In this document: positions 1 through 64,000 of the stretch, piece by piece
Numbering within the stretch: position 1 is the stretch's first letter
Layout: every line of letters begins with the position of its first letter
DNA from: an uncultured Bacteroidales bacterium
GTDB taxonomy: Bacteria > Bacteroidota > Bacteroidia > Bacteroidales > Paludibacteraceae
Assembly: GCA_900317885.1 (NCBI GenBank)
Contig: ONIM01000019.1
Span: 62,001-126,000, forward strand
DNA length: 64,000 nucleotides
Direction of reading: 5' to 3'
Translations under genes and position numbers: made by a program
The notes under the pieces: generated by a model
What the model was told of the DNA's origin: nothing
Database searches by the model: none
The model's input: only the letters and a program-made list of their open reading frames with translations

Positions 1-99
1 GTTTTCGGATCGATGAATGCTGCCTTTGCCGGCGTCCTGCTGTGGGTGATAAATACCCTCCTTCCCTGCCTCGGATGGTTCTTTTTTAGGAAAAAATAA
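1..99 (+). CDS. C-terminal end of an unidentified membrane protein (partial)
   Basis: The first frame is open from the window edge and stops at a TAA ending at 99. The 32 visible residues are mostly hydrophobic (a stretch around AGVLLWVINTLL) and end in FFFRKK. This is what the last transmembrane helix of an inner-membrane protein with a short positively charged cytoplasmic tail looks like. The family cannot be named from so little sequence. The malQ promoter begins 9 nt after the stop. Confidence 0.55.
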   Translation, partial: VFGSMNAAFAGVLLWVINTLLPCLGWFFFRKK

Positions 100-107
100 C
101 AAAACCC

Positions 108-138
108 TTGCGTATGTCGCAAAAAAGCAGTAATTTTG
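108..138 (+). promoter_or_regulatory. Bacteroidota-type promoter of malQ
   Basis: TTG at 108-110 and TAATTTTG at 131-138, separated by 20 nt. The -33 box continues as TTGCGTATGTC, the extended form also seen before porQ, sdhC and the lipid kinase gene. The promoter places transcription start near 143, so ATG 177 is the malQ start rather than any upstream in-frame codon. Confidence 0.8.
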
Positions 139-176
139 TAGCCGAAAAACGAAAATATAAAAAACACCATTATACC

Positions 177-2804
177 ATGAACATTAATTTTCAGATTCAT
201 TATCGTGCCGAGTACGGCCAGAGTCTCTGCGTGATTGAGACGCAGGAGTCTATTTTGGGATGGACAGAGAAAGATCCGTTGGTGCTTAACTGCCAAGGGA
301 CCGATTTCTGGCAGGTTAATGTCCCCATTAGCGATTTTGCAGGCAGTATTCAGTACAAATATGCGATTCGTCTGCAGGACGGTCGGTATATCTATGAGGC
401 AGGTGAACCGAGGATACTTAATTTAGTAGAAAGTCAAAAGTCGGAAGTCGAAAGACAGATTGTGGTTCGCGACGCTTGGCAGGCGAGCACCTATGAGGAC
501 AGTTTCTATACCACCGCCTTCCTCAAAGCGCTTTTCAGTAGAAAGTCGAAAGACGAGAGACCGCTTCGCTCAAAGAAACAGGGCAATATTCGTTTCTCTA
601 TCGACCTGCCGCAGATCCTGCCGACACAAGGCGTGGCGATCGTCGGTAACTGCCCGGAGTTAGGCAACTGGAATGCCGATAACAAACTTGTTATGAGCGA
701 TACGGAGTTCCCCGTTTGGAAAGCCGACATCAAGGTTTCCGAGGCGCAGATCATCGAGTATAAATACATGGTCTATGATCTCAAGACAGGCGCCCAGGTA
801 GATATGGAGTGGGGCGAGAACCGCCAGATATGGGGCATCGAGAAGGGCATAGTCATCTACCAGAACGACCGTGGATTCCGCCGCACGCAACCGCGATGGA
901 AGGGAGCCGGCGTAGCTGTTCCGGTCTTCTCGCTCCGTACGGAAGAGGGATTCGGTATCGGTGAGTTCCAGGACCTCAAGAAGATGGCGGACTGGGCTGC
1001 GGCAACGGGTCAGAAGATGATCCAGACCCTGCCGATCAACGATACCACGCTGCGGCATAATAACCTCGACAGTTATCCTTACAACGCTGTTTCTGTCTTC
1101 GCGCTCCATCCGATATATATCAATATTGAGAAGATGGGTCGCCTGACGCCGGCGCAGAAGAAGAAATATGAGGCGCAGAAGGCGGAGTTCAACGCTCTCA
1201 AGATCGCTGATTACCAGAACGTCTATGACGCCAAGACCGTCTTCTTCAAGGCGCTCTTCAAGCAGGACAAGGATGCTCTCTTCTCCTCCGAGGAGTATAA
1301 GGCGTTCTTTGCGAAGAACCGCGAGTGGCTTGAACCGTACGCCGAGTTCCTTCATAAGCGTGACAAACAACCGAAGGAGTACTACTACTTCCTCCAGTTC
1401 CATGCGGACAAACAGTTGGCAGACGCAGTGGCATATGCTCACTCGATCGGCGTGGCAATGAAGGGAGATATACCTATCGGTATCAGCCCTGACTCTGTGG
1501 ATGCAGCCGTTTATCCGGAGCTCTTTAACCTGGATGCATCTGCCGGCGCACCGCCCGATGACTTCTCTATCTCCGGTCAGAACTGGGGATTCCCGACCTA
1601 TAACTGGGATAAGATGGCGGAGGATAACTTCGGCTGGTGGCAGAAAAGATTCCGCAAGATGCAGGATTATTTCGATGCCTACCGCGTAGATCATATCCTT
1701 GGTTTCTTCCGTATCTGGCAGATGCGCAAGACCGATGTATGGGGTCTCTGCGGTCATTTCGTTCCGGCGCTGCCGTATAGCTATGATGACCTCTGTGCGC
1801 AGGGTATTTGCCTCGACTGGGACCGTATGACCAAGCCTTATATCCGCTCGAATTTCTTAGGTGACGTCTTAGGTTATGATACCGAGTGGGCAAAGAAGAA
1901 TGCCCTTCAGACCCGCGACGGATACGTCTATTGGTTCCGTCCTGAGTTTGATACCCAAGTCAAAGTGCAGGAGTGGTACGACCGTCTCATGGAGGACCCG
2001 AAACAACTCAAAGCAGCAGGTCTCTCTGCCGAAGCGGCGAAGAATATCTGCAACGGCTTGATTTATCTCCATTGCGAGGTGCTGATGGTCGAGGATCAAC
2101 GCCGTCCGGGATGGCTCCATCCGCGTATCTCGATCTACCAGAGCCACTCTTTCAACGAGCTCTATTCCGACCAGAAAGAGGTGCTCATGCGTATCTATAA
2201 CGAGTATTTCTACCGCCGTCATACGCAGTTCTGGCGCGACTCGGCGATGCGCAAACTGCCGACGCTTATCGGCGCAACGAAGATGCTCTGCTGCGGCGAG
2301 GACCTCGGTATGGTTCCGGCATGCGTACCTGACGTGATGCATGAGTTGCAGATCCTCAGCCTCGAGATTCAGCGAATGCCGAAAGATCCGACGGTTAAGT
2401 TCGCACACCCGGCTGATGCACCGTATCAGTCTGTCTGCACGACCGGTACGCACGACATGAACCCGCTGCGCGCATGGTGGGAAGAGGACCGCGCTGTAAC
2501 CCAGCAGTTCTACAACGAGCAGATGGGTTGGTGGGGCGATGCGCCCAAAGAGATGACGCCGGAAATCGCGGAGTTCATCATCAACCAGCACATGTATTCA
2601 CCTGCCATGTGGACTATCCTGCCGCTGCAAGACTGGCTCGCTATCGACGGCGACGTACGTGTCAAAGACCAGTTCTCGGACCGCATCAATGTGCCCGCTA
2701 ACCCGCGCCATTTCTGGAACTACAGGATGCACCTGTCTATTGAGCAACTGCTCAAGGAAAAGAAACTGAATGAGAAAATCAAAAAGCTGACAAGCGTTCG
2801 CTAA
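177..2804 (+). CDS. malQ: 4-alpha-glucanotransferase (amylomaltase), GH77, DPE2-like with two CBM20 domains
   Basis: The 875-residue cytoplasmic enzyme should transfer alpha-1,4-glucan segments between maltodextrins or onto glycogen. Two starch-binding CBM20-like domains occupy roughly residues 1-110 and 140-245, and the second shows the VGNCPELGNW signature. The GH77 domain follows. The expected catalytic residues are visible: Asp505 in RVDHILGFF (nucleophile), Glu708 in GEDLG (acid/base) and Asp760 in GTHDMNPLRAWW. The long spacing between the first two is typical of the DPE2 type, which carries an insertion in the catalytic domain. Heptamer repeats are read in frame inside the first CBM20 and in the linker between the CBM20s. 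ATG 177 was chosen because the promoter lies at 108-138. Confidence 0.92.
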   Translation: MNINFQIHYRAEYGQSLCVIETQESILGWTEKDPLVLNCQGTDFWQVNVPISDFAGSIQYKYAIRLQDGRYIYEAGEPRILNLVESQKSEVERQIVVRDAWQASTYEDSFYTTAFLKALFSRKSKDERPLRSKKQGNIRFSIDLPQILPTQGVAIVGNCPELGNWNADNKLVMSDTEFPVWKADIKVSEAQIIEYKYMVYDLKTGAQVDMEWGENRQIWGIEKGIVIYQNDRGFRRTQPRWKGAGVAVPVFSLRTEEGFGIGEFQDLKKMADWAAATGQKMIQTLPINDTTLRHNNLDSYPYNAVSVFALHPIYINIEKMGRLTPAQKKKYEAQKAEFNALKIADYQNVYDAKTVFFKALFKQDKDALFSSEEYKAFFAKNREWLEPYAEFLHKRDKQPKEYYYFLQFHADKQLADAVAYAHSIGVAMKGDIPIGISPDSVDAAVYPELFNLDASAGAPPDDFSISGQNWGFPTYNWDKMAEDNFGWWQKRFRKMQDYFDAYRVDHILGFFRIWQMRKTDVWGLCGHFVPALPYSYDDLCAQGICLDWDRMTKPYIRSNFLGDVLGYDTEWAKKNALQTRDGYVYWFRPEFDTQVKVQEWYDRLMEDPKQLKAAGLSAEAAKNICNGLIYLHCEVLMVEDQRRPGWLHPRISIYQSHSFNELYSDQKEVLMRIYNEYFYRRHTQFWRDSAMRKLPTLIGATKMLCCGEDLGMVPACVPDVMHELQILSLEIQRMPKDPTVKFAHPADAPYQSVCTTGTHDMNPLRAWWEEDRAVTQQFYNEQMGWWGDAPKEMTPEIAEFIINQHMYSPAMWTILPLQDWLAIDGDVRVKDQFSDRINVPANPRHFWNYRMHLSIEQLLKEKKLNEKIKKLTSVR
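427..457 (+). repeat. Imperfect AAAGTCG heptamer tract inside malQ
   Basis: About three copies of AAAGTCG-like units are read in frame as VESQKSEVER within the first CBM20 domain. The same peptide in near-identical form occurs in cmk (around 4160-4190). Confidence 0.7.
539..565 (+). repeat. Second AAAGTCG heptamer tract inside malQ
   Basis: Shorter tract read as SRKSKDERP, located in the linker between the two CBM20 domains. Confidence 0.6.
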
Positions 2805-3633
2805 CGCGCTCCATGAGCCATAGCGGCGTGCTCGTCGCACCACAGATCCCGACCTTCCAGTCGGGATTTGTTTGTATCTGCTCGCGGTACTCCGCAAGCT
2901 TGTTCTCCAACTCGTCCGGCGACGAGACAAAAATCGTCTTCGGGTTCGCCTCTAAACAGTGGTTGTATAGCACCTTCGCGTTGGAACTCTTGCCTCCGCC
3001 GACGAAGATCACGAGGTCCTGCGCTTTCGCAAACTCCTGCAACTGCGCCACGCGGTTTGCTACCGAGCGGCAGATGGTGTCATGCGCTTCCAGCGCAATT
3101 TGAGATTTAAGATTTGAGATTTGAGATTTTATTGCCTCTACGAGGCTCTGAAAACCTTCCACGCTCTTTGTGGTCTGCGAGAAGAGATATATCGGTCTCG
3201 AGAAATCGAGTTGGTCCAACTCCTCCTCGCGCTCGATGACGATGGCGGTGTTGTTCGTCTGCCCCTGCAGCCCGATGACCTCCGCATGCCCGCGTTTGCC
3301 GTAGATGACAATCTGCGGAGGAACCGCCTCGTCGTTCTTATGCAGCTCGTAGCAGGCGCGGATACGGTCCTGTAGCTTCTTCACTATCCAGTAGGTGCTT
3401 GGCGGTTCGCCGTGAGCCCGTAGCAAGACCCGCGAGTGGGGTGGTAACGAACGCAGGTCGTCGTTGTCGATCGTCTGCAAGCCCAAGCCCTCTAACCGCG
3501 CTACCTCCTGACCGTTATGCACGATGTCACCCAAGCAACAAAGAGCTCCTTTTTGGAGCTCCTCTTCCGCTGTCCGGATGGCACGTGTCACACCGAAACA
3601 GAAACCGCTATTTGTATCTATTGATACAATCAT
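2779..3633 (-). CDS. ispH: 4-hydroxy-3-methylbut-2-enyl diphosphate reductase (IspH/LytB) with an internal deletion
   Basis: IspH is the last enzyme of the MEP isoprenoid pathway and uses a [4Fe-4S] cluster held by three cysteines. The 284-residue product keeps Cys12 (SGFCFGV), His39 (IVHN), His116 and Glu118 (GHAE), SQTTKS, Cys188 (DTICRSVANR) and the C-terminal GICGATSTP. The expected segment with the IDATCP motif, which carries the second cluster ligand, is absent. RAHGEPPSTYW (residues 72-82) runs directly into IVKKLQDRI, about 15 residues short in frame. A heptamer repeat adds SQISNLKSQI near residues 170-179. The ATG at 3633 directly abuts the cmk stop codon. The 3' end overlaps the convergent malQ end by 26 bp. 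The family call is secure; activity is doubtful unless the deletion is an assembly error. Confidence 0.85.
   Translation of the reverse strand: MIVSIDTNSGFCFGVTRAIRTAEEELQKGALCCLGDIVHNGQEVARLEGLGLQTIDNDDLRSLPPHSRVLLRAHGEPPSTYWIVKKLQDRIRACYELHKNDEAVPPQIVIYGKRGHAEVIGLQGQTNNTAIVIEREEELDQLDFSRPIYLFSQTTKSVEGFQSLVEAIKSQISNLKSQIALEAHDTICRSVANRVAQLQEFAKAQDLVIFVGGGKSSNAKVLYNHCLEANPKTIFVSSPDELENKLAEYREQIQTNPDWKVGICGATSTPLWLMERVSERLSAF
3098..3130 (-). repeat. AAATCTC heptamer tract inside ispH
   Basis: Four AAATCTC/AAATCTT-type units on the coding strand are read in frame as LKSQISNLKSQI between two conserved blocks of IspH. Confidence 0.7.
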
Positions 3634-3658
3634 TTAGGATTTAGGATTTTGGATTTGG
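3632..3658 (-). repeat. AAATCCT heptamer tract spanning the cmk stop and the ispH start
   Basis: On the coding strand, repeated AAATCCT units encode the last residues of Cmk (IQNPKS) and its TAA stop, and run into the ATG of ispH. The junction between the two genes is therefore made of repeat. Confidence 0.7.
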
Positions 3659-4326
3659 TCAAAGAGGTCGATGATGACTTTCATCTGCTCGTCCGGCGTC
3701 ATGTCGCTGTTATCTACGACGATGGCATCTTCGGCCTGCCGTAACGGGCTCTCGGCGCGATGCGTATCGCGGTAGTCGCGGTCGTTGACATCCGCTAATA
3801 CCTCTTCATAGACGGGCTTCTCACCTTTGGCTACCAACTCGTCGTACCTCCGTTGCGCACGAACCTCCGGCCGGGCTGTGAGGAACAGCTTGAGATCTGC
3901 TTTCGGGAAGACTACCGTGCCGATGTCGCGGCCGTCCATGACGATGCTCTGGTTGGCACCCATCGCCTGTTGCTGCGCGACAAGGAAAGCACGGACCTCT
4001 TTAATCTGCGAGATCTCCGAAGCGCGGTTGCCGACCTCGAGCGTCCGTATCTGACCCTCCACATCTTCGCCATTCAGCGTCACGTGCTGCGCATCGCCAA
4101 CCCGCACAAAGCCTATCTTTATCTGCGGCAGCAGAGCGATGATCTCCTCGTCGCTCAGTCTTTCAACTTTCGACTTTCGACTTTCGACTAATACGTACAA
4201 CGCAATAGCCCGGTACATAGCGCCGGTATCTACATAGGTCGCATGCGCATACTTAGCCAGCGCCTTGGCTATCGTCGATTTTCCGCACGACGAATATCCG
4301 TCTATAGCAACAATGATCTTTTTCAT
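3634..4326 (-). CDS. cmk: Cytidylate kinase
   Basis: The 230-residue enzyme phosphorylates CMP/dCMP with ATP in the cytoplasm. The P-loop is DGYSSCGKST (residues 9-18), the form usual in Bacteroidota. VDTGAMYRAIA near residue 32 and MDGRDIGTVVFP near residue 130 are the substrate-binding blocks of the family. A heptamer tract adds VESRKSKVERL near residue 46, in a loop that varies between family members. The gene overlaps the porQ stop by 4 nt (ATGA) and is followed without a gap by ispH, so porQ-cmk-ispH is one transcription unit read from the promoter at 5445-5475. Confidence 0.93.
   Translation of the reverse strand: MKKIIVAIDGYSSCGKSTIAKALAKYAHATYVDTGAMYRAIALYVLVESRKSKVERLSDEEIIALLPQIKIGFVRVGDAQHVTLNGEDVEGQIRTLEVGNRASEISQIKEVRAFLVAQQQAMGANQSIVMDGRDIGTVVFPKADLKLFLTARPEVRAQRRYDELVAKGEKPVYEEVLADVNDRDYRDTHRAESPLRQAEDAIVVDNSDMTPDEQMKVIIDLFDQIQNPKS
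4160..4190 (-). repeat. AAAGTCG heptamer tract inside cmk
   Basis: Three near-perfect AAAGTCG units (21 nt, seven codons) on the coding strand are read as VESRKSKVER. They match the malQ tract in unit and reading frame. Confidence 0.75.
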
Positions 4327-5420
4327 TTTAGTAACGAGTTAATGTCTATCGTCAGTCCTGCCTGGTACGAGAAGTTGGACTTGGTCATCTGGCTGATGGC
4401 GAAATCCAGGTGCACCTGCTTGATCCGCACGCCAAGACCTAAGGCGAATCCCGCTAACGACCGCTGATCGACGAGGTTCAGCTCCGCGCGGCGACGATGG
4501 TTGTATGAGAAAGCGATATAGAACCGCTCGCGTTTATCTACTACCTCTATCGTCCATATTGTATGGCGGAAGAGCATGTCGTACCATTTGACGTTATGAG
4601 GGATGATGTCGCCGGTCGTGGCATTCTTGTCCAGCCCCGTCCATTCGTAGTTCAGATACCATGTCTGCAGGTTATGCGCCTGCATGTGGAAGCGCAACGG
4701 CGCGTGCTTCACGCGATACGTCAGTCCTAACTGCAGGTTCAGCGGCAGCATCTCGTGATTCGTTCCGCCTTCCTCCGAGTAGAAGCCCTTCAACTGCCAT
4801 CCGATATTCTGCAGCACCAGACCCATCTGGAATGTTGAGTCGAGAGTTTGAAAATGCGCTCCTACGTCCGCGCCCAACGCAAACGAACTGTAACTCTCGT
4901 AGATCGAATAAACCGGTTTGAGCGTCACGCCGACCTTGAACATCCGTCCTAACTGCCGCGCGTACATCACGTCTATCAAGATATCCCGCGCGCCAAACGA
5001 ACCACCGGTCTTGTTGCCGTCCTTGTCCGCGTAGTACATCTTCCCGTAGTCCAGATAATGAATGCCTACAGCGAAATAGTTGGGCTTGTCGGGTTCTCCC
5101 TCTGCCGGTTTCTCTATTTTAGAACGCCCGAAATTATGCCCATACAACACGCTTCCGAACATCGTCCCAGGCAGGTAGTAGCTGTAGTTGAGTTGCAGCA
5201 TCATGTGGCTGTTAGCATGCAGCAACGCCGGGTTGCACATGCCCATCGCGATGTCCCCGTCACTGAGCGATACGTTCGATCCGCCCAAGGCATTGATGCG
5301 CGACGATACCGGCAGACTCATAAACGAGAACACCGACCGCCCTGCATTCGACACCTGACCAAAGGTACAAAGGGACAAAGTACAAAGTACAAGGATTACT
5401 ATTTTTTTGCTTATAGCCAC
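4323..5420 (-). CDS. porQ: Type IX secretion system protein PorQ
   Basis: PorQ is an outer-membrane beta-barrel protein of the T9SS, associated in known systems with PorU/PorV/PorZ in surface attachment of cargo. The 365-residue product has an N-terminal signal peptide, then NAGRSVFSFMSLPVSSRINALGG, the typical start of the mature protein, with NPAL and many alternating strands after it. It starts at a GTG (5420). The hydrophobic core of the signal peptide (VLCTLSLCTFG) is encoded by a GTACAAA-type heptamer tract. It is first in the porQ-cmk-ispH unit and lies apart from porP-porN at 17072-22943. Confidence 0.88.
   Translation of the reverse strand: MAISKKIVILVLCTLSLCTFGQVSNAGRSVFSFMSLPVSSRINALGGSNVSLSDGDIAMGMCNPALLHANSHMMLQLNYSYYLPGTMFGSVLYGHNFGRSKIEKPAEGEPDKPNYFAVGIHYLDYGKMYYADKDGNKTGGSFGARDILIDVMYARQLGRMFKVGVTLKPVYSIYESYSSFALGADVGAHFQTLDSTFQMGLVLQNIGWQLKGFYSEEGGTNHEMLPLNLQLGLTYRVKHAPLRFHMQAHNLQTWYLNYEWTGLDKNATTGDIIPHNVKWYDMLFRHTIWTIEVVDKRERFYIAFSYNHRRRAELNLVDQRSLAGFALGLGVRIKQVHLDFAISQMTKSNFSYQAGLTIDINSLLK
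5361..5395 (-). repeat. ACAAAGT heptamer tract encoding the PorQ signal-peptide core
   Basis: Four imperfect GTACAAA units, whose reverse complement encodes the hydrophobic stretch of the porQ signal peptide. A gain or loss of one 7-bp unit would shift the porQ frame. Confidence 0.7.
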
Positions 5421-5444
5421 ACTACGGCATTTTAAAATCGGCTA

Positions 5445-5475
5445 CAAAATTACTGCTTTTTTTTGACATACGCAA
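5445..5475 (-). promoter_or_regulatory. Promoter of porQ-cmk-ispH
   Basis: On the minus strand, TTG at 5475-5473 and TAATTTTG at 5452-5445, 20 nt apart. The stretch from TTGCGTATGTC to the -7 box is nearly identical to the malQ promoter, including GCAGTAATTTTGTAGCC. Confidence 0.8.
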
Positions 5476-5503
5476 GCGCACGCACGTTTTTTGTCTTTTT
5501 TTC

Positions 5504-5534
5504 TTGCGTATGTCATTTTTTTTTAGTAATTTTG
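5504..5534 (+). promoter_or_regulatory. Promoter of sdhC
   Basis: TTG at 5504-5506 and TAATTTTG at 5527-5534, 20 nt apart, with the extended TTGCGTATGTC box. It diverges from the porQ promoter; the two -33 boxes are about 30 bp apart. Confidence 0.8.
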
Positions 5535-5596
5535 CAGCCGAAATACGAATCAGCATTAATTAACAATAATATTTATCTAAAAACACAAACAATTCT

Positions 5597-6295
5597 ATGT
5601 GGTTAAAAGATTCTTCTATTGGCCGTAAGTTCGTCATGGCGCTTAGTGGAGCTGCGTTGGTTTTCTTCCTGCTGTTCCACGGTTGCATGAACCTTGCGCT
5701 GGTGTTCAGCGAGGAGGCTTACAACGCCATCTGCCGTTTCCTCGGCGCTAACTGGTACGCAGTGATCGGTTCGCTCGGTATTGCGTTCCTCATTTTGGTG
5801 CATTTCTGCTATGGTCTGTATCTGACCATCCAGAACCGAGCAGCACGTGGTAACGACCGCTATGCGGTAACCGACAAGAAACCCGGTGTGACCTGGGAGA
5901 GTGAGAATATGCTCGTCCTCGGCTTCACCATCCTCGGTTTCCTCTGCTTGCACCTCTACAACTTCTGGTTCAAGATGCAGTTTGCGGAGCTCTCAGGCAT
6001 CGAGACCGGTGCGTTTGACCCGCAGAACGGTGCGGCTTACGTCAAGGAGCTGTTCACTACTCCGGTTTGGGGACAGATCTACTGCGTGCTCTACCTCCTT
6101 TGGCTCGTCGTCCTCTGGCTCCACCTCAATCACGGTGTAGGTTCGGCAATGACCTCCATGGGACTCAATAACCTCAAATGGCAGAAACGCGTTGAGGTCA
6201 TCAGTACGGTCGTAGCTACCCTCGTGGTACTGCCGTTCACGATTGTAGTGTTGTATTATCTAGGCATGGGAATCGGGATGCTCTGTGCCGCATAA
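5597..6295 (+). CDS. sdhC: Succinate dehydrogenase/fumarate reductase cytochrome b subunit
   Basis: This is the membrane anchor of the quinone-linked fumarate reductase of Bacteroidota. It carries di-heme cytochrome b and passes electrons from menaquinol to the FeS subunit. The 232-residue protein starts MWLKDSSIGRKFVMALSGA, the usual family start, and has five hydrophobic helices with histidines in helices near residues 30, 75, 115 and 180 as possible heme ligands. Its partners frdA and frdB lie at 8021-10902, but a leucine-rich surface protein gene sits in between, which is not the usual contiguous arrangement. Confidence 0.9.
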   Translation: MWLKDSSIGRKFVMALSGAALVFFLLFHGCMNLALVFSEEAYNAICRFLGANWYAVIGSLGIAFLILVHFCYGLYLTIQNRAARGNDRYAVTDKKPGVTWESENMLVLGFTILGFLCLHLYNFWFKMQFAELSGIETGAFDPQNGAAYVKELFTTPVWGQIYCVLYLLWLVVLWLHLNHGVGSAMTSMGLNNLKWQKRVEVISTVVATLVVLPFTIVVLYYLGMGIGMLCAA

Positions 6296-6307
6296 CTGTA
6301 ACATGCA

Positions 6308-7966
6308 ATGAATAAACGGCTATTGATATTTGTTCTCTGTCTGGGTGCCAATCTCTTGGCTCTCGCCTACGACGTGGAAATCAATGGTATCTTTTATAAC
6401 CTCAATAACTCTACTCGTACAGCGACTGTCACGCAGGAAGACTATTTTAATACTTCCGCTTATGCCGGTCATGTCGTCATACCCGAACAAATAACACATA
6501 ACGGCGTGCAATATACCGTTACCGAAATCGGAGAATGGGCACTGAGGTACAGTGATGTAGAATCGGTGGTTATCCCTACGACTATTACCAAAATAGGCGA
6601 ACGGGCGTTCGAAGGCTGTCATAGCCTCACCAAGATGTACTACAATGCTGTAAAATGCACTGTCAATAGTTACTGGCTCAAACCGTTAAACTTGCGCGAA
6701 GTCATTTTTGGCGAAGATGTACAATCTGTGCCGAGCGGACTCTTTGCTAACGCCGGCAAACTGAAGGTCGTACGTTTCAACGCCAAGAATTGCAGGGGTG
6801 GAAGTATGTCATCCGCATTGGGATATAATGGCAGTACCGGCAACTGGAGCACGCATATAGACAGCATGTTCATCGGCGACTCGGTGCTGTATATCCCTTC
6901 TAACCTGTGCTACCAAATGGATTCGCTCCACTATGTGCGTATGGGTCAATCCGTTCGTGTAATCGGCGAGTATGCCTTTCGTGCCTGCCCGCGTCTGACC
7001 GAACTGGAATTGCCGCCTATGCTGGACAGTATCATGACCGGCGGTCTGCAGGCTTTAAGAGGCATCAAGGAGTTGCATATCCCCCGTTCGCTCCGTTATG
7101 TAGGACTAATCGGTTTTTCCAGTACCGACAGCATACGGATACACGTGGAGGATCTTGCAGCGTATGCCGCCATCACCTGCGAACATGATGAAGCAAGTCC
7201 GCTATACAATAATTATTTATATGTAGGCGGCCAACGTGTGACAGACCTCGTGTTGCCGGACACAGCCCGAACGGTCGGCAAATATGCCTTCTCCGGGTGT
7301 CTGGGACTTAATTCTGTCACGCTGTCCGACTCGCTCCGCACGATTGAAGAGGGCGGTTTCTACCACCTGCCCAATGTGCAGACGATACGACTGCCCGAGG
7401 CGTGCGAGAAAGTAGGAAAAATGGCATTTTATGACTGCGACTCCATGCGTACCATCATCTCCGATGCGGTCACTCCTCCGCAACTTGAAGCGCAATGCTT
7501 TTACAGATGGTTTGAGTATAACTATACCGGTTTATATTCCCGGTATAATGTGCTGATCGGCTGTTCGGTGGACTCGCTTGCCTATGCTGCTAACAGCAGT
7601 TGGGCGGGATATAAGTTCCGTAAGGAACGCCCGCAAGTAAGTGTAGCAACTGCTGAAGGAGGCATGGCAACAGGAGAAGGAAAGTATGCCTGTGACGAGT
7701 GGGTGACAATCACCGCCGTAGCGGATGAGGGATACACTTTTGTCGGATGGAGCGATGGAGACCAGACAAATCCACGACTTATTCAAGTGAATGGGGATGT
7801 CACGTATGAACCTCTATTCGCGGGAAGCAATCCCACAGGTATTCATACGGAACCCTCGCAGGCAATAAAGAAAGCGGAAAAGCTGATAATCGATAATCAT
7901 CTGTATATACGACGCCAGGACGGAGAAACTTATACTATAGACGGAATGCATGTTATCCGGTTATAA
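6308..7966 (+). CDS. BspA-type leucine-rich repeat surface protein with C-terminal tail tag
   Basis: The 552-residue secreted protein begins with a signal peptide (MNKRLLIFVLCLGANLLALA). From about residue 60 to 410 it carries BspA-like LRR_5 repeats (phrases such as VTEIGEWALRYSDVESVVIP and VGKYAFSGCLGLNSVTL). These are usually involved in adhesion. A bacterial B-repeat-like domain follows (EGYTFVGWSDGD, about residues 440-510). The end, from TGIHTEPSQ through LYIRRQDGETY to the stop, matches the tail shared by six other secreted proteins in this window. The gene lies 12 nt after sdhC and 54 nt before frdA in the same orientation, so it is probably cotranscribed with them; this is an unusual place for a surface protein. 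Confidence 0.82.
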   Translation: MNKRLLIFVLCLGANLLALAYDVEINGIFYNLNNSTRTATVTQEDYFNTSAYAGHVVIPEQITHNGVQYTVTEIGEWALRYSDVESVVIPTTITKIGERAFEGCHSLTKMYYNAVKCTVNSYWLKPLNLREVIFGEDVQSVPSGLFANAGKLKVVRFNAKNCRGGSMSSALGYNGSTGNWSTHIDSMFIGDSVLYIPSNLCYQMDSLHYVRMGQSVRVIGEYAFRACPRLTELELPPMLDSIMTGGLQALRGIKELHIPRSLRYVGLIGFSSTDSIRIHVEDLAAYAAITCEHDEASPLYNNYLYVGGQRVTDLVLPDTARTVGKYAFSGCLGLNSVTLSDSLRTIEEGGFYHLPNVQTIRLPEACEKVGKMAFYDCDSMRTIISDAVTPPQLEAQCFYRWFEYNYTGLYSRYNVLIGCSVDSLAYAANSSWAGYKFRKERPQVSVATAEGGMATGEGKYACDEWVTITAVADEGYTFVGWSDGDQTNPRLIQVNGDVTYEPLFAGSNPTGIHTEPSQAIKKAEKLIIDNHLYIRRQDGETYTIDGMHVIRL

Positions 7967-8020
7967 GAGTACGAGTACTTAACGTAGAAAATAGCAAACA
8001 TATATAAATTCTACCTATTT

Positions 8021-10144
8021 ATGGCAAAGAAAGAAGAAATATTAGACGCTGCGAAAAAAGTAGCAGTGAAGGCAGCAGAGGCAGCTCTGGACGTGGCAGA
8101 GAAAGTGCTGGACAAGGCGGCAGAAGTAACCGAGCAGGTTCAGGCTGCTGCCGCAGAGGCTGTCAAAGAGGCAACGACTCCGGTCATCACTCCGAAGGAC
8201 GCGAAGATCCCGGAGGGACCGCTGGAGCTCAAATGGACCAATTACAAGAACCATCAGAAACTGGTGAACCCGGCTAACAAACGCCGTCTGGACATCATCG
8301 TGGTAGGTACAGGTCTCGCCGGTGCTTCGGCTGCCGCATCCCTCGCAGAGATGGGATTCAACGTACTGAACTTCTGTATTCAGGACTCCCCGCGCCGTGC
8401 GCACTCCATCGCTGCGCAGGGTGGTATCAACGCAGCGAAGAACTACCAGAATGACGGTGACTCCGTCTATCGTCTCTACTACGATACGATCAAAGGTGGT
8501 GACTACCGTGCCCGCGAGGCAAACGTCTATCGTCTGGCGGAGGTTTCCAATAACATCATCGACCAGTGTGTGGCACAAGGTGTTCCTTTCGCCCGTGAGT
8601 ACGGAGGTCTGCTTGACAACCGTTCGTTCGGTGGCGCACAGGTAAGCCGTACCTTCTACGCAAAGGGTCAGACCGGTCAGCAGTTGCTGCTCGGCGCATA
8701 CAGCGCTCTGAGCCGCCAAATCGGTAAGGGCAAAGTGAAAATGTACACCCGTTATGAGATGCTTGATATCGTGCTCATCGCAGATGAGAATGGCGAGAAG
8801 CGTGCACGCGGTATCATCGCTCGTAACCTCGTTACCGGCCGCATCGAGCGCTTCTTTGCGCACGCAGTAGTCGTAGGTTCCGGAGGATACGGAAACACCT
8901 TCTTCCTCTCTACCAACGCCATGGCTTCCAATGGTTCGGCTGCTATGCAGATGTACCGCCACGGAGCATATTTCGCTAACCCCTGCTACGCACAGATCCA
9001 CCCGACCTGTATTCCGAAGCACGGTGATTTCCAGTCCAAACTGACCTTGATGTCGGAGTCGCTCCGTAACGACGGACGTATCTGGGTGCCGAAGAAACTG
9101 GAGGATGCCAAACTGCTGCAGGCAGGCAAGATCAAAGGACGCGACATCCCTGAAGAGGATCGCGATTACTACTTGGAGCGCCGCTATCCGGCATTTGGAA
9201 ACCTCGTTCCGCGTGACGTGGCTTCCCGTGCTGCCAAAGAGCGTTGCGACAAAGGCTACGGCGTGAACAACACCGGTCTGGCTGTATTCCTTGATTTCAG
9301 CGAAGCAATCCAGCGTCTGGGCAAGGAAGTAGTGGCTCAGAAATATGGTAACCTCTTCCAGATGTACGAGAAGATCGTGGATGAGAACCCGTATGAGAAC
9401 CCGATGATGATCTTCCCGGCTATCCACTATACGATGGGTGGTATTTGGGTGGACTACGAGTTGCAGACGAGTGTCAAGGGCCTGTTCTGTATCGGCGAGG
9501 CGAACTTCTCCGACCACGGAGCAAACCGTCTGGGTGCTTCTGCCCTCATGCAGGGTCTCGCTGACGGCTATTTTGTACTGCCTTATACAATCCAGAACTA
9601 CCTCGCTGACCAGATCGGCGTACCGCGTATGAGTACCGACCTGCCGGAGTTTGCTGAGGCGGAGAAAGCCGTACAGGACAAGATCAACAAACTGATGGCT
9701 ATCCAGGGTAAGCGTTCGGTGGATTCCATCCACAAAGAGCTCGGTCTCGTGATGTGGGACTTCGTCGGCATGGGACGTACCGCAGAGGGATTGAAAGAAG
9801 GCATCAAGAAGATTGACGCCATCAAGAAAGAGTTCTGGACCAACGTCTATATCCCGGGTGAGGCTAACAGCCTGAACAACGAGTTGGAGAAAGCGCTCCG
9901 TTTGGCGGACTTCATCGAGATCGGCCGTCTGATGGCAGTCGATGCCCTCCATCGTGAGGAGAGCTGCGGTGGTCACTTCCGCGAGGAGTACCAGACGCCG
10001 GAAGGCGAGGCACTCCGTCAGGATGACAAGTTCTCGTACGTAGGATGCTGGAAATACATGGGTGAGGACCAAGAGCCCCAACTCATCAAAGAGCCGCTTG
10101 ACTACGAATTCACCGAACGTAAAACACGTAACTACAAAAACTAA
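8021..10144 (+). CDS. frdA: Fumarate reductase/succinate dehydrogenase flavoprotein subunit with extra N-terminal helix
   Basis: This subunit carries FAD and the fumarate/succinate site. The core starts near [11 protein letters not shown] (residue 63) and shows the dinucleotide fold [14 protein letters not shown], His128 in [10 protein letters not shown] (covalent FAD attachment site by family analogy), [20 protein letters not shown] and [18 protein letters not shown]. Residues 1-60 are an Ala/Lys/Glu-rich amphipathic region (repeated AAxxA/VAEK patterns) absent from the usual Bacteroidota protein, which begins close to KIPEGPL. At 707 residues it is about 60 longer than expected. ATG 8021 is preceded by 54 nt from the LRR gene; frdB starts 2 nt after its stop. 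Confidence 0.92.
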
Positions 10145-10146
10145 TC

Positions 10147-10902
10147 ATGGATCAGTATATTGATATTAAGGTTCGTGTTTGGAGACAAGCAGGACCTAAG
10201 GCACAAGGTCATTTTGAGACCTATGAGCTGAAACACGTTTTCCAAGGTGCTTCGTTCCTGGAGATGATCGATATTCTCAACGAGCAACTCGTTGCGGAGC
10301 ATAAAGACCCTGTTACCTACGATCACGACTGCCGTGAGGGTATCTGCGGAATGTGCTCGATGTACGTTAACGGTCACCCGCACGGACCAGATAGCGCCAT
10401 CACCACTTGCCAGCTCCACATGCGTAAGTTCAAAGACGGCGAGACCATCACCGTAGAGCCGTGGCGTAGCCGTGCGTTCCCGGTAATCAAGGACCTCATG
10501 GTGGATCGTGGTGCGTATGACAAGATCATGCAAGCCGGCGGATTCGTTTCCGTCAACACCGGCGGTGTACCCGACGCGAACGCCATTCCTATCCCCAAAC
10601 CCGTAGCAGACGAGGCAATGGATGCCGCGTCTTGTATCGGTTGCGGCGCATGCGCTGCGGCTTGCAAGAACGGTTCGGCGATGCTCTTCGTTGCTGCTAA
10701 GGTTAGCCAGCTTGCTCTCCTGCCGCAAGGTAAGATTGAGGCAGCTGCCCGCGCGAAAGCAATGGTAGCAAAGATGGACGAGCTCGGTTTTGGTAACTGT
10801 ACCAACACCGGTGCGTGTGCGGCGGAGTGTCCTAAGTCTGTTTCGCTCGCGAACATCGCTCGCCTTAACCGCGAGTTCCTCGCTGCGAAATTCAAAGACT
10901 GA
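10147..10902 (+). CDS. frdB: Fumarate reductase/succinate dehydrogenase iron-sulfur subunit
   Basis: The 251-residue protein links FrdA to the cytochrome b subunit through three iron-sulfur clusters. The plant-ferredoxin-type [2Fe-2S] site is CREGICGMC (from about residue 62). The bacterial-ferredoxin part has [12 protein letters not shown] (from about residue 163) and [12 protein letters not shown] (from about residue 218). The spacing is that of the Bacteroidota B subunit. The gene follows frdA by 2 nt, and its TGA shares one base with the ATG of the next gene. Confidence 0.93.
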
Positions 10903-11939
10903 TGAAGCGGATTCTTCTGATATTATGCGTGGCGGCTGCGTGTGTGGCGCAAGCCGCCACGGCGTTTCCGGACCTCGGTAACGCCAGGATAATTGTACTC
11001 GCAAATAACCTCCAGAACTACTATATCAACTACGACGAGTCCTCACGCCCCTCCTATGACGACGAGCAAGGACTCACCGTCAAGACTCAGCGGATTGTCA
11101 GCATGATGGTCGCCTCCAACGCGGACATCTTTGCGTTCTGTGAGGTCGAGGCGAAACCTGCCTCGCTTGATCGTCTGGTCAGCGAGATCAATAAGCAACT
11201 CGGTTCCGAAGTGTACGCCTCGGTCTATGACGGCATGAATATCGCTACCGATTCATATGACAATGCCATCAAATCGGGCTTCATCTACCGTCTTGCGACC
11301 GTTGAACCTTATGGTTCTAACTACGCCACGACGAGCACCACCTATTACAAACAGGTCATGCGTATCCAGGCGTGGACGGAGAAAGCAACCGGTGAGCGGT
11401 TCACCCTTTCGATGAACCATTTCAAGGCAAAGTCCGACGCTGCCTCCAGAGCCAAGCGAGTGGACAATGCCAACTGGCTGGTGAGCGGTCTGAACTCCTC
11501 CTCAAAGGTCAAAGATCCGGACATCCTCATTATGGGGGATCTTAATGCCGAGATGGACGAAGATTGTATTGATGTTATTGAGAATGCCGGCTACGAAGAG
11601 CAGTTGCTCCGCTACGACGCGTACTCCTATTCGTATATCTATCAGAGTTCGCGCGAACTCATCGACCATGCGTTTGCCAACTCGACTATGGCATCCCAGA
11701 TAACCGGCGCGGCTGTATGGCACACGAATACCTCCGTCTCCTATAACGCTCGCTATTCCGACCATGATGCCGTGGTAGTGGGGTTACGCTTAGGAGAGGA
11801 TCAAGGAGAAGGCTTTGACCAAACTCCCTTCCCTTCAGGGGAGGGCCGGGGTGAGGCTTACAAAAAAATCCGCCACGGACAAATCATTATTATCCGCGGC
11901 GGAGTGGAATACACCATTACGGGGCAGCGTCTTTACTAA
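10902..11939 (+). CDS. Secreted endonuclease/exonuclease/phosphatase-family protein with C-terminal tail tag
   Basis: The 345-residue protein has a signal peptide ([21 protein letters not shown]) and an EEP fold. The family landmarks are CEVEA (metal-binding Glu), MNHFKAKS, IMGDLNAEMDED, LIDHAFAN and YSDHDAVVVGL (catalytic His). The substrate, nucleic acid or a phosphoester, cannot be told. A G-rich palindromic element at 11823-11857 is read in frame as TPFPSGEGRGEA just before the tail GQIIIIRGGVEYTITGQ. The start overlaps the frdB stop (TGATG), so it may be read from the frd transcript. Its 3' end overlaps the convergent pectate lyase gene by 4 bp. Confidence 0.82.
   Translation: MKRILLILCVAAACVAQAATAFPDLGNARIIVLANNLQNYYINYDESSRPSYDDEQGLTVKTQRIVSMMVASNADIFAFCEVEAKPASLDRLVSEINKQLGSEVYASVYDGMNIATDSYDNAIKSGFIYRLATVEPYGSNYATTSTTYYKQVMRIQAWTEKATGERFTLSMNHFKAKSDAASRAKRVDNANWLVSGLNSSSKVKDPDILIMGDLNAEMDEDCIDVIENAGYEEQLLRYDAYSYSYIYQSSRELIDHAFANSTMASQITGAAVWHTNTSVSYNARYSDHDAVVVGLRLGEDQGEGFDQTPFPSGEGRGEAYKKIRHGQIIIIRGGVEYTITGQRLY
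11823..11857 (+). repeat. G-rich palindromic element inside the EEP gene
   Basis: CTCCCTTCCCTT followed by AGGGGAGGG and GGGGTGAGG: a short imperfect palindrome with a G-rich tail, very similar to the element at 28284-28318 inside polA. It is read through in frame. Confidence 0.6.
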
Positions 11940-13576
11940 TTGACGCGCCTGCCGGTAATATCGAAGGTCTTATTGTCGCGAAGGATGAGCAATCGTCCTT
12001 CGCGAATTATTTTACGCGCTGCCGGTTTGAAAACTACCGGTTGGATGCTCTTCGTGGGGGCGTTTCCTTCAATCTGGAAGCACACCTCACTGATCCGTGT
12101 GCCGGTACCTGCCGAGCGCTGGATAGTGAAGGACTTGGCTCCTTCCGGAGCTGTCAACCGTACTATTTCTTTGGCAGAACTTGAGATAGTATAAGTCGTG
12201 TTGGCGTTGTTGTTCCAATGATAAGCGATGGTGTTCTTGTTTTCCTCCCAATTCGGGATAGTCACATCGAACTCTACCGCCTCTATAGACGCAGCGTAAG
12301 CAGAGAAATCAAAGGTGATGTAGTCAGCGTTCTTACCCATGTTGAAGTAGTCTGCCTCCCATGTGCTACCAGTGTTATAGACGATGATCGATAGTTGTCC
12401 GAAATCCGCGGGAATACCTCCGTTCGCTACGGTCGGCTCTGCGCCCTTTGCTAAACTGACACAGCAGTCTCCATCAACGATGATAGGGTCGCCGCCTTCG
12501 CCTCCGCCTCCGCCTCCACCAGGTGTATCTCCGCCTCCGGGTTCCGAGCTGTCACAGGAAGAGGAGACGGTGCCTTCGTTCGTCACGGTCAGTGTGGCTC
12601 CTGCGCCGCAGGTGGCGTTGGTGACAGCCGTTTTGCCGTCTGCGGCTGCTAGTTGGTCGTAACTGTATGTAGGGGCGGCTACGTTACCTTTGTCGGACGG
12701 ACAATTACCAGTGCAGTTAACAAACTTGCAGTAGTTGGTAGTATTATTGAAGCCTTTGTAGATGTTTTTCGCCGAGTTGGCTTTGCCGGCAAATGTACAG
12801 CCCTCGAAATAACATTTTGCATTCTCCGGACCGACGTAATAGTCAGCCACGGAACTGTTCCAGTAACAATTCAAGAAATGCAGTTCGCAGTTGCGGCAAC
12901 GGGTCATACGTTGCTTGCATCCTTCGTCCCACCAGCAGTAGCCATATGTGATATTGTACGTCCCGTCTGATGGTTTGTCGGAGGATGATGACCCTACGAG
13001 ATTGGAGAACCGGTGGTCATCTGCGCCGCCGGAACCACCTGCTTTCGGTGTTTTTAAATACCGGAAACGGCACCATGTGACAGAAATATTGTCCGATAGT
13101 CCTTTTATATCAAAATTTCCATCCATGCCGTCTTGGAAATCGCAATGGTCCACCCATACGTTCTTTGCTCCATCCAAAGTCAGTAAATCTTTTCCGTCGC
13201 AGTCATATGCACCGGGACCCTCGAAGGTAATGTTACGAAGGATAATATTGCTTCCTTTCAGGTACAAGATGCCGGATTGGTCCTTTGTCTGGCTGTTGGA
13301 GATCAGGCGTTTTCCCGGCAGAGCCATGATGGTCAGGTTGCCTTTATCGGTGCTGATTTGGTCGCTAATGGTAATGTTTTGCGTGATAATGATAACTTTG
13401 TTGCTGCTCTTGAGCGCGTTCTTGAATTCGCTCTCCGACTTCACCAGCGTAGGAGTGGCATTGCCTCCTCCGGTAGCGTTCTTGCCATAACCCCATGGAG
13501 CACTTACGCAGTAGTTGACAGCGTTTGCGGATGAAACCATCCAAAACAGACTTGCAATAAATAATATCTTTTTCAT
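11936..13576 (-). CDS. Secreted pectate lyase-like protein (PL1 family) with C-terminal tail tag
   Basis: The 546-residue protein has a signal peptide (MKKILFIASLFWMVSSANA) and a right-handed parallel beta-helix of the pectate lyase superfamily, roughly residues 30-340. VWVDHCDFQDGMDGNFDI (about residues 145-162) is the conserved vWiDH block with acidic Ca-binding residues, and QRMTRCRNCELHFLNCYW carries the arginine expected in catalysis. A Gly-rich linker (GGGDTPGGGGGGG) and a beta-sandwich domain of about 130 residues follow, perhaps carbohydrate-binding. It ends in GRLLILRDNKTFDITGRR, the tail seen on other secreted proteins here. Catalytic activity toward pectate is inferred from the family. 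Confidence 0.85.
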   Translation of the reverse strand: MKKILFIASLFWMVSSANAVNYCVSAPWGYGKNATGGGNATPTLVKSESEFKNALKSSNKVIIITQNITISDQISTDKGNLTIMALPGKRLISNSQTKDQSGILYLKGSNIILRNITFEGPGAYDCDGKDLLTLDGAKNVWVDHCDFQDGMDGNFDIKGLSDNISVTWCRFRYLKTPKAGGSGGADDHRFSNLVGSSSSDKPSDGTYNITYGYCWWDEGCKQRMTRCRNCELHFLNCYWNSSVADYYVGPENAKCYFEGCTFAGKANSAKNIYKGFNNTTNYCKFVNCTGNCPSDKGNVAAPTYSYDQLAAADGKTAVTNATCGAGATLTVTNEGTVSSSCDSSEPGGGDTPGGGGGGGEGGDPIIVDGDCCVSLAKGAEPTVANGGIPADFGQLSIIVYNTGSTWEADYFNMGKNADYITFDFSAYAASIEAVEFDVTIPNWEENKNTIAYHWNNNANTTYTISSSAKEIVRLTAPEGAKSFTIQRSAGTGTRISEVCFQIEGNAPTKSIQPVVFKPAARKIIREGRLLILRDNKTFDITGRRVN

Positions 13577-13595
13577 ATCTAAGTAAATTGTGTTC

Positions 13596-14009
13596 TTATT
13601 TATACAACGCCAATGCGTGTTCCTCTTTGGCGGTCATCTGCGCCTTTGTCTCCGGTGTTTTGTCTCCTTGTCCGGTGAGATGCAGCACGCCGTGGATAAT
13701 AATCCGCCGCAACTCGTCCTCAAAGGTCGCTCCTACCATTTCTGCATTCGAACGGACGGTGTCTAACGAGATGAAGATATCACCGTTCAATGTCTTTCCC
13801 GCCGTGTAGTCAAAGGTGATGACATCCGTGTAGTAGTCGTGTCCCAGGAATTGGCGGTTGACCTCCAACTCCCGTTCGTCCGAACAGAAGATATAGGTGA
13901 TATTCCCCACGCTAAAACCATAATGCGCCGCTACCGCCCGAATCCAACGGTTCACCTTACGCTCATCGAGCGCAGGCATGGCTATACTATCTGAACTAAA
14001 AGCGATCAT
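13596..14009 (-). CDS. ybeY: Endoribonuclease/rRNA maturation factor YbeY
   Basis: This metal-dependent ribonuclease is involved in 16S rRNA 3'-end maturation and ribosome quality control. With ATG 14009 the product has 137 residues. It contains the metal-site motif HGVLHLTGQGDK (the Bacteroidota form of HGxLHLxGxDH) and YYTDVITFDY, both diagnostic. Start 14009 was chosen because the upstream gene stops at 14011 (TAAGATG); a longer frame to 14039 would overlap that gene by 29 nt. Confidence 0.9.
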   Translation of the reverse strand: MIAFSSDSIAMPALDERKVNRWIRAVAAHYGFSVGNITYIFCSDERELEVNRQFLGHDYYTDVITFDYTAGKTLNGDIFISLDTVRSNAEMVGATFEDELRRIIIHGVLHLTGQGDKTPETKAQMTAKEEHALALYK

Positions 14010-14010
14010 C

Positions 14011-15243
14011 TTATCCAAAGAATATCGGTGCGATAGCAAACGCCGCTACTGCCCCTGCTAAATCTGCCAACAAACAGCATGCCACAGCGTGCCGCGTATC
14101 CTTGATGTTCACGGAGCCAAAATAGACGGCGAGTACGTAGAAAGTAGTGTCCGTCGTGCCTTGCAGGATGCAGCAGAGCCGTCCTACGAGACTGTCGGCT
14201 CCGTGCGTTGTCATGGCTTCGAGCATTAGACCGCGTGCGCCGCTACCTGAGAGGGGTTTCATCAGTGCTGTCGGAACGGCTCCCGCCAGATCAGGATTGA
14301 TGCCGCATGCCGCGAAGCACCATGCTATGCCTCGCTCCAACAAATCCATTGCGCCGCAAGCACGGAACATGCCGACTGCCACCAGGATGGCAATGAGATA
14401 CGGAATAATGCCGATAGCCGTTTGGAAACCGCCTTTTGCCCCGTCGATAAAGGCATCATAGACGTTGATCTTCTTGCACATGGCTTGGATGATAAACCAG
14501 CAGATCACACCTAACAGCAGGATTGCTGCGATAGCTGCGGAAACGACAGAGAGCGCGTGCGGAGAGAGTAGGGTAGCCGCCCAAACTAAGAGTCCTACTA
14601 ATGCCGTCAAACCGGCCAAGGTGCCGATTACAACGGGGTCTTTCATCTTGATCTTTTGCGCGATGCAGACACAAATCAATCCTACCAATGTGGCTACGTA
14701 TGTAGCAATGAGTATCGGTAGGAAGACATCGGCAGGATTTGCCGCTCCTAATTGTGCGCGGTACGCCATGATGGTCGTCGGTATAAGCGTCAGACCGCTG
14801 GCACCCAGCACCACAAACATGATCATCGCGTTCGAGGCTTTCTGTTTATCGGTATTCAACTCCTGCAACTCTCCCATGGCTTTGAGCCCCATCGGCGTAG
14901 CCGCATTATCCAGACCTAACATGTTCGCCGCGATATTCATGAGCATTGTGCCGAAAACCGGATGCCCTTTCGGGATGTCCGGAAAGATGCGACTGAAGAA
15001 CGGATTGATGGCTTTGCCTAATGAGTTAACAGCGCCCGCTTGCTCACCGATCTTCATGATTCCCATCCAAAGCGATAGGACACCGGTTAGACCCAAGGAG
15101 AGTTCAAAACCCGTCTTGGCACTATCAAAAGTAGAGTTGAGAATCGCAGAGAAGATATCTACGTTCCCGTAACAAATAGCTTGTACCAGACCCATTAAAA
15201 TGGCCAGCAAAATGAGCGAAATCCAAATATAATTCAAAATCAT
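14011..15243 (-). CDS. SpmA/SpmB-like nucleoside-recognition (Gate) domain membrane protein
   Basis: The 410-residue polytopic inner-membrane protein fuses the two halves that are separate SpmA and SpmB proteins in Bacillus. The first half shows LGLTGVLSLWMGIMKIGEQAG and NAATPMGLKAMGELQ. The second shows VGMFRACGAMDLLERGI and GTTDTTFYVLAVYFG. The substrate is unknown; the family is related to nucleoside transporters. ATG 15243 lies only 4 nt from the -7 box (15248-15255 on the minus strand), so the mRNA may be leaderless. ybeY follows directly. Confidence 0.85.
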   Translation of the reverse strand: MILNYIWISLILLAILMGLVQAICYGNVDIFSAILNSTFDSAKTGFELSLGLTGVLSLWMGIMKIGEQAGAVNSLGKAINPFFSRIFPDIPKGHPVFGTMLMNIAANMLGLDNAATPMGLKAMGELQELNTDKQKASNAMIMFVVLGASGLTLIPTTIMAYRAQLGAANPADVFLPILIATYVATLVGLICVCIAQKIKMKDPVVIGTLAGLTALVGLLVWAATLLSPHALSVVSAAIAAILLLGVICWFIIQAMCKKINVYDAFIDGAKGGFQTAIGIIPYLIAILVAVGMFRACGAMDLLERGIAWCFAACGINPDLAGAVPTALMKPLSGSGARGLMLEAMTTHGADSLVGRLCCILQGTTDTTFYVLAVYFGSVNIKDTRHAVACCLLADLAGAVAAFAIAPIFFG

Positions 15244-15247
15244 GCGA

Positions 15248-15278
15248 CAAAAGTACACTTTTTTTTGCATATGTGCAA
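15248..15278 (-). promoter_or_regulatory. Promoter of the SpmAB-like gene
   Basis: On the minus strand TTG at 15278-15276 and TACTTTTG at 15255-15248, 20 nt apart. It lies almost against the ATG at 15243. Its -33 region overlaps that of the divergent promoter. Confidence 0.75.
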
Positions 15279-15295
15279 ATAATTTAGTAATTTTG
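15265..15295 (+). promoter_or_regulatory. Promoter of the methyltransferase gene
   Basis: TTG at 15265-15267 and TAATTTTG at 15288-15295, 20 nt apart, 8 nt before ATG 15304. TTGCATATGTGCAA (15265-15278) is a near-palindrome that supplies the -33 box to both divergent promoters. Confidence 0.78.
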
Positions 15296-15303
15296 CACCA
15301 TAA

Positions 15304-16137
15304 ATGTCAAAAAGTGCTCAAATTCATAGTATTTGTGCGTACCTCAAGCACTTCTTCTCTTCCTGGAACACCACCGGTGAAGGTATTCATTCTCCGTATC
15401 TGTTTGAGTTAGTTCGTTTCATTCTGCGGGATCGAAACGCGTATTATTGCTTTGCGGATATTGAGCGAAGAAGAGTGTTTCTAAAGGCATGTAACGATGA
15501 ACTGGACGTGGTGGACTTCGGTTCGCAAGGTTCCAAAGAAGGAAAACGTGTTCGTAGGAAGGTCTCAGAAATAGCGAAAACCCATCTGGAGCGACCCGAA
15601 GTTGGACAACTCTTATTCCGCCTGGTGAACTGGATAGGCGAGCATGAGAAGAGACCGCTGGAAATAGTGGAATTGGGTACGTCATTAGGTGTGACAACTG
15701 CTTATCTGGCGAGTGCCGATAGCCGAAATGCAGTGCAGACCTACGAAGGAAGCGGCGAGGTGCTCCAAGTGGCGCAAGGCGTTTGGCGAGCGCTCAGACT
15801 GGAGAATATCCGATGGATTGAAGGGGATATTGATCAAACCTTATTGAACCGGGATCATTCCTTATTATTTAACGCGCCTGCGCGTGTAGATATAGCTTAC
15901 GTAGATGCGAACCATACTTATGAGGCGACAAAGCGATACGCCGATTTCCTCTTGGAGCGATTGAATCAAAAAGGCGTACTGGCAATCGACGATATTCATT
16001 ATTCTGAAGAGATGGAGCGGGCGTGGCAAGAACTCAAACTGGATCCGCGTGTGACCACCACAATGGATCTATACCACCTCGGACTCATCTTCGTTGATCC
16101 CCATTATCTCAAGCGTCATTATAAAATCCGTATATAA
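15304..16137 (+). CDS. Class I SAM-dependent methyltransferase
   Basis: The 277-residue cytoplasmic protein has a Rossmann-type SAM site, IVELGTSLGVTTAYLA, near residue 119. VDIAYVDANHTYEATKRY (around residue 200) and GVLAIDDIHYSEEM (around residue 225) resemble the metal-binding part of O-methyltransferases of the Methyltransf_24 type. The substrate is unknown. The cobalamin adenosyltransferase gene follows by 19 nt. The start fits the promoter at 15265-15295, with almost no leader. Confidence 0.8.
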   Translation: MSKSAQIHSICAYLKHFFSSWNTTGEGIHSPYLFELVRFILRDRNAYYCFADIERRRVFLKACNDELDVVDFGSQGSKEGKRVRRKVSEIAKTHLERPEVGQLLFRLVNWIGEHEKRPLEIVELGTSLGVTTAYLASADSRNAVQTYEGSGEVLQVAQGVWRALRLENIRWIEGDIDQTLLNRDHSLLFNAPARVDIAYVDANHTYEATKRYADFLLERLNQKGVLAIDDIHYSEEMERAWQELKLDPRVTTTMDLYHLGLIFVDPHYLKRHYKIRI

Positions 16138-16156
16138 AATTAAACTTTACCATCAT

Positions 16157-16711
16157 ATGGCAATTTATACTAAGACAGGCGACAAGGGAGAGACGTCTTT
16201 AGCCTCAGGAGCACGCGTAGCGAAGACAGACCCGCGTATTGAGGCGTATGGTACAGTAGATGAACTCAATAGCTGGATAGGCATGCTTAGAGCTTCACTC
16301 ATGGATTGCAACGCGCTCAGGACAGCGGAGACGGCAGAGCCAATCAAGAGGATCCAAGAGCAACTATCCCTGGTGCAGAACAAACTCTTTAATCTCGGCG
16401 CTGCGCTAAGCGATGCACCGGGCGAATGGCTATCCGAGAGAGATGTCTGTATGCTCGAATCATGGATAGATGCAATCCAAATAGTCGTGCCGAAACAAAA
16501 AGCATTTATTCTTCCCATGGGGAGCGAACCGGTCTGCAGAGCACATGTCTGCCGCACGATATGTCGTCGCGCGGAGCGGATGATGATTGCCGCGAATGCT
16601 AATATGACACTTCTCCAATATATTAATCGTTTAAGTGACTTTTTGTTCGTTTTGGCGCGTTATATTTGTCACCTTGCTAAAGAGGAAGAGTATAGCTGGA
16701 AACAAGCGTAA
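16157..16711 (+). CDS. Cob(I)yrinic acid a,c-diamide adenosyltransferase (PduO type)
   Basis: This ATP:corrinoid adenosyltransferase makes adenosylcobalamin. The 184-residue product starts MAIYTKTGDKGETSL, contains RIEAYGTVDELNSWIG, and near the end CRTICRRAERMM and NRLSDFLFVLARY; these are the ATP- and corrinoid-binding blocks of the PduO family. ATG 16157 was preferred over an upstream in-frame codon because the homologous core begins exactly there and the upstream gene ends at 16137. Confidence 0.92.
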   Translation: MAIYTKTGDKGETSLASGARVAKTDPRIEAYGTVDELNSWIGMLRASLMDCNALRTAETAEPIKRIQEQLSLVQNKLFNLGAALSDAPGEWLSERDVCMLESWIDAIQIVVPKQKAFILPMGSEPVCRAHVCRTICRRAERMMIAANANMTLLQYINRLSDFLFVLARYICHLAKEEEYSWKQA

Positions 16712-16786
16712 TATGTGTAAAATTTGACGGAAAGTGCTTAAAAAGTGTAAAAATTGCCGAAAAATGTAAAATAATGCACTAAATAT

Positions 16787-16817
16787 TTGCGTGTGTCGAA
16801 TAAATTTACTACTTTTG
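16787..16817 (+). promoter_or_regulatory. Promoter of the DUF2795-porP-porKLMN run
   Basis: TTG at 16787-16789 (in TTGCGTGTGTCG) and TACTTTTG at 16810-16817, 20 nt apart, 23 nt before ATG 16841. Confidence 0.78.
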
Positions 16818-16840
16818 CACGATTTTTTGTATAAACGCGT

Positions 16841-17068
16841 ATGTATTGGACATTAGAATTAGCATCGAAATTAGACGACGCGCCATGGCCGGCGACGAAG
16901 GATGAATTGTTGGATTATGCCAATCGAGAGGGTCTTCCTTTGGAAGTAATTGAGAACCTGAATGAGTTGGAGGGAGATGATGAAGAGCAGTATGAGAGCA
17001 TATTGGATATTTGGCCTGATTTCCCGACAAACGACGATGACTACATGTACAACGACGAGGAGTACTGA
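16841..17068 (+). CDS. DUF2795 small acidic protein
   Basis: The 75-residue, strongly acidic protein begins MYWTLELASKLDDAPWPATK and carries the LLDYANREGLPLEVIENL helix typical of DUF2795. The C-terminus is rich in Asp, Glu and Tyr. Function is unknown. It is the first gene after the promoter and ends 3 nt before porP, so it is made together with the T9SS components. Confidence 0.82.
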   Translation: MYWTLELASKLDDAPWPATKDELLDYANREGLPLEVIENLNELEGDDEEQYESILDIWPDFPTNDDDYMYNDEEY

Positions 17069-17071
17069 TTT

Positions 17072-18037
17072 GTGAAAAGACGTATTGCGCTTTTGTTGGG
17101 GCTATTGGCCGTTATGACTGCGAGTGCGCAGTTTGACCCGCAAATGGGGCAATATATGTATTTGCAGGCTGCCTACAATCCCGCAGCGGTGGGAGAAGGC
17201 GATCTAATGAAGGTGGCGGGAATGCACCGCATGCAATATGTGGACATCAGCAACGCTCCGATGAGCACTTGGTTCAGTTTTAGTTCGCCGTTTGTGATAG
17301 GCAAGACTTCACATGGTGCAGGAGTGCGGTTTTTGAACGACCGATACGGATTGTTCACTACGCAATCGCTTTATGCCCAATACGCATATCGCCAGAAGTT
17401 AGGAAAGGGATATTTGAGCGTAGGATTGGATCTGGGATTTGTGAATGTAGGATTTAAAGGCGATTCGGTGAACCTTAGTAAGATGGGTGATGATTATCAC
17501 GAGGCGAACGATGAAGCCATTCCGACGGGCAGTAAATCGGGAATGAAGTTTGATATGGGGATAGGCGCTTACTATTGTACACCGGTTTGGTGGGTTGGAG
17601 TTAGTTACAGTCATTTGCTTCGTCCGCAGATCGATTGGAGCGACGGGACGACGGGAGTACAGCAGATAGTGACTCTGGCAGGAACGTTGTACGCCACCGG
17701 CGGTTATCGGTTTAGACTGAAGAATCATAAGGAGTGGGTATTGACACCGAGTGCCATGCTGATGAGCGACTTTAAGAGTTGGGATTTGAACTTAACGCTG
17801 ATGTGCGATTATAAAGACCGGTACCGGTGGGGATTGGGTTATCGTATATTAGGAAGTGTAAATATATTATTAGGAATAGATATAATATCCGGGCTGCAGT
17901 TGGGCTATAGTTGCGAACTGCCCACCAATAAACTGCTGCTTGAGAGTTATGGGAGCCATGAGATATATTTGGCATATGGATTTGATATCCTGAAGCCCAA
18001 GAGAACGAATAAATATAAATCAATTAGATACTTGTAA
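17072..18037 (+). CDS. porP: Type IX secretion system outer-membrane protein PorP/SprF
   Basis: The 321-residue protein starts at GTG 17072. After a signal peptide (MKRRIALLLGLLAVMTASAQ) comes FDPQMGQYMYLQAAYNPAAVG, the hallmark of the PorP/SprF family, followed by outer-membrane beta-strands. PorP is required for T9SS-dependent secretion and in some Bacteroidota for gliding. porK starts 2 nt downstream. Confidence 0.92.
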   Translation: MKRRIALLLGLLAVMTASAQFDPQMGQYMYLQAAYNPAAVGEGDLMKVAGMHRMQYVDISNAPMSTWFSFSSPFVIGKTSHGAGVRFLNDRYGLFTTQSLYAQYAYRQKLGKGYLSVGLDLGFVNVGFKGDSVNLSKMGDDYHEANDEAIPTGSKSGMKFDMGIGAYYCTPVWWVGVSYSHLLRPQIDWSDGTTGVQQIVTLAGTLYATGGYRFRLKNHKEWVLTPSAMLMSDFKSWDLNLTLMCDYKDRYRWGLGYRILGSVNILLGIDIISGLQLGYSCELPTNKLLLESYGSHEIYLAYGFDILKPKRTNKYKSIRYL

Positions 18038-18039
18038 GT

Positions 18040-19386
18040 ATGAAAATGAGTAAGATTTTGCCGATCATCGCTTTGGCGTTGGTACTGGCGAGTTGCAACA
18101 AACCGGCCGGTGAGCTTGTAGGAGCTCGCAAGTCTACTAACTTTAAGGAGGCTAATCCTTATGGAATGCTGTTTATCAAGAAGGGTAGCTTTATGATGGG
18201 AGCCAATACTCAGTCTGCTGTTTTCGAGCAGCCGGATAATGTAGTAATGGTTACTGTTGACGCTTTCTGGATGGACGAAACAGAGATTACCAACAACGAG
18301 TACCACCAGTTCGTGGACTGGGTTCGTGATTCTATCGCGTTCACCAACCTGATTGCTGCCGGAATGACGGATTATGCTGTTCAGCCGAAGGATGAAGACT
18401 TCGACGAAGAGAACTTCCGCATCAATTGGAGCAAGAAAGTACCTTGGAAGAGCAAGGAAGAGGACGTAGTGGACGCTCTGTCTTCTATGTATTATTCCGA
18501 TGGCCGTTTTAATACGAATAACCTGCACTATCGTTATAGTTGGGTAAATATGGACGAAGCGCTGCCGCAACGTAATAAATTCGATGTGGCTACCAGTACT
18601 TATCCTCCCGGAGCTACAGCACGTGTAGATACCTTCTGGGTAAATGCCAATAACGAGATTTGCGATTCTACGATTATTCGTCCGCTTCGTGAGCCGAAAG
18701 ACCTGCTTACGGAGAAGATTATCTGTATCTATCCGGATACCTTGGTTTGGGCGCGTGACTTCCAATTCTCGTACAACGATCCGTTGCTGCACATGTATTT
18801 CAAGCACCCGGGATACTCCGAGTATCCGGTAGTAGGTGTGACTTGGGAGCAGGCGCATGCATTCTGCAACTGGCGTACCAATCTCTTTAACATGCACTCG
18901 CCGATTGAGGCAAACGAGTATCGTCTTCCTACGGAGGCTCAGTGGGAGTATGCTGCGCGCGGAGGCCGCAAACTGGCTATGTACCCGTGGGGTAGTAACT
19001 ATGCCCGTGACGGCAAGGGTTGTTTCTTTGCTAACTTCAAGCCCTATCGTGGTGCTTATAATGATGATACCGGTACTACGACAATGAAAGTAGCGCAGTT
19101 CCGTCCGAATGATTTCGGTCTGTTCGATATGGCCGGCAACGTAGCTGAGTGGACAAACTCGGCATATCAGAGTGCAGCCAATTCGCATATTCATGATTTA
19201 AACCCGGATTTCAGTTACATGGCTCGTAAAGCTGATCCGGATATCCTGAAGCGTAAAGTCGTTAAAGGTGGTAGCTGGAAGGACATCAGTTACTTCATGC
19301 AATGCGGTGTACGTACTTACGAGTACCAATACGAGAGCCGTCCGTATATCGGTTTCCGTTGCGTCCGCGCGTACATAGGCGATTAA
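18040..19386 (+). CDS. porK: T9SS outer-membrane lipoprotein PorK (GldK)
   Basis: PorK and PorN form the periplasmic ring attached to the outer membrane. The 448-residue protein has a lipobox (LVLASC, Cys near residue 20) and a formylglycine-generating-enzyme (FGE-sulfatase) fold with KGSFMMGANTQ, DETEITNNEY, YPVVGVTWEQAHAFCNWR, RLPTEAQWEYAARGG, FGLFDMAGNVAEWT and RPYIGFRCVR. It has only a structural role in T9SS systems studied. The gene belongs to the porP-K-L-M-N order. Confidence 0.94.
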   Translation: MKMSKILPIIALALVLASCNKPAGELVGARKSTNFKEANPYGMLFIKKGSFMMGANTQSAVFEQPDNVVMVTVDAFWMDETEITNNEYHQFVDWVRDSIAFTNLIAAGMTDYAVQPKDEDFDEENFRINWSKKVPWKSKEEDVVDALSSMYYSDGRFNTNNLHYRYSWVNMDEALPQRNKFDVATSTYPPGATARVDTFWVNANNEICDSTIIRPLREPKDLLTEKIICIYPDTLVWARDFQFSYNDPLLHMYFKHPGYSEYPVVGVTWEQAHAFCNWRTNLFNMHSPIEANEYRLPTEAQWEYAARGGRKLAMYPWGSNYARDGKGCFFANFKPYRGAYNDDTGTTTMKVAQFRPNDFGLFDMAGNVAEWTNSAYQSAANSHIHDLNPDFSYMARKADPDILKRKVVKGGSWKDISYFMQCGVRTYEYQYESRPYIGFRCVRAYIGD

Positions 19387-19439
19387 TACCTTATTAATTA
19401 TTCAGTAATTAAAAACAAATTTAAAAGCAAAATAATATT

Positions 19440-20366
19440 ATGGCTACAGAAAAAGCTGCAAAGCAAGGTTTAGGTGCAAGATTCTTCCATTGGTATGAGT
19501 CTTATGAAGGTAAAAACGTCGTAAACATCGTCTATTCGGCTGGTGCATCCGTCGTTATTATCGGTGCGTTATTTAAGATTCTTCACTGGCCGGGTGCCAG
19601 CCAGGTGTTGATGGTCGGAATGTTTACTGAGGCATTCTTGTTCTTGATTGGTACATTGGAGCATCCGCATCCTGAGTTCCACTGGGAGAACGTTTTCCCG
19701 CAATTATTGGAATACGGAACAAAGCCGGAATTGCTTGAGGAGAAATCACATCAACCTCGTCCTACCTTGTTGGGTGCCGGTGTAGCCGGAGGCGCTACGG
19801 TGGCTACCGGAATGGCTGCGCCTGCAGCTTCTGTTTCAGAAGCAGGTGCTAAAGCTCCGGGTCTCAAAGATGAAGATTATAAGGCATTGAAAGAGGGCTT
19901 GAATGAATTGGCTAAGACCGCAACGCAGTTCGCAGAGCTGGGTAAGGTGGCTCAGACCGGTGTTAAGCTGAACGAGAAACTGGCTGCTGCAGAGGCTGCA
20001 ACCAGCGAGTATGCATCCAAGTTGGCGAATGCCGGTATCGCAACGGATGGTTTGGCTCAAGCAGCTCAAGGACTCTCCGGTGCGTATAGTCAGATTGGCG
20101 CTGATATGAAGAGTGTAGCAGAAGAAACGAAGGCTTACAAGGCAGGCGTTGAGCAGGTAGGTAAGAGCATCGCTTCTCTTAATTCTGTTTACGAGTTGCA
20201 ACTGCAGGCTATAAACGCTCAGATGGAGGCTCAGAAGAATGCTGCGGCAGCTGCTAAAGAGGCTGCAGACGCTCAGGTAGCTTTCGCTAATGGCGCTAAG
20301 CAACTCCAGAAGCAGGTAGCTGACCTCAATGGTATCTACGGTAATATGCTGAATGCATTGGCATAA
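19440..20366 (+). CDS. porL: T9SS inner-membrane motor protein PorL (GldL)
   Basis: The 308-residue protein has two transmembrane helices near residues 22-45 (VVNIVYSAGASVVIIGALFK) and 55-75 (VLMVGMFTEAFLFLIG), with a Glu inside the second, the residue implicated in proton conduction in the motor. FEWYE-like WYESYEGKN precedes helix 1. A long Ala/Gln-rich coiled-coil cytoplasmic region follows from about residue 130 to the end. PorL and PorM together form the proton-driven motor of the T9SS. Confidence 0.93.
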   Translation: MATEKAAKQGLGARFFHWYESYEGKNVVNIVYSAGASVVIIGALFKILHWPGASQVLMVGMFTEAFLFLIGTLEHPHPEFHWENVFPQLLEYGTKPELLEEKSHQPRPTLLGAGVAGGATVATGMAAPAASVSEAGAKAPGLKDEDYKALKEGLNELAKTATQFAELGKVAQTGVKLNEKLAAAEAATSEYASKLANAGIATDGLAQAAQGLSGAYSQIGADMKSVAEETKAYKAGVEQVGKSIASLNSVYELQLQAINAQMEAQKNAAAAAKEAADAQVAFANGAKQLQKQVADLNGIYGNMLNALA

Positions 20367-20410
20367 GTATTTGTAAATTAGTATAATAGAACATATAAAA
20401 CACTTCAGCA

Positions 20411-21982
20411 ATGGGTGGAGCAAAAAACTGTCCGGAAACCCCGAGACAAAAGATGATTGGTATGATGTACTTGGTGCTCACCGCCATGTTGGCGTTGAAC
20501 GTAAGTACGGATATCCTCAATGGTTTTACATTGGTGGACAATAGTCTGCACTCCTCTATCGCTGCATCGGATACGCGTAACGCAAAACTCTATCGTGATT
20601 TTCAGGCGGCAAATGCCGACAACCCTGAGAAGACACAAGAGTGGTTCGATAAAGCTATAGAAGTACAAAAACGTGCGGATTCGCTCTATAATTATATTCA
20701 GGATTTCAAGGAGCACATCGCCATTTTGGCTGATGGTCAGAAGAAAGTAGATGAACTCAAAGCGCAAGGTATTGACCCGACAATGCATATTGAGGGTAAC
20801 TCCAACTTGGACGTAACCGGTCAATACGCAATCGTGCAAGGTAATGGTTTGATCCTTAAGCAGATTGTGGCTTACTATCGCGACTACGCAGCCGGATTGG
20901 CAGAGAACGATGCTGAATTGCGCAATTCTATTCAGCAGACTCTGGCTACCGAGCGTGGCTATAACTCGCACGAGAAAGACTCCTGCGACTGGGAAGTGGC
21001 TATTTTTGACGGTATGCCGGTAGGTGCGTCCATTACTATCCTGACAAAGATGCAGAATGATGTTCGCTCTACGGAGAGTGAGTTGATTCAATACCTCATG
21101 GATCGTACGGACGCGGGTGACCTGCGCGTGAATAAACTGAACGCGTACGTGATTCCGAATTCGAACTATGTGATTCGTGGTGGTAAGTATACAGCGCAGA
21201 TTATCTTGGCTGCCGTGGATTCGACGCAACGTCCTGAGTATTACGTGGAGGGACAACGCATCAACGACCAAGGTATCTACGAGGTAGCTGCAGCGGGTGT
21301 GGGATTGAAGAAATACGCTGGTTGGATTGCCTACCAGAACCCTTCTACCGGCGAAATGGAGAATCTTCCGTTCCAGAGCGAATATAGCGTCGGTGAACCG
21401 GCTGTAACTATATCTAACAACGATCTGAACATTATGTATCGTGGTTATGATAACAAATTTTCGATTTCTGTACCGGGTGTAGCAAATGATAAGGTAAAAG
21501 TCAATGTGAGCGGTGCTTCGGTTCGTCAGCAAGGCGGTATATGGATTATCAAACCGGGCGATGCTGCCAAGAGCGTTACTATTTCTGTCTCGGCAGAGTT
21601 GGACGGTCGCATGCAGCCGATGGGTAGTAAAGAGTATCGCGTTAAAGCGTTGCCGAAACCGGGTGCGTATTTCAAATCCGGCGAGAACGAGTACAACGGA
21701 GAGAAAGCTATTCCGCGTAGTGCTTTGTTGAACGCAAGCGCTACAGTAATTGCTTCCTATGGTCCTGACGGTTTGTTGGATCTTCCGTTCCAGATTTCCG
21801 GTTTCCGTGCGAACATCAATGGCGTATATTTGGAGTCTCGTGGCAATAAGTTTACCCGTGAGCAGTTGGATCGTCTGGGAAAACTGAAACCGGGCAACTC
21901 GGTCATTATCACGGATATCCGTGCGAAAGGTCCGGACGGAAAAGAGATTCGACTTTCGCCGATTCCTTTAACCCTGAATTAA
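20411..21982 (+). CDS. porM: T9SS inner-membrane/periplasmic motor protein PorM (GldM)
   Basis: The 523-residue protein starts MGGAKNCPETPRQKMIGMMY, then has one transmembrane helix (YLVLTAMLALNVS) and a large periplasmic region of helical and beta domains that contacts the PorK/PorN ring in known structures. Length and start are standard. The gene lies 44 nt after porL and 13 nt before porN. Confidence 0.94.
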   Translation: MGGAKNCPETPRQKMIGMMYLVLTAMLALNVSTDILNGFTLVDNSLHSSIAASDTRNAKLYRDFQAANADNPEKTQEWFDKAIEVQKRADSLYNYIQDFKEHIAILADGQKKVDELKAQGIDPTMHIEGNSNLDVTGQYAIVQGNGLILKQIVAYYRDYAAGLAENDAELRNSIQQTLATERGYNSHEKDSCDWEVAIFDGMPVGASITILTKMQNDVRSTESELIQYLMDRTDAGDLRVNKLNAYVIPNSNYVIRGGKYTAQIILAAVDSTQRPEYYVEGQRINDQGIYEVAAAGVGLKKYAGWIAYQNPSTGEMENLPFQSEYSVGEPAVTISNNDLNIMYRGYDNKFSISVPGVANDKVKVNVSGASVRQQGGIWIIKPGDAAKSVTISVSAELDGRMQPMGSKEYRVKALPKPGAYFKSGENEYNGEKAIPRSALLNASATVIASYGPDGLLDLPFQISGFRANINGVYLESRGNKFTREQLDRLGKLKPGNSVIITDIRAKGPDGKEIRLSPIPLTLN

Positions 21983-21995
21983 TTGCATAAGCATT

Positions 21996-22943
21996 ATGAT
22001 GAAGAAAGTTTGTTTTATCGCATGTCTGCTGTGCGGCGTGCTTGCAGCTCAAGCGCAACACAAAGTGACCTCGTTTTTCGACGAGATGGGTAGTGCTCGC
22101 ATCCAGACTGAGGAGTTCTCTCAGGCTCATGATACAATAGTGATGGTTGATCACCGTATTGATGATGTGATTTGGGCTCGTTACGTATATCGTATTATCG
22201 ATATGCGTTATAAGCAGAACTATCAGCTCTATTTTCCGACGAAGTCGGACGATGCTGACTATCGTAACCTATTCAAAGTGATAGCTGACGCGGTAGTAGA
22301 CGGTCTGCCTATTTACGAGAAGAATATGGAGACAATCAAACCGGATTTTAAACAAGAGCCGCTGAGCAAGGACATGATCCCGATGATGTTCATGGCAGAT
22401 GATCCTACGGCTGACTATTCGGACGATCCGACCCATTTCGATATCACTGCTTCGGACGCTATGTTGATCCACTATGACAGTGTGACAGACGAGCTATCCG
22501 GCCATTTCTATCGCTTTGAGCCGATTGTTAAGAACCAATTGAAGTACTTGATTCAGGAAGTCGTATTCTTCGATAAGCATACCTCGCGTCTGCATCAGAA
22601 GATTATGGCGATTGCCCCGTTGCAGTCTGACCTGATCACTACTCGTGACAGTTCTAACGTAATGAGTTCGCTCCGCGAGTCGATTATGTTCTGGATTCCG
22701 TTTGATGCTCTGCGCCCATACATGGCTATGCAGTATGCTATCCCTAACCGTAACGAAGTAAAACGCGTGACGTTTGATGAGTTTTTCCAAAAACGTCTCT
22801 TCACGTCCTACATCGTAGGTGAAGGAAATATGTACAACCGTTGGATTCCGGATTATGCAAAGGAGGAGTCGGAAGTAAAGAAGGAGCAAGCACGTATTGC
22901 AAGCGAGTTGCTTACCTTTGAGCAAGATCTCTGGGAATATTAA
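21996..22943 (+). CDS. porN: T9SS ring protein PorN (GldN)
   Basis: The 315-residue periplasmic protein has a signal peptide (MMKKVCFIACLLCGVLAAQA). DDVIWARYVYRIIDMRYKQN, NYPLYFP-like NYQLYFPTK and the C-terminal FDEFFQKRLFTSYIVGEGNMYNR are the conserved GldN blocks. PorN pairs with PorK in the outer-membrane-associated ring. Either of two adjacent ATGs could be the start. ftsX overlaps its stop by one base. Confidence 0.93.
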   Translation: MMKKVCFIACLLCGVLAAQAQHKVTSFFDEMGSARIQTEEFSQAHDTIVMVDHRIDDVIWARYVYRIIDMRYKQNYQLYFPTKSDDADYRNLFKVIADAVVDGLPIYEKNMETIKPDFKQEPLSKDMIPMMFMADDPTADYSDDPTHFDITASDAMLIHYDSVTDELSGHFYRFEPIVKNQLKYLIQEVVFFDKHTSRLHQKIMAIAPLQSDLITTRDSSNVMSSLRESIMFWIPFDALRPYMAMQYAIPNRNEVKRVTFDEFFQKRLFTSYIVGEGNMYNRWIPDYAKEESEVKKEQARIASELLTFEQDLWEY

Positions 22944-23803
22944 TGCGAAAACATAGATTTCGTAATTCATATCTGATTTCCGCAATCAGCGTTTCGCTGG
23001 TGTTATGCCTTATTGGCTTGGAATGTGTGCTCCTGCTTTCTGCAGGGGCACTTGTTACACGCATGCGCGAGAACATCACCATCACGGCGGTGCTCTCGGC
23101 TGATGCGGATAGCGCGCAATGCGCACGCTTGGAGAAGATTCTCTCTGTGGGAAACCGCTGCAGTAGTTATTCCTATATCTCTGCTCAGCAGGCTCTTGAG
23201 GAACATGTTCGCTCGTTAGGAGAAGATCCCAGTACTTTCTTGGGTTACAATCCTCTCTCTGCCAGTTATGAGATCCACCCTACCGATGCTTATAGCAATC
23301 CGGATAGTTTGGCATTGATGACGGCGCAGTTAGAGACCCTGCCCTATGTGACGGAGGTGCTATATCCCCGAGACTTAGCGGATCTGATGAGTAGCAACGT
23401 GCATGATTTCTCATTCATCTTGATGGGAGTTGCTCTTGCACTTCTGTTGGTGTCGCTGGTGTTGATCGTCAATACGATCCGTCTGCAGATATACTCGCAG
23501 CGATTTATTATCAATACAATGACGCTTGTCGGTGCTACCTCTTGGGTGACACGCAAACCCTTTGTTTTGAGAAACATGCTGATGGGCTTCTGTGCGGGGA
23601 TTGTAGCGCTGGGATTCTTGGCCGGGGTGGTGTATTACGTTGAGCGTACTTTGGGAATGATTCTCTTCCCGATGACATGGCAGAATATCGCGTTTGTCTC
23701 TGTTATCGTGTTGTGCTCAGGTGTCTTGATTACGCTTATGGCTTCTTTGATCGCAACCGGTAAGTATATTCGCATGGATAATAATTCGTTGTACGAAATC
23801 TAA
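22943..23803 (+). CDS. ftsX: Cell-division ABC transporter permease FtsX
   Basis: The 286-residue inner-membrane protein has helix 1 near residues 13-35, a periplasmic domain (residues about 40-150, with VTEVLYPRDLADLM), then three further helices in the FtsX fold ending KYIRMDNNSLYEI. With FtsE it regulates peptidoglycan hydrolases at the septum; ftsE is not in the window. Its TAATG-style overlap with porN and the following DUF3098 and uppP suggest one cell-envelope transcription unit. Confidence 0.88.
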   Translation: MRKHRFRNSYLISAISVSLVLCLIGLECVLLLSAGALVTRMRENITITAVLSADADSAQCARLEKILSVGNRCSSYSYISAQQALEEHVRSLGEDPSTFLGYNPLSASYEIHPTDAYSNPDSLALMTAQLETLPYVTEVLYPRDLADLMSSNVHDFSFILMGVALALLLVSLVLIVNTIRLQIYSQRFIINTMTLVGATSWVTRKPFVLRNMLMGFCAGIVALGFLAGVVYYVERTLGMILFPMTWQNIAFVSVIVLCSGVLITLMASLIATGKYIRMDNNSLYEI

Positions 23804-23813
23804 TTTTTTTGAT

Positions 23814-24026
23814 ATGAAACATTTACCTACACTTAATCTCATCTTAATAGCGGTCTCCTTTGTTATTATCATTGTGGGCTTTGCCCTGATGACCGGAGAA
23901 CCTTCCGGTGAGGTATATAATCCGGATATTTTCTCGTTCCGTCGTATAACGGTAGGTCCGATGATCTCGTTATTCGGATTTGTATGCATGCTTTTTGCTA
24001 TTTTATTTCGCGGTAAGAAAAAATGA
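23814..24026 (+). CDS. DUF3098 family small membrane protein
   Basis: The 70-residue protein has two hydrophobic helices ([20 protein letters not shown] and [19 protein letters not shown]) separated by [19 protein letters not shown], the DUF3098 signature. Function is unknown. It sits between ftsX and uppP in the order usual in Bacteroidota and overlaps uppP by 4 nt. Confidence 0.88.
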
Positions 24027-24829
24027 GTTGGTTGGAAGCGCTGATATTGGGCATTGTTCAGGGACTCACAGAGTTCCTGCCGGTTTCTTCTTCAGGCCAT
24101 TTGGAGATAGGCCAGGCCTTGCTGGGTACTTCGGGAGAGGAGAACTTGACTTTTGCCATTATCGTTCATACGGCCACCGTCCTTTCTACACTTTGCGTCC
24201 TCTGGCATGAAGTGACGAGGCTCTTTGCGGGTACGTTCTCTACATGGAAATGGAATGCAGAGAAAGATTACGTGGCGAAGATCTTGGTGTCGATGATACC
24301 GGTCTTCATAATCGGTATGTTCTTCAAAGAGGAGGTGGAGGCCTTCTTCGGTAACGGCTTGTTGCTCGTAGGTATCTGCCTGTTGGTTACTGCTTTATTG
24401 CTCGCCTTGAGTGAGTGGCTCCAGAAGCACCGAAATGCCGCCGGTCACGAAGTAACCTATCGCGATGCGTTTATTATCGGTATCGCGCAGGCTTGTGCTG
24501 TGCTGCCGGGATTGAGCCGCTCCGGTTCTACGATTGCTACCGGTCTGTTATGCGGCGTGAAAAAAGATAGTGTGGCGCAGTTCTCGTTCCTAATGGTGTT
24601 GATTCCGATTCTGGGAGAAGCATTTCTGGATCTGCTGGACCTGCTGCAAGGGGAGATTACTTCGGATTTAGCACTGGTACCTGCTGTCGTAGGCTTTGTC
24701 GCCGCTTTTGTTACCGGCTGTTTTGCTTGCCGGTTTATGATTGAGATAGTTCGTCGTCAACGTCTGATATGGTTCGCTATCTATTGCGCTATCATCGGTG
24801 CGACCACTATCATAGTTACCATTTGCTAA
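24023..24829 (+). CDS. uppP: Undecaprenyl-diphosphatase UppP (BacA)
   Basis: The 268-residue integral membrane enzyme recycles undecaprenyl diphosphate to the monophosphate carrier used for peptidoglycan. Both signature blocks are present: [16 protein letters not shown] (residues about 14-29) and [16 protein letters not shown] (about 155-170). There are seven to eight transmembrane helices. It overlaps DUF3098 upstream and truB starts 1 nt after its stop. Confidence 0.95.
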
Positions 24830-24830
24830 T

Positions 24831-25541
24831 ATGTGGGATTTTGCACAAGGTGAGGTGTTGGCTTTTGACAAGCCGCTCCATTGGACATCGTTTGATCTAG
24901 TGGCGAAGGTACGGTATAACCTGTGCAAAAAACTGGGTACCAAGAAACTGAAAGTGGGGCATACAGGTACGTTAGATCCACTTGCAACAGGAGTTGTAAT
25001 CATCTGTACGGGTAAAAAAACCAAACTGATAGACCAGCTGCAGTACGACGTAAAGGAGTATATTGCCACGCTCCAGTTAGGTGCAACGACGCCTTCCTAT
25101 GATATGGAGAAAGAGGTCGATCGGACCTACCCGACGGAGCATATAACGCGCGAGCTAATAGATCAGATAATCCCGCTTTTTCGTGGAGAACAATGGCAAA
25201 CACCTCCGGCTTTCTCCGCTATCCAAATCAACGGAAAGCGTGCTTATGAGTTGGCTCGCAAGGGTGAAGAGGTGGAATTGAAACCGAGGCTCTTGGTGAT
25301 TGATGAGATAGAGGTGCTTGGGTTTGATGAGCAGAAAATGCTCCTTACCATCCGGGTAGTTTGCTCAAAAGGAACATATATCCGCGCATTGGCACGAGAC
25401 ATAGGCGAACGCCTGAATTCAGGAGCGTACCTTACTGCTCTGCGACGAACGCGTGTGGGGAATATACGTGTGGAAGATTGCTATACAATTGAACAATTTT
25501 TGGAAGAACTTAATAACTACGAGTATGTACAAATCCAATGA
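24831..25541 (+). CDS. truB: tRNA pseudouridine-55 synthase TruB
   Basis: The 236-residue enzyme makes pseudouridine 55 in the tRNA T-loop. LAFDKPLHWTSFDLV at the start and VGHTGTLDPLATGVVIICTGK (catalytic Asp in TLDPLATG, about residue 46) are diagnostic, as is CSKGTYIRALARDIGE near residue 183. It is tightly linked to uppP upstream and queA downstream. Confidence 0.95.
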   Translation: MWDFAQGEVLAFDKPLHWTSFDLVAKVRYNLCKKLGTKKLKVGHTGTLDPLATGVVIICTGKKTKLIDQLQYDVKEYIATLQLGATTPSYDMEKEVDRTYPTEHITRELIDQIIPLFRGEQWQTPPAFSAIQINGKRAYELARKGEEVELKPRLLVIDEIEVLGFDEQKMLLTIRVVCSKGTYIRALARDIGERLNSGAYLTALRRTRVGNIRVEDCYTIEQFLEELNNYEYVQIQ

Positions 25542-25542
25542 T

Positions 25543-26646
25543 ATGAGACTGTGCCAGTTTAAATTTAAACTGCCAGAAGAATTAATCGCTCAATACCCTG
25601 CGGTGTACCGCGACGAGGCTCGACTGATGATTCTGCATCGCAAGACCGGTGAGGTAGAGCACAAACTGCTACCTGAGTTGGTGAATTATTTTGACGAAGG
25701 AGACCTCTTTGTCTTCAATGATACAAAGGTTTTCCCTGCTCGCTTATGGGGCTATAAGGAGAAAACGAATGCCTTGATTGAGGTCTTCCTGCTTCGCGAG
25801 TTAAACCATCGCACACGTTATTGGGACGTGCTGGTAGAACCGGCGCGTAAGATTCGTATCGGTAATAAGATTACCTTTGAGGATGATCCTTCTATCGTTG
25901 CGGAAGTGATAGATAATACGACCAGCCGCGGACGTACTTTCCGCTTCCTGACGGATTATGACAACGAGGAGTTTGTATCGCGCCTTTATGCTTTAGGTAG
26001 TGCTCCTCTTCCCAAATATATCCGCCGTCCTATGGATCCGCAGACGCTGGAGAAATACCAGGAGGTTTTCCATGATCAGCCAGTGCGCGAGATGGATACT
26101 GAGCGTTATCAGACGATTTTTGCCTCTAATGTAGGCGCTGTAGCTGCACCTGCTGCCGGATTGCATTTCTCCAAACAACTGCTAAAGCGTATGGAGATCC
26201 ATGGCATCGAATCCACTTTCTTAACAAGCCATATATCCCTGGGTATATTCAAGGATATCGATGTGGAAGATTTGACGAAGAATAAGATGGAGTCGGAGCA
26301 GATCATCCTGCCTGACGCTATGGCACAGGCGGTGAACAATGCGCATGAGGCGCAACATCGAGTTTGTGCGGTAGGTACGGAAGTCATGCGCGCTATGGAG
26401 CATGTGGCCGGAACGAACGGTCAACTCAAGGCCTACGATGGATGGACGAATAAATTCATCTTCCCGCCTTATCACTTCTCCGTGGCGAATAGTTTCTTTG
26501 TCAATTTCTACATGCCGTGCTCCAGCCAGTTACTGATGGTAGCTGCTTTCGCAGGATATGAAGAGACAATGCATGCTTACGAAGAAGCCGTTAAAGAAGG
26601 CTATCACTTCGGCGACTACGGGGACGCAATGTTAATTGTAGATTGA
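25543..26646 (+). CDS. queA: S-adenosylmethionine:tRNA ribosyltransferase-isomerase QueA
   Basis: QueA transfers the ribosyl group of SAM to preQ1 in tRNA to form epoxyqueuosine. The 367-residue product contains LIAQYPAVYRDEARLMIL, VFNDTKVFPARL, VGAVAAPAAGLHFS, LTSHISLGIF and HFSVANSFFVNFYMPCSSQLLMVAAFAG in family order. ATG 25543 lies 1 nt after the truB stop and matches the homologous start MRLCQFKFKLPEELIA; an in-frame ATG at 25525 inside truB is less likely. Confidence 0.94.
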   Translation: MRLCQFKFKLPEELIAQYPAVYRDEARLMILHRKTGEVEHKLLPELVNYFDEGDLFVFNDTKVFPARLWGYKEKTNALIEVFLLRELNHRTRYWDVLVEPARKIRIGNKITFEDDPSIVAEVIDNTTSRGRTFRFLTDYDNEEFVSRLYALGSAPLPKYIRRPMDPQTLEKYQEVFHDQPVREMDTERYQTIFASNVGAVAAPAAGLHFSKQLLKRMEIHGIESTFLTSHISLGIFKDIDVEDLTKNKMESEQIILPDAMAQAVNNAHEAQHRVCAVGTEVMRAMEHVAGTNGQLKAYDGWTNKFIFPPYHFSVANSFFVNFYMPCSSQLLMVAAFAGYEETMHAYEEAVKEGYHFGDYGDAMLIVD

Positions 26647-27308
26647 TGACAGTACGTATAGACCCTTCTTGGCAGCGCGTGTTGCAGACGGAGTTTGACA
26701 AACCATATTTCGAACTCCTGACCTCTTATGTGCGCTCACAATATCAGACCCGTCGGTGCTTTCCTCCGGCTGGTCTGATTTTTAATGCTTTTGACTCCTG
26801 TCCTTTCGACTCCGTCCGTGTTGTCATCATCGGGCAGGACCCTTATCATGAGGAGGGACAGGCGATGGGACTATCCTTCTCTGTGCCCGAAGGTGTGCAG
26901 ATTCCGCCGTCGCTGATGAATATCTACAAGGAGATCCACCGCGATTTGGGCAAACCCATCTCGCAAAGCGGAGACCTCCGTCGCTGGGCAAAACAGGGAG
27001 TTCTCCTGCTCAATGCCACTCTGACGGTTGAGGCGCATAAAGCCGGCAGTCATCAAGGGAAGGGATGGGAAGAACTGACCGATGCAGCTATTGCTGCCCT
27101 TAACAAAGAGCGCAGCCATCTGGTTTTCATGCTTTGGGGCTCCTACGCGCAACGCAAAGGGCAATATATTGACCGACGCAAACATCTGGTTCTACAGACT
27201 TCGCACCCTTCGCCGCTCTCCGTCTATCGCGGTTTTGACGGATGTGGACATTTCTCTGCTGCAAATAACTATCTCATTAAAAACGGTCTTGAACCGATAG
27301 ATTGGTAA
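26646..27308 (+). CDS. ung: Uracil-DNA glycosylase (family 1)
   Basis: The 220-residue enzyme removes uracil from DNA. The water-activating loop GQDPYHEEGQAMGLSFSVP (from about residue 61) and the minor-groove loop HPSPLSVYRGF near residue 187 are intact, as is VLLLNATLTV. It overlaps the queA stop by one base (TGATG), and polA starts 3 nt after its stop, so a DNA-repair pair is cotranscribed. Confidence 0.95.
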   Translation: MTVRIDPSWQRVLQTEFDKPYFELLTSYVRSQYQTRRCFPPAGLIFNAFDSCPFDSVRVVIIGQDPYHEEGQAMGLSFSVPEGVQIPPSLMNIYKEIHRDLGKPISQSGDLRRWAKQGVLLLNATLTVEAHKAGSHQGKGWEELTDAAIAALNKERSHLVFMLWGSYAQRKGQYIDRRKHLVLQTSHPSPLSVYRGFDGCGHFSAANNYLIKNGLEPIDW

Positions 27309-27311
27309 ACC

Positions 27312-29648
27312 ATGAAAAAACTGCTTCTTATTGACGCCTACGCGATGATTTTCCGCGCGTACTATGCGTTTATCCGCGCCCCGCGCATGAATAGTAAGGG
27401 CGAGAATACCTCCGCTATCTTCGGGTTCTGTATCACGCTCGATGACCTCATCAAGAAGATCAATCCTACCCATTTAGGCGTGGCTTTTGACCCTGCCGGA
27501 GGTACCTTCCGCCATGAGGCGTATGAGCAATACAAAGCCCAACGGCCCGAGACGCCCGAGGATATCCGCAAGGCGGTTCCTGTCATCAAGCAGCTTCTTG
27601 AGGCAATGAATATACCCATTCTCGAAGTCCCCGGCTTCGAGGCGGATGACGTCATCGGCACGCTTTCCCGTAAGGGCGAAGAAGCCGGCTACGAAGTCTA
27701 TATGGCAACGCCCGATAAGGATTACGGTCAACTTGTCTCCGGCCATGTATTCATGTATCGTCCCCGCCATACGGGCGGTTTCGAACTCATGGGTCCCAAG
27801 GAGGTATGCGACAAATACGGTCTGCAGTACAAAGAGCAGGTCATCGATCTCTTAGGCCTTATGGGCGATGCCAGCGATAATATACCCGGCTGCAAAGGCG
27901 TCGGCGAGAAGACGGCGGTGGCGTTGCTCCAGCAGTTCGGCTCTATCGAAAACATGCTTGCCCATACGGACGAGATCAAAGGTGCCTTGCGTACCAAGGT
28001 GGAGTCTCAGGTTGAAGAAATCAAGTTTTCCAAGTTCCTGGCTACCATCCGCACGGATGTGCCTATCGCTCTGGACGAAGCGCTCCTGGCAAAAAAAGAA
28101 CCCAACATCGATGCCCTCACCAAACTCTATCAGGATTTAGAATTCAATACCCTGCTCCGCAAACTCTCTCCTGCTGCTTCTCCCCTGAATCCGCCAAACT
28201 TGGCGGATAAACCCGCTCCCAAGAAAGCCAAACCAGCTGACCAAAATCAGCTCGATCTCTTTGCTACTGCCGAAGATGAACAATCTCCCTCCCTTGAGGG
28301 GAGGGAAGGGGTGGGGGTATTCGACACCATCGAAAACCGCCTCTGCCAATACCTCCTCAACCCCGAAGTGGCGTTCAATCCTAATAAAGAACCCGATTGG
28401 GATGCCCTCAAAGCCGATGCCGACCTCTGGAACCTCTATAACGAAGTCGAACTGCCTTTAGTGCCCGTCCTTAGGGAAATGGAGGCTGCCGGTGTGAGGA
28501 TTGATGTGCCCAAACTAAAACAGGCGGAAACGGCCCTGACAGAAGAGCTTAACGCGCTCGAACAACGTATCTACACCCTCGCGGGAGAACCTTTTAATAT
28601 CAACAGCCCCCGACAGGTAGGCGAACTGCTCTTCGATAAACTCCAACTCGACTCCAAAGCAAAAAAATCCAAAAACGGTCAGTACTCCACTTCCGAAGAA
28701 GTACTGGTTGCATTGAAGGAAAAGCACGAGATTGTCGGACTAATCCTAGACTATCGTGAGCTCAAAAAGCTGATCTCGACGTATATATCCACTCTGCCGG
28801 GTTACATCGCTGCGGACGGAAAAATCCACACGACCTATAACCAAACGGTCACAGCTACAGGCCGTCTCTCTTCTTCGAACCCGAATCTCCAGAACCTGCC
28901 GATTCGTTCCGAGCGCGGGCGGTTTATCCGCGAAGCGGTCATTCCCGATGAAGGGTGTCTCTTCCTTTCTGCCGACTACAGCCAGATTGAGCTGCGGCTC
29001 ATGGCGCATTTCAGCCAGGACGAGCACATGTTGGCTGCCTTCCGTTCCGGTCAGGATATCCACGCGGCAACGGCAGCGAAGATTTACGGCCTGCAGATTG
29101 ACCAAGTGACCAAAGACCAGCGCCGCAAAGCCAAAACCGCGAACTTCGGAATCATCTATGGTATCTCGGCTTTCGGCTTGGCCCAGCAACTCGATTGCAG
29201 CCGCTCCGAGGCAAAACAACTCATCGACGACTATTTTGCTGCTTTCCCGCAGGTAATCCGGTATATTGAGTCCCAGAAAGAACTCGCGCGCCAAAAAGGT
29301 TACGCAGAGACGCTCTTCGGTCGCAAACGCTACTTGCCGGATATCCATTCCCACAATGCTACCGTTCGCTCCTTCGCAGAACGCAACGCCGTGAACGCTC
29401 CGATTCAGGGAACCGCCGCAGATATTATCAAGATGGCGATGGTCTCTATCCACCGCCGCTTAAAGGAGGAAAATCTCCAAACTCAGATGATCATGCAGGT
29501 CCACGACGAACTCAACTTCAACGTCCCTGTCTCCGAAGTGAATCGTGTGCGTGAGATCGTCGTCTCGGAGATGCAGAATGCCGTTCATCTGTCCATTCCT
29601 CTGATTGCGGAATGTGGAGTAGGGGAAAATTGGTTGGTGGCACATTAA
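27312..29648 (+). CDS. polA: DNA polymerase I with a strongly reduced 3'-5' exonuclease domain
   Basis: Residues 1-290 form the 5' nuclease domain (LLLIDAYAMIFRAYYAF, GFEADDVIGTL, GDASDNIPGCKGVGEKTA). The polymerase domain runs from about 400 to 778 with TGRLSSSNPNLQNLP, FLSADYSQIELRLMAHFS (catalytic Asp), KTANFGIIYGISAFGLAQQL and MQVHDELNFNV. Between them only about 100 residues remain, including a linker, instead of the usual 3'-5' exonuclease fold of nearly 200. No DxE exonuclease motif is visible, and YLLNPE is the main recognisable remnant. The total of 778 residues is well below the usual 900 or more. A G-rich palindrome (28284-28318) read in frame as SPSLEGREGVG sits at the point where the missing domain would begin. 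Confidence 0.9.
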   Translation: MKKLLLIDAYAMIFRAYYAFIRAPRMNSKGENTSAIFGFCITLDDLIKKINPTHLGVAFDPAGGTFRHEAYEQYKAQRPETPEDIRKAVPVIKQLLEAMNIPILEVPGFEADDVIGTLSRKGEEAGYEVYMATPDKDYGQLVSGHVFMYRPRHTGGFELMGPKEVCDKYGLQYKEQVIDLLGLMGDASDNIPGCKGVGEKTAVALLQQFGSIENMLAHTDEIKGALRTKVESQVEEIKFSKFLATIRTDVPIALDEALLAKKEPNIDALTKLYQDLEFNTLLRKLSPAASPLNPPNLADKPAPKKAKPADQNQLDLFATAEDEQSPSLEGREGVGVFDTIENRLCQYLLNPEVAFNPNKEPDWDALKADADLWNLYNEVELPLVPVLREMEAAGVRIDVPKLKQAETALTEELNALEQRIYTLAGEPFNINSPRQVGELLFDKLQLDSKAKKSKNGQYSTSEEVLVALKEKHEIVGLILDYRELKKLISTYISTLPGYIAADGKIHTTYNQTVTATGRLSSSNPNLQNLPIRSERGRFIREAVIPDEGCLFLSADYSQIELRLMAHFSQDEHMLAAFRSGQDIHAATAAKIYGLQIDQVTKDQRRKAKTANFGIIYGISAFGLAQQLDCSRSEAKQLIDDYFAAFPQVIRYIESQKELARQKGYAETLFGRKRYLPDIHSHNATVRSFAERNAVNAPIQGTAADIIKMAMVSIHRRLKEENLQTQMIMQVHDELNFNVPVSEVNRVREIVVSEMQNAVHLSIPLIAECGVGENWLVAH
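28284..28318 (+). repeat. G-rich palindromic element inside polA
   Basis: CTCCCTCCCTT then AGGGGAGGG and GGGGTGGGGG, the same element type as at 11823-11857. It is read in frame at the boundary between the 5' nuclease domain and the residual exonuclease region. Confidence 0.6.
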
Positions 29649-29659
29649 ATAACAGTCCT

Positions 29660-30406
29660 ATGCGATTCCTGTCTGTCTTTTTGCTCATCCGCGTCCTTTG
29701 CATCGGAAACTCCTTTTCCTGGGACGCCGTAGAACAAGAGTTAGTGCCGCTATGTGATGCTAAAGGCATCGAAGTGGAGATCCACAATCTCTATTATGGT
29801 GGTTGTTCCCTGGCGCAGCACGCAGATTTTCTGATGCGTGACACCGCTGCCTATTCCCATCGCGTTTGTTCTAACGCCTACCCGCGTATTATCAAAGACA
29901 CTATCACCCTCCGCCAAGCGCTCCGGGATGGCAAATACGATTACATCTCCCTTCAGCAGGCGAGCCATGACTCCGGCATTCGTGCTTCCTACGAGCCCTG
30001 GCTGTCACTCCTTATCGACACCGTCCGAGCTTATCAGCCCGAGGCGCAAATATGCTGGATGCAGACATGGGCTTACAGCCGCGATGCCAAGCATCCGGCT
30101 TATCCGCGTTACCATAATGACCAACAGGAGATGTGGGATAGTATTCAGGCTTGCACGCCTAACAACCTTCTCCTTATTCCTTGCGGCACCGCCATTCAGC
30201 TGGCGCGGCAAACGAAACTCGGTGACACTCTCTGCCGCGACGGCTATCACCTGAATTACACCTATGGCAGATATACGGCTGCATGCGTGTGGTACGAGAT
30301 ACTGACGGGGAAAGATGTACGGCGTAACCGCTATAAGAATCCTCAAATGACCTGCCGTCAGGCAAGAATAACAAAAGAAGCCGCTCATAAAGCGACTTCT
30401 TTGTGA
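29660..30406 (+). CDS. DUF4886 SGNH-like hydrolase-family protein
   Basis: The 248-residue protein carries VLCIGNSFSWDAVE near the N-terminus, the DUF4886 form of the GDS/GNSF nucleophile block. It also has ISLQQASHDSG near residue 95 and the catalytic-type DGYHLNYTYGRYTAACVWYE near residue 195. MRFLSVFLLI is a short hydrophobic start that may be a weak signal peptide. ATG 29660 was chosen since upstream in-frame codons overlap polA. The stop codon TGA (30404-30406) overlaps the 3' end of tRNA-Arg on the opposite strand. The substrate is unknown; esterase activity is inferred from the fold. Confidence 0.78.
   Translation: MRFLSVFLLIRVLCIGNSFSWDAVEQELVPLCDAKGIEVEIHNLYYGGCSLAQHADFLMRDTAAYSHRVCSNAYPRIIKDTITLRQALRDGKYDYISLQQASHDSGIRASYEPWLSLLIDTVRAYQPEAQICWMQTWAYSRDAKHPAYPRYHNDQQEMWDSIQACTPNNLLLIPCGTAIQLARQTKLGDTLCRDGYHLNYTYGRYTAACVWYEILTGKDVRRNRYKNPQMTCRQARITKEAAHKATSL
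30374..30402. terminator. Bidirectional terminator between the DUF4886 gene and tRNA-Arg
   Basis: AAAGAAG, CGCT, loop CATAA, AGCG, CTTCTTT form an 11-bp stem with one mismatch, with A and T runs on both sides. It lies inside the last codons of the plus-strand gene and just past the 3' end of the minus-strand tRNA. Confidence 0.65.
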
Positions 30407-30477
30407 TCCATGCAGGATTCAAACCTGCAACCCCCACATCCGTAGTGTGGTACTCTATTCAGTTGAGCTAATGGACC
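30404..30477 (-). tRNA. tRNA-Arg (anticodon ACG)
   Basis: The 74-nt minus-strand gene folds as a standard cloverleaf. The acceptor GGTCCAT pairs with ATGGATC, the D-arm is GCTC/GAGT, the anticodon arm CCACA-CTACGGA-TGTGG gives ACG, and the T-arm GCAGG pairs with CCTGC. The discriminator is A; CCA is not encoded. It is the second gene after the promoter at 30633-30663. Confidence 0.88.
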
Positions 30478-30496
30478 CCTTTCTCTTGAAAAGAAG

Positions 30497-30512
30497 AGAG
30501 GCTTGCGCCTCT
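30497..30512. other. Hairpin between tRNA-Asp and tRNA-Arg
   Basis: AGAGGC-TTGC-GCCTCT is a perfect 6-bp stem in the spacer between the two minus-strand tRNAs, followed on that strand by a pyrimidine-rich stretch. It could be a processing hairpin or a weak terminator. Confidence 0.4.
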
Positions 30513-30515
30513 TTG

Positions 30516-30606
30516 CGGTGCGGACGAGACTCGAACTCGCGAGAGACTCGAACTCGCGACCTACGGCGTGACAGGCCGGTATTCTAACCAACTGAACTAC
30601 CGCACC
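30516..30606 (-). tRNA. Aberrant tRNA-Asp (GTC) with a duplicated T-arm
   Basis: The acceptor GGTGCGG/CCGCACC, D-arm and anticodon loop CTGTCAC (GTC, Asp) are those of tRNA-Asp, but the gene is 91 nt instead of 74. The excess is a perfect 17-bp tandem duplication (GAGACTCGAACTCGCGA at 30526-30542 and 30543-30559 on the plus strand), which repeats the T-stem and T-loop. The last copy can still form a normal T-arm; the first would become a long variable arm. The anticodon stem also shows a C27-U43 mismatch. It may be non-functional, a rare long-variable-arm form, or a collapsed/expanded assembly error. Confidence 0.8.
30526..30559. repeat. Perfect 17-bp tandem duplication in tRNA-Asp
   Basis: Two adjoining identical 17-bp units with no mismatch; they contain the whole T-loop TTCGAGT on the minus strand. 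Confidence 0.95.
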
Positions 30607-30632
30607 AGTAGTCTTCTTTTCAAAAGCGGGTG

Positions 30633-30663
30633 CAAAGGTACTGCTTTTTTTTGATATGACCAA
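30633..30663 (-). promoter_or_regulatory. Promoter of the tRNA-Asp/tRNA-Arg operon
   Basis: On the minus strand TTG at 30663-30661 and TACCTTTG at 30640-30633, 20 nt apart. The surrounding 60 bp, from the AAATTTTTTT tract to GCACCCGCTTTTGAAAAG, is almost identical to the tRNA-Lys promoter. Confidence 0.82.
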
Positions 30664-30716
30664 ATTTTTTTGCACTTTTTTTCAAAAAAAATGCATTTTC
30701 TGCTTTTTTGCCAAGA

Positions 30717-31904
30717 TTATTGTGCCAAAACAGCCTCCGTTTGCTCTTTTTCCTTGCGAATGCCGGCAAAATAGGTGATCACGCAAGTCGCCAAGAAATA
30801 CCCTCCGGAGAGAATCCACAGAGAGATATATTCGTTGCGAGTGGACCACAATGTGGCACCCATGGAGTTGATATGGATAAATCCGTGTGCACCCCATGTA
30901 TAAGGAATGAAATACGACAGATACCGCCATGCTGCCGGCATCATCTCTTTAGGCCAGGAGATACCCGCCATAAACAGGAAGATCAACGAGGTGGAGATCA
31001 GCAGGACAAGTCCCGACTCCCTGTTCCTGATAAAGACGCTGACGGTCATGGAGAAGAAGATGCATGCCAAGATATACGGCACGATAAACCGCAGTATATC
31101 TCCGATGTCGCCGATATGAGGGATGTCAAAGAGGCGTGGCAGTAGTCCTAACAAGATAGCCGCCAGCGCGTAGTAAATGGTAAAATATGCGGCTGCACGT
31201 CCGAGGATAAGTCGCAGTACACCTGCAACACGTCCTTTGCCTAACACGCGATAGAGCACTTTGTCGTCGTCCCGTGCCGTTCCGGCTAACATACAGATAC
31301 CGAAAAGCAGGGTCTGGTGCAGAATCAGCACGAGTACCGCAGGAATAAGGAAAGAGCCGTATCCTCCGGTGGGGTTATAAAGCGCGGTCTCGGTATATGG
31401 CGCATCTTGTACTAACGCCCAGGAGAACTCACGGCCGTAACCCATACTCTCGTAACGGTCAATCTGGATATTCCGCATTGACTCCAGCATCACCTGGTTG
31501 CAACTGAGATAGATCGCCTTCATGTACAGGAAGGACGACATGTCGCAGTACAGCGATATATGCGCTTGCCCGAGCGGGTCTGCCAGTTGCGACGCAAAAT
31601 CCCGCGGGAAATAGACAATCCCGTGCACTTTCTGCTCACGCAGCAACTGTTCCGCTTCGGCGATGGAGTTGCAGGTATGGGTAAGACGGATGTCCGGAGA
31701 AGCGTTCCAGTGATGCAGGAAAGTGCGGCTCTCCGCCGACTGACTCAGGTCCACAACCGCTACCGGCACATCGGTAATCTGTTCGTTCCAGTAGATGGCC
31801 TTGTACAGAAGCGGGTACACTAAGGTAGCGACGATGAAAATTACTACCACGCCCGGGTCTGTAAAGATACGCTTCAGCTCATGTGGAAAAACGAAGGTGG
31901 ACAT
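30717..31904 (-). CDS. ABC-2 type permease (efflux system)
   Basis: The 395-residue inner-membrane protein has an N-terminal helix near residues 18-38, a periplasmic domain of about 140 residues (VPVAVVDLSQSAESRTF, HGIVYFPRDFA) and five to six C-terminal helices with FMAGISWPKEMMPAAWRYLSYFIPYTW, the DrrB/YhhJ-like ABC-2 ending. It is the last gene of the tolC-hlyD-permease-permease unit and follows the upstream permease by 2 nt. No ATP-binding subunit is encoded in the unit. Confidence 0.85.
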   Translation of the reverse strand: MSTFVFPHELKRIFTDPGVVVIFIVATLVYPLLYKAIYWNEQITDVPVAVVDLSQSAESRTFLHHWNASPDIRLTHTCNSIAEAEQLLREQKVHGIVYFPRDFASQLADPLGQAHISLYCDMSSFLYMKAIYLSCNQVMLESMRNIQIDRYESMGYGREFSWALVQDAPYTETALYNPTGGYGSFLIPAVLVLILHQTLLFGICMLAGTARDDDKVLYRVLGKGRVAGVLRLILGRAAAYFTIYYALAAILLGLLPRLFDIPHIGDIGDILRFIVPYILACIFFSMTVSVFIRNRESGLVLLISTSLIFLFMAGISWPKEMMPAAWRYLSYFIPYTWGAHGFIHINSMGATLWSTRNEYISLWILSGGYFLATCVITYFAGIRKEKEQTEAVLAQ

Positions 31905-31906
31905 AT

Positions 31907-33082
31907 TTATTTCAATGGATAATTCTGATAAATCAACGCATTATGGAGTCTCGGCGTGACGAGGAAAGCAGCGACCATGAATCCCGTCAGAGCCAGTGCG
32001 TTAGGCAGGCTGTTGATCGCCGGAGCACCCATCAGCGCTTCATTCACATAAATCAGGTAATAATGCCGTAGCGGCTCTAAGTAACTCAATGCTTTTACTG
32101 GCGCCAGCATGCTCATCTGCGGGTACGTGAAACCCGAGAGCGAGAAGCCTAACATCGCGTATAAAGCGCCTATTGAAAGGGCATCACGGAGCGTTGGCAG
32201 CAAGCTGATCATCAATACGCCAAGGGCTTCCATGGAGAACGAGAAGAGCAGCAGACCGAACATCAGACGGGCCGGGTTGCCGTATATCGGAAAGCCCGCG
32301 AAGCGGTAGAGAATGATATAACATCCTATACCCAAGACGCCGTAGATCACGCTATATGGCGTGAGTTTGCCCAAGAGGGCTACGGCGAAATTGTCTCCTG
32401 CGGTATGCAGCCACGCGTGCGAGGTCTTCATCTTCAGCTCAAAACCGATGGCGAAGATCGTCACCATCATGCATATCAATCCCAATATTCCCGGCAGAAT
32501 GGTACTGACCAGATAGACGGAGTAGTTTCCCCAGGGGTTGGCAATCATGTGTCCTTCGATGGTCAGCGGCTGGATGCGATGCATGATCACGTCGTCCGGC
32601 AGACCTTTTTTTCTCAGTACCTCCCGTTGGAAGGCGCCCGAAGTCAGGTTGACCATCGTCAGCATCTGCTTGTAAGCCGTGTTGCCACCGACGGTATAGG
32701 CATTCGTGATGTAGAAGTCCAGCTGCGGGCGTTTGAAGGCCACTAAGTCCCGGTAGAAGCCTTCGCGGATGACGAAGATGCCGTAGATCTTACCTTGCTG
32801 CATCGCCTCTCGCGCCTCCGGATAGGAGTTCGTGACGAGTTGGATATCGATGGACGGAGTAGCCTGCATCTCATGGATCAACCGCCGCGAGATGGAGCTC
32901 TGGTCTTTATCCACTACCGCTACCGGCATGTTCTCCGCTGACCCGCTGCGCATCAGGGTCAGGAAGAAAAAGGTCGAAAGAACCATCACGCCCACGGACG
33001 CGAACATATATAAAGGGCGCGCGAACATCTGTTTCAGTTCGCGTTTTATTACCGCCCAAATATTTCGGAAAATCTCTTTCAC
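31907..33082 (-). CDS. ABC-2 type permease (efflux system), paralogue of the neighbour
   Basis: The 391-residue protein has the same layout as the downstream permease: an N-terminal helix, a periplasmic domain (MPVAVVDKDQSSISRRLIHEM, GIFVIREGFYRDL) and C-terminal helices with MLGFSLSGFTYPQMSMLAPVKALSYLEPLRHYYLIYV. The two probably form a heterodimeric channel. The start overlaps the HlyD gene stop by 4 nt. Confidence 0.85.
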   Translation of the reverse strand: MKEIFRNIWAVIKRELKQMFARPLYMFASVGVMVLSTFFFLTLMRSGSAENMPVAVVDKDQSSISRRLIHEMQATPSIDIQLVTNSYPEAREAMQQGKIYGIFVIREGFYRDLVAFKRPQLDFYITNAYTVGGNTAYKQMLTMVNLTSGAFQREVLRKKGLPDDVIMHRIQPLTIEGHMIANPWGNYSVYLVSTILPGILGLICMMVTIFAIGFELKMKTSHAWLHTAGDNFAVALLGKLTPYSVIYGVLGIGCYIILYRFAGFPIYGNPARLMFGLLLFSFSMEALGVLMISLLPTLRDALSIGALYAMLGFSLSGFTYPQMSMLAPVKALSYLEPLRHYYLIYVNEALMGAPAINSLPNALALTGFMVAAFLVTPRLHNALIYQNYPLK

Positions 33083-34065
33083 TCTACAACCAACGCAGTC
33101 ATTCCCGGTCTCAAGCCCGGTATGTCAGCCATCGGGCGACATTTGACGTCAAAGGTACGTACGTCGTATCCGCCGTTTTGTTGGGTGGAGCGCCAAGTAG
33201 CATAGGTGCCCATGGCTTTCAGATGGGTTACTACAACCGGATATTTATCGTCTCCTAAAGCCGGAATCTTTACCGTAACGGTGCTGCCCATGGAGAATTT
33301 GCTCAGCATATCTTCGCGCACGGAAAAGGTGAACCACACGTCCGTCAGATCCACGATGGACATCACCGGACTGCCTTGACCGACCAGCTCTCCGACTTTC
33401 GGAAATTTCTCACTCACTTCTCCGTCGCACGGGGAGAGGAGGTATCGTTCGGCTTCGGCTGCAGCCACTTCTTTGAGGATGCCATCCACGCGTGCCACTT
33501 GTGCTTCCGCAGCGGCTTTATCCTCCTTGCGAGCTCCTGCAAGGGCCATGTCATACTGGCTCTTAGCGGCGCGAACGGTTGCGACGGAGGCCTTGTATTG
33601 CGCCTCTACTTCATCGCGTTTCTGCGCGCTGACGACACCTTTGTCAAACAGCCTTTGCACGCGTTCATAACTCTTGCGGTAGATCTCTTCACCGGCTTTG
33701 GCTTTCTGGTACAGCTCATAAGCACCGGCGATCTGCTCCCGTTGTGCGCCGTTGTGGGCTTTCTCGTTCACCGCCTCTGCCATATCGCGGGCAGCTAACG
33801 CCTGTGCTTTCTTCGCTTCTACCTCCGGCGAGTAAATGATGACCAAGGTATCACCTTTCTTCACCTGCTCCCCCTCGTCAAAGAGATACATCTCCACACG
33901 TCCGGGCACTTTTCCGGAAACACGGTACTCGGCGGCTTCTGCCTCGCCTTGAATCAGCGTCTTCTCCGGGCGCAGGGCTAAGAGTCCCACTAATGCCACA
34001 ATTACGACGACTGCTAATAGGGCAATCAGTCCTAATAACAGACTTCCTTCTTTCTCTTTTTTCAT
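33079..34065 (-). CDS. HlyD-family membrane-fusion (periplasmic adaptor) protein
   Basis: The 328-residue protein has one N-terminal transmembrane helix (LLLGLIALLAVVVIVALVGLLAL), a lipoyl-like half (SGKVPGRVEMYLFDEGEQVKKGDTLVII), a coiled-coil hairpin of about 110 residues rich in Ala, Glu and Lys, the second lipoyl half (LLSPCDGEVSEKFPKVGELV) and a beta-barrel domain ending GLRPGMTALVVE. It links the inner-membrane permeases to the TolC channel encoded just upstream. Confidence 0.9.
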   Translation of the reverse strand: MKKEKEGSLLLGLIALLAVVVIVALVGLLALRPEKTLIQGEAEAAEYRVSGKVPGRVEMYLFDEGEQVKKGDTLVIIYSPEVEAKKAQALAARDMAEAVNEKAHNGAQREQIAGAYELYQKAKAGEEIYRKSYERVQRLFDKGVVSAQKRDEVEAQYKASVATVRAAKSQYDMALAGARKEDKAAAEAQVARVDGILKEVAAAEAERYLLSPCDGEVSEKFPKVGELVGQGSPVMSIVDLTDVWFTFSVREDMLSKFSMGSTVTVKIPALGDDKYPVVVTHLKAMGTYATWRSTQQNGGYDVRTFDVKCRPMADIPGLRPGMTALVVE

Positions 34066-34087
34066 ATCAACACATTAAACATTTTTG

Positions 34088-35530
34088 TCATTTCAGACTG
34101 CCGAAGTATTTGCGGAGTTGTGTCTCCGTCGTTTTGGCTTCCGCTTGCGCGTCGATCAGATCTGTTGCTGCGGCTAACCAAGCGGTTTGCGCCTGCATCA
34201 GTTCGCTGGAGGTGATCATCCCGGCGTCGTAAGACTCCTGCGCCATTCGCAGTACTTCGGCGGCATTGTTCTCTGTCAGTCGCGCCAAAGCGATTTTCTG
34301 TTGCGCCTCCATCATCTTCTGGTTCGCCTGCGTGGTCTGCAAAGTCAGTAACTCACGCGTCTCTTCGGTCTTCAGCGCAACGGCTTTGGCTGCATGTTTG
34401 GCAGCTTTGTAACGCAGGATATCATCGGCATGAACGATCGGTACGTTCACCACTACGCCGGCGGAGAACCATCCTTTGCCTTTCCAGTCACTTTTGATAC
34501 CGTTCTCCGCATTCGGGTTGGAGTAGAGGTAGTTGGCTTGTGCCACGATATTGGGTTGCAATCCTGCTGCAGCGATCATTGCTGTCGATTTGGCGATTTT
34601 CTCCGCCTCTTGCATTAACTGCATCTCGCTGCGGTTGGAGACAGCGGCTTCGGTATTCGGAGCATCGGAGGGCAGGGACGTCTCTTCCAACTCATGTTCG
34701 TCTAACTTGAACCGCGTGGACAGCGGCAGTCCGCATACTTGCGCCAACGCCATGTTCGACAGCGTCAGACCGTTCTCCGCTTGCAGTTTCTTCACATCCG
34801 CTTCTCCGCGTTTGGTAGTCACTTTTAGCAGGTCGGATTGCGTGGCCAAGCCCTCTGCTACCGCCTCTTTGACGTCGCTCTCCAACTGACAAAGAAGCTT
34901 GTGATATTGATCTGCCAGCTCTTTCTTCTTACCCACCGTCACGACGCGCCAATAGGCCTCGTCGGCTTTGTAAATCGTCTCGTCGTGGTGCGCTTCGGAT
35001 TTCAGCATGGCGATGCGTTCGTTCGATTTGGCAATCTTGTACAGTTGGGTCAACCGGCCGCCGACGTAGATTGGTTGCGTCACACCCACTTGCGCCACCA
35101 ACACGTGCGTCAGATCGACCGTCGTAGCGTCGTACAGATACTTGTGAACATCGGAAATGACCTGTCCCGCAGCATCCGGCAGGATGCCCTCTGCGCCGCT
35201 TTTCCACGCAAATGAAGTAGTCCCGTCCGGCAGGATGGTGGACTGGCCAAAAGAGAACGCTAACTCATTTCCCACCAGGTGCATATTACTCGATGTCCAC
35301 ATATAGCCGCCGTTAGCACTTACGCGCGGAAACATAGCAGCCAACGCCGCCTGACGGTTGTATTTGGCTGCCTGTTGCAGTTCCTGCTGACTCCGCGAAG
35401 AGGCATTATAAGACAGTGCCTGCTGGCGGCAATCCTCCAGTCGGTAATAGACAGTGTCTTCGCACATCACCGGGGCACAAAAAATCAATGCCATACATAC
35501 CATCAAGGCACTTAAACCTATCCGTTTCAT
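34088..35530 (-). CDS. TolC-family outer-membrane efflux protein
   Basis: The 480-residue protein has a signal peptide (MKRIGLSALMVCMALIFCAPVMC) and two OEP repeats with long helices: YRLEDCRQQALSYN and VTQPIYVGGRLTQLYKIAKSN in the first half, NVPIVHADDILRYKAAKHAAKAV and AQESYDAGMITSSELMQAQTAW in the second. ATG 35530 gives the signal peptide directly; an in-frame ATG at 35557 would add nine residues. It is first in the operon read from the promoter at 35586-35616. Confidence 0.9.
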   Translation of the reverse strand: MKRIGLSALMVCMALIFCAPVMCEDTVYYRLEDCRQQALSYNASSRSQQELQQAAKYNRQAALAAMFPRVSANGGYMWTSSNMHLVGNELAFSFGQSTILPDGTTSFAWKSGAEGILPDAAGQVISDVHKYLYDATTVDLTHVLVAQVGVTQPIYVGGRLTQLYKIAKSNERIAMLKSEAHHDETIYKADEAYWRVVTVGKKKELADQYHKLLCQLESDVKEAVAEGLATQSDLLKVTTKRGEADVKKLQAENGLTLSNMALAQVCGLPLSTRFKLDEHELEETSLPSDAPNTEAAVSNRSEMQLMQEAEKIAKSTAMIAAAGLQPNIVAQANYLYSNPNAENGIKSDWKGKGWFSAGVVVNVPIVHADDILRYKAAKHAAKAVALKTEETRELLTLQTTQANQKMMEAQQKIALARLTENNAAEVLRMAQESYDAGMITSSELMQAQTAWLAAATDLIDAQAEAKTTETQLRKYFGSLK

Positions 35531-35585
35531 GATGTTTTGTATATTTAATAACGACATTTTTTGTTCTGTTTTTAGAAAAACATCA

Positions 35586-35616
35586 CAAAGGTACTGCTTT
35601 TTTTTTATACGCGCAA
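35586..35616 (-). promoter_or_regulatory. Promoter of the efflux operon
   Basis: On the minus strand TTG at 35616-35614 and TACCTTTG at 35593-35586, 20 nt apart. The rest of the region up to rpmB (35617-35750) is AT-rich; I see no promoter of this type for rpmB in it. Confidence 0.75.
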
Positions 35617-35750
35617 GAGCGAGCGCGCAATTTCCTTATTTTTTTTGTAGATTTCTTGCGAAAATGCAGAATTTTTTCTTTTTTGCGCGATTTTTCGTGT
35701 AAATATGCGAAGAATACCCGAATTGAAAATAATATAAAATATATACTACA

Positions 35751-35987
35751 ATGTCAAAAATTTGTCAAATTACAGGCAAGAAAGCCATGGTCGGCTGCAA
35801 TGTCTCGCATTCAAAACGCCGTACTAAACGGAGTTTCGATGTGAACCTCTTCCGCCGCAAGTTCTACTGGGTAGAACAAGATGTATGGATCGAGCTGAAC
35901 GTGAGTGCAGCTGGTCTGAGAACTATTAACAAGATCGGCCTCGATAACGCGCTGAAACAAGCTGCGGAGAAGGGCTATCTCAATTAA
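35751..35987 (+). CDS. rpmB: 50S ribosomal protein L28
   Basis: The 78-residue product [22 protein letters not shown]... with [18 protein letters not shown] and [19 protein letters not shown] is a typical Bacteroidota L28. It is followed 16 nt later by rpmG in the usual order. Confidence 0.97.
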
Positions 35988-36003
35988 CGAAAGGAACTGA
36001 ACA

Positions 36004-36192
36004 ATGGCAAAGAAATCTAAAGAAGCACGAGTTCAAGTTATCCTCGAGTGCACAGAGCAGAAAGCGAGTGGTGTTCCCGGTATGAGCCGTTATATCACGA
36101 CCAAAAACCGCAAAAACACCCCGGATCGCTTGGAATTGATGAAGTACAACCCGTATTTGAAAAAATACACGCTTCACAAGGAAATCAAGTAA
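36004..36192 (+). CDS. rpmG: 50S ribosomal protein L33
   Basis: The 62-residue protein starts [20 protein letters not shown] and ends [14 protein letters not shown]. It has a single cysteine, so it is the zinc-free (C-minus) form. A broken DUF4295 gene follows 29 nt later, as expected from the rpmB-rpmG-DUF4295 order. Confidence 0.97.
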
Positions 36193-36221
36193 TTAACCCC
36201 TAATTAGAAAGGCTTAGAACT

Positions 36222-36327
36222 ATGGCAAAGAAAGCGGTCGCAACCCTTCAAACCGGTAACTCCGGACGCGCGCACTCTAAGTGCAGAGATCGTCGTAAAC
36301 GAGAAAGTGAACGAGTTCTTCAAGTAA
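36222..36327 (+). pseudogene. DUF4295 small protein gene, internally deleted and frameshifted
   Basis: ATG 36222 opens MAKKAVATLQTGNSGRAHSK, the standard start of this small basic protein of about 50 residues. The downstream sequence encodes the expected C-terminus SAEIVVNEKVNEFFK (stop 36325-36327), but in the next frame and without the middle part (normally an IKMVKSxKTGAY-like block). In the first frame translation runs into an unrelated Arg-rich tail and stops at 36335. A deletion of roughly 15 codons that is not a multiple of three explains this. Function of the family is unknown. Confidence 0.8.
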
Positions 36328-36365
36328 GAAAATGAAGTAATTTTCAGGAAAAAATGACATACAAT

Positions 36366-36396
36366 TTGCGTATGTCATTTTTTTTGTGTAACTTTG
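36366..36396 (+). promoter_or_regulatory. Promoter of the lipid-kinase/AmgK/MurU unit
   Basis: TTG at 36366-36368 (TTGCGTATGTCA) and TAACTTTG at 36389-36396, 20 nt apart. It rules out in-frame start codons before 36421. Confidence 0.8.
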
Positions 36397-36420
36397 CACT
36401 CGCAAACAATAAATGATATC

Positions 36421-37344
36421 ATGTTAGGCATCATTATTAATCCGAAATCGGGCAAGAAAGCGTTTCGCGCGCAGCGTATATATCTATGGAAACTGTTGCG
36501 CAAGCGTCATCAGCCTTTTGCCTACCGCGTGACGAAATATGCGGGACATGCGATTGAGTTGGCGCGTGAGTTGGTGGAGAAAGGGTATGACGAGATTCTT
36601 GTGCTCGGCGGAGACGGTACGTTGAGCGAGGCGGTGAACGGCATCATGCGTGCGGAGATAAGTGCGGAGCAACGGGCTACGATTCATCTGGGACTTATGC
36701 CCCGGGGAACCGGCAACGATTGGGCGCGGTATTGGTCCCTGACCAAGAACCATAAGGAGTCTCTCCGGCGATTCTTCGAGGGCGAGGGACAGCCGATAGA
36801 TATCGGTTGCGTCACCTATTGGCGAAACGGCATTGCCCACCACCGCTATTTCATTAACTCGGTTGGTTTTGGCGTCGATCCGCTCTGTTGCAAGAAAGCT
36901 GAGACGCTGAAATACTACCTGGGTTCACACCACGTTAATTATCTCTTCGGCCTCATCGCTGCGATCATCCAGCATAAGGCGCAGCACATGGTTCTGACGG
37001 TCGATGGCCAACAGGCGGTGGACGATCTGCTCTTTACGATGAACGTCGGTAACGGACCTTTCTCCGGCGGCGGCATCAAGCAGAATCCCGAAGCCGATCC
37101 CACCGATGGAGTCTTCCATACGATGTTTATCAAGAAACCCACTTTCCGCCAGATTATCGAGGCGCTTCCGAAGCTCTACAACGGCCGTCTGACGGAGTTG
37201 CCTTTCGTCTATCCCATCTGCGGAAAAGAGATCGAGATAGCTTATCGCAAGCATATCCTCTTTGAGGCGGACGGTATTCTGGAGAATATCATCGGGCCGT
37301 GCAAAGTGACTTGTATCCATAACGCCATTCAGTTCCGATCATGA
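36421..37344 (+). CDS. Diacylglycerol kinase catalytic-domain (YegS/DgkB-like) lipid kinase
   Basis: The 307-residue cytoplasmic protein carries NPKSGKKAFRAQ at the start, LVLGGDGTLSEAVNG (ATP-binding GGDGT, about residue 62) and LGLMPRGTGNDWARY (about residue 92), the three landmarks of the DAGK_cat family. PFSGGGIKQNPEADPTDGVF near residue 215 is the family's substrate-side block. The lipid substrate is not known. It overlaps the next gene by 4 nt. Confidence 0.9.
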   Translation: MLGIIINPKSGKKAFRAQRIYLWKLLRKRHQPFAYRVTKYAGHAIELARELVEKGYDEILVLGGDGTLSEAVNGIMRAEISAEQRATIHLGLMPRGTGNDWARYWSLTKNHKESLRRFFEGEGQPIDIGCVTYWRNGIAHHRYFINSVGFGVDPLCCKKAETLKYYLGSHHVNYLFGLIAAIIQHKAQHMVLTVDGQQAVDDLLFTMNVGNGPFSGGGIKQNPEADPTDGVFHTMFIKKPTFRQIIEALPKLYNGRLTELPFVYPICGKEIEIAYRKHILFEADGILENIIGPCKVTCIHNAIQFRS

Positions 37345-38750
37345 TTCAGCAGCAAGGCAGCAACCGGGTGTATTCCCGTGTGACGGATGAGCAAGGCCGC
37401 TCTGTCATTCGCGTCGAAGGTACGAACCGCGATGAGAACCGTGCGTTCATCTATATGGCGCGGCATTTTCACAAACTGGGTCTGCCTGTGCCCGAACTCT
37501 ATTCCGTCAGCGAAGATGAGATGACTTATACCCAGGAGGATCTGGGCGATACGCTCCTTTTCGATGCTATCAAAAATGGTCGTGAGACAGGCAATTTCAA
37601 TGAGACGGAGCGCACCTTATTAGAACGCACGTTACGCGCGCTCGCGCATATACAGGTGGAGGGCGCAAAAGATTTCGACTGGAGTATCTGTTTCCCGGTG
37701 CCAGAAATGGACGAACGTGCCATCCGTTGGGATCTCAATTATTTCAAGTACTGCTTCCTCAAAGGAACCAAAATCGAGTTCTCCGAGCCGAAGTTAGAGG
37801 ACGATTTTGATAAATTAGTCTGTACTCTGTCAGCCGCAGGCGGTCTATGTTCTGTCAGCGCCAGCGGTCTTTCCACTTTCCTCTACCGTGATTTCCAGAG
37901 CCGCAATGTGATGATCAAGGACGGCAAACCCTACTTCATTGATTTTCAAGGTGGCCGCAAAGGCCCGACGCAGTATGACGTAGCGTCCTTCCTCTGGCAG
38001 GCAAAAGCGAATATCCCTGCTTCTCTCCGCGAAGAACTGATAGATGCCTATTTGGACGAACTCAAGAAGTTTCAGCCATGCATGGCTGAATCGGAGTGGC
38101 GTGCCGCACTCCCGCATTTCGTCCTCCTGCGCACGCTGCAGGTCCTCGGCGCGTACGGCTACAGAGGATATTTTGAGCGCAAACCCCATTTCCTGGAGTC
38201 CATTCCCAACGCCCTGATAAACTTTGAAGAGATTTTTACCCAAAACCCGGAATTGCAGCAAGAATATCCGACACTCTTCTTACTCTCCAAATACCTTCCT
38301 CGAACGACGGTCAACCGACGGTCAACCGACGGTCAAAGCCAATGTCAAGCCCTTGTAGTTACCATTTATTCTTTCTCCTTCAAGCGCGGAATCCCTGCGG
38401 ATGAGTCCGGAAACGGCGGCGGGTATGTCTTCGATTGCCGCAGTACCCACAACCCCGGTAAATACGACGAATACAAGGCTCTCACGGGTCTCGATCAGCC
38501 GGTGATAGATTTCTTGGAGAAAGACGGTGAGATACTGACGTTCCTGAATTCGGTGTACGCGCTGGTGGATCACCATGCGGAGCGTTTTATCGAGCGTGGA
38601 TTTGATCATCTGCAGGTCGCTTTCGGTTGTACCGGAGGCCAGCACCGCTCAGTCTATTGTGCAGAGCATTTAGCGCAGCACCTCAAGGAGAAATTCAACG
38701 TTCAGATCGAACTCATCCACCGCGAGAGAGGAATATATCATAAATGGTAA
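37341..38750 (+). CDS. Fusion of an AmgK-like sugar kinase with a RapZ C-terminal domain
   Basis: Residues 1-320 form an aminoglycoside-phosphotransferase-fold kinase. YRDFQSRNVMI (catalytic Asp) and YFIDFQGGRKGP (Mg-binding Asp) match the AmgK group, which phosphorylates MurNAc/GlcNAc at C1 in cell-wall recycling. Residues about 335-469 form a RapZ C-terminal domain (SFSFKRGIPADESGNGGG, FDCRSTHNPGK, FGCTGGQHRSVYCAEHL), a fold that senses glucosamine-6-phosphate in E. coli RapZ. The N-terminal ATPase half of RapZ is absent. Three 11-bp repeats at about 38305-38337 encode the linker. The MurU-like gene follows 15 nt later, which supports a recycling role; coupling to GlcN6P sensing is inference. 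Confidence 0.85.
   Translation: MIQQQGSNRVYSRVTDEQGRSVIRVEGTNRDENRAFIYMARHFHKLGLPVPELYSVSEDEMTYTQEDLGDTLLFDAIKNGRETGNFNETERTLLERTLRALAHIQVEGAKDFDWSICFPVPEMDERAIRWDLNYFKYCFLKGTKIEFSEPKLEDDFDKLVCTLSAAGGLCSVSASGLSTFLYRDFQSRNVMIKDGKPYFIDFQGGRKGPTQYDVASFLWQAKANIPASLREELIDAYLDELKKFQPCMAESEWRAALPHFVLLRTLQVLGAYGYRGYFERKPHFLESIPNALINFEEIFTQNPELQQEYPTLFLLSKYLPRTTVNRRSTDGQSQCQALVVTIYSFSFKRGIPADESGNGGGYVFDCRSTHNPGKYDEYKALTGLDQPVIDFLEKDGEILTFLNSVYALVDHHAERFIERGFDHLQVAFGCTGGQHRSVYCAEHLAQHLKEKFNVQIELIHRERGIYHKW
38305..38337 (+). repeat. Three copies of an 11-bp repeat in the kinase/RapZ-C linker
   Basis: The unit ACGGTCAACCG is repeated nearly perfectly three times and read in frame as NRRSTDGQ between the two domains. 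Confidence 0.7.
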
Positions 38751-38765
38751 ATAGTAAATGACCCG

Positions 38766-39551
38766 ATGGTACATGCCTTGATTTTTTCAGCAGGCTTGGG
38801 CACACGCCTCAAACCGCTTACCGATACGATGCCGAAAGCCCTTGTGCCCTTAGCCGGCAAACCGCTCCTGCAATGGCAGGTGGAGAAACTGCGCGATGCA
38901 GGAATCACGGACATAACCGTCAATGTGCATCATTTTCCGGACATGATCATTGATACCATCCGTCGCAATAACGGTTGGGGATGTACTATCTCCATCTCCG
39001 ACGAACGGGACCTGCTTCTTGATACCGGAGGAGGACTCAAGAAAGTCAAATCTGAAATCCTAAATCCTAAATCTGAAATCCTAAATGCGCCCATTCTCGC
39101 TTGCAACGTAGATATCCTCTCGAATATTGATATCCGGGCATTGATCGCGCAGTATGAGCAAACGGGTGTTTCCCAATTAGTGGTCTCCGAACGTCAGACG
39201 CAGCGCTATCTGCTTTTCGACGAGAAGGGTATGCTTTGCGGCTGGACCAATATTGCTACCGGTGAATTGAAGCCCTCATCAATCCATCAATCCATCAATC
39301 CATCATTCCGAAGGTTGGCTTTCTCCGGCATGCAGATCTTGACACCCGAAGTGCTCAGTCGTCTGGATGAGATGGAAGAAGAGAAATTCTCGCTGATTGA
39401 TTTCTATCTGCATCTCTGCGAACAAAACTCTACGCCGTCCGCCATACACCGTACACCCTTACAGGCCTATGTTCCGAAGGACTATAAAATGATGGATGTG
39501 GGTAAAATTGACCAGATTCAAGAGGCAGAACGCTTTGCTGAAAGCCTGTGA
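38766..39551 (+). CDS. MurU-like nucleotidyltransferase
   Basis: The 261-residue protein starts MVHALIFSAGLGTRLKPLTD with the nucleotidyltransferase loop GLGTRLxPLT and PKALVPLAGKPLLQW. NVDILSNIDI near residue 118 carries the metal-binding Asp. It should uridylylate MurNAc-1-phosphate (or a similar sugar-1-phosphate) made by the kinase encoded just upstream. Two repeats interrupt it in frame: KSEILNPKSEIL around residue 98, and IHQSINPS around residue 175; a third possible one lies near the C-terminus. All fall between conserved strands. Confidence 0.85.
   Translation: MVHALIFSAGLGTRLKPLTDTMPKALVPLAGKPLLQWQVEKLRDAGITDITVNVHHFPDMIIDTIRRNNGWGCTISISDERDLLLDTGGGLKKVKSEILNPKSEILNAPILACNVDILSNIDIRALIAQYEQTGVSQLVVSERQTQRYLLFDEKGMLCGWTNIATGELKPSSIHQSINPSFRRLAFSGMQILTPEVLSRLDEMEEEKFSLIDFYLHLCEQNSTPSAIHRTPLQAYVPKDYKMMDVGKIDQIQEAERFAESL
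39045..39087 (+). repeat. AAATCCT/AAATCTG heptamer tract inside the murU-like gene
   Basis: Six consecutive 7-bp units of the AAATCNN type, read as VKSEILNPKSEILNAP. The unit is the same as that at the cmk/ispH junction. Confidence 0.75.
39276..39309 (+). repeat. CATCAATC octamer tract inside the murU-like gene
   Basis: Three to four copies of an 8-bp unit (ATCCATCA) are read in frame as SIHQSINPS. Confidence 0.7.
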
Positions 39552-39554
39552 CTA

Positions 39555-39582
39555 AAAAAGAGACGCGATTGCGTCTCTTTTT
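39555..39582. terminator. Bidirectional terminator between the murU-like gene and tRNA-Lys
   Basis: AAAAAGAGACGC, loop GATT, GCGTCTCTTTTT is a perfect 12-bp stem with A and T runs at its ends, placed between convergent transcripts. Confidence 0.88.
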
Positions 39583-39583
39583 G

Positions 39584-39656
39584 TGTCCCCCGAGGGACTC
39601 GAACCCTCGACCCACTGATTAAGAGTCAGTTGCTCTACCAACTGAGCTAGGGAGAC
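39584..39656 (-). tRNA. tRNA-Lys (anticodon CTT)
   Basis: The 73-nt minus-strand gene has acceptor GTCTCCC/GGGGGAC, D-arm GCTC/GAGC, anticodon arm ACTGA-CTCTTAA-TCAGT and T-arm GAGGG/CCCTC. The discriminator is A and CCA is not encoded. Confidence 0.95.
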
Positions 39657-39710
39657 AGATCGTGTTTCACGAACGGAGTCTCAAAGACTCGTCTTTTTCA
39701 AAAGCGGGTG

Positions 39711-39741
39711 CAAAGGTACTGCTTTTTTTTGACATGACCAA
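39711..39741 (-). promoter_or_regulatory. Promoter of tRNA-Lys
   Basis: On the minus strand TTG at 39741-39739 and TACCTTTG at 39718-39711, 20 nt apart, in a 60-bp context nearly identical to the tRNA-Asp/Arg promoter. The stretch 39742-39781 between it and the DUF6377 gene holds an AT-rich tract only. Confidence 0.82.
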
Positions 39742-39781
39742 ATTTTTTGGCACTTTTTTTTCAAAAAAATGCTTTTTGACC

Positions 39782-41317
39782 TTATTTCCCGATCTCTTGT
39801 ACCCTTTGCTCGAAGGTATCGCGGTCTCCAATCGCGCTGTTCTTCACTTTCACGCGGTAGTTACTGATGGTGTTCGGACTGTAACACAGCAGTTCGGCAA
39901 TCTTGGCGGAACTGGTGATACCGAGCAGAATCAGCGCGAAGATTCGCATCTCTACCGTCATACGCTCACCCGGTTTGGGAGTGATCCGTGCTTCGGGTTT
40001 GAGCAGCGCATTGAAATCCTGCACGAAACTGCCGTACAGCGAAAGGAAGGTGTCATCGAACGAGCGGTAGAAATTCTCCATCTCGCGATCCATGAATCCT
40101 GCAGGATCTTTCTCTCCCGCCTTACGCGCCATGGTCGTCAGTCGGCGGATATAATCGCTATATACCTCCAGGTACCGGCATATATACTGCTCCTTGATAT
40201 GGTTGGCGGCTTTGAGTTGTCCGTTAATCGTCCGCAGCTGTTCGTTCATCACCTTGATCTCGCTGTTGAGCGTGTGAAGGCGGCGGTTCTGGCTCAGGGA
40301 GAAGAAGATAGCGATAATCAATATTCCCAGCAGTACAGCCAGCGTCGAAAGCACGATGATCAGTATGTTGGACGATCGGCGGAGCCGTTCTTCATAACTA
40401 TTGGAGATGTCGTGACCCAAGGCGTAGGTCTGTATGAATCGTGTCGGTGCATTGAATAGCGACGCGTTCGTCAGCGAGTAATCGCTGTAATGGTACGCAC
40501 GCTCCAGATCGCCGGCTTCGTAGCACTCTTTGGCTACCATCCAGGACGAACCGTTATCCGTGATGCCGCACCGTACGTCCGCGATGGCGGAGCGAGTCAG
40601 CCATATATATTGTTCGCGTTGCTGTCCCATACGCTCGTATAGCGTCGAGCGGCTGTATGCCTCTATTGCGTACCGATGGGACCATAGCGGAAAGAGCGAT
40701 ATGATGGAGTCATTGATGGCCAATGCTGCTTCTAAGTCATCTGCTTCACTGGCTCTGAGAAAATCGCGGCGAAGACGGATATGTCGGTCGTACGGTGCCT
40801 GACGATCCATCTCGTTCAACAGCGAGTCGTAGTAAATCTGCGCTTGTGAGTGTAGATAATCGGCGTAAGAAGGAATACGGCAAGCCGCGTAGGCTTCGGA
40901 ATACAGCCTCCAGACTGCCTCCAGCCAATCTACTTTGAGCGAGTCCGGCATCGCGCTGACATCCGGGATGATAGCGAACCCCTCTCCGTATTTGCCGATA
41001 GAGGAGGACAGCTGCACCAGCCCCGTATAAGCCTGCGTGCGATAGGGTTCCGGCGCATTAATCAGTTTCAGAAACCATACGCGCGCGCTGTCACTCTGAA
41101 AATACTGATACTCGCGCGCGATACGAACCTGTATCTCCTTGCTCATCGGACGGATTCTGCAAAGCGAGTCGATTCGTTTGGTATGGGCCTCGCGGTAGTA
41201 ATCGGCGCGGGATACTTCGTTATCATAGATGGTTAATAACGAGTCCAGCGTGGACATAGCGCTCATACGGGTGCTCAGCGCTAACAGACAGCAACTCAGA
41301 AGAAGGTATTTTTTCAT
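39782..41317 (-). CDS. DUF6377 membrane-anchored regulator with C-terminal helix-turn-helix
   Basis: The 511-residue protein has a signal peptide or first helix (MKKYLLLSCCLLALSTRMSA), a helical, TPR-like periplasmic region to about residue 320, one transmembrane helix (ILIIVLSTLAVLLGILIIAI), a short coiled coil, then a cytoplasmic part. Its end, LILLGITSSAKIAELLCYSPNTISNYRVKVKNS, is a LuxR-like helix-turn-helix. Such proteins sense an outside signal and act on DNA directly. The gene follows the CotH gene by 1 nt and is probably cotranscribed. Its targets are unknown; the nearby secreted-protein and glucan genes are candidates. Confidence 0.82.
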   Translation of the reverse strand: MKKYLLLSCCLLALSTRMSAMSTLDSLLTIYDNEVSRADYYREAHTKRIDSLCRIRPMSKEIQVRIAREYQYFQSDSARVWFLKLINAPEPYRTQAYTGLVQLSSSIGKYGEGFAIIPDVSAMPDSLKVDWLEAVWRLYSEAYAACRIPSYADYLHSQAQIYYDSLLNEMDRQAPYDRHIRLRRDFLRASEADDLEAALAINDSIISLFPLWSHRYAIEAYSRSTLYERMGQQREQYIWLTRSAIADVRCGITDNGSSWMVAKECYEAGDLERAYHYSDYSLTNASLFNAPTRFIQTYALGHDISNSYEERLRRSSNILIIVLSTLAVLLGILIIAIFFSLSQNRRLHTLNSEIKVMNEQLRTINGQLKAANHIKEQYICRYLEVYSDYIRRLTTMARKAGEKDPAGFMDREMENFYRSFDDTFLSLYGSFVQDFNALLKPEARITPKPGERMTVEMRIFALILLGITSSAKIAELLCYSPNTISNYRVKVKNSAIGDRDTFEQRVQEIGK

Positions 41318-41318
41318 C

Positions 41319-43028
41319 TTATCTCTTGATTAGTTGTCCTTGAGGAGAATAAACGGCTCCGTTGCGGCGGATCTGTATCTGTCCGTTGACAAGTATCTTG
41401 ACGGCTTTCGATTGTTCCTTGACGGCTTCTATATCGAGTGCCGTGGCATCAAATCCTAATTTGTTATCCATCCATGAGATGCGGTTGGACATATAGTTCC
41501 GTACGTTGTTCACCTCTGCTTCGTATGACCCGTGAAGACGCGGGTTCTGGTGTACATACTGGTTCATGATCTTCCACCGGATGAAGTTCAGCCGCTGTGA
41601 TTGCTCCAGCATCTGTGCCTGCTCGTCGATATAATCCAGCATGGACTCTTCGGTAAAGCCCGATTGGCGGATTTGCGCCCAGAGATCTTTCAATTGTTGC
41701 TTGGCATCGGCGTCCTGCACCACGATCTTATCCACTAAACTCTTCATGTAACCGGCACTGCTGCCGCCGGAGCGGTAGATATAATCCGTCTTGTTATTCA
41801 CGGGGTACGTGCGGTTGTCGTTGTCGAACGCCAGGTCAAAATCCCAGCACGGACCTACATACATCGTATCGTTCGAGCGGTGTTTATACATATACACGCT
41901 CCAGTACGTATCCGTATTGCCGGACACTTCGCCCACGAGGAAATGTCGCAGGAAGGTATTGAGATCGAGTTTTTGTTTCCATCCGTTACCGGTTTCGACG
42001 CTGCTATAGAAGGTGTTGATATACTCTCTCTGTTGCGATGTGATCTCGTCCTCATCCGGCGATTTGATGGAGACGGGCGTACCGTTGCTGGAATAGAACA
42101 CACCGTTCTGGTTCGGTTCGTCTCCGGCATAGGCATCTACCTCAATCAGGTAACCTCCTGTGAGCGCTTCGCCGCTGTTGTCCTCGGGCGTCATTTCCGT
42201 TATATCCACGCGGTTTTTACGCACCTCTATCTGGTCGCAAAGCTGGTACGTACCTTTGTAATCGCCGTTCAGTACCACATCCACGTACTGGCAGAAAGGC
42301 GTATAAGGCATCCCGAAGCGGCGGCTGAGTTCAAAGGCTAACTGATTGCGCATCAGCGTCTTGTCGCCGTAGTTATTGATGAGTGTCCATTTCTTTGCTT
42401 TTGCCGGAGAACCCAATACTTGCTGCTTGTGGGCAAACTTGATTCGGTACGGTTTCTTTGGAAAAGTACGGGACGCATTGCCGCGTTCGCGGATAGTGGC
42501 GGTATCGGCTAAGAGTTTCGTGCCGTTATTGGAGATGATGGAGATATAGCAATCTATCTCATGCTCTTTGTCGTACGGCGCCTGGTTGTTGACCGTATGA
42601 ATGACTACGGTCGGCAGGTTCGTCAGTTGCGGCAGATGGCTGTCATCACCAGCTCCGGCTACACCGCGGAACTCCAGCGCCTGAATCTTATACTCGCCTT
42701 TGAGCTCCGATTTGAGATAACGCACGTACCGGAACCCGCGCGAGCATTGGACGGTCGCATAGTTCATCTGGTTGGCCTGCGACGCACCGTCATGCATATA
42801 CAGCGGGATAGCGTCCATAAAATCCGGACTGTTGGCTCCCTCGAAGAGACCTAACTCTGCAGTCGTCGTACTCAAGGGATTCCATCCTACGGACGTGATC
42901 ACATATTGTGAACCTAAATCCAAACCACGCCATCCGTCGCCGCTGAGCGCCGTACCGGTGAGAACTTGATCTGCATACCCTGCCTGCAGAAGCATGCACG
43001 AAAATAAAAATACTGCTATTCGTTTCAT
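41319..43028 (-). CDS. Secreted CotH-kinase-family protein with C-terminal tail tag
   Basis: The 569-residue protein has a signal peptide (MKRIAVFLFSCMLLQAGYA), a discoidin-like first domain (WRGLDLGSQYVITSVGWNPL) and a CotH domain from about residue 140 to 500. The CotH landmarks are RTFPKKPYRIKF, RNQLAFELSRRFGMPYTP, GTYQLCDQIEVRKNRVDI, YLIEVDAY and the metal-binding GPCWDFDLAFDN. CotH proteins are atypical kinases; the substrate here is unknown. The end, GQIQIRRNGAVYSPQGQL, is the shared tail. ATG 43028 was chosen because the promoter -7 box is at 43059-43066, making upstream in-frame codons non-transcribed or leader. Confidence 0.86.
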   Translation of the reverse strand: MKRIAVFLFSCMLLQAGYADQVLTGTALSGDGWRGLDLGSQYVITSVGWNPLSTTTAELGLFEGANSPDFMDAIPLYMHDGASQANQMNYATVQCSRGFRYVRYLKSELKGEYKIQALEFRGVAGAGDDSHLPQLTNLPTVVIHTVNNQAPYDKEHEIDCYISIISNNGTKLLADTATIRERGNASRTFPKKPYRIKFAHKQQVLGSPAKAKKWTLINNYGDKTLMRNQLAFELSRRFGMPYTPFCQYVDVVLNGDYKGTYQLCDQIEVRKNRVDITEMTPEDNSGEALTGGYLIEVDAYAGDEPNQNGVFYSSNGTPVSIKSPDEDEITSQQREYINTFYSSVETGNGWKQKLDLNTFLRHFLVGEVSGNTDTYWSVYMYKHRSNDTMYVGPCWDFDLAFDNDNRTYPVNNKTDYIYRSGGSSAGYMKSLVDKIVVQDADAKQQLKDLWAQIRQSGFTEESMLDYIDEQAQMLEQSQRLNFIRWKIMNQYVHQNPRLHGSYEAEVNNVRNYMSNRISWMDNKLGFDATALDIEAVKEQSKAVKILVNGQIQIRRNGAVYSPQGQLIKR

Positions 43029-43058
43029 AAGATTGCGTAACATCGCCATTTCCGACGA

Positions 43059-43089
43059 CAAAGGTACTGCTTTTTTTTGATATATGCAA
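43059..43089 (-). promoter_or_regulatory. Promoter of the CotH-DUF6377 operon
   Basis: On the minus strand TTG at 43089-43087 and TACCTTTG at 43066-43059, 20 nt apart. Confidence 0.78.
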
Positions 43090-43123
43090 ATATTGCGGAA
43101 ATAAATCCGTAAATTGTGGGTAA

Positions 43124-43228
43124 TTTTTACGTACTTTTTTTTGCTGTTTAAAAATCGTAAGTTATTGAATATACGTCTTTTAACTCTTAAATATACGTAC
43201 TTTTATGTTATACAACATATCCGCACGT
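43124..43228 (+). promoter_or_regulatory. Shared upstream module, copy 1
   Basis: TTTTTACGTACTTTTTTTTGC at its start, then CGTACTTTTATG (43197) and ACAACATAT ending at 43220, 8 nt before the -33 TTG. The same landmarks with the same spacing occur at 51213-51317. Confidence 0.6.
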
Positions 43229-43259
43229 TTGCTCATGTGCGGGAAAAACACTAATTTTG
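43229..43259 (+). promoter_or_regulatory. Promoter of the aldo/keto reductase gene
   Basis: TTG at 43229-43231 and TAATTTTG at 43252-43259, 20 nt apart, 29 nt before ATG 43288. Confidence 0.8.
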
Positions 43260-43287
43260 TGACCGATTTCAAAAAATCATCAACACC

Positions 43288-44244
43288 ATGGCAAACGAAT
43301 TTCCTTACAAAGCATCCTCGGATCGGTATTCACAAATGCCGATGTTCTACAACCGTTGTGGCAAGAGCGGCGTCTTGCTGCCGAAAGTCAGTTTAGGATT
43401 CTGGCATAATTTCGGAGACGATGCGCCTTTTGAACGTAGTCGTGCTATCTGTCGGTATGCTTTTGACCATGGCGTGACGCATTTTGATTTTGCGAACAAC
43501 TACGGTGTCCCTGCCGGTAGTGCGGAAGCCAATTTCGGAAGGCTGATGGACGAAGATTTCCGTCCGTACCGGGATGAACTCTTTATCTCTACCAAAGCCG
43601 GTTATCTGATGTGGGACGGTCCTTACGGAGAGTGGGGTAGCCGCAAGTATCTGATGTCCAGCCTCGATCAGTCGCTTAAGCGGATGAGGTTGGATTATGT
43701 GGACTTGTTCTACTCGCACCGCTATGACCCGAATACGCCGATTGAGGAGACGCTCCAGACGCTTGTGGATGTGGTGAAGATGGGAAAGGCGCTGTATGTA
43801 GGTATCTCCAACTGGCCGCTCGAACCCCTTAAAGCAGGTGCCAAGTACTTGAAGGAACACGATGTGCCGCTCTTGATTTATCAAGGAAGACTGAATAGGA
43901 TAGATCGTGAGCCGATAACAGAGGGAATCTTAGACTTTTGTAAGGGGGAAGGAGTAGGATTCATTGCCTATTCGCCTCTGGCGCAAGGTCTGCTGACCGA
44001 CCGTTATCTGGAGGGTATTCCTGCAGATAGCCGCATGGCGCAGGAGCATTTCCTGAAATCCGAACGCCGTACGCCGGAGCTCCTGGAGTACCTGCATCAG
44101 CTCGACGAGAAGGCAAAAGCCTCCAACCGCTCCATTGCGCAAGAGGCGCTCAAATGGGTGCTGGACCAGAATGGCGTGACTTCCGTTCTTGTCGGCGCCA
44201 GCTCCGTAGCACAACTGGAAAATAACTTACAAACGATTTTCTAA
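43288..44244 (+). CDS. Aldo/keto reductase (YghZ-like)
   Basis: The 318-residue NAD(P)H-dependent oxidoreductase shows the AKR tetrad: Asp and Tyr in FDFANNYGVPAGSAE, Lys in FISTKAGYLMWDGPYGEWGS, and His in FYSHRYDPNTPIEETL. NRIDREP and AYSPLAQGLLTDRYL also fit. The GxMWDGPYGEWGS block is that of the YghZ/Kv-beta group, which reduces L-glyceraldehyde 3-phosphate and other aldehydes. A tandem of secreted-protein genes follows in the same direction. Confidence 0.9.
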   Translation: MANEFPYKASSDRYSQMPMFYNRCGKSGVLLPKVSLGFWHNFGDDAPFERSRAICRYAFDHGVTHFDFANNYGVPAGSAEANFGRLMDEDFRPYRDELFISTKAGYLMWDGPYGEWGSRKYLMSSLDQSLKRMRLDYVDLFYSHRYDPNTPIEETLQTLVDVVKMGKALYVGISNWPLEPLKAGAKYLKEHDVPLLIYQGRLNRIDREPITEGILDFCKGEGVGFIAYSPLAQGLLTDRYLEGIPADSRMAQEHFLKSERRTPELLEYLHQLDEKAKASNRSIAQEALKWVLDQNGVTSVLVGASSVAQLENNLQTIF

Positions 44245-44258
44245 AATTTAATACGCTT

Positions 44259-45115
44259 ATGAAAAAGACATTGACTTTGTTCCTTGCATTGTTCATTGGA
44301 ATGATGACGTTTGCAACGGACTGGAGGCGGATGGAGCCGGAGACGGCGCTTATGCCAATAAGTACAAGGTCGCGGCTGCTTTTGGCCAGAATGTGATTAA
44401 CATTCAGCAACCGGGTTTTGCAGCTGCGCCGGGTATCTATACGAATTTCCCTGCCGGTATCTCTTCTTGTACGCTCAATGAGGGCGACTACGTGATTGAC
44501 GGCGCAGGAATGATTTTGTATCTGTCGGCTTTTACAGCGAAAGTAACCGCTGTGTCTGTATTAGCAGGTGGAGTAAGTTATGATTTTCAAGTCTATTTCG
44601 AGGATGGAACAGGTGAGATTCCCGATGATCCTCAGCCGGGCGATGATCCTCAGCCGGGAGAACTGACGCCGGCTACGTATCATGGCTCAGAGGTCATTGC
44701 CGTCAGCGGAACGGATGTGACTTTCACTTGGTCTATCACCCGTAATGCCGATGCTACCTTGACGTTTGAACTCAAATGGTCGAGCGACATCGTTGGTTCA
44801 GTTCCGCAGGTATGTATCAATGGTGCATTTACTACGATGCCGGCGCAGGAGCGAGTAGCGCGTTTCACAACTACGGCTACTTTTGTGGATGGCACGACGC
44901 TGAACGATACGTTCTTCTACATGGCATATGCAGGTGATGCTGCGCGTATTGAGATCACCGGTTACACTGTAGGCGCAAGCAACGACGAACCGCGACCCAG
45001 TGCAATAGAGAATATATATAACGAATCGCGCACGCATAAGGTGATTGAGAACGGAATGTTGTATATCATCAAGAACGGCATCCGTTATAATGCTCTTGGT
45101 GTAGAAATGAAATAA
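44259..45115 (+). pseudogene. Secreted beta-sandwich protein with tail tag, frameshifted near the N-terminus
   Basis: ATG 44259 opens a signal peptide (MKKTLTLFLALFIGMMTFATDW), but that frame stops at 44396. The rest of the protein (LEADGAGDGAYANKYKVAAAFG onward, stop 45115) lies in another frame that joins at about 44321. The paralogue at 45136 has an extra SGIDWL there. The junction ACGGACTGGAGGCGG fits loss of about 19 nt between two CTGG copies. The remaining part has an N-terminal module shared with the next gene, a linker with repeated DDPQPG, one copy of unnamed module B (about 44680-44985) and the tail GMLYIIKNGIRYNALGVE. Function is unknown; it is probably a surface protein. Confidence 0.75.
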
Positions 45116-45135
45116 GAATCATAAAAATCTATATT

Positions 45136-48100
45136 ATGAGAAAAAAATTAACTTTACTCTTCGCGCTTTTGTGCGCAAGTGTGATGGGATTTGCCATTGA
45201 TTGGAGTGGCATTGACTGGCTGCCAGGCAGTAATAGTACTTATAAAGTGGTAGTGTCACCTGCAGGCCCTAATATAATGCAAGAACAAGATTGGGCTGGT
45301 AAAAGGAGATTGTTCCTTGGATCCATCATTATTCGATACACAAGGAGCCGGTAAATTCTACTATACTTCTGCATTCCTCCAACAAGAGACAGAATTTACA
45401 CAAGTACATAACGGCACAACTTATACTTTTACTGTATATAATGACAAACCGGTAACAGTACCTTCGACGAAAGCTCCAACTCCAATTGTCCCTGCTTCCC
45501 GGGTAAAGGGAGTGTATAGTGAGTATGAATTTAATACAGGATATTCTTTCGCTAATTGGTGTGGTACAGTGAAGCAATCAAGCGCTCTTGTTCAGGGGCG
45601 TTCTATTCCTTTCTACCAGATGGGAAATAATTGTTTTGGTATGGAGTATGGTCATTTTGATGTCTCAAATATGACTCAGATTCATCTTGATATATGGACA
45701 GAAAACACATTTGATATCAGATTCTATTTGATATCTCCGGGGCACGAGACTTATTATACGATCAATTTGACTGGTGGTGTGTGGAATACGGTAGATATAC
45801 CCTTATCGACATATACTGCTGCAAGTGTAGATTTGAACGATGTGTTCCAATTTAAATTCGATTATCCTTCAGAGGCAAATCAAACTATATTTGTAGATAA
45901 TATCTATTTCTATGCGGAAAGCGATGTTGATCCGGATCCAACCGACATTGAAGATACGAATTTTGCTCTGCAATCAAAGGGAGCTATTGCATATGGTTCT
46001 TCCGTAACGGGAGCAAACTATCCTGCAAGAGCAATAGATGGCGACAACAACACCATTTGGGAATCTATTTATGATACAGATCCTCAAATATTAGCGGTGG
46101 ATTTGGGACGGCGTCGAAATCTAAATTTGGTCAAAATTCTCTGGGGCAACCAGTGGTCAAGCGAATTTTATATTGAAACATCCAATAACGCAACCGATTG
46201 GACAGAAGCTAAGCATGTGACCGGCAATACGGACAATTATAGCCACCAGGAGCAGAGCTTTGATTTGAATAGTAAAGTAACTGCTCGCTATATTCGTTTC
46301 CGCGGTATCCATCGAGGAAACGGATGGGGTTATACTATCAAAACGTTTACTGCGATGTTATCCGGTGTCCCTGTTCTGACATCTGTCGATTTATCTTCAG
46401 ATAAGAACATTGCTAAAGTGGGAACCTACGCAACGCTTACCGCAAGTCCCAAAGACCAGAATAGTTCGGCTATCGCTGCTACCTTATCTTATGAAGTTTC
46501 TCCGGCTGATGCGGGTCATGTGACAGATGGAAAATATTATCCTGAGAAATTTGGTCTTGCAACGATTACTGTTACTGCAGAGGCCGGTGGAGTACAGGTG
46601 ACGAATAATGTACAAATATGGGGCGTTACAAGCGATAACTTGGCTTGGAATAAGACATCTGAGGCAGGATATAATCCAAGTAATCAAGGCGAGATAAATA
46701 CAAAGGCTAATGACGGGGACGAAAGCACTTTGTGGGTTACATGGGAGAATGCATCCGTTGCTGATGAGTGGTGGTATGTAGATTTAGGTACTTCGTATGA
46801 TATTACTGGAATCAATGTTTCATGGGGAGGAGATTATTCTACTAACTATATTCTGCAAGTCCGTGCAGAAGCCCCGTCTCCAGACGATAAGGCGAATGAT
46901 GAGGCGTGGACGACATTAGCAACAGTTACTACTGCCAGTGCTAATAGTTCTGTGTTTAGTCAAGTAACGGGGACAGGTCGTTATGTACGTTTCCATTCTC
47001 TTTCCAGATCATGGTGGCAATGTTTCCGCTTACGTGAACTTCAAGTATTTGGTTCTGAATCATCTACCCCGACAAAATCCGTTTCCGTTGCAGTAAATGA
47101 CCCGCTAATGGGAACGGCAACAGTGAAGCAAAATGGTGATCCTGTTACAGAGGTAGAAACCGGTTCTACGGTTACGTTTAGTGCCGTAGCTAATGACGGA
47201 TATATATTTGTGGATTGGTCGAATGGCAACACCAATGCCACTTTCAATGCAACAGTTGATGCTGCAATGAACCTCACCGCTAATTTCCGTGCGTTAGGTA
47301 CGACCTATTGCAACACGCTCGTTCATTCTAGTAATAGTGGTCAAGAGCACGATGCGTATGTTACTATGAAACGTTCGGGTGAGAATGAGTATCAGTTAAT
47401 AGTACGTACTACAGAGGCGTTAAGCAATTTTGGCGGAACAAACTTCTATAAACCTAATAATGTCCATGTGATAAATATTCGAGATCAAGGAGTATTGTCG
47501 AATAACAATCATACATTGACGGTAACTTTTAGCTGTGACAAAGAACCATACATGACAGATCCGCTTTACGTGGTGTTACAAGGTGGTTTTGAGGCTCAAT
47601 TCCCTCAATTGACGAATATCGAATACTCACAACCTTGTGCAGATCCGGAGATTACGGCTATTGAGTTGAACAAGACCGAGGCAACTCTGGAAATGGGTAA
47701 CACCCTGACGCTGGTGCCGACCTTCACTCCGGCATACATGAGCGCAGATATCACTTGGCAGACTTCCGACGCAGATGTAGCTACTGTGGATAATGGTGTA
47801 GTAACGGCTAATGCCATAGGTACCGCAACTATTACAGCGGAAACGTCTAATGGTAAGACTGCTACTTGCGCTGTAACCGTAGAGCCGATTACAGAGAAAA
47901 CATGGTGGGGAACTCAAACAATTACGGACTGGGATCCTGATATGGATGTGATGTGGTCTGTTACCCGAAATGCCAACAAGACACTGACATATACAGTTTA
48001 CTTTGGAGGTGATGCATCCGACAAAGTAAAGCAAATTAACAATGGTGAATGGCATGGCTTGGTTGGCTATGATGATGTAAACCGCGTAGCTTCATACACA

Positions 48101-49516
48101 ACAGAAACAACGTACGAAAAAGGTACTAAGATTAAGCCTGACCATTTCTTCTACTTTGGAGGTCCACGTATTGAACTTGCTGATGTATATGTGGTTGGTT
48201 CGGAGAATGAGCGTCCGTCAACTGCTGTGGAATCTGTAGAAATATCTTCTACTGCAGCAAGTCTTCTCCCTGAAGAAAATCTCCAATTAACTGCTACTGT
48301 ATTACCATCGTTCGTAGAGAACAAAAATGTTAATTGGTCATCTGATAACAAGAGTGTAGCAACTGTGTCTAACACTGGTTATGTAACAGCAGTCGCTGAA
48401 GGAACTGCTCACATCACTGCTACTTCTGTTGCTGATGGTACAAAGTCAGCTACGTGCACTGTAACGGTAGTAGGTTCTATAACATCTGCTACCTGGTATG
48501 GTTATAGTACCGTTAGTCCTCTAGAAGGTTTGACCGCATATACATATTCTATTACACGCGGGACGGACCATAAACTAACATTCACGATGACTACTGATAA
48601 AAACGTAGTTGGATATGTTAGTGGTATTGAGGGTGATGTGACAGGAGCATTTGGTGGATATGATGCAGTAAACCATACTGGCACCTTTACCACAGCAGGC
48701 ACTTACACAGACGGCGCAGAACTTCATCTCCGATTAACTTTCGCGAGTGCATCTTATGGGGCTCCTGCATACAATTTCTCCTATACCGTTGGTTCCTCCA
48801 ATGCTGCCCTGCCGCAGGCAGTTGCTGTTGACGAGGAGAAAGATAACACCGCTATCCTTACAACCTATGATGGTCAAACAGTTATCGGTGTATTGGGTCG
48901 TTCCTTCACAGCCGGCAATCTCTACACCCTCGTGCTGCCGTTTGATGTGGATGCCGCACAGACAGCTGCTAAGTTGCCGGGACATCTGACCAAACTGCAG
49001 AATACCATCGTCAAGGAGAACCAAGACCTGCGTATCAATTTCGTGGATGTCAGTGCGATTGAGGCAGGTGTGCCTTATCTCTATGAGCCGAGTGCAGCGG
49101 TGGCTAATCCGACCTTCGAAAGTGTGGAGGTTAGCGCTACGCTTAATCCAACGGTTGCAGATAGTTATGCGAAATACTATGGTATCTACGCGCCGATGGA
49201 TGGTGATGCCCTGCACGCTAAAGATAATGCTTATGTCTTAGGTCCGGATCAGTACTTGTATGCCGTTTCCGACCTACCGGCAAACCAGACGATGCTTGCG
49301 CTCCGTGCGTATTTCGTGCTGCACTTCCCACCAAGTGCCGGTGCCGCTCCGAGACGCGTCGCGCAAGTGGTATTCAATAGCCAGGAGACCGAAGTTGCTA
49401 CCGGTATTGAGAATACAATCGATAACGAGCAGAATGCGAAGATCCTACGTGACGGACAACTACTGATTATCCGTGAGGGTAAGATGTATAACGCTCAAGG
49501 ACAATTGATTAAATAA
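45136..49516 (+). pseudogene. Large multidomain secreted protein with tail tag, one frameshift near 45301
   Basis: ATG 45136 opens a signal peptide (MRKKLTLLFALLCASVMGFA) and DWSGIDWLPGS. The frame is lost at the A run at 45301-45304; reading three instead of four A restores AGKGDCSLDPSLFDTQGAGK and gives about 1,460 residues. Domains by position: module A 45500-45920; F5/8 type C (discoidin) 45950-46360 and 46630-47055; an Ig-like domain 46375-46620; B-repeat 47070-47300; Big_2 Ig-like domains 47645-47890 and 48215-48475; module B 47900-48210 and 48480-48800; a C-terminal region 48805-49390; tail GQLLIIREGKMYNAQGQL. Glycan binding or adhesion is likely. The frameshift may be a sequencing error. 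Confidence 0.8.
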
Positions 49517-49544
49517 TCTATGAACCTCTAAATTTGACACTATT

Positions 49545-49682
49545 ATGAAAACATACAATCGTCCTATCGTACAAGTTATCGAATGTGTAACTACGGATAT
49601 GCTCATGGCAGGTAATGTCAGTGGAGGTAGTTTGAAGGGAGTTCATCAAGGACAGCAAACTGATCCGATTGTGATCTACTAA
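49545..49682 (+). CDS. 45-residue peptide with a conserved-looking leader and a Gly-rich end
   Basis: ATG 49545 encodes MKTYNRPIVQVIECVTTD, then MLMAGNVSGGSLKG and VHQGQQTDPIVIY. It is 28 nt after the preceding gene and is followed by a strong terminator, so it is the last gene of that unit. Short Bacteroidota peptides of the form MKxYxxPxxxV...LMAG are common and uncharacterised. The MAGNVSGG part resembles a double-glycine leader end, so a ribosomal peptide precursor is possible, but no modifying enzyme is seen nearby. Confidence 0.6.
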   Translation: MKTYNRPIVQVIECVTTDMLMAGNVSGGSLKGVHQGQQTDPIVIY

Positions 49683-49702
49683 TCCCTCTCCATCCCTTTC
49701 TA

Positions 49703-49733
49703 CAAAGAGCCTCGCGCAGTGCGGGGCTCTTTG
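49703..49733 (+). terminator. Terminator after the 45-residue peptide gene
   Basis: CAAAGAGCC and GGCTCTTTG form a perfect 9-bp stem around a 13-nt loop. The T-run is weak (TTTGTT). Confidence 0.7.
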
Positions 49734-49791
49734 TTGGTATAAGGAGATTGTAAAATCCGAATTAGCAAAAAAAATTTTTCTTACAAAGTCC

Positions 49792-49822
49792 TTGCATAAT
49801 TCAAAAAAATGTACTACCTTTG
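49792..49822 (+). promoter_or_regulatory. Promoter of the rhuM-like gene
   Basis: TTG at 49792-49794 and TACCTTTG at 49815-49822, 20 nt apart, 42 nt before ATG 49865. Confidence 0.78.
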
Positions 49823-49864
49823 CAGTCGAAAATCGGAAACAAAAAGATAACACATTCACCCTAT

Positions 49865-50884
49865 ATGTCCAAACAATTACAAATACGCAACTCGACGGCT
49901 GAGTTCTTAATTTTCCAAGCCGAAGACAAGGCGCAAGGTGTACAAGTCTTCTACAAAGACGAGACCATCTGGGCAACGCAAAAAGCCATGGCTGCGCTTT
50001 TTGATGTGGATAGATCTGTGATTACCAAGCATCTAAAAAACATCTTCGAGACAGGAGAATTACAACAAGATTCAGTTTGTGCAAAATTTGCACATACTGC
50101 CGATGATGGCAAAACATACTCCACGCAATTCTACAAACTGGATGCCATCATTTCTGTCGGTTATCGTGTGAATTCCATCCGTGCGACCCAGTTCCGGCAG
50201 TGGTGTACAGCCGTGTTGCGGCAGTTTGCTATACGCGGCTATGTTATCGACAAGAAACGCATGGAGAACGGTGCCTTCATTAGCGAGGATTACTTCGAGT
50301 ACCTGTTAGCTGAGATCCGCGAGATCAGGCTATCCGAGCGCCGATTCTATCAGAAACTGACCGACATATATGCAACGGCTATCGACTATAATCTTGATGC
50401 ACCCACTACGCGCGAGTTCTTCGCGAAAGTGCAGAACAAGATGCATTATGCCGTACACGGACAAACGGCAGCAGAGTTGATTGTGTCGCGTGCGAATGCG
50501 GAGAAAGAGCACATGGGCTTAACCACATGGGAGAAGGCGCCAAACGGCAAGATCGTCAAACCCGATGTGAGTGTGGCGAAGAACTACCTCAATGAGTTGG
50601 AATTGGAAGATATGGGTCGTTTGGTCAACTCCGTTTTAGATACCGCAGAACGTATGGCGAAACGGCATATCCCGATGACGATGGAGGATTGGGCGAAGCG
50701 TATTGATATCATCCTGGAAGCAAGTGATGACCGGATACTGACCGACGCAGGGTCCGTCTCTGCAGAGCAAGCCAAAGAGTTTGCAGAGACGGAGTTTGAG
50801 AAATACCGCATCATCCAAGACCGCCTGTTTGAATCGGATTTCGACAAGTTTGAGCTACCGACACTACCCTTTGACGAAAAATAA
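49865..50884 (+). CDS. RhuM-family protein
   Basis: The 339-residue cytoplasmic protein carries VFYKDETIWATQKAMAALFDVDRSVITKHLKNIFETGEL, FYKLDAIISVGYRVNSIRATQFRQW and AVHGQTAAELIVSRANAEKEHMGLTTW, the order seen in RhuM proteins first noted on a Salmonella pathogenicity island. The first block resembles a DNA-binding helix-turn-helix. Function is unknown; these genes are often in variable, island-like regions. ATG 49865 was chosen because the promoter -7 box ends at 49822. Confidence 0.85.
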   Translation: MSKQLQIRNSTAEFLIFQAEDKAQGVQVFYKDETIWATQKAMAALFDVDRSVITKHLKNIFETGELQQDSVCAKFAHTADDGKTYSTQFYKLDAIISVGYRVNSIRATQFRQWCTAVLRQFAIRGYVIDKKRMENGAFISEDYFEYLLAEIREIRLSERRFYQKLTDIYATAIDYNLDAPTTREFFAKVQNKMHYAVHGQTAAELIVSRANAEKEHMGLTTWEKAPNGKIVKPDVSVAKNYLNELELEDMGRLVNSVLDTAERMAKRHIPMTMEDWAKRIDIILEASDDRILTDAGSVSAEQAKEFAETEFEKYRIIQDRLFESDFDKFELPTLPFDEK

Positions 50885-50887
50885 ACC

Positions 50888-51055
50888 ATGATTAATCGCT
50901 CCATAGATATGATTCTCGAGACGTCCGGACAGCCCGCCCCTACCGAGGAAGAGGTGCAGTTCGCAGCCCAGCGAAACGAGCCCAACGGCAAGAAGACCAT
51001 GCTCGCATGGTACTGGAAGATTTGTGGTGCTGAATATGATCAGCAACACGGTTAA
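50888..51055 (+). CDS. 55-residue hypothetical protein downstream of rhuM
   Basis: ATG 50888 lies 3 nt after the rhuM stop and opens MINRSIDMILETSGQPAP, then EEEVQFAAQRNEPNGKKT and MLAWYWKICGAEYDQQHG. The close spacing suggests translation from the same mRNA. I do not recognise the family. A structured region and a terminator follow. Confidence 0.55.
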   Translation: MINRSIDMILETSGQPAPTEEEVQFAAQRNEPNGKKTMLAWYWKICGAEYDQQHG

Positions 51056-51188
51056 ATTTTCCACGGGGTCCCCGGCAGGAGGAAAACCTCCTGTTGGGGA
51101 GAGCGGAGCTGCTCCGAGTATTTACTACCTGAACGTAGTTTAGGTACATATACGAGGAGTTAGCCCGCGAGGAAGGTCTGCGCCCCTG
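51056..51188 (+). ncRNA. Candidate structured RNA or multi-hairpin 3' region
   Basis: A 14-bp stem with an AAAA loop (51069-51100, including two G-U pairs) is followed by CGGAG-CTG-CTCCG (51104-51116), then ACTAC/GTAGT (51124-51139), which competes with TACCT/AGGTA (51126-51146). The block leads straight into a terminator. It could be the 3' region of the rhuM transcript or a separate small RNA. No known riboswitch class is recognised. Confidence 0.4.
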
Positions 51189-51218
51189 GCCCCTCCCTCA
51201 CAAAGGAGGGGCTTTTTT
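51189..51218 (+). terminator. Rho-independent terminator
   Basis: GCCCCTCC, 8-nt loop, GGAGGGGC, then TTTTTT: a perfect 8-bp GC-rich stem and a T run. Confidence 0.85.
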
Positions 51219-51317
51219 ACGTACTTTTTTTGCACCAAAATTTGAGCTAAAATGCAGTATATCAATGAAATCATATATACTTTTCGTACTTTTGTGTTTT
51301 ATAACATATTTTGAGTT
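51213..51317 (+). promoter_or_regulatory. Shared upstream module, copy 2
   Basis: TTTTTTACGTACTTTTTTTG at its start, CGTACTTTTGTG (51285) and AACATAT ending at 51309, 8 nt before the -33 TTG. It corresponds landmark by landmark to 43124-43228. The sequence from 51349 to 51420 is an AT-rich leader with nothing else recognisable. Confidence 0.6.
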
Positions 51318-51348
51318 TTGGAGGTTCTAAAAAAAAGTAGTAATTTTG
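51318..51348 (+). promoter_or_regulatory. Promoter of the discoidin-domain secreted protein
   Basis: TTG at 51318-51320 and TAATTTTG at 51341-51348, 20 nt apart; ATG 51421 follows after a leader of about 70 nt. Confidence 0.78.
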
Positions 51349-51420
51349 CACTCGGAATTAGCTAAGCTAAAACAGCAATCAACTAATCAACCATATCGTT
51401 TAACAAAAAAATTCATTATC

Positions 51421-53940
51421 ATGAGAAAGATTTTCTTTTTGGTCGCTTTCTTAAGCGCCAGTATCATGAGTTTTGCAGAGGATGTCAACTTTGCGTTGGC
51501 TTCTCAAGGATCGAGTGCAACCGCTTCGAGCGGTGATGCCGGCGCAGCCATTGATGGCAATCAAGGCACCCGTTGGGAGAGTGCGCAGACGGATGCCGAG
51601 TGGTTCCTGCTCGACATGGGTCAGAGCCGCACGTTCAACTATTTCAAGATCAACTGGGAAGGCGCTTATGCCAAGCAGTTCCAGCTGTTGGCTTCGGCTG
51701 ACGGTGAGACGTTCAGCCCCATTTACACCGAGAGCAATCTGGATCATTCCGGTTGGCAGAAGATTTACCTGGAGACGGCAGTCACGGCTCAGTACATCAA
51801 GTATCAGGGCATCGAGCGTGCTACGCAATGGGGACAGAGTTTCTACGAGTTCGAGGTGTACTATCTGAGCGAGGCACCGAAGACTTACACCCAGATCGAG
51901 GGTCTGACGATTGTAGCTGCTTCGGAAGGCTATAACGATGTCAACCGCGTGCTGGACGGCAATGCCGGAACCGAGTGGCAGGGAAGCCCGACTAACGGTA
52001 CTGACGGCGATGAGGCTGCGCGTACTTTTGACGCTTGGTTCGTTGTAGATCTCGGCGGTCTGTATGATGTAGATAAAGTAGATATTCATTTTGAAGGCGC
52101 ATGTGCGCAAGATTACCATCTGGATTTCTCGGAGGACAACACCAACTGGGCGCTGGGTTACAATTTCGTAGGTGATCAGGGTGTATATGGCCGTACGGAT
52201 GAGGTGACTGAGCTCAACAATAATACTAAAGTGCGTTATGTCCGCTTCTGGAGCACCAAGGCTGCTACGCAGTGGGGAATGAAGATCTTTGAGTTCCGCG
52301 TATATGGTGCAGCATGGGTTCCGGCAGCAGATACCGAGAAACCGGTGATGGTCAGCGCTTCGCTGGTTAGCAAGAACTACAACAGCGCAGTGATCGCTGT
52401 ATCGGCTACGGATGATAACGAGGTGGCTAAGTACCGTGTAGTAGATCTGTCGCAGAGCTTTGATGCTTATTTCGCTCCGACAAACGGCGAGATTACGGTA
52501 ACGGGTCTCAATCCGAACACCGCATACTATTTCCTGATCTACGCAGTAGATGTAGTGAACAAGGAGTCTGAGTACTCCAAAGCCGTAGGGGTAACGACGG
52601 ACGTGTACGCCAGCGAACCGGCAGCAGCCTGTGCGGCTCCGACATGGCCGGCAGACCAGGTAAAGGCTATCTACAGCCCGACTTATAACGCAGACTGCGG
52701 TTTCGGCGAGTGGGGTAGCGGTACGCAGGTATCGGATACAGAGTATGGTAAGAAATATGTGCTCGCAGGCGGCGGTTATTTCGGAATGGTAGATTTCGCT
52801 ATCAACGCATTGATCATGGATACGCTGCATTTCGATATCTGGATTGCAGAAGATGCTACTATCGGCGTCGTACCTATCTGGGGCGGCGATGAGCAACGCG
52901 TGACGGTAAGCCTGAAGGGTCAGCAGTGGAACAGCATCAACATCGCGAAAGAGCAATACACGGCTATCACCGACTGGAGCAATATCTATCAGGTGAAGAT
53001 CGACCAGGCGTCCAACCTGACTTTCTGGGTTGGTAACGCATATTTCTACCGCGCAGAGCCGATTGTTGACGACGAGGCTCCGACGAATGTACAGGGCTCC
53101 ATGGCAAGCGCAGGTTACTTCAGCGTAACGCTGGCATTGAGCGCAGATGATAACCTGGGCGTAGTGAACTTCTCCGTGAAGAACGGCGAGACAGAGGTAG
53201 CTACCGGCGCAGGTGCTGCAGGTGCAACGGTGAATGTTGTTGTACCGAACTTGCTGCCGAATACCGAGTATAACTTCTCGATAATCACTACCGACTCCAA
53301 GGGTAATGCCGCAGAGGCTATCCAGGTAGCCGCTACTACGGCAGTTGCTCCTGCAGCGGCTCCGAAGCCGAGCTTTACCGGCAAGAGTGCAGTAGCCATC
53401 TTCTGCGACGAGTTAGACGGCGGTCCGGATATCGCTATCGGCGGTTGGGGACAGAGCACTATTGTAACCAACGGCGAACTGGCTGCAGGCGACCACGTAC
53501 AGTATATGAGCAACTTCAACTACCTCGGTTGGGAACTGACTCCGGCGGTTAACGCTGCCGATATGGAGTATCTCCACTTGGATATCTACAGTACGAGCAT
53601 GACTTCTATCAAGGTTACTCCGATTAGCCCGGGTAAGGAAGGTGTTTACGCAGTGAACCTGACTTCCGGCGAATGGAACTCGGTAGATGTACCTCTGAGC
53701 GCTTATTCCGCAAACGGAATAGCATGGAACAATATCTTCCAGTTCAAGTTCTTTGACGGTGCTCCTGCAGGCGGTGACCTGTTTGTAGATAACGTCTATT
53801 TCTACAAGAACGTAGGTCAAGGCACTTCCGTTGTCAACAACGAGATAGGCGAAAAAGCAATCAAGATGATCGAGAATGGTCAGTTGATTATTATCCGCGA
53901 CGGCAAACGCTACAACGTAACGGGCGTACGCGTTAAATAA
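51421..53940 (+). CDS. Secreted multidomain discoidin/FN3 protein with C-terminal tail tag
   Basis: The 839-residue protein has a signal peptide (MRKIFFLVAFLSASIMSFA), two F5/8 type C (discoidin) domains (residues about 20-160 and 165-305), an FN3-like domain (about 310-400, TGLNPNTAYYFLIYAVD), module A (about 405-545, AIYSPTYNADCGF to WVGNAYFYR), a second FN3-like domain (about 550-640), a second module A (about 650-795, ending FVDNVYFYK), and the tail GQLIIIRDGKRYNVTGVR. It probably binds carbohydrate at the cell surface. It lies directly before the glucan locus and may belong to it, although a hairpin separates it from susC. Confidence 0.85.
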   Translation: MRKIFFLVAFLSASIMSFAEDVNFALASQGSSATASSGDAGAAIDGNQGTRWESAQTDAEWFLLDMGQSRTFNYFKINWEGAYAKQFQLLASADGETFSPIYTESNLDHSGWQKIYLETAVTAQYIKYQGIERATQWGQSFYEFEVYYLSEAPKTYTQIEGLTIVAASEGYNDVNRVLDGNAGTEWQGSPTNGTDGDEAARTFDAWFVVDLGGLYDVDKVDIHFEGACAQDYHLDFSEDNTNWALGYNFVGDQGVYGRTDEVTELNNNTKVRYVRFWSTKAATQWGMKIFEFRVYGAAWVPAADTEKPVMVSASLVSKNYNSAVIAVSATDDNEVAKYRVVDLSQSFDAYFAPTNGEITVTGLNPNTAYYFLIYAVDVVNKESEYSKAVGVTTDVYASEPAAACAAPTWPADQVKAIYSPTYNADCGFGEWGSGTQVSDTEYGKKYVLAGGGYFGMVDFAINALIMDTLHFDIWIAEDATIGVVPIWGGDEQRVTVSLKGQQWNSINIAKEQYTAITDWSNIYQVKIDQASNLTFWVGNAYFYRAEPIVDDEAPTNVQGSMASAGYFSVTLALSADDNLGVVNFSVKNGETEVATGAGAAGATVNVVVPNLLPNTEYNFSIITTDSKGNAAEAIQVAATTAVAPAAAPKPSFTGKSAVAIFCDELDGGPDIAIGGWGQSTIVTNGELAAGDHVQYMSNFNYLGWELTPAVNAADMEYLHLDIYSTSMTSIKVTPISPGKEGVYAVNLTSGEWNSVDVPLSAYSANGIAWNNIFQFKFFDGAPAGGDLFVDNVYFYKNVGQGTSVVNNEIGEKAIKMIENGQLIIIRDGKRYNVTGVRVK

Positions 53941-53959
53941 GGTGCAAAAATGATTTCCG

Positions 53960-53987
53960 GGTGTAGGGCGTTGGTTCGCCCTGCACC
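53960..53987 (+). terminator. Hairpin between the discoidin protein gene and susC
   Basis: GGTGTAGGGCG, loop TTGGTT, CGCCCTGCACC: an 11-bp stem with one G-U pair. There is no long T run, so it may attenuate rather than stop transcription into susC. Confidence 0.6.
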
Positions 53988-54019
53988 TTCAAGATGTTAA
54001 TTAACAAACAAATCTAATA

Positions 54020-57000
54020 ATGAAACGAATTTTGACAATCTCCGTAATGGTAATGTTCACGCTGGGCATGTGGGCGCAGAGCATGACTGTGACGGGTGTA
54101 GTGATGGCTCAAGACGAGCCGGATCCTGTGATTGGCGCCAATGTGATGGTGAAGGGTTCGACTAACGGTACGATTACCGATTTCGACGGAAACTTCTCTA
54201 TCAACGCCAAAGCAGGCGATGTGCTCCAGGTATCGTTTATGGGATACAAGAGCCAGGAGATCAAAGTGACGAACGCCGGTCCGGTGCGTGTGACGCTGGT
54301 GCCGGACAACGTGCAGCTGCAGGAGGTCGTAGCGATCGGTTACGGTACGATGAAAAAATCCGACCTCACGGGTGCTGTAACGAGTGTGAGTGCCGAGCAG
54401 TTATTGAAAGCTCCGGTCTCGGGTCTGGATCAGGCTTTGCAGGGTCGTGCAGCCGGTGTGACGGTGACATCCAGTTCCGGTCAGCCGGGTGAGGCAGCAA
54501 CGATCCGTATCCGTGGTATCGGTTCGGCTATCGGCGGCAACGACCCGTTGTATGTAGTAGATGGTGTGATCACGGATAATGATATATCCTTTCTCTCACC
54601 GAACGATATCCAGTCAATGGAAATCCTCAAGGATGCTTCTGCTACCGCTATCTACGGTAGTCGTGGTGCGAACGGTGTGATCTTGATTACTACTAAAACA
54701 GGTAGCGAAGGCAAGATCAATGTTGGTTTTGATGCGTACTGGGGTTTCCAGAACAGGTGGAGAAAACTGGATCTGATGCAACGTGATGAGTTCGCATTGA
54801 CCAAACTGCGTATCGATGCAATGAAAAATGGAGCAACTCAGTTAGCCGACTTTACGAAGGATGGGTTTAATGATTGGATGGCTGTCTATAATGCTAAATC
54901 CAGTTATTATCCGCTAATTCTGTCCTCCTCTAATCCCAACGGCTTTGACTATAGTGCGCAAGAGACAGATTGGCAAGATGCAGTATTCCGTCCGAATGCC
55001 TTTATGCATAACTACAATCTCTCAGTAGATGGCGGAGGTGAAAAATGGCACTATGCATTCTCTGCTTCGTATTTTAGCCAAGATGGAACTATCATCGGCA
55101 GTAATTACGATCGCTTGACGCTTCGTCTCAATTCGGATGTACGTGTCTTCAAGTGGTTGAAATTAGGAGAACACCTCTCTTTTGCATCGACACGTGGTCG
55201 TAATGCGATGAACAATAACAGTAGTCCGGGTGCTTCTGTTATCTCTGCAGCATTGGCAATGGCTCCCTGGGATCCGACTCATTATCCTGAGGGTAGTGTC
55301 AACAAGGATGGCGAAAACCTGAGTGGTCGTATAGCAGCTTCGTCTAACTTCAAGAATGTGACGAATCCGTTCACAATGGTAGAGGAGAGTTTTCCGCAGA
55401 ATAACAACGAACGATGGCTGGGCGATATCTATTTGGAGATTAATCCCGTTGAAGGATTGACCATCCGTCCGTCTATCAGTATGGGTTCATCGTTGAATAG
55501 AGATCGTAATTTCAAGAATAAGTACGACTATTCGTCCTATGACCGTGCTACGAAGAACTTTATCTCTTCCAGTATGACTCGTTATATGTCTTTAATAGAA
55601 GAGACAACGATTACTTATGCCAGGGAGATAAACAAGCATAACTTCTCGGTGATGGCCGGACAGACATGGCAGCAATGGACCCAATATGGAATGGGTGGCG
55701 CAGGTGCTTCTATTCTCAATCCGGTAGAAAGCAACTGGTATCTGAGTAACGCAACCGAGGACTTGACCACAGCTTCTGATAATGTAGCGCGTATTCGCCG
55801 TATGTCATTCCTCGGTCGTGCGTACTACTGCTACGATAGCCGCTATATGGTGACGTTGAACTTCCGCGCAGATGCTTCTTCCCGTTTCCATGAGCAGCCT
55901 TGGGGATTCTTCCCGTCAGCCGCCTTGGCATGGCGTTTGAGTGAGGAACCTTTCCTGCGCGACAAGGACTTGGAATGGCTGGATAATATTAAGATTCGTG
56001 CCGGTTGGGGACGTGTAGGCAATGACGGAATACCTTCCGGTAGTTTCGTGCAAACGATGGGTAGCTCGGATAAAGTATTCTACGGATACCCGTTGGGCTT
56101 GAGTCCGGAGATGCAGTTTGGTGCAGCTGTACTAACCCAGGTCAATACCTCCGGTCGCTGGGAGACCAATGAGCAATGGGATGCCGGTGTAGATTTCGGT
56201 TTCTGGAATGGCATGCTGTCCGGAACGATTGACTGGTTCTTGCGTGATACTAAGGATGCATTATTGTATGTCAATGCTCCGGCTCATGTAGGAAACCGCT
56301 ATTCGCTTATCAAAAACGTAGGCGTTATCCGAAACCAAGGAGTGGAGATCACGCTTGATCACCGTCACAAAGTGGGACCGGTTAGCTACAATATCGGTGG
56401 TAACGTGTCGTGGATTAAGAATGAGTTAATTGCCTTGAATGGCGGTTCTCCGCTTTGGGGCGATCGTACAAAGACAGACTTGGGGATGGCCTTGGGTTCT
56501 TTCTGGGGATACGAGTATGAGGGCGTTTACGCGTCGGATGAAGAGGCTTTGAATCACTTATATTCGTATAAGCCGGATGAGATAGGTGTTCATGCCGGAG
56601 ATGCAAAGTATAAAGACCTCAATAATGACGGTCGTATAGACGAGAACGATAAGAAAGTGATTGGTAATCCGTTCCCGAAGTTGACTTATGGTATCAATTT
56701 AGGCGCTGAGTTCTATGGTGTGGATATCCAATTATTCTTTCAGGGTGTTTACGGTAACCAAATCTATAATGCACTTCGTTTGCGTACGGAAGGTGCCGGT
56801 GATGAATGTACGTTGGCTACTTCCATGAAAGATGTATGGGTAGGATATACAGACTTAGTACGTACCTCCATGGAGGTGAAGGGACTCGATTGGCTGGCAT
56901 TAGAAAACCGCAAAGGTACTATTCCCAATCCGGTAGGATCTCCGATGAACCGCGAGAACTCTTCCCGTTTTGTAGAAGACGGAAGCTATTTCCGCTTGAA

Positions 57001-57202
57001 GAACCTGCAGATTGGTTATACGCTGCCGAAAAATATCACGCAGAAGTTCCATTGCAGCCGTCTGCGTTTCTATTTTACGGCTACGAATCTCTTTACCGTA
57101 ACCAAGTACTCCGGTTTTGATCCGGAAGTAGGAAGCGGTGTTGACTACGGAAACTATCCACAGAGCAGAACATTCACGTTTGGTCTGAATGCTAATTTCT
57201 AA
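54020..57202 (+). CDS. SusC/RagA-family TonB-dependent outer-membrane transporter
   Basis: The 1,060-residue protein imports oligosaccharides through the outer membrane together with the SusD protein encoded next. It has a signal peptide (MKRILTISVMVMFTLGMWAQ), a carboxypeptidase-regulatory-like domain (residues about 22-100, GANVMVKGSTNGTITDFDGNF), a plug with GYGTMKKSDLTGAV, ALQGRAAGVTV, IRIRGIGS and YGSRGANGVILITTKTG, and a 22-strand barrel ending RTFTFGLNANF. Substrate specificity is inferred from the downstream hydrolases. The stop codon is followed at once by a heptamer tract. Confidence 0.95.
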   Translation: MKRILTISVMVMFTLGMWAQSMTVTGVVMAQDEPDPVIGANVMVKGSTNGTITDFDGNFSINAKAGDVLQVSFMGYKSQEIKVTNAGPVRVTLVPDNVQLQEVVAIGYGTMKKSDLTGAVTSVSAEQLLKAPVSGLDQALQGRAAGVTVTSSSGQPGEAATIRIRGIGSAIGGNDPLYVVDGVITDNDISFLSPNDIQSMEILKDASATAIYGSRGANGVILITTKTGSEGKINVGFDAYWGFQNRWRKLDLMQRDEFALTKLRIDAMKNGATQLADFTKDGFNDWMAVYNAKSSYYPLILSSSNPNGFDYSAQETDWQDAVFRPNAFMHNYNLSVDGGGEKWHYAFSASYFSQDGTIIGSNYDRLTLRLNSDVRVFKWLKLGEHLSFASTRGRNAMNNNSSPGASVISAALAMAPWDPTHYPEGSVNKDGENLSGRIAASSNFKNVTNPFTMVEESFPQNNNERWLGDIYLEINPVEGLTIRPSISMGSSLNRDRNFKNKYDYSSYDRATKNFISSSMTRYMSLIEETTITYAREINKHNFSVMAGQTWQQWTQYGMGGAGASILNPVESNWYLSNATEDLTTASDNVARIRRMSFLGRAYYCYDSRYMVTLNFRADASSRFHEQPWGFFPSAALAWRLSEEPFLRDKDLEWLDNIKIRAGWGRVGNDGIPSGSFVQTMGSSDKVFYGYPLGLSPEMQFGAAVLTQVNTSGRWETNEQWDAGVDFGFWNGMLSGTIDWFLRDTKDALLYVNAPAHVGNRYSLIKNVGVIRNQGVEITLDHRHKVGPVSYNIGGNVSWIKNELIALNGGSPLWGDRTKTDLGMALGSFWGYEYEGVYASDEEALNHLYSYKPDEIGVHAGDAKYKDLNNDGRIDENDKKVIGNPFPKLTYGINLGAEFYGVDIQLFFQGVYGNQIYNALRLRTEGAGDECTLATSMKDVWVGYTDLVRTSMEVKGLDWLALENRKGTIPNPVGSPMNRENSSRFVEDGSYFRLKNLQIGYTLPKNITQKFHCSRLRFYFTATNLFTVTKYSGFDPEVGSGVDYGNYPQSRTFTFGLNANF

Positions 57203-57220
57203 GTCGAAAGTAGAAAGACC
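57202..57220 (+). repeat. AAAGTCG heptamer tract after the susC stop
   Basis: AAGTCGAAAGTAGAAAGACC directly follows the susC stop. This is the same unit as in malQ and cmk, here in an intergenic position. Confidence 0.6.
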
Positions 57221-57254
57221 GTTCATTTCATTCACTCAAAGAAAAAAGACTAAT

Positions 57255-58889
57255 ATGAAAACGAATATCATAAAAAAAATAGCCTTTTGTACATTGTCCG
57301 TCGTCAGCTTGTCCTTCGGCATGACCGGATGTAAGGACTATCTGACGGCTCAGGAGCCGGGCGTGACGATGTTGGCAGACTTCTTCGGCTCAAAAGAGGC
57401 AGCAGTACAATGCGTTACCGGATGTTATGTACCCTTGATGTGGGAGTATAATAGCACTTATTATTCGGAATGGTTTATCGGTGATATCGTCAGCGATGAT
57501 GCGCTAAAGGGAGGTCAGAATACGAATGATATGTCTGCTGCATTCGATATGGAAAACTGGCAGACCACTCCGTCAAACCAGATTCTGTTGGATTTCTATC
57601 GTGCGCAATATCAGGGTATAGCCCGTTGTAATTTGGCATTACAGAATATCCCGAACATGGCTACAGATACTGCCTTCAGCTCAAGTCTGAAAAACAGACT
57701 CATTGGCGAAGCGCACTTCTTAAGAGGGTATTATTATTTCCGTCTGTTGCGCGTCTTTGGCGGAGTGCCGATGGTAACCAAAGTGATTAGTTCGGAGACC
57801 GAATGGGAGCAACCCCGTGCCAGTGTGGAGTCGATGTTCGCGCAAATCAAATCTGATTTCGAGCAGGCGAATAAGTATCTATGGAAACGCAGCGAACTGG
57901 AAGATGCAGAAGTCGGCCGTGCTACCAAAGGTGCAGCACAAGCCATGTTGCTGAAGGTGAATCTCTATGAAGCCAGCCCTTATTGGAGAAGCAAGGTAAC
58001 TCAAAACGCTACTGATTTATACCAAGCAGCTAAAGCGTGGGGAGATAGTATTATTGATTCCCATGAGTATATGTTGGTAGATTCTGCGGACTATCAGAAG
58101 ATGTTCGCGCTGGAAGGCGAGAATGGCAAAGAGTCTGTGTTTGAGATTCAATACATGGAAGTACCCTGGGGAGACTATGGTGAAGGTAATGGTTTTACTG
58201 CCGGTAGTTTTACGCAGATCTTAGTACGTAGCCGTAACTCCAATATCGGCGGAGGCTGGGGCTTTAATCACCCTACATGGAATCTCTATAATGAGTTTGA
58301 GGCCGGTGATCCGCGTCGTGATGTAGCCATCCTACGCCCAACGAGTTTTGAAAACGAAGTGGAAGAGACCTATCTGGGTTCACCGCTCTTGAATCGCAAG
58401 TATGGTATGTACGATAACCCGAACGAAGGTGGCGGTATAGGTAAGTGGGGGTTACACGCCAGCCGTGGTCCGCTTAACAACAAGCAGATTCGTTATGCGG
58501 ATGTATTGCTGATGTACGCTGAGGCTTGCCTCGGAGCCGGCGATAATGGTAAAGCGCAAGATGCTCTCAATGAAGTACGTACCCGCGTGTCGCTACCTAC
58601 TTATCCGGGTTATAGCATATCGGTGAATGGTACAGCAGTTGCTAATCCTACATTGGAGCAAGCGATCCGTCATGAGCGTCGTATGGAGTTGGCGATGGAA
58701 GGTCATCGCTGGTTCGATCTGGTGCGTTGGGGTAAGACTAAAGAGCATATGGATGCGTATAAGGCGACCGAGAGCGTAGAAGCGCAAAATCAGATGCGTA
58801 CCTTCATTGCCGGCAAGCACGAGATATTCCCGCTTCCGGCAGAGGAGATTGAACTCAATCCTGCGTTAGAGCAAAACGATAACTATTAA
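57255..58889 (+). CDS. SusD/RagB-family surface glycan-binding lipoprotein
   Basis: The 544-residue protein caps the SusC transporter. It has a lipoprotein signal (LSFGMTGCKDYLT, Cys near 25), SusD-like TPR helices (AHFLRGYYYFRLLRVFGGVP), GPLNNKQIRYADVLLMYAEACL and the C-terminal RHERRMELAMEGHRWFDLVRWG and FPLPAEEIELNPALEQNDNY, all standard. ATG 57255 gives the lipoprotein signal directly. The interval to the next gene (58890-58956) holds a 13-bp repeat. Confidence 0.95.
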   Translation: MKTNIIKKIAFCTLSVVSLSFGMTGCKDYLTAQEPGVTMLADFFGSKEAAVQCVTGCYVPLMWEYNSTYYSEWFIGDIVSDDALKGGQNTNDMSAAFDMENWQTTPSNQILLDFYRAQYQGIARCNLALQNIPNMATDTAFSSSLKNRLIGEAHFLRGYYYFRLLRVFGGVPMVTKVISSETEWEQPRASVESMFAQIKSDFEQANKYLWKRSELEDAEVGRATKGAAQAMLLKVNLYEASPYWRSKVTQNATDLYQAAKAWGDSIIDSHEYMLVDSADYQKMFALEGENGKESVFEIQYMEVPWGDYGEGNGFTAGSFTQILVRSRNSNIGGGWGFNHPTWNLYNEFEAGDPRRDVAILRPTSFENEVEETYLGSPLLNRKYGMYDNPNEGGGIGKWGLHASRGPLNNKQIRYADVLLMYAEACLGAGDNGKAQDALNEVRTRVSLPTYPGYSISVNGTAVANPTLEQAIRHERRMELAMEGHRWFDLVRWGKTKEHMDAYKATESVEAQNQMRTFIAGKHEIFPLPAEEIELNPALEQNDNY

Positions 58890-58898
58890 TAATCGACA

Positions 58899-58937
58899 GT
58901 TAACTTTATTGTTTAACTTTATTGTTTAACTTTTTAC
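58899..58937 (+). repeat. Three copies of a 13-bp AT-rich repeat between susD and the next gene
   Basis: The unit GTTTAACTTTATT is repeated nearly three times in the short intergenic region just before ATG 58957. Confidence 0.75.
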
Positions 58938-58956
58938 TAAAAAAACATTTATTATT

Positions 58957-60159
58957 ATGAAAAAAATTCTTGCTTTTGCATTGGCTGCCCTTGCATTGGT
59001 AGCATGCAAAAAAGGTGAAGATGCAACGTCCGTAACCGGTATCAAACTGGATCAAGAGGCGTTGACAATCAAAGTAGGTGAGGCGGCTGAGTTGAAAGCT
59101 ACCGTAGAACCTGCAGGTGTCAAGGCTACCATCTCATGGGAGTCTTCTTCTCCTGCAATCGCTAAAGTAACTGCCGGTCTGGTAGAGGGTGTTGCTCCGG
59201 GTACGGCTTACATCATCGCTACGGCAGAAGGCCAGAGCGCCCGTTGCCGTGTGACGGTTTTCGAAGAGGGTCAGACGGTTGTTACCTTGAACAAACTGGC
59301 TGTTGAGTTAGAGGTAGGCAAAACAGAGCAACTCGTTGCTACTGTTCAGCCGGAGGAGAAAGCATCTGAACTGCAATGGGAGTCCAAGAACAGCGCTGTA
59401 GCTACCGTAGATGCCAAGGGCTTGGTAACCGCAGTAGCAGCAGGTACCGCAGAGATCCGCGCTTTCGTAGGTGATGTAGAGGCATCGTGCCAGGTAACTG
59501 TAAAGAGCCAAGGAGGCGGCGGTGGCGAAGAGATCCACCACGTATCGTTGGAAGGAACAGATTATTTCGTATTCCAGTTAGGTGGTCAGGCTGCTGAACA
59601 GATCGCAGGCCGTATCGTAGCAGACTTCCGTCCCAATAACGATACTAAAAACCTCTGGGTATGGGAGAATACGTACGAAGCAGGTACAACTCAGGGTAAG
59701 AACTTCTATGGCGAAGCTGAAGGCTGGGTTTCGTTGCAAGTAACTTCTATAGGTTGGTCGGGTTGCGCATACGCTTGTGATGACTTGGCTGAACTCAATA
59801 AATTGTCGGCTATCATGGATGCTCCGGAGGAATATACACTGCACCTCGCTATGAAATCGACCGATAACGCAAGTCACTTGCTCTTCCTCGATGGAACAAG
59901 CGGTTCGGGTAAGGTTTGTATCGGTGCTAATGCATTTGTCGATAATAATATAACCTATCAACCGTATGCTAACTTCACCCGTAATGGTGATTGGGGCGAG
60001 ATTGAGATTCCGATGTCGTACCTAACCGGTCAAGGTTTGGTTTATGGCAATAACAACCCGAAGGGCCTGAATGTATTCGGTTTCCTGAGTGGTGCTCAAA
60101 CGGGTACGATGTTGCAATTTGATGCTGCCTTCATTTACAAGAAAGCCGCTCAAAACTAA
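58957..60159 (+). CDS. Surface glycan-binding lipoprotein with two Ig-like Big_2 domains (SusE/F position)
   Basis: The 400-residue lipoprotein has lipobox ALVACK (Cys near 17), two Big_2 domains (residues about 24-95 and 107-182, with ISWESSSPAIAKVTAGLVEGVAPGTAYI and LQWESKNSAVATVDAKGLVTAVAAGTAEI), a Gly-rich linker and a C-terminal beta-sandwich domain of about 200 residues. Placed third in the locus after SusC/SusD, it should bind the glycan on the cell surface. Ligand specificity is not visible. Confidence 0.85.
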   Translation: MKKILAFALAALALVACKKGEDATSVTGIKLDQEALTIKVGEAAELKATVEPAGVKATISWESSSPAIAKVTAGLVEGVAPGTAYIIATAEGQSARCRVTVFEEGQTVVTLNKLAVELEVGKTEQLVATVQPEEKASELQWESKNSAVATVDAKGLVTAVAAGTAEIRAFVGDVEASCQVTVKSQGGGGGEEIHHVSLEGTDYFVFQLGGQAAEQIAGRIVADFRPNNDTKNLWVWENTYEAGTTQGKNFYGEAEGWVSLQVTSIGWSGCAYACDDLAELNKLSAIMDAPEEYTLHLAMKSTDNASHLLFLDGTSGSGKVCIGANAFVDNNITYQPYANFTRNGDWGEIEIPMSYLTGQGLVYGNNNPKGLNVFGFLSGAQTGTMLQFDAAFIYKKAAQN

Positions 60160-60174
60160 TTTGCAAAGTATTTG

Positions 60175-60202
60175 CCTAAGAGGGTTTGATCGCCCTCTTA
60201 GG
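60175..60202 (+). terminator. Hairpin between the Big_2 lipoprotein and GH16 genes
   Basis: CCTAAGAGGG, 8-nt loop, CCCTCTTAGG: a perfect 10-bp stem followed by TTCTAATT. It may be a partial terminator that lowers expression of the hydrolases relative to the binding proteins, or an mRNA 3'-end stabiliser. Confidence 0.65.
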
Positions 60203-60223
60203 TTCTAATTATTGATGACAGGT

Positions 60224-61546
60224 ATGAAAACATTTTATCAAGTGCTGGCATGTGTGGCAGCAGTGTTGGCAATAGGACTAACGGGCTGTGAGAACAAAGC
60301 GAGCGTAACATCTATTCAACTGACTCCCACTGTGCTGCAATTGGCCGTAGGAGAAGATGCCGTTATAGAGGCAGAAGCCGGAGGTCAGGTGGTGACATGG
60401 ACTACATCGGATGCCTCTGTAGCAACGGTGGTTGCCGGTGTGGTAACAGCGATAGCAGAAGGGGAAGCTGTGATAACGGCTTCTGCCGGTTCTGCCAAAG
60501 CACAATGCCATGTGTTTGTGGTAGGACAAGGAGGCGGAGCGGCTGTTTTTTCGATAAACAAGTCCACGTTCTTCTTAGAAGTCAAAGCAACGGAGTCCTT
60601 GAAAGTGATCCCTGCAACACCGGTGACATGGTCGTCGGAGGATACGCGAGTTGCAACCGTAGATGCCAACGGTGTAGTGACAGGGGTTAATGATGGACGA
60701 ACGATCATTAAAGCTACAGCAGCCAATGGTCAGTATGCCCAATGCACCGTGATCGTACTGCAGCAAGGCGGAACCTATCAAGGCGAATACCAATTGGTAT
60801 GGGAGGATGAGTTCGATGGTTCGTCGCTCAATATGGATAACTGGACTATCGAGGTCAATGCGACCGGAGGAGGAAACCAAGAGAAACAATATTACACCGA
60901 CCGTCCGGAGAATATCCGTGTGGAGAATGGTTGTCTCGTCCTCGAGGCTCGTAAGGAGGATTACGGTACAGGTAGTTCTTTGCGTAACTATACATCCGGT
61001 CGAATCAACTCAAGGGGCAAGCAGGAGTTTGCGTACTTCAAATGCGAGGCGCGTATATGGCTGCCTTCGGGTCGGGGTACATGGCCGGCATTCTGGATGT
61101 TAGGCACCAAAGGCGTGTGGCCTACATGTGGCGAGATTGATATCATGGAGCATGTGGGTTCGCAACCGACGATGATTTCTCACGCGCTGCATACGCGCAA
61201 TGCGAACGGAACGAAAGGTAATAACTGGAATACGCGCAAGTATATCGAAGGAATGGAGGGCGCATGGCACACCTATGCCGTAGAGGTGATGAAGGATTAT
61301 ATGTTTGGACGTGATGCGATCCGTTTCTATATCGATGACGAGATAACTGCCATCACAACGGAAGCTTCTGACGAGCATGATTTCGAGGCTTGGCCGTTCT
61401 ATTACGATTCGAGCTATACCAACAAGTTCTTCGTGATCTTCAATCTGGCATTAGGCGGTACATGGGGCGGTAGTATTGACAACGATATTTTCCCGCAGCA
61501 GATGAAAGTAGATTGGGTGCGAGTTTATCAAAAACGATTAGAATAA
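60224..61546 (+). CDS. GH16 endo-beta-glucanase lipoprotein with Ig-like domains
   Basis: The 440-residue lipoprotein (lipobox GLTGC, Cys near 21) has two Big_2 domains (about 28-100 and 105-180) and a GH16 catalytic domain from about 190 to the end: QLVWEDEFDGSSLNMDNWTIE, GRINSRGKQEFAYFKCEARIWLP, WPAFWMLG and the catalytic EIDIMEHVG (E-x-D-x-x-E). The form is that of the laminarinase/beta-1,3(1,4)-glucanase group. ATG 60215 is an alternative start three codons earlier. The gene is followed 4 nt later by the GH128 gene. Confidence 0.93.
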   Translation: MKTFYQVLACVAAVLAIGLTGCENKASVTSIQLTPTVLQLAVGEDAVIEAEAGGQVVTWTTSDASVATVVAGVVTAIAEGEAVITASAGSAKAQCHVFVVGQGGGAAVFSINKSTFFLEVKATESLKVIPATPVTWSSEDTRVATVDANGVVTGVNDGRTIIKATAANGQYAQCTVIVLQQGGTYQGEYQLVWEDEFDGSSLNMDNWTIEVNATGGGNQEKQYYTDRPENIRVENGCLVLEARKEDYGTGSSLRNYTSGRINSRGKQEFAYFKCEARIWLPSGRGTWPAFWMLGTKGVWPTCGEIDIMEHVGSQPTMISHALHTRNANGTKGNNWNTRKYIEGMEGAWHTYAVEVMKDYMFGRDAIRFYIDDEITAITTEASDEHDFEAWPFYYDSSYTNKFFVIFNLALGGTWGGSIDNDIFPQQMKVDWVRVYQKRLE

Positions 61547-61550
61547 TCTT

Positions 61551-63083
61551 ATGCGTAAGACGATTAAGTATATCGCAGTGGTTTTCTGCGGATGCATGCT
61601 GTTTGCTTGCACGGAGCCTAAAGAGCCGACACGTATCTCTTTGTCATCATCGGTAATAACGTTGGAAGTAGGGCAGGATACGGTGATTGAAGCTACGGTG
61701 ACTCCTAAGACCAAGGCGGTGGTATGGACATCCGAGTTACCGGATGTAGCTACCGTAATAGCCGGTGTGGTAACTGCGGTAGGAGAGGGAGCAACAACTA
61801 TCACTGCTTCTGCAGATGATGCCAAAGCGACTTGTACGATAGTTGTGAACAAGTCAGAAGAGCCACCGGTAGTAGATAATCTGTCGGACGCAATGCGTTA
61901 TCTGCCCCGCTCACCCAAGCGTGGTGTGGGATTCTCCAGCCCGTTTTACCCAGAAGATATAGCGTTGTTATCACATGCTATCACATGGGGGTATAATTGG
62001 GGACCCAACCCTTCGTCTTCTATTGCTGAGCAGATGGAAGCCTACGGCGTGGATTTCTGCCCGATGGCATGGAACGCAAGTTATAATAAAGACCGTATCC
62101 GAGCATGGAAAGAAGCGCATCCAAGCTGTCGATATCTGCTGGCATATAACGAACCGAACTTGAGTGACCAGGCGCGTATGACTCCGCAAGAAGCGGCGGC
62201 CACCTGGCCTGAGTTAAAAGCTTTTGCACAAGAGATAGGAATGTTGTTGGTGGCACCGGCAATGAACTATGGTACATTACCCGGATATAGCGACCCGATC
62301 AAATGGCTCGATGAGTTCTTTGCCTGCGACGGCGTCTCAGTGGATGATGTGGCGGCTTTGGCGCTCCATTGCTATATGGGCTCTGCAGGTGCAATGAAGG
62401 GTTTTATTGATAAGTTTGATAAATACAACAAGCCTATCTGGATGACAGAGTTTTGCGGCTGGGAAGCACCTGTGAATAATGCTGATGACCAGTTGCGGTA
62501 TATGTCTGAAACGGTGCTGATGTTAGAAGATGATGCGAGGGTGGAACGATACGCGTGGTTCTTGGCTCGTGGGAATGGCAGTATAGATAAAAAGCCATGG
62601 AATCAATTACTGACCAAGACCGACCCTTCTGTTTTGAGCGCACAAGGGTTGATTTATGAAGGACTATCCAGTTTTGATAAATCAGTATGGTTGAATCCGA
62701 AGAAACATGTGCTGATGAACACCTGCTCTTCTGTTGGAACGTTATCCTCTTCCGTACCAGTGACACCTCCACACTTCCTGCCGGCAAACGATAGTTGGAG
62801 AACATTATATATGGAGGCTTTCCTGAGCGGGAAATGGGTGGAGTATCAGTTGGATGCACCTACGGCTTTCAATACAATCCGAATGCGTGCAATGGCTTAT
62901 ATGGGGTCACAGATTGTGTTAAGCATTGATGGAACGGAAACGACCACCATCACTATTCCTCGTTCTGCCGACGAGCAATGGGCGACTTTTGAGTTTCCGT
63001 TTAGTTTGCCTCAAGGCAAGCACACGCTTCGTATAGAGGTTAAAACGGGAAATTGTAATATCCATTGGTTTCAATGTAAATAA
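61551..63083 (+). CDS. GH128-like endo-beta-1,3-glucanase lipoprotein with Ig-like domain and C-terminal CBM
   Basis: The 510-residue lipoprotein (lipobox MLFACT, Cys near 20) has one Big_2 domain (about 28-100), then a (beta/alpha)8-type glycoside hydrolase core of the GH128/Asl1 family (about 115-385). KRGVGFSSPF, WGYNWGP, LLAYNEPNL (acid/base Glu) and IWMTEFCGW (nucleophile Glu) are visible. The last 110 residues form a beta-sandwich resembling a carbohydrate-binding module (WVEYQLDAPTAFNTIRMRAMAY). GH128 enzymes act on beta-1,3-glucan, consistent with the flanking GH16 genes. Confidence 0.88.
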   Translation: MRKTIKYIAVVFCGCMLFACTEPKEPTRISLSSSVITLEVGQDTVIEATVTPKTKAVVWTSELPDVATVIAGVVTAVGEGATTITASADDAKATCTIVVNKSEEPPVVDNLSDAMRYLPRSPKRGVGFSSPFYPEDIALLSHAITWGYNWGPNPSSSIAEQMEAYGVDFCPMAWNASYNKDRIRAWKEAHPSCRYLLAYNEPNLSDQARMTPQEAAATWPELKAFAQEIGMLLVAPAMNYGTLPGYSDPIKWLDEFFACDGVSVDDVAALALHCYMGSAGAMKGFIDKFDKYNKPIWMTEFCGWEAPVNNADDQLRYMSETVLMLEDDARVERYAWFLARGNGSIDKKPWNQLLTKTDPSVLSAQGLIYEGLSSFDKSVWLNPKKHVLMNTCSSVGTLSSSVPVTPPHFLPANDSWRTLYMEAFLSGKWVEYQLDAPTAFNTIRMRAMAYMGSQIVLSIDGTETTTITIPRSADEQWATFEFPFSLPQGKHTLRIEVKTGNCNIHWFQCK

Positions 63084-63094
63084 TAAATGAGGAG

Positions 63095-64000
63095 ATGCAT
63101 AAATTTTATACATATTTGATTATAAGCTGTCTTGCTACCATGGTAAAAGCGCAGGAATACAGTCTGGTGTGGAATGAAGACTTCACGGACGGGGCGCTGG
63201 ATACCCGGGTGTGGAACATAGAGGTGAACGGCGACGGAGGCGGCAATAACGAGTTGCAGTACTACTGCGAGAAAGGTGTGTCCGTAGGTGCCGAACCGAC
63301 GACGGGTAAGCAATGCCTCATTCTGACGGCTACCAAAGAGGATTATCAGGGTAAGAAATGTACCTCCGGCCGCGTGAACAGCAAGCATAAACTGCATTAT
63401 ACGTACGGCAAGATCGAGGCGCGTATCAAGTTGCCTCAGACGGCTAACGGTCTATGGCCGGCATTCTGGCAGTTAGGAGAGAATATTGACCAAGTGGGAT
63501 GGCCCAAATGCGGCGAGACGGATATTATCGAGATGGGACATCAGAACGGTTTTAACAACCGTCAGGATCGCTATTTCAACGGCGCGATGCATTTAGGTCG
63601 TGCGTGGAATGCGGTATGGCAGGACGCACAGGCGCATGAATGGGCTTATTCGCTGCAAGATACCTTCCATATCCTGACCATGATCTGGACGCCGACGTCC
63701 GTAGATATGTACCTGGATAAGGAGACACATCCGGAGAATGCCGCTTATTTCCATGCGGACTTGAAACCCAATGACGATGCGGATTATAATCGGCAGTTGG
63801 TGTTCGGCAAACCGAATTTCGTGATTGCCAATCTGGCGGTAGGCGGTAATTTTCCGGGCATATTCAATATCAACGGTGTAACGGCTTTGGCTGACGGTCC
63901 GCGGAAGATGTATATCGACTGGATCCGTATTTATCAGAAAGGTGACGTGAAGGAGACGTTCTCTTGTCCGTCGGCTTCCGATGCCATTGAGCCGGAAGGA
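63095..64000 (+). CDS. Second GH16 beta-glucanase, secreted, cut by the window edge
   Basis: ATG 63095 opens a signal peptide (MHKFYTYLIISCLATMVKAQ) and a GH16 domain that stays open to the last base (302 codons): YSLVWNEDFTDGALDTRVWNIE, GRVNSKHKLHYTYGKIEARIKLP, LWPAFWQLGENIDQ and the catalytic ETDIIEMGHQ. RKMYIDWIRIYQKGD marks the end of the catalytic domain. The following SCPSASDAIEPEG looks like a linker to a further C-terminal part. Unlike the upstream GH16 it has no lipobox, so it may be secreted by the T9SS rather than lipid-anchored. Confidence 0.9.
   Translation, partial: MHKFYTYLIISCLATMVKAQEYSLVWNEDFTDGALDTRVWNIEVNGDGGGNNELQYYCEKGVSVGAEPTTGKQCLILTATKEDYQGKKCTSGRVNSKHKLHYTYGKIEARIKLPQTANGLWPAFWQLGENIDQVGWPKCGETDIIEMGHQNGFNNRQDRYFNGAMHLGRAWNAVWQDAQAHEWAYSLQDTFHILTMIWTPTSVDMYLDKETHPENAAYFHADLKPNDDADYNRQLVFGKPNFVIANLAVGGNFPGIFNINGVTALADGPRKMYIDWIRIYQKGDVKETFSCPSASDAIEPEG

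Follow-up and report, generated by a model that had tools for sequence, protein, structure and literature searches.

Seven genes in the window, the whole 64,000-nucleotide stretch analyzed here, encode proteins that end in a related C-terminal tail, recognized in each case with a tail HMM. On the plus strand these are a BspA-type LRR protein (gene 6308-7966, Pfam LRR_5; tail 7829-7963, HMM match C46:69829-69957), an ExeM/NucH-like nuclease (gene 10902-11939, NCBIfam ExeM_NucH below cut-off; tail 11811-11936), the protein at 44259-45115 (tail 44990-45112), and two multidomain proteins with Pfam domains, F5/8-Big_2 (45137-49516; tail 49388-49513) and F5/8-fn3 (gene 51421-53940; tail 53815-53937). 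A pectate lyase (gene 11936-13576, Pfam Pectate_lyase_4; tail 11939-12064) and a CotH protein (gene 41319-43061, Pfam CotH; tail 41322-41450) are encoded on the minus strand. The original prediction described one pattern for all seven tails. A tail was present at every named gene, closing its open frame, but the LRR protein at 6308, the most divergent of the seven (NHLYIRRQDGETYTIDGMHVIRL), departs from that pattern. Signal peptides had likewise been assigned to all seven proteins. Five were in the frame of the tail, but those of the genes at 44259 and 45137 were out of frame with the body and tail. These frameshifts, which had been overlooked, may be real or made by the assembly, and both genes were left unmended in the analysis. 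The Sus-locus lipoproteins had been said to lack the tail, and indeed neither SusC and SusD nor the products of the three genes that follow have it.

The window also encodes PorP, PorK, PorL, PorM, and PorN, as had been suggested, with NCBIfam matches at all five. These plus-strand genes encode a PorP/SprF family protein (17072-18037; TIGR03519, 210.9 bits), the PorK/GldK ring lipoprotein (18040-19386; TIGR03525, 516.3 bits), the PorL/GldL and PorM/GldM motor proteins (19440-20366, TIGR03513, 163.0 bits; 20411-21982, TIGR03517, 407.7 bits), and the PorN/GldN ring protein (21996-22943; TIGR03523, 157.1 bits). A second PorV-family barrel on the minus strand (4323-5420; NF033709, 127.6 bits, C46:66347-67333, which is window 4347-5333) fits the PorQ-like identity that it had been given earlier. 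The genome, a Bacteroidales MAG that probably belongs to the Paludibacteraceae, has PorV (369.1 bits), PorU (1023.9 bits), and Sov/SprA (2674.9 bits), and all of the components counted as the T9SS core (PorK to PorN, PorP, PorU, PorV, and Sov) are present.

An HMM (A1) built from the seven window tails matched 97 places in the same genome, including the seven inputs and with 88 matches at E ≤ 1e-3. As expected from the original prediction, nearly all of the matches lay at protein C termini; 96 of the 97 were no more than 11 residues from the stop, and the single nonterminal match (C19) had 32 residues downstream of the tail. The number and position of these matches exclude chance as their source. 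By a strict, crude scan, 76 of the 97 tail proteins had a signal peptide; shuffled copies scored positive in 22 of 485 cases.

No Pfam or NCBIfam model, TIGR04183 and PF18962 included, recognized any of the 66 tails that were scanned of the 97, and none of the 97 tail places coincided with the nine TIGR04183 places in the genome. No TIGR04131 match was listed for the 66 tails or the seven window proteins, with the presence of that model in the library unconfirmed. A search of solved structures with the tail (best E, 0.46) and Foldseek with a 42-residue tail model (best E, 1.0) returned nothing meaningful. The lack of a T9SS domain match among the 66 tails would be expected if the tail were a sorting or anchoring tag of some other export or processing system unrelated to the T9SS. 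Exosortase- and rhombosortase-type systems, for instance, are likewise recognizable by a short tag at the C terminus of many exported proteins. However, this explanation is highly improbable because the tail, judged by eye, is free of a transmembrane-like segment, homologous cargo proteins bear a type A C-terminal domain (CTD) at the same place, and PorV was found in all seven tail-positive genomes of the order sample. None of the six PorV-negative genomes in that sample had the tail. This co-occurrence of tail and T9SS points in the right direction but decides little because almost every genome has a T9SS; PorV was present in 297 of 300 and in 191 of 197 sampled genomes, and the family meant as a T9SS-negative comparison comprised only three genomes.

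The tail is about 40 residues long. Its conserved block, K-[IVF]-[LI]-x-[ND]-G-Q-[LI]-x-I-x-[RK]-x-G-x-x-Y-[NDT]-x-x-G-x-x-[VIL]-[KR], follows a variable linker with a cleavage-like motif in which T, Q, or E precedes the putative cut and G/A-I-E follows it. The S/T-x-I-E/H phrase that had been noticed ahead of the tail is thus real and resembles a PorU cleavage site. The motif was at the expected place in 65 of 90 tails, compared with 10 to 14 of 90 in each of four control stretches, and the distance from the cleavage site to the C terminus was 36 to 42 residues in 57 of 67 motif-bearing tails (24 of the 67 reach 40). Structure prediction indicated a disordered linker followed by three strands. 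The Tyr...Gly pair of motif B, which corresponds to the essential beta3-beta4 loop of the type A CTD and is the last CTD element kept in the tail, was strongly conserved (Gly in 90 and Tyr or Phe in 87 of 92 anchored tails), with the anchor itself requiring G/D and Y/F/V/L/C at these positions. By our own reckoning, the commonest layout places 27 residues between the first residue after the cut and the motif B Tyr. In 76 of the 92 tails, the protein stopped 3 or 4 residues past the motif B Gly. Motifs D and E are missing from the tail, which has no sequence room for them past motif B, and the terminal K or R of 52 of the 92 tails may replace part of motif E.

A truncated domain of this kind might be a functionless, decaying CTD remnant. 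This possibility appears extremely improbable because the same tail positions are conserved within a single protein family and among unrelated cargo proteins. All 15 relatives of the window nuclease had the same tail, and these positions (K321, G326, and G341) were invariant across 16 nuclease sequences (identity down to 37%) even though the preceding linker varied in length and sequence.

Profile comparison with full type A CTDs from the same genus (hhalign; 87 of the 97 tails and 67 of the 80 CTDs) gave a score of 24.9 (P 3.1e-5), compared with 14.8 for the best of 60 column-shuffled tails. The tail aligned to motif B of the CTD, although only 11 to 12 columns of the tail core aligned when the cleavage motif was left out. 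The original prediction had failed to match the tail to type A or B signatures. No family match was listed for the 66 scanned tails either, but the tail is related to type A, its profile aligning with the front half of that CTD. Circular permutation, with GQLxI..K representing motifs D and E shifted ahead of motif B, was considered because GQLIII resembles motif D (GxYIV) by eye. Such a rearrangement is very unlikely. Compared on its own, the CTD's back half gave P 0.028 over 5 columns, whereas the front half gave 8.2e-6, and a permuted template scored 24.1 (P 2.8e-5), compared with 24.9 for the normal order. The permuted template was matched only in its front-half part, and thus the moved back half brought no gain. 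Furthermore, the cleavage motif remains in its normal place in front.

Homologous proteins of the same genus also linked the two signals. At E ≤ 1e-15, 33 of the 97 tail proteins had homologues among the 80 full-CTD proteins of two same-genus genomes, G101 and G111, some via shared domains only. In 11 clean replacement cases the alignment stopped at the boundary between cargo and tail or CTD, and 8 of the 11 pairs were reciprocal best hits within the compared sets. The window LRR and CotH pairs were among the 11, but without a reciprocal best hit. The window nuclease was rejected as a replacement case because the G101 and G111 nucleases were closest to a second nuclease of its own genome that has a full CTD. 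Three pairwise BLAST alignments extended through the tail, leaving 2 to 5 residues of the tail protein unaligned versus 37 to 39 of the CTD protein, which is the size of the absent back half.

The original suggestion of a candidate T9SS sorting tag is supported by the C-terminal position, the Sec-exported cargo of many folds, the T9SS core, the PorU-like motif, and the CTD-bearing homologues. No other reading fits these features nearly as well, and from them we infer T9SS dependence, cleavage, and PorV binding of the tail. Very probably, the tail is this lineage's main T9SS sorting signal and corresponds to a type A CTD reduced to its front half, ending at motif B (half-CTD). Like type A CTDs (TIGR04183, PF18962), it is C-terminal on signal-peptide proteins, has a cleavage motif before a beta domain, retains motif B, and matches the front-half profile; unlike them, it has no motifs D and E, is about half as long, and escaped both models in all 66 scanned tails. 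According to PMC10202324, type B CTDs (TIGR04131) have a set of five conserved motifs within their final 100 residues, and type C CTDs are a 100-residue region. Both are C-terminal T9SS signals, as the tail appears to be, but neither type was among the matches listed for the 66 tails or the seven window proteins.

The closest published case is the 48 short CTDs of Prevotella intermedia (Ye et al. 2025, PMC11969387), compared here through the paper's text rather than through sequences. Those CTDs are described as 40 to 51 residues long in a seed set and 43 to 55 in the final set, with 6 to 11 residues from the cleavage motif to motif B, followed by motif D (GxY/N and Ile) and then motif E. Like the tail, they are short, follow a cleavage motif whose +2 residue is Ile, contain Tyr and Gly in motif B, frequently end in basic residues, and coexist with long CTDs; they also form a single sheet of three strands, as predicted for the tail. 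These likenesses would be explained if the tail were a P. intermedia short CTD and hence already described, but this is unlikely. As described, the P. intermedia short CTDs shorten both spacers and run through motifs B, D, and E, whereas the tail ends just past motif B and keeps a long first spacer, its 27 residues being nearer the 19 to 30 between motifs in P. intermedia long CTDs. An earlier description of a half-CTD was not found in the literature searched, whose scope excluded most subscription papers and all preprints.

In the proposed mechanism, Sec would carry the cargo over the inner membrane, and PorV at the Sov translocon would bind the tail, with its three strands and motif B loop. 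PorU would then cut ahead of G/A-I-E, the mature C terminus would become joined to surface polysaccharide, and a peptide of about 36 to 42 residues would be released. In P. gingivalis, as reported in PMC11285876, the C-terminal end is essential; RgpB minus its last two residues remains periplasmic, and the HBP35 signal was located in the last 22 residues. The tail is without this end, which counts against the half-CTD reading. The same paper notes that a CTD may be specific to its species. Because the tail ends at motif B, this lineage seems to sort cargo without a region essential in P. gingivalis.

If the half-CTD reading is true, the tail would be shorter than any other natural T9SS signal among the literature descriptions found. 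It would separate the front and back of a domain that has been dissected by mutation, and these natural sequences make the question of whether motif B is enough directly testable. In these gut bacteria, most T9SS cargo would then go unrecognized by current models, with 9 TIGR04183 matches versus 97 tails in this genome, and a tail profile would aid in finding surface proteins in rumen bacteria.

The half-CTD reading is also supported by the abundances of the two signals, which were inversely related within the genus. Nine tail-rich genomes of the genus had 3 to 14 TIGR04183 matches each, whereas G101 (11 tails at E ≤ 0.001) and G111 (9 tails) had 39 and 41. G241 goes against this pattern, with only 3 tails and also only 10 full CTDs. 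Within the genus, the half-CTD very probably takes the place of the full CTD on most recognized cargo, with the full domain retained by PorU and a few others. We lean slightly toward a cargo code rebuilt across the whole genus, in which PorV/Sov would recognize cargo without motifs D and E, the region that is indispensable in P. gingivalis. A PorV tree grouped the full-CTD genomes G101 and G111 with genus g10 (98/96) and placed them within the genus. The deep branches were weak, and thus the tree leaves the ancestral signal and the direction of change unsettled.

Recent copying of the tail among cargo proteins was also considered. Tails of unrelated cargo used the same codon at 14133 of 33638 shared residues, compared with 12913.9 expected, and this small excess indicates that recent copying accounts for few tails at most.

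The original prediction described a C-terminal tail, a candidate T9SS sorting signal, on seven unrelated secreted proteins of the window, and all seven tails were confirmed as real. A profile built from them (A1) was run over the genome that contains the window (2.12 Mb in 89 contigs, 88.8% complete), which probably belongs to the Paludibacteraceae, the name on the labels of some database relatives. The profile found 97 places, the seven inputs counted, 88 of them at E<=1e-3, and the match ended no more than 11 residues before the stop in 96 of the 97. A strict crude signal-peptide scan, which required a starting Met no further than residue 60 of the open frame, was positive for 76/97 tail proteins versus 22/485 shuffled copies. 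Among ten cytoplasmic window genes, a looser 200-residue scan accepted one, polA; the hit was at residue 11, and thus the strict scan would accept polA too. The loosest scan was positive for 85/97 tail proteins, although the real signal peptide of one of them, gene 44259, is in a different frame; among the 12 negatives are five that run off a contig start and the frame-broken gene 45137. The bodies of the window cargo proteins carry LRR, nuclease, pectate lyase, CotH, and F5/8-fn3 or F5/8-Big_2 multidomain architectures, and domain scans gave no match for the body of the protein at 44259. At positions 44259-44340 and 45137-45320, in neighboring tail genes, the signal peptide is out of frame with the body; these breaks are either real frameshifts or assembly errors.

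The tails share a compact anatomy. An anchor on motif B could be placed in 92 of the 97, leaving five unanchored. Relative to the motif B Gly, Lys was found at -20 in 79/92 and Gly at -15 in 73/92, and V, I, or L at +3 in 85/91. The anchor in part dictates the values for Ile at -11 (82/92), Tyr or Phe at -4 (87/92), and the motif B Gly itself (90/92). The stop followed 3 or 4 residues past the Gly in 76/92, and the terminal residue was K or R in 52/92. An AlphaFold2 model of the window nuclease with 15 relatives predicted a disordered linker (residues 301-318) and strands at 319-324, 327-332, and 335-338, with pLDDT of about 61-66 over the tail. Seventeen tails predicted alone gave the same three strands with a mean pLDDT of 87.5.

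No T9SS domain of Pfam or NCBIfam was matched among the 66 of 97 tails scanned. When a profile of 87 tails was compared with one of 67 full type A CTDs (model TIGR04183) from two same-genus genomes, G101 and G111, the score was 24.9 (P = 3.1e-5, probability 72.9), versus a top score of 14.8 among 60 shuffled controls and 8.4 for the reversed control. The tail paired with the front of the CTD, with the cleavage motifs coinciding and Y...G falling on motif B. Against the front half alone P was 8.2e-6, versus 0.028 for the back half; the tail core without the cleavage motif, with only 11-12 columns aligned, gave P of 6.5e-5 against the front half and 2.5e-4 against the whole. In BLAST comparisons, the proteins at C34:82273, C46:55856, and C34:69031 (contig:position in the same genome) each aligned to a full-CTD homologue on through the tail, leaving 2, 5, and 2 residues unaligned at the end of the tail protein versus 39, 37, and 39 in the CTD protein. 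Short CTDs are already known in P. intermedia, where cleavage sites were determined for five, but as described in PMC11969387 these retain motifs B, D, and E, whereas the tail, compared with them by description only, has B alone and a long first spacer. Because the TIGR04183 model was unmatched in the 66 tails scanned and motifs D and E were absent, the tail is classed here as a CTD variant and not as a TIGR04183 member.

The linker before the tail carries a cleavage-like motif. The pattern [G/A]-[IVLMF]-[E/D/N] occurred 29-49 residues from the end in 65/90 tails, versus 14/90, 12/90, 10/90, and 14/90 in four control stretches taken upstream, and was preceded by T, Q, or E in 59/67. Of the G101 and G111 full-CTD proteins, 39/80 had it at the equivalent place, versus 18 in a control stretch. 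By sequence, the motif fits the PorU sites given for P. gingivalis (T/E/D/N|G/A/S; PMC10202324) and P. intermedia (PT/GI; PMC11969387, section 3.5).

The tail was found in all 120 sampled genomes of the genus, with at least 24 in 117 among the matches listed. In other genera of the family, 38/180 genomes had 1-13 weaker candidate matches, and an order-wide sample had tails in 7/197 genomes, six of these with 1-3 copies. TIGR04183 was counted in 30 chosen genomes: nine tail-rich genus members had 3-14 matches, G101 had 39 and G111 had 41 (with 11 and 9 tails, respectively, at E<=0.001), G241 had only 10 along with 3 tails, and 18 genomes from 18 other genera had 12-90. Homologues at E<=1e-15 among all 80 G101 and G111 proteins with TIGR04183 at E<=1e-3 (10 weaker rows left out) were found for 33/97 tail proteins, some through shared domains only, such as Big_2. 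For 11 tail proteins the alignment stopped at the tail/CTD boundary, as in a 2106-residue protein with 2045 positions aligned at 43% identity. Eight of the 11 were reciprocal best hits within the compared sets of signal-bearing proteins only; the window LRR and CotH pairs were not. Among the 40 G101 and G111 proteins with a match in the window's genome, the best match was a full-CTD protein in 8, including PorU and one nuclease, so a few proteins keep the full signal.

All 15 database relatives of the window nuclease end in the tail; they are labeled Bacteroidales or (6/15) Paludibacteraceae, and several come from cattle, sheep, yak, or deer. In the 16-row alignment the tail Lys and two Gly are invariant and the linker is variable. 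The window's genome has a second Exo_endo_phos nuclease, L107 (contig C84, 21749-23663), that ends in a full CTD, and thus one enzyme family bears both signals in a single genome. The G101 and G111 nucleases are closer to L107 than to the window nuclease. At 11936-11939, the tailed nuclease and pectate lyase genes converge and overlap, stop codon on stop codon, by four bases. The linker joining nuclease and tail contains, in frame at 11825-11860, a REP-like palindromic repeat (CCCTTCCCTTCAGGGGAGGG...); judging by a crude pattern at the protein level, 9/97 linkers seem to have comparable inserts, and one copy adjoins the PorU gene.

The genome encodes PorP, PorK-N, PorV, a second PorV-family barrel, PorU, which itself carries a full CTD, and Sov/SprA. 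PorV was present in 297/300 family genomes and 191/197 order genomes; in the order sample it occurred in 7/7 tail-positive genomes, and 0/6 PorV-negative genomes had a tail match. It is likely that tail proteins follow a Sec, PorV/Sov, PorU, and glycan route, every step past the signal peptide being our inference. Sec would export the proteins, PorV at Sov would recognize the tail by its small sheet and its motif B loop, PorU would cut before G/A-I-E, and the new C-terminus would be joined to surface glycan. In the PorV model discussed in PMC11969387, the deepest position in the barrel is occupied by the motif B loop, and a signal consisting of motif B alone is thus plausible. P. gingivalis requires the C-terminal end of its CTD, according to section 2.2 of PMC11285876; the frequent terminal K or R straight after motif B may partly substitute for that end.

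Elsewhere in the window, a RhuM-family gene (49820-50884) has tail-bearing genes on both sides. A 36-base repeat (CAAAGGTACTGCTTTTTTTT...) has five copies, at 15248, 30633, 35586, 39711, and 43059, with 72-100% identity; most lie within or close to intergenic gaps, and the repeat is perhaps a promoter-region element.
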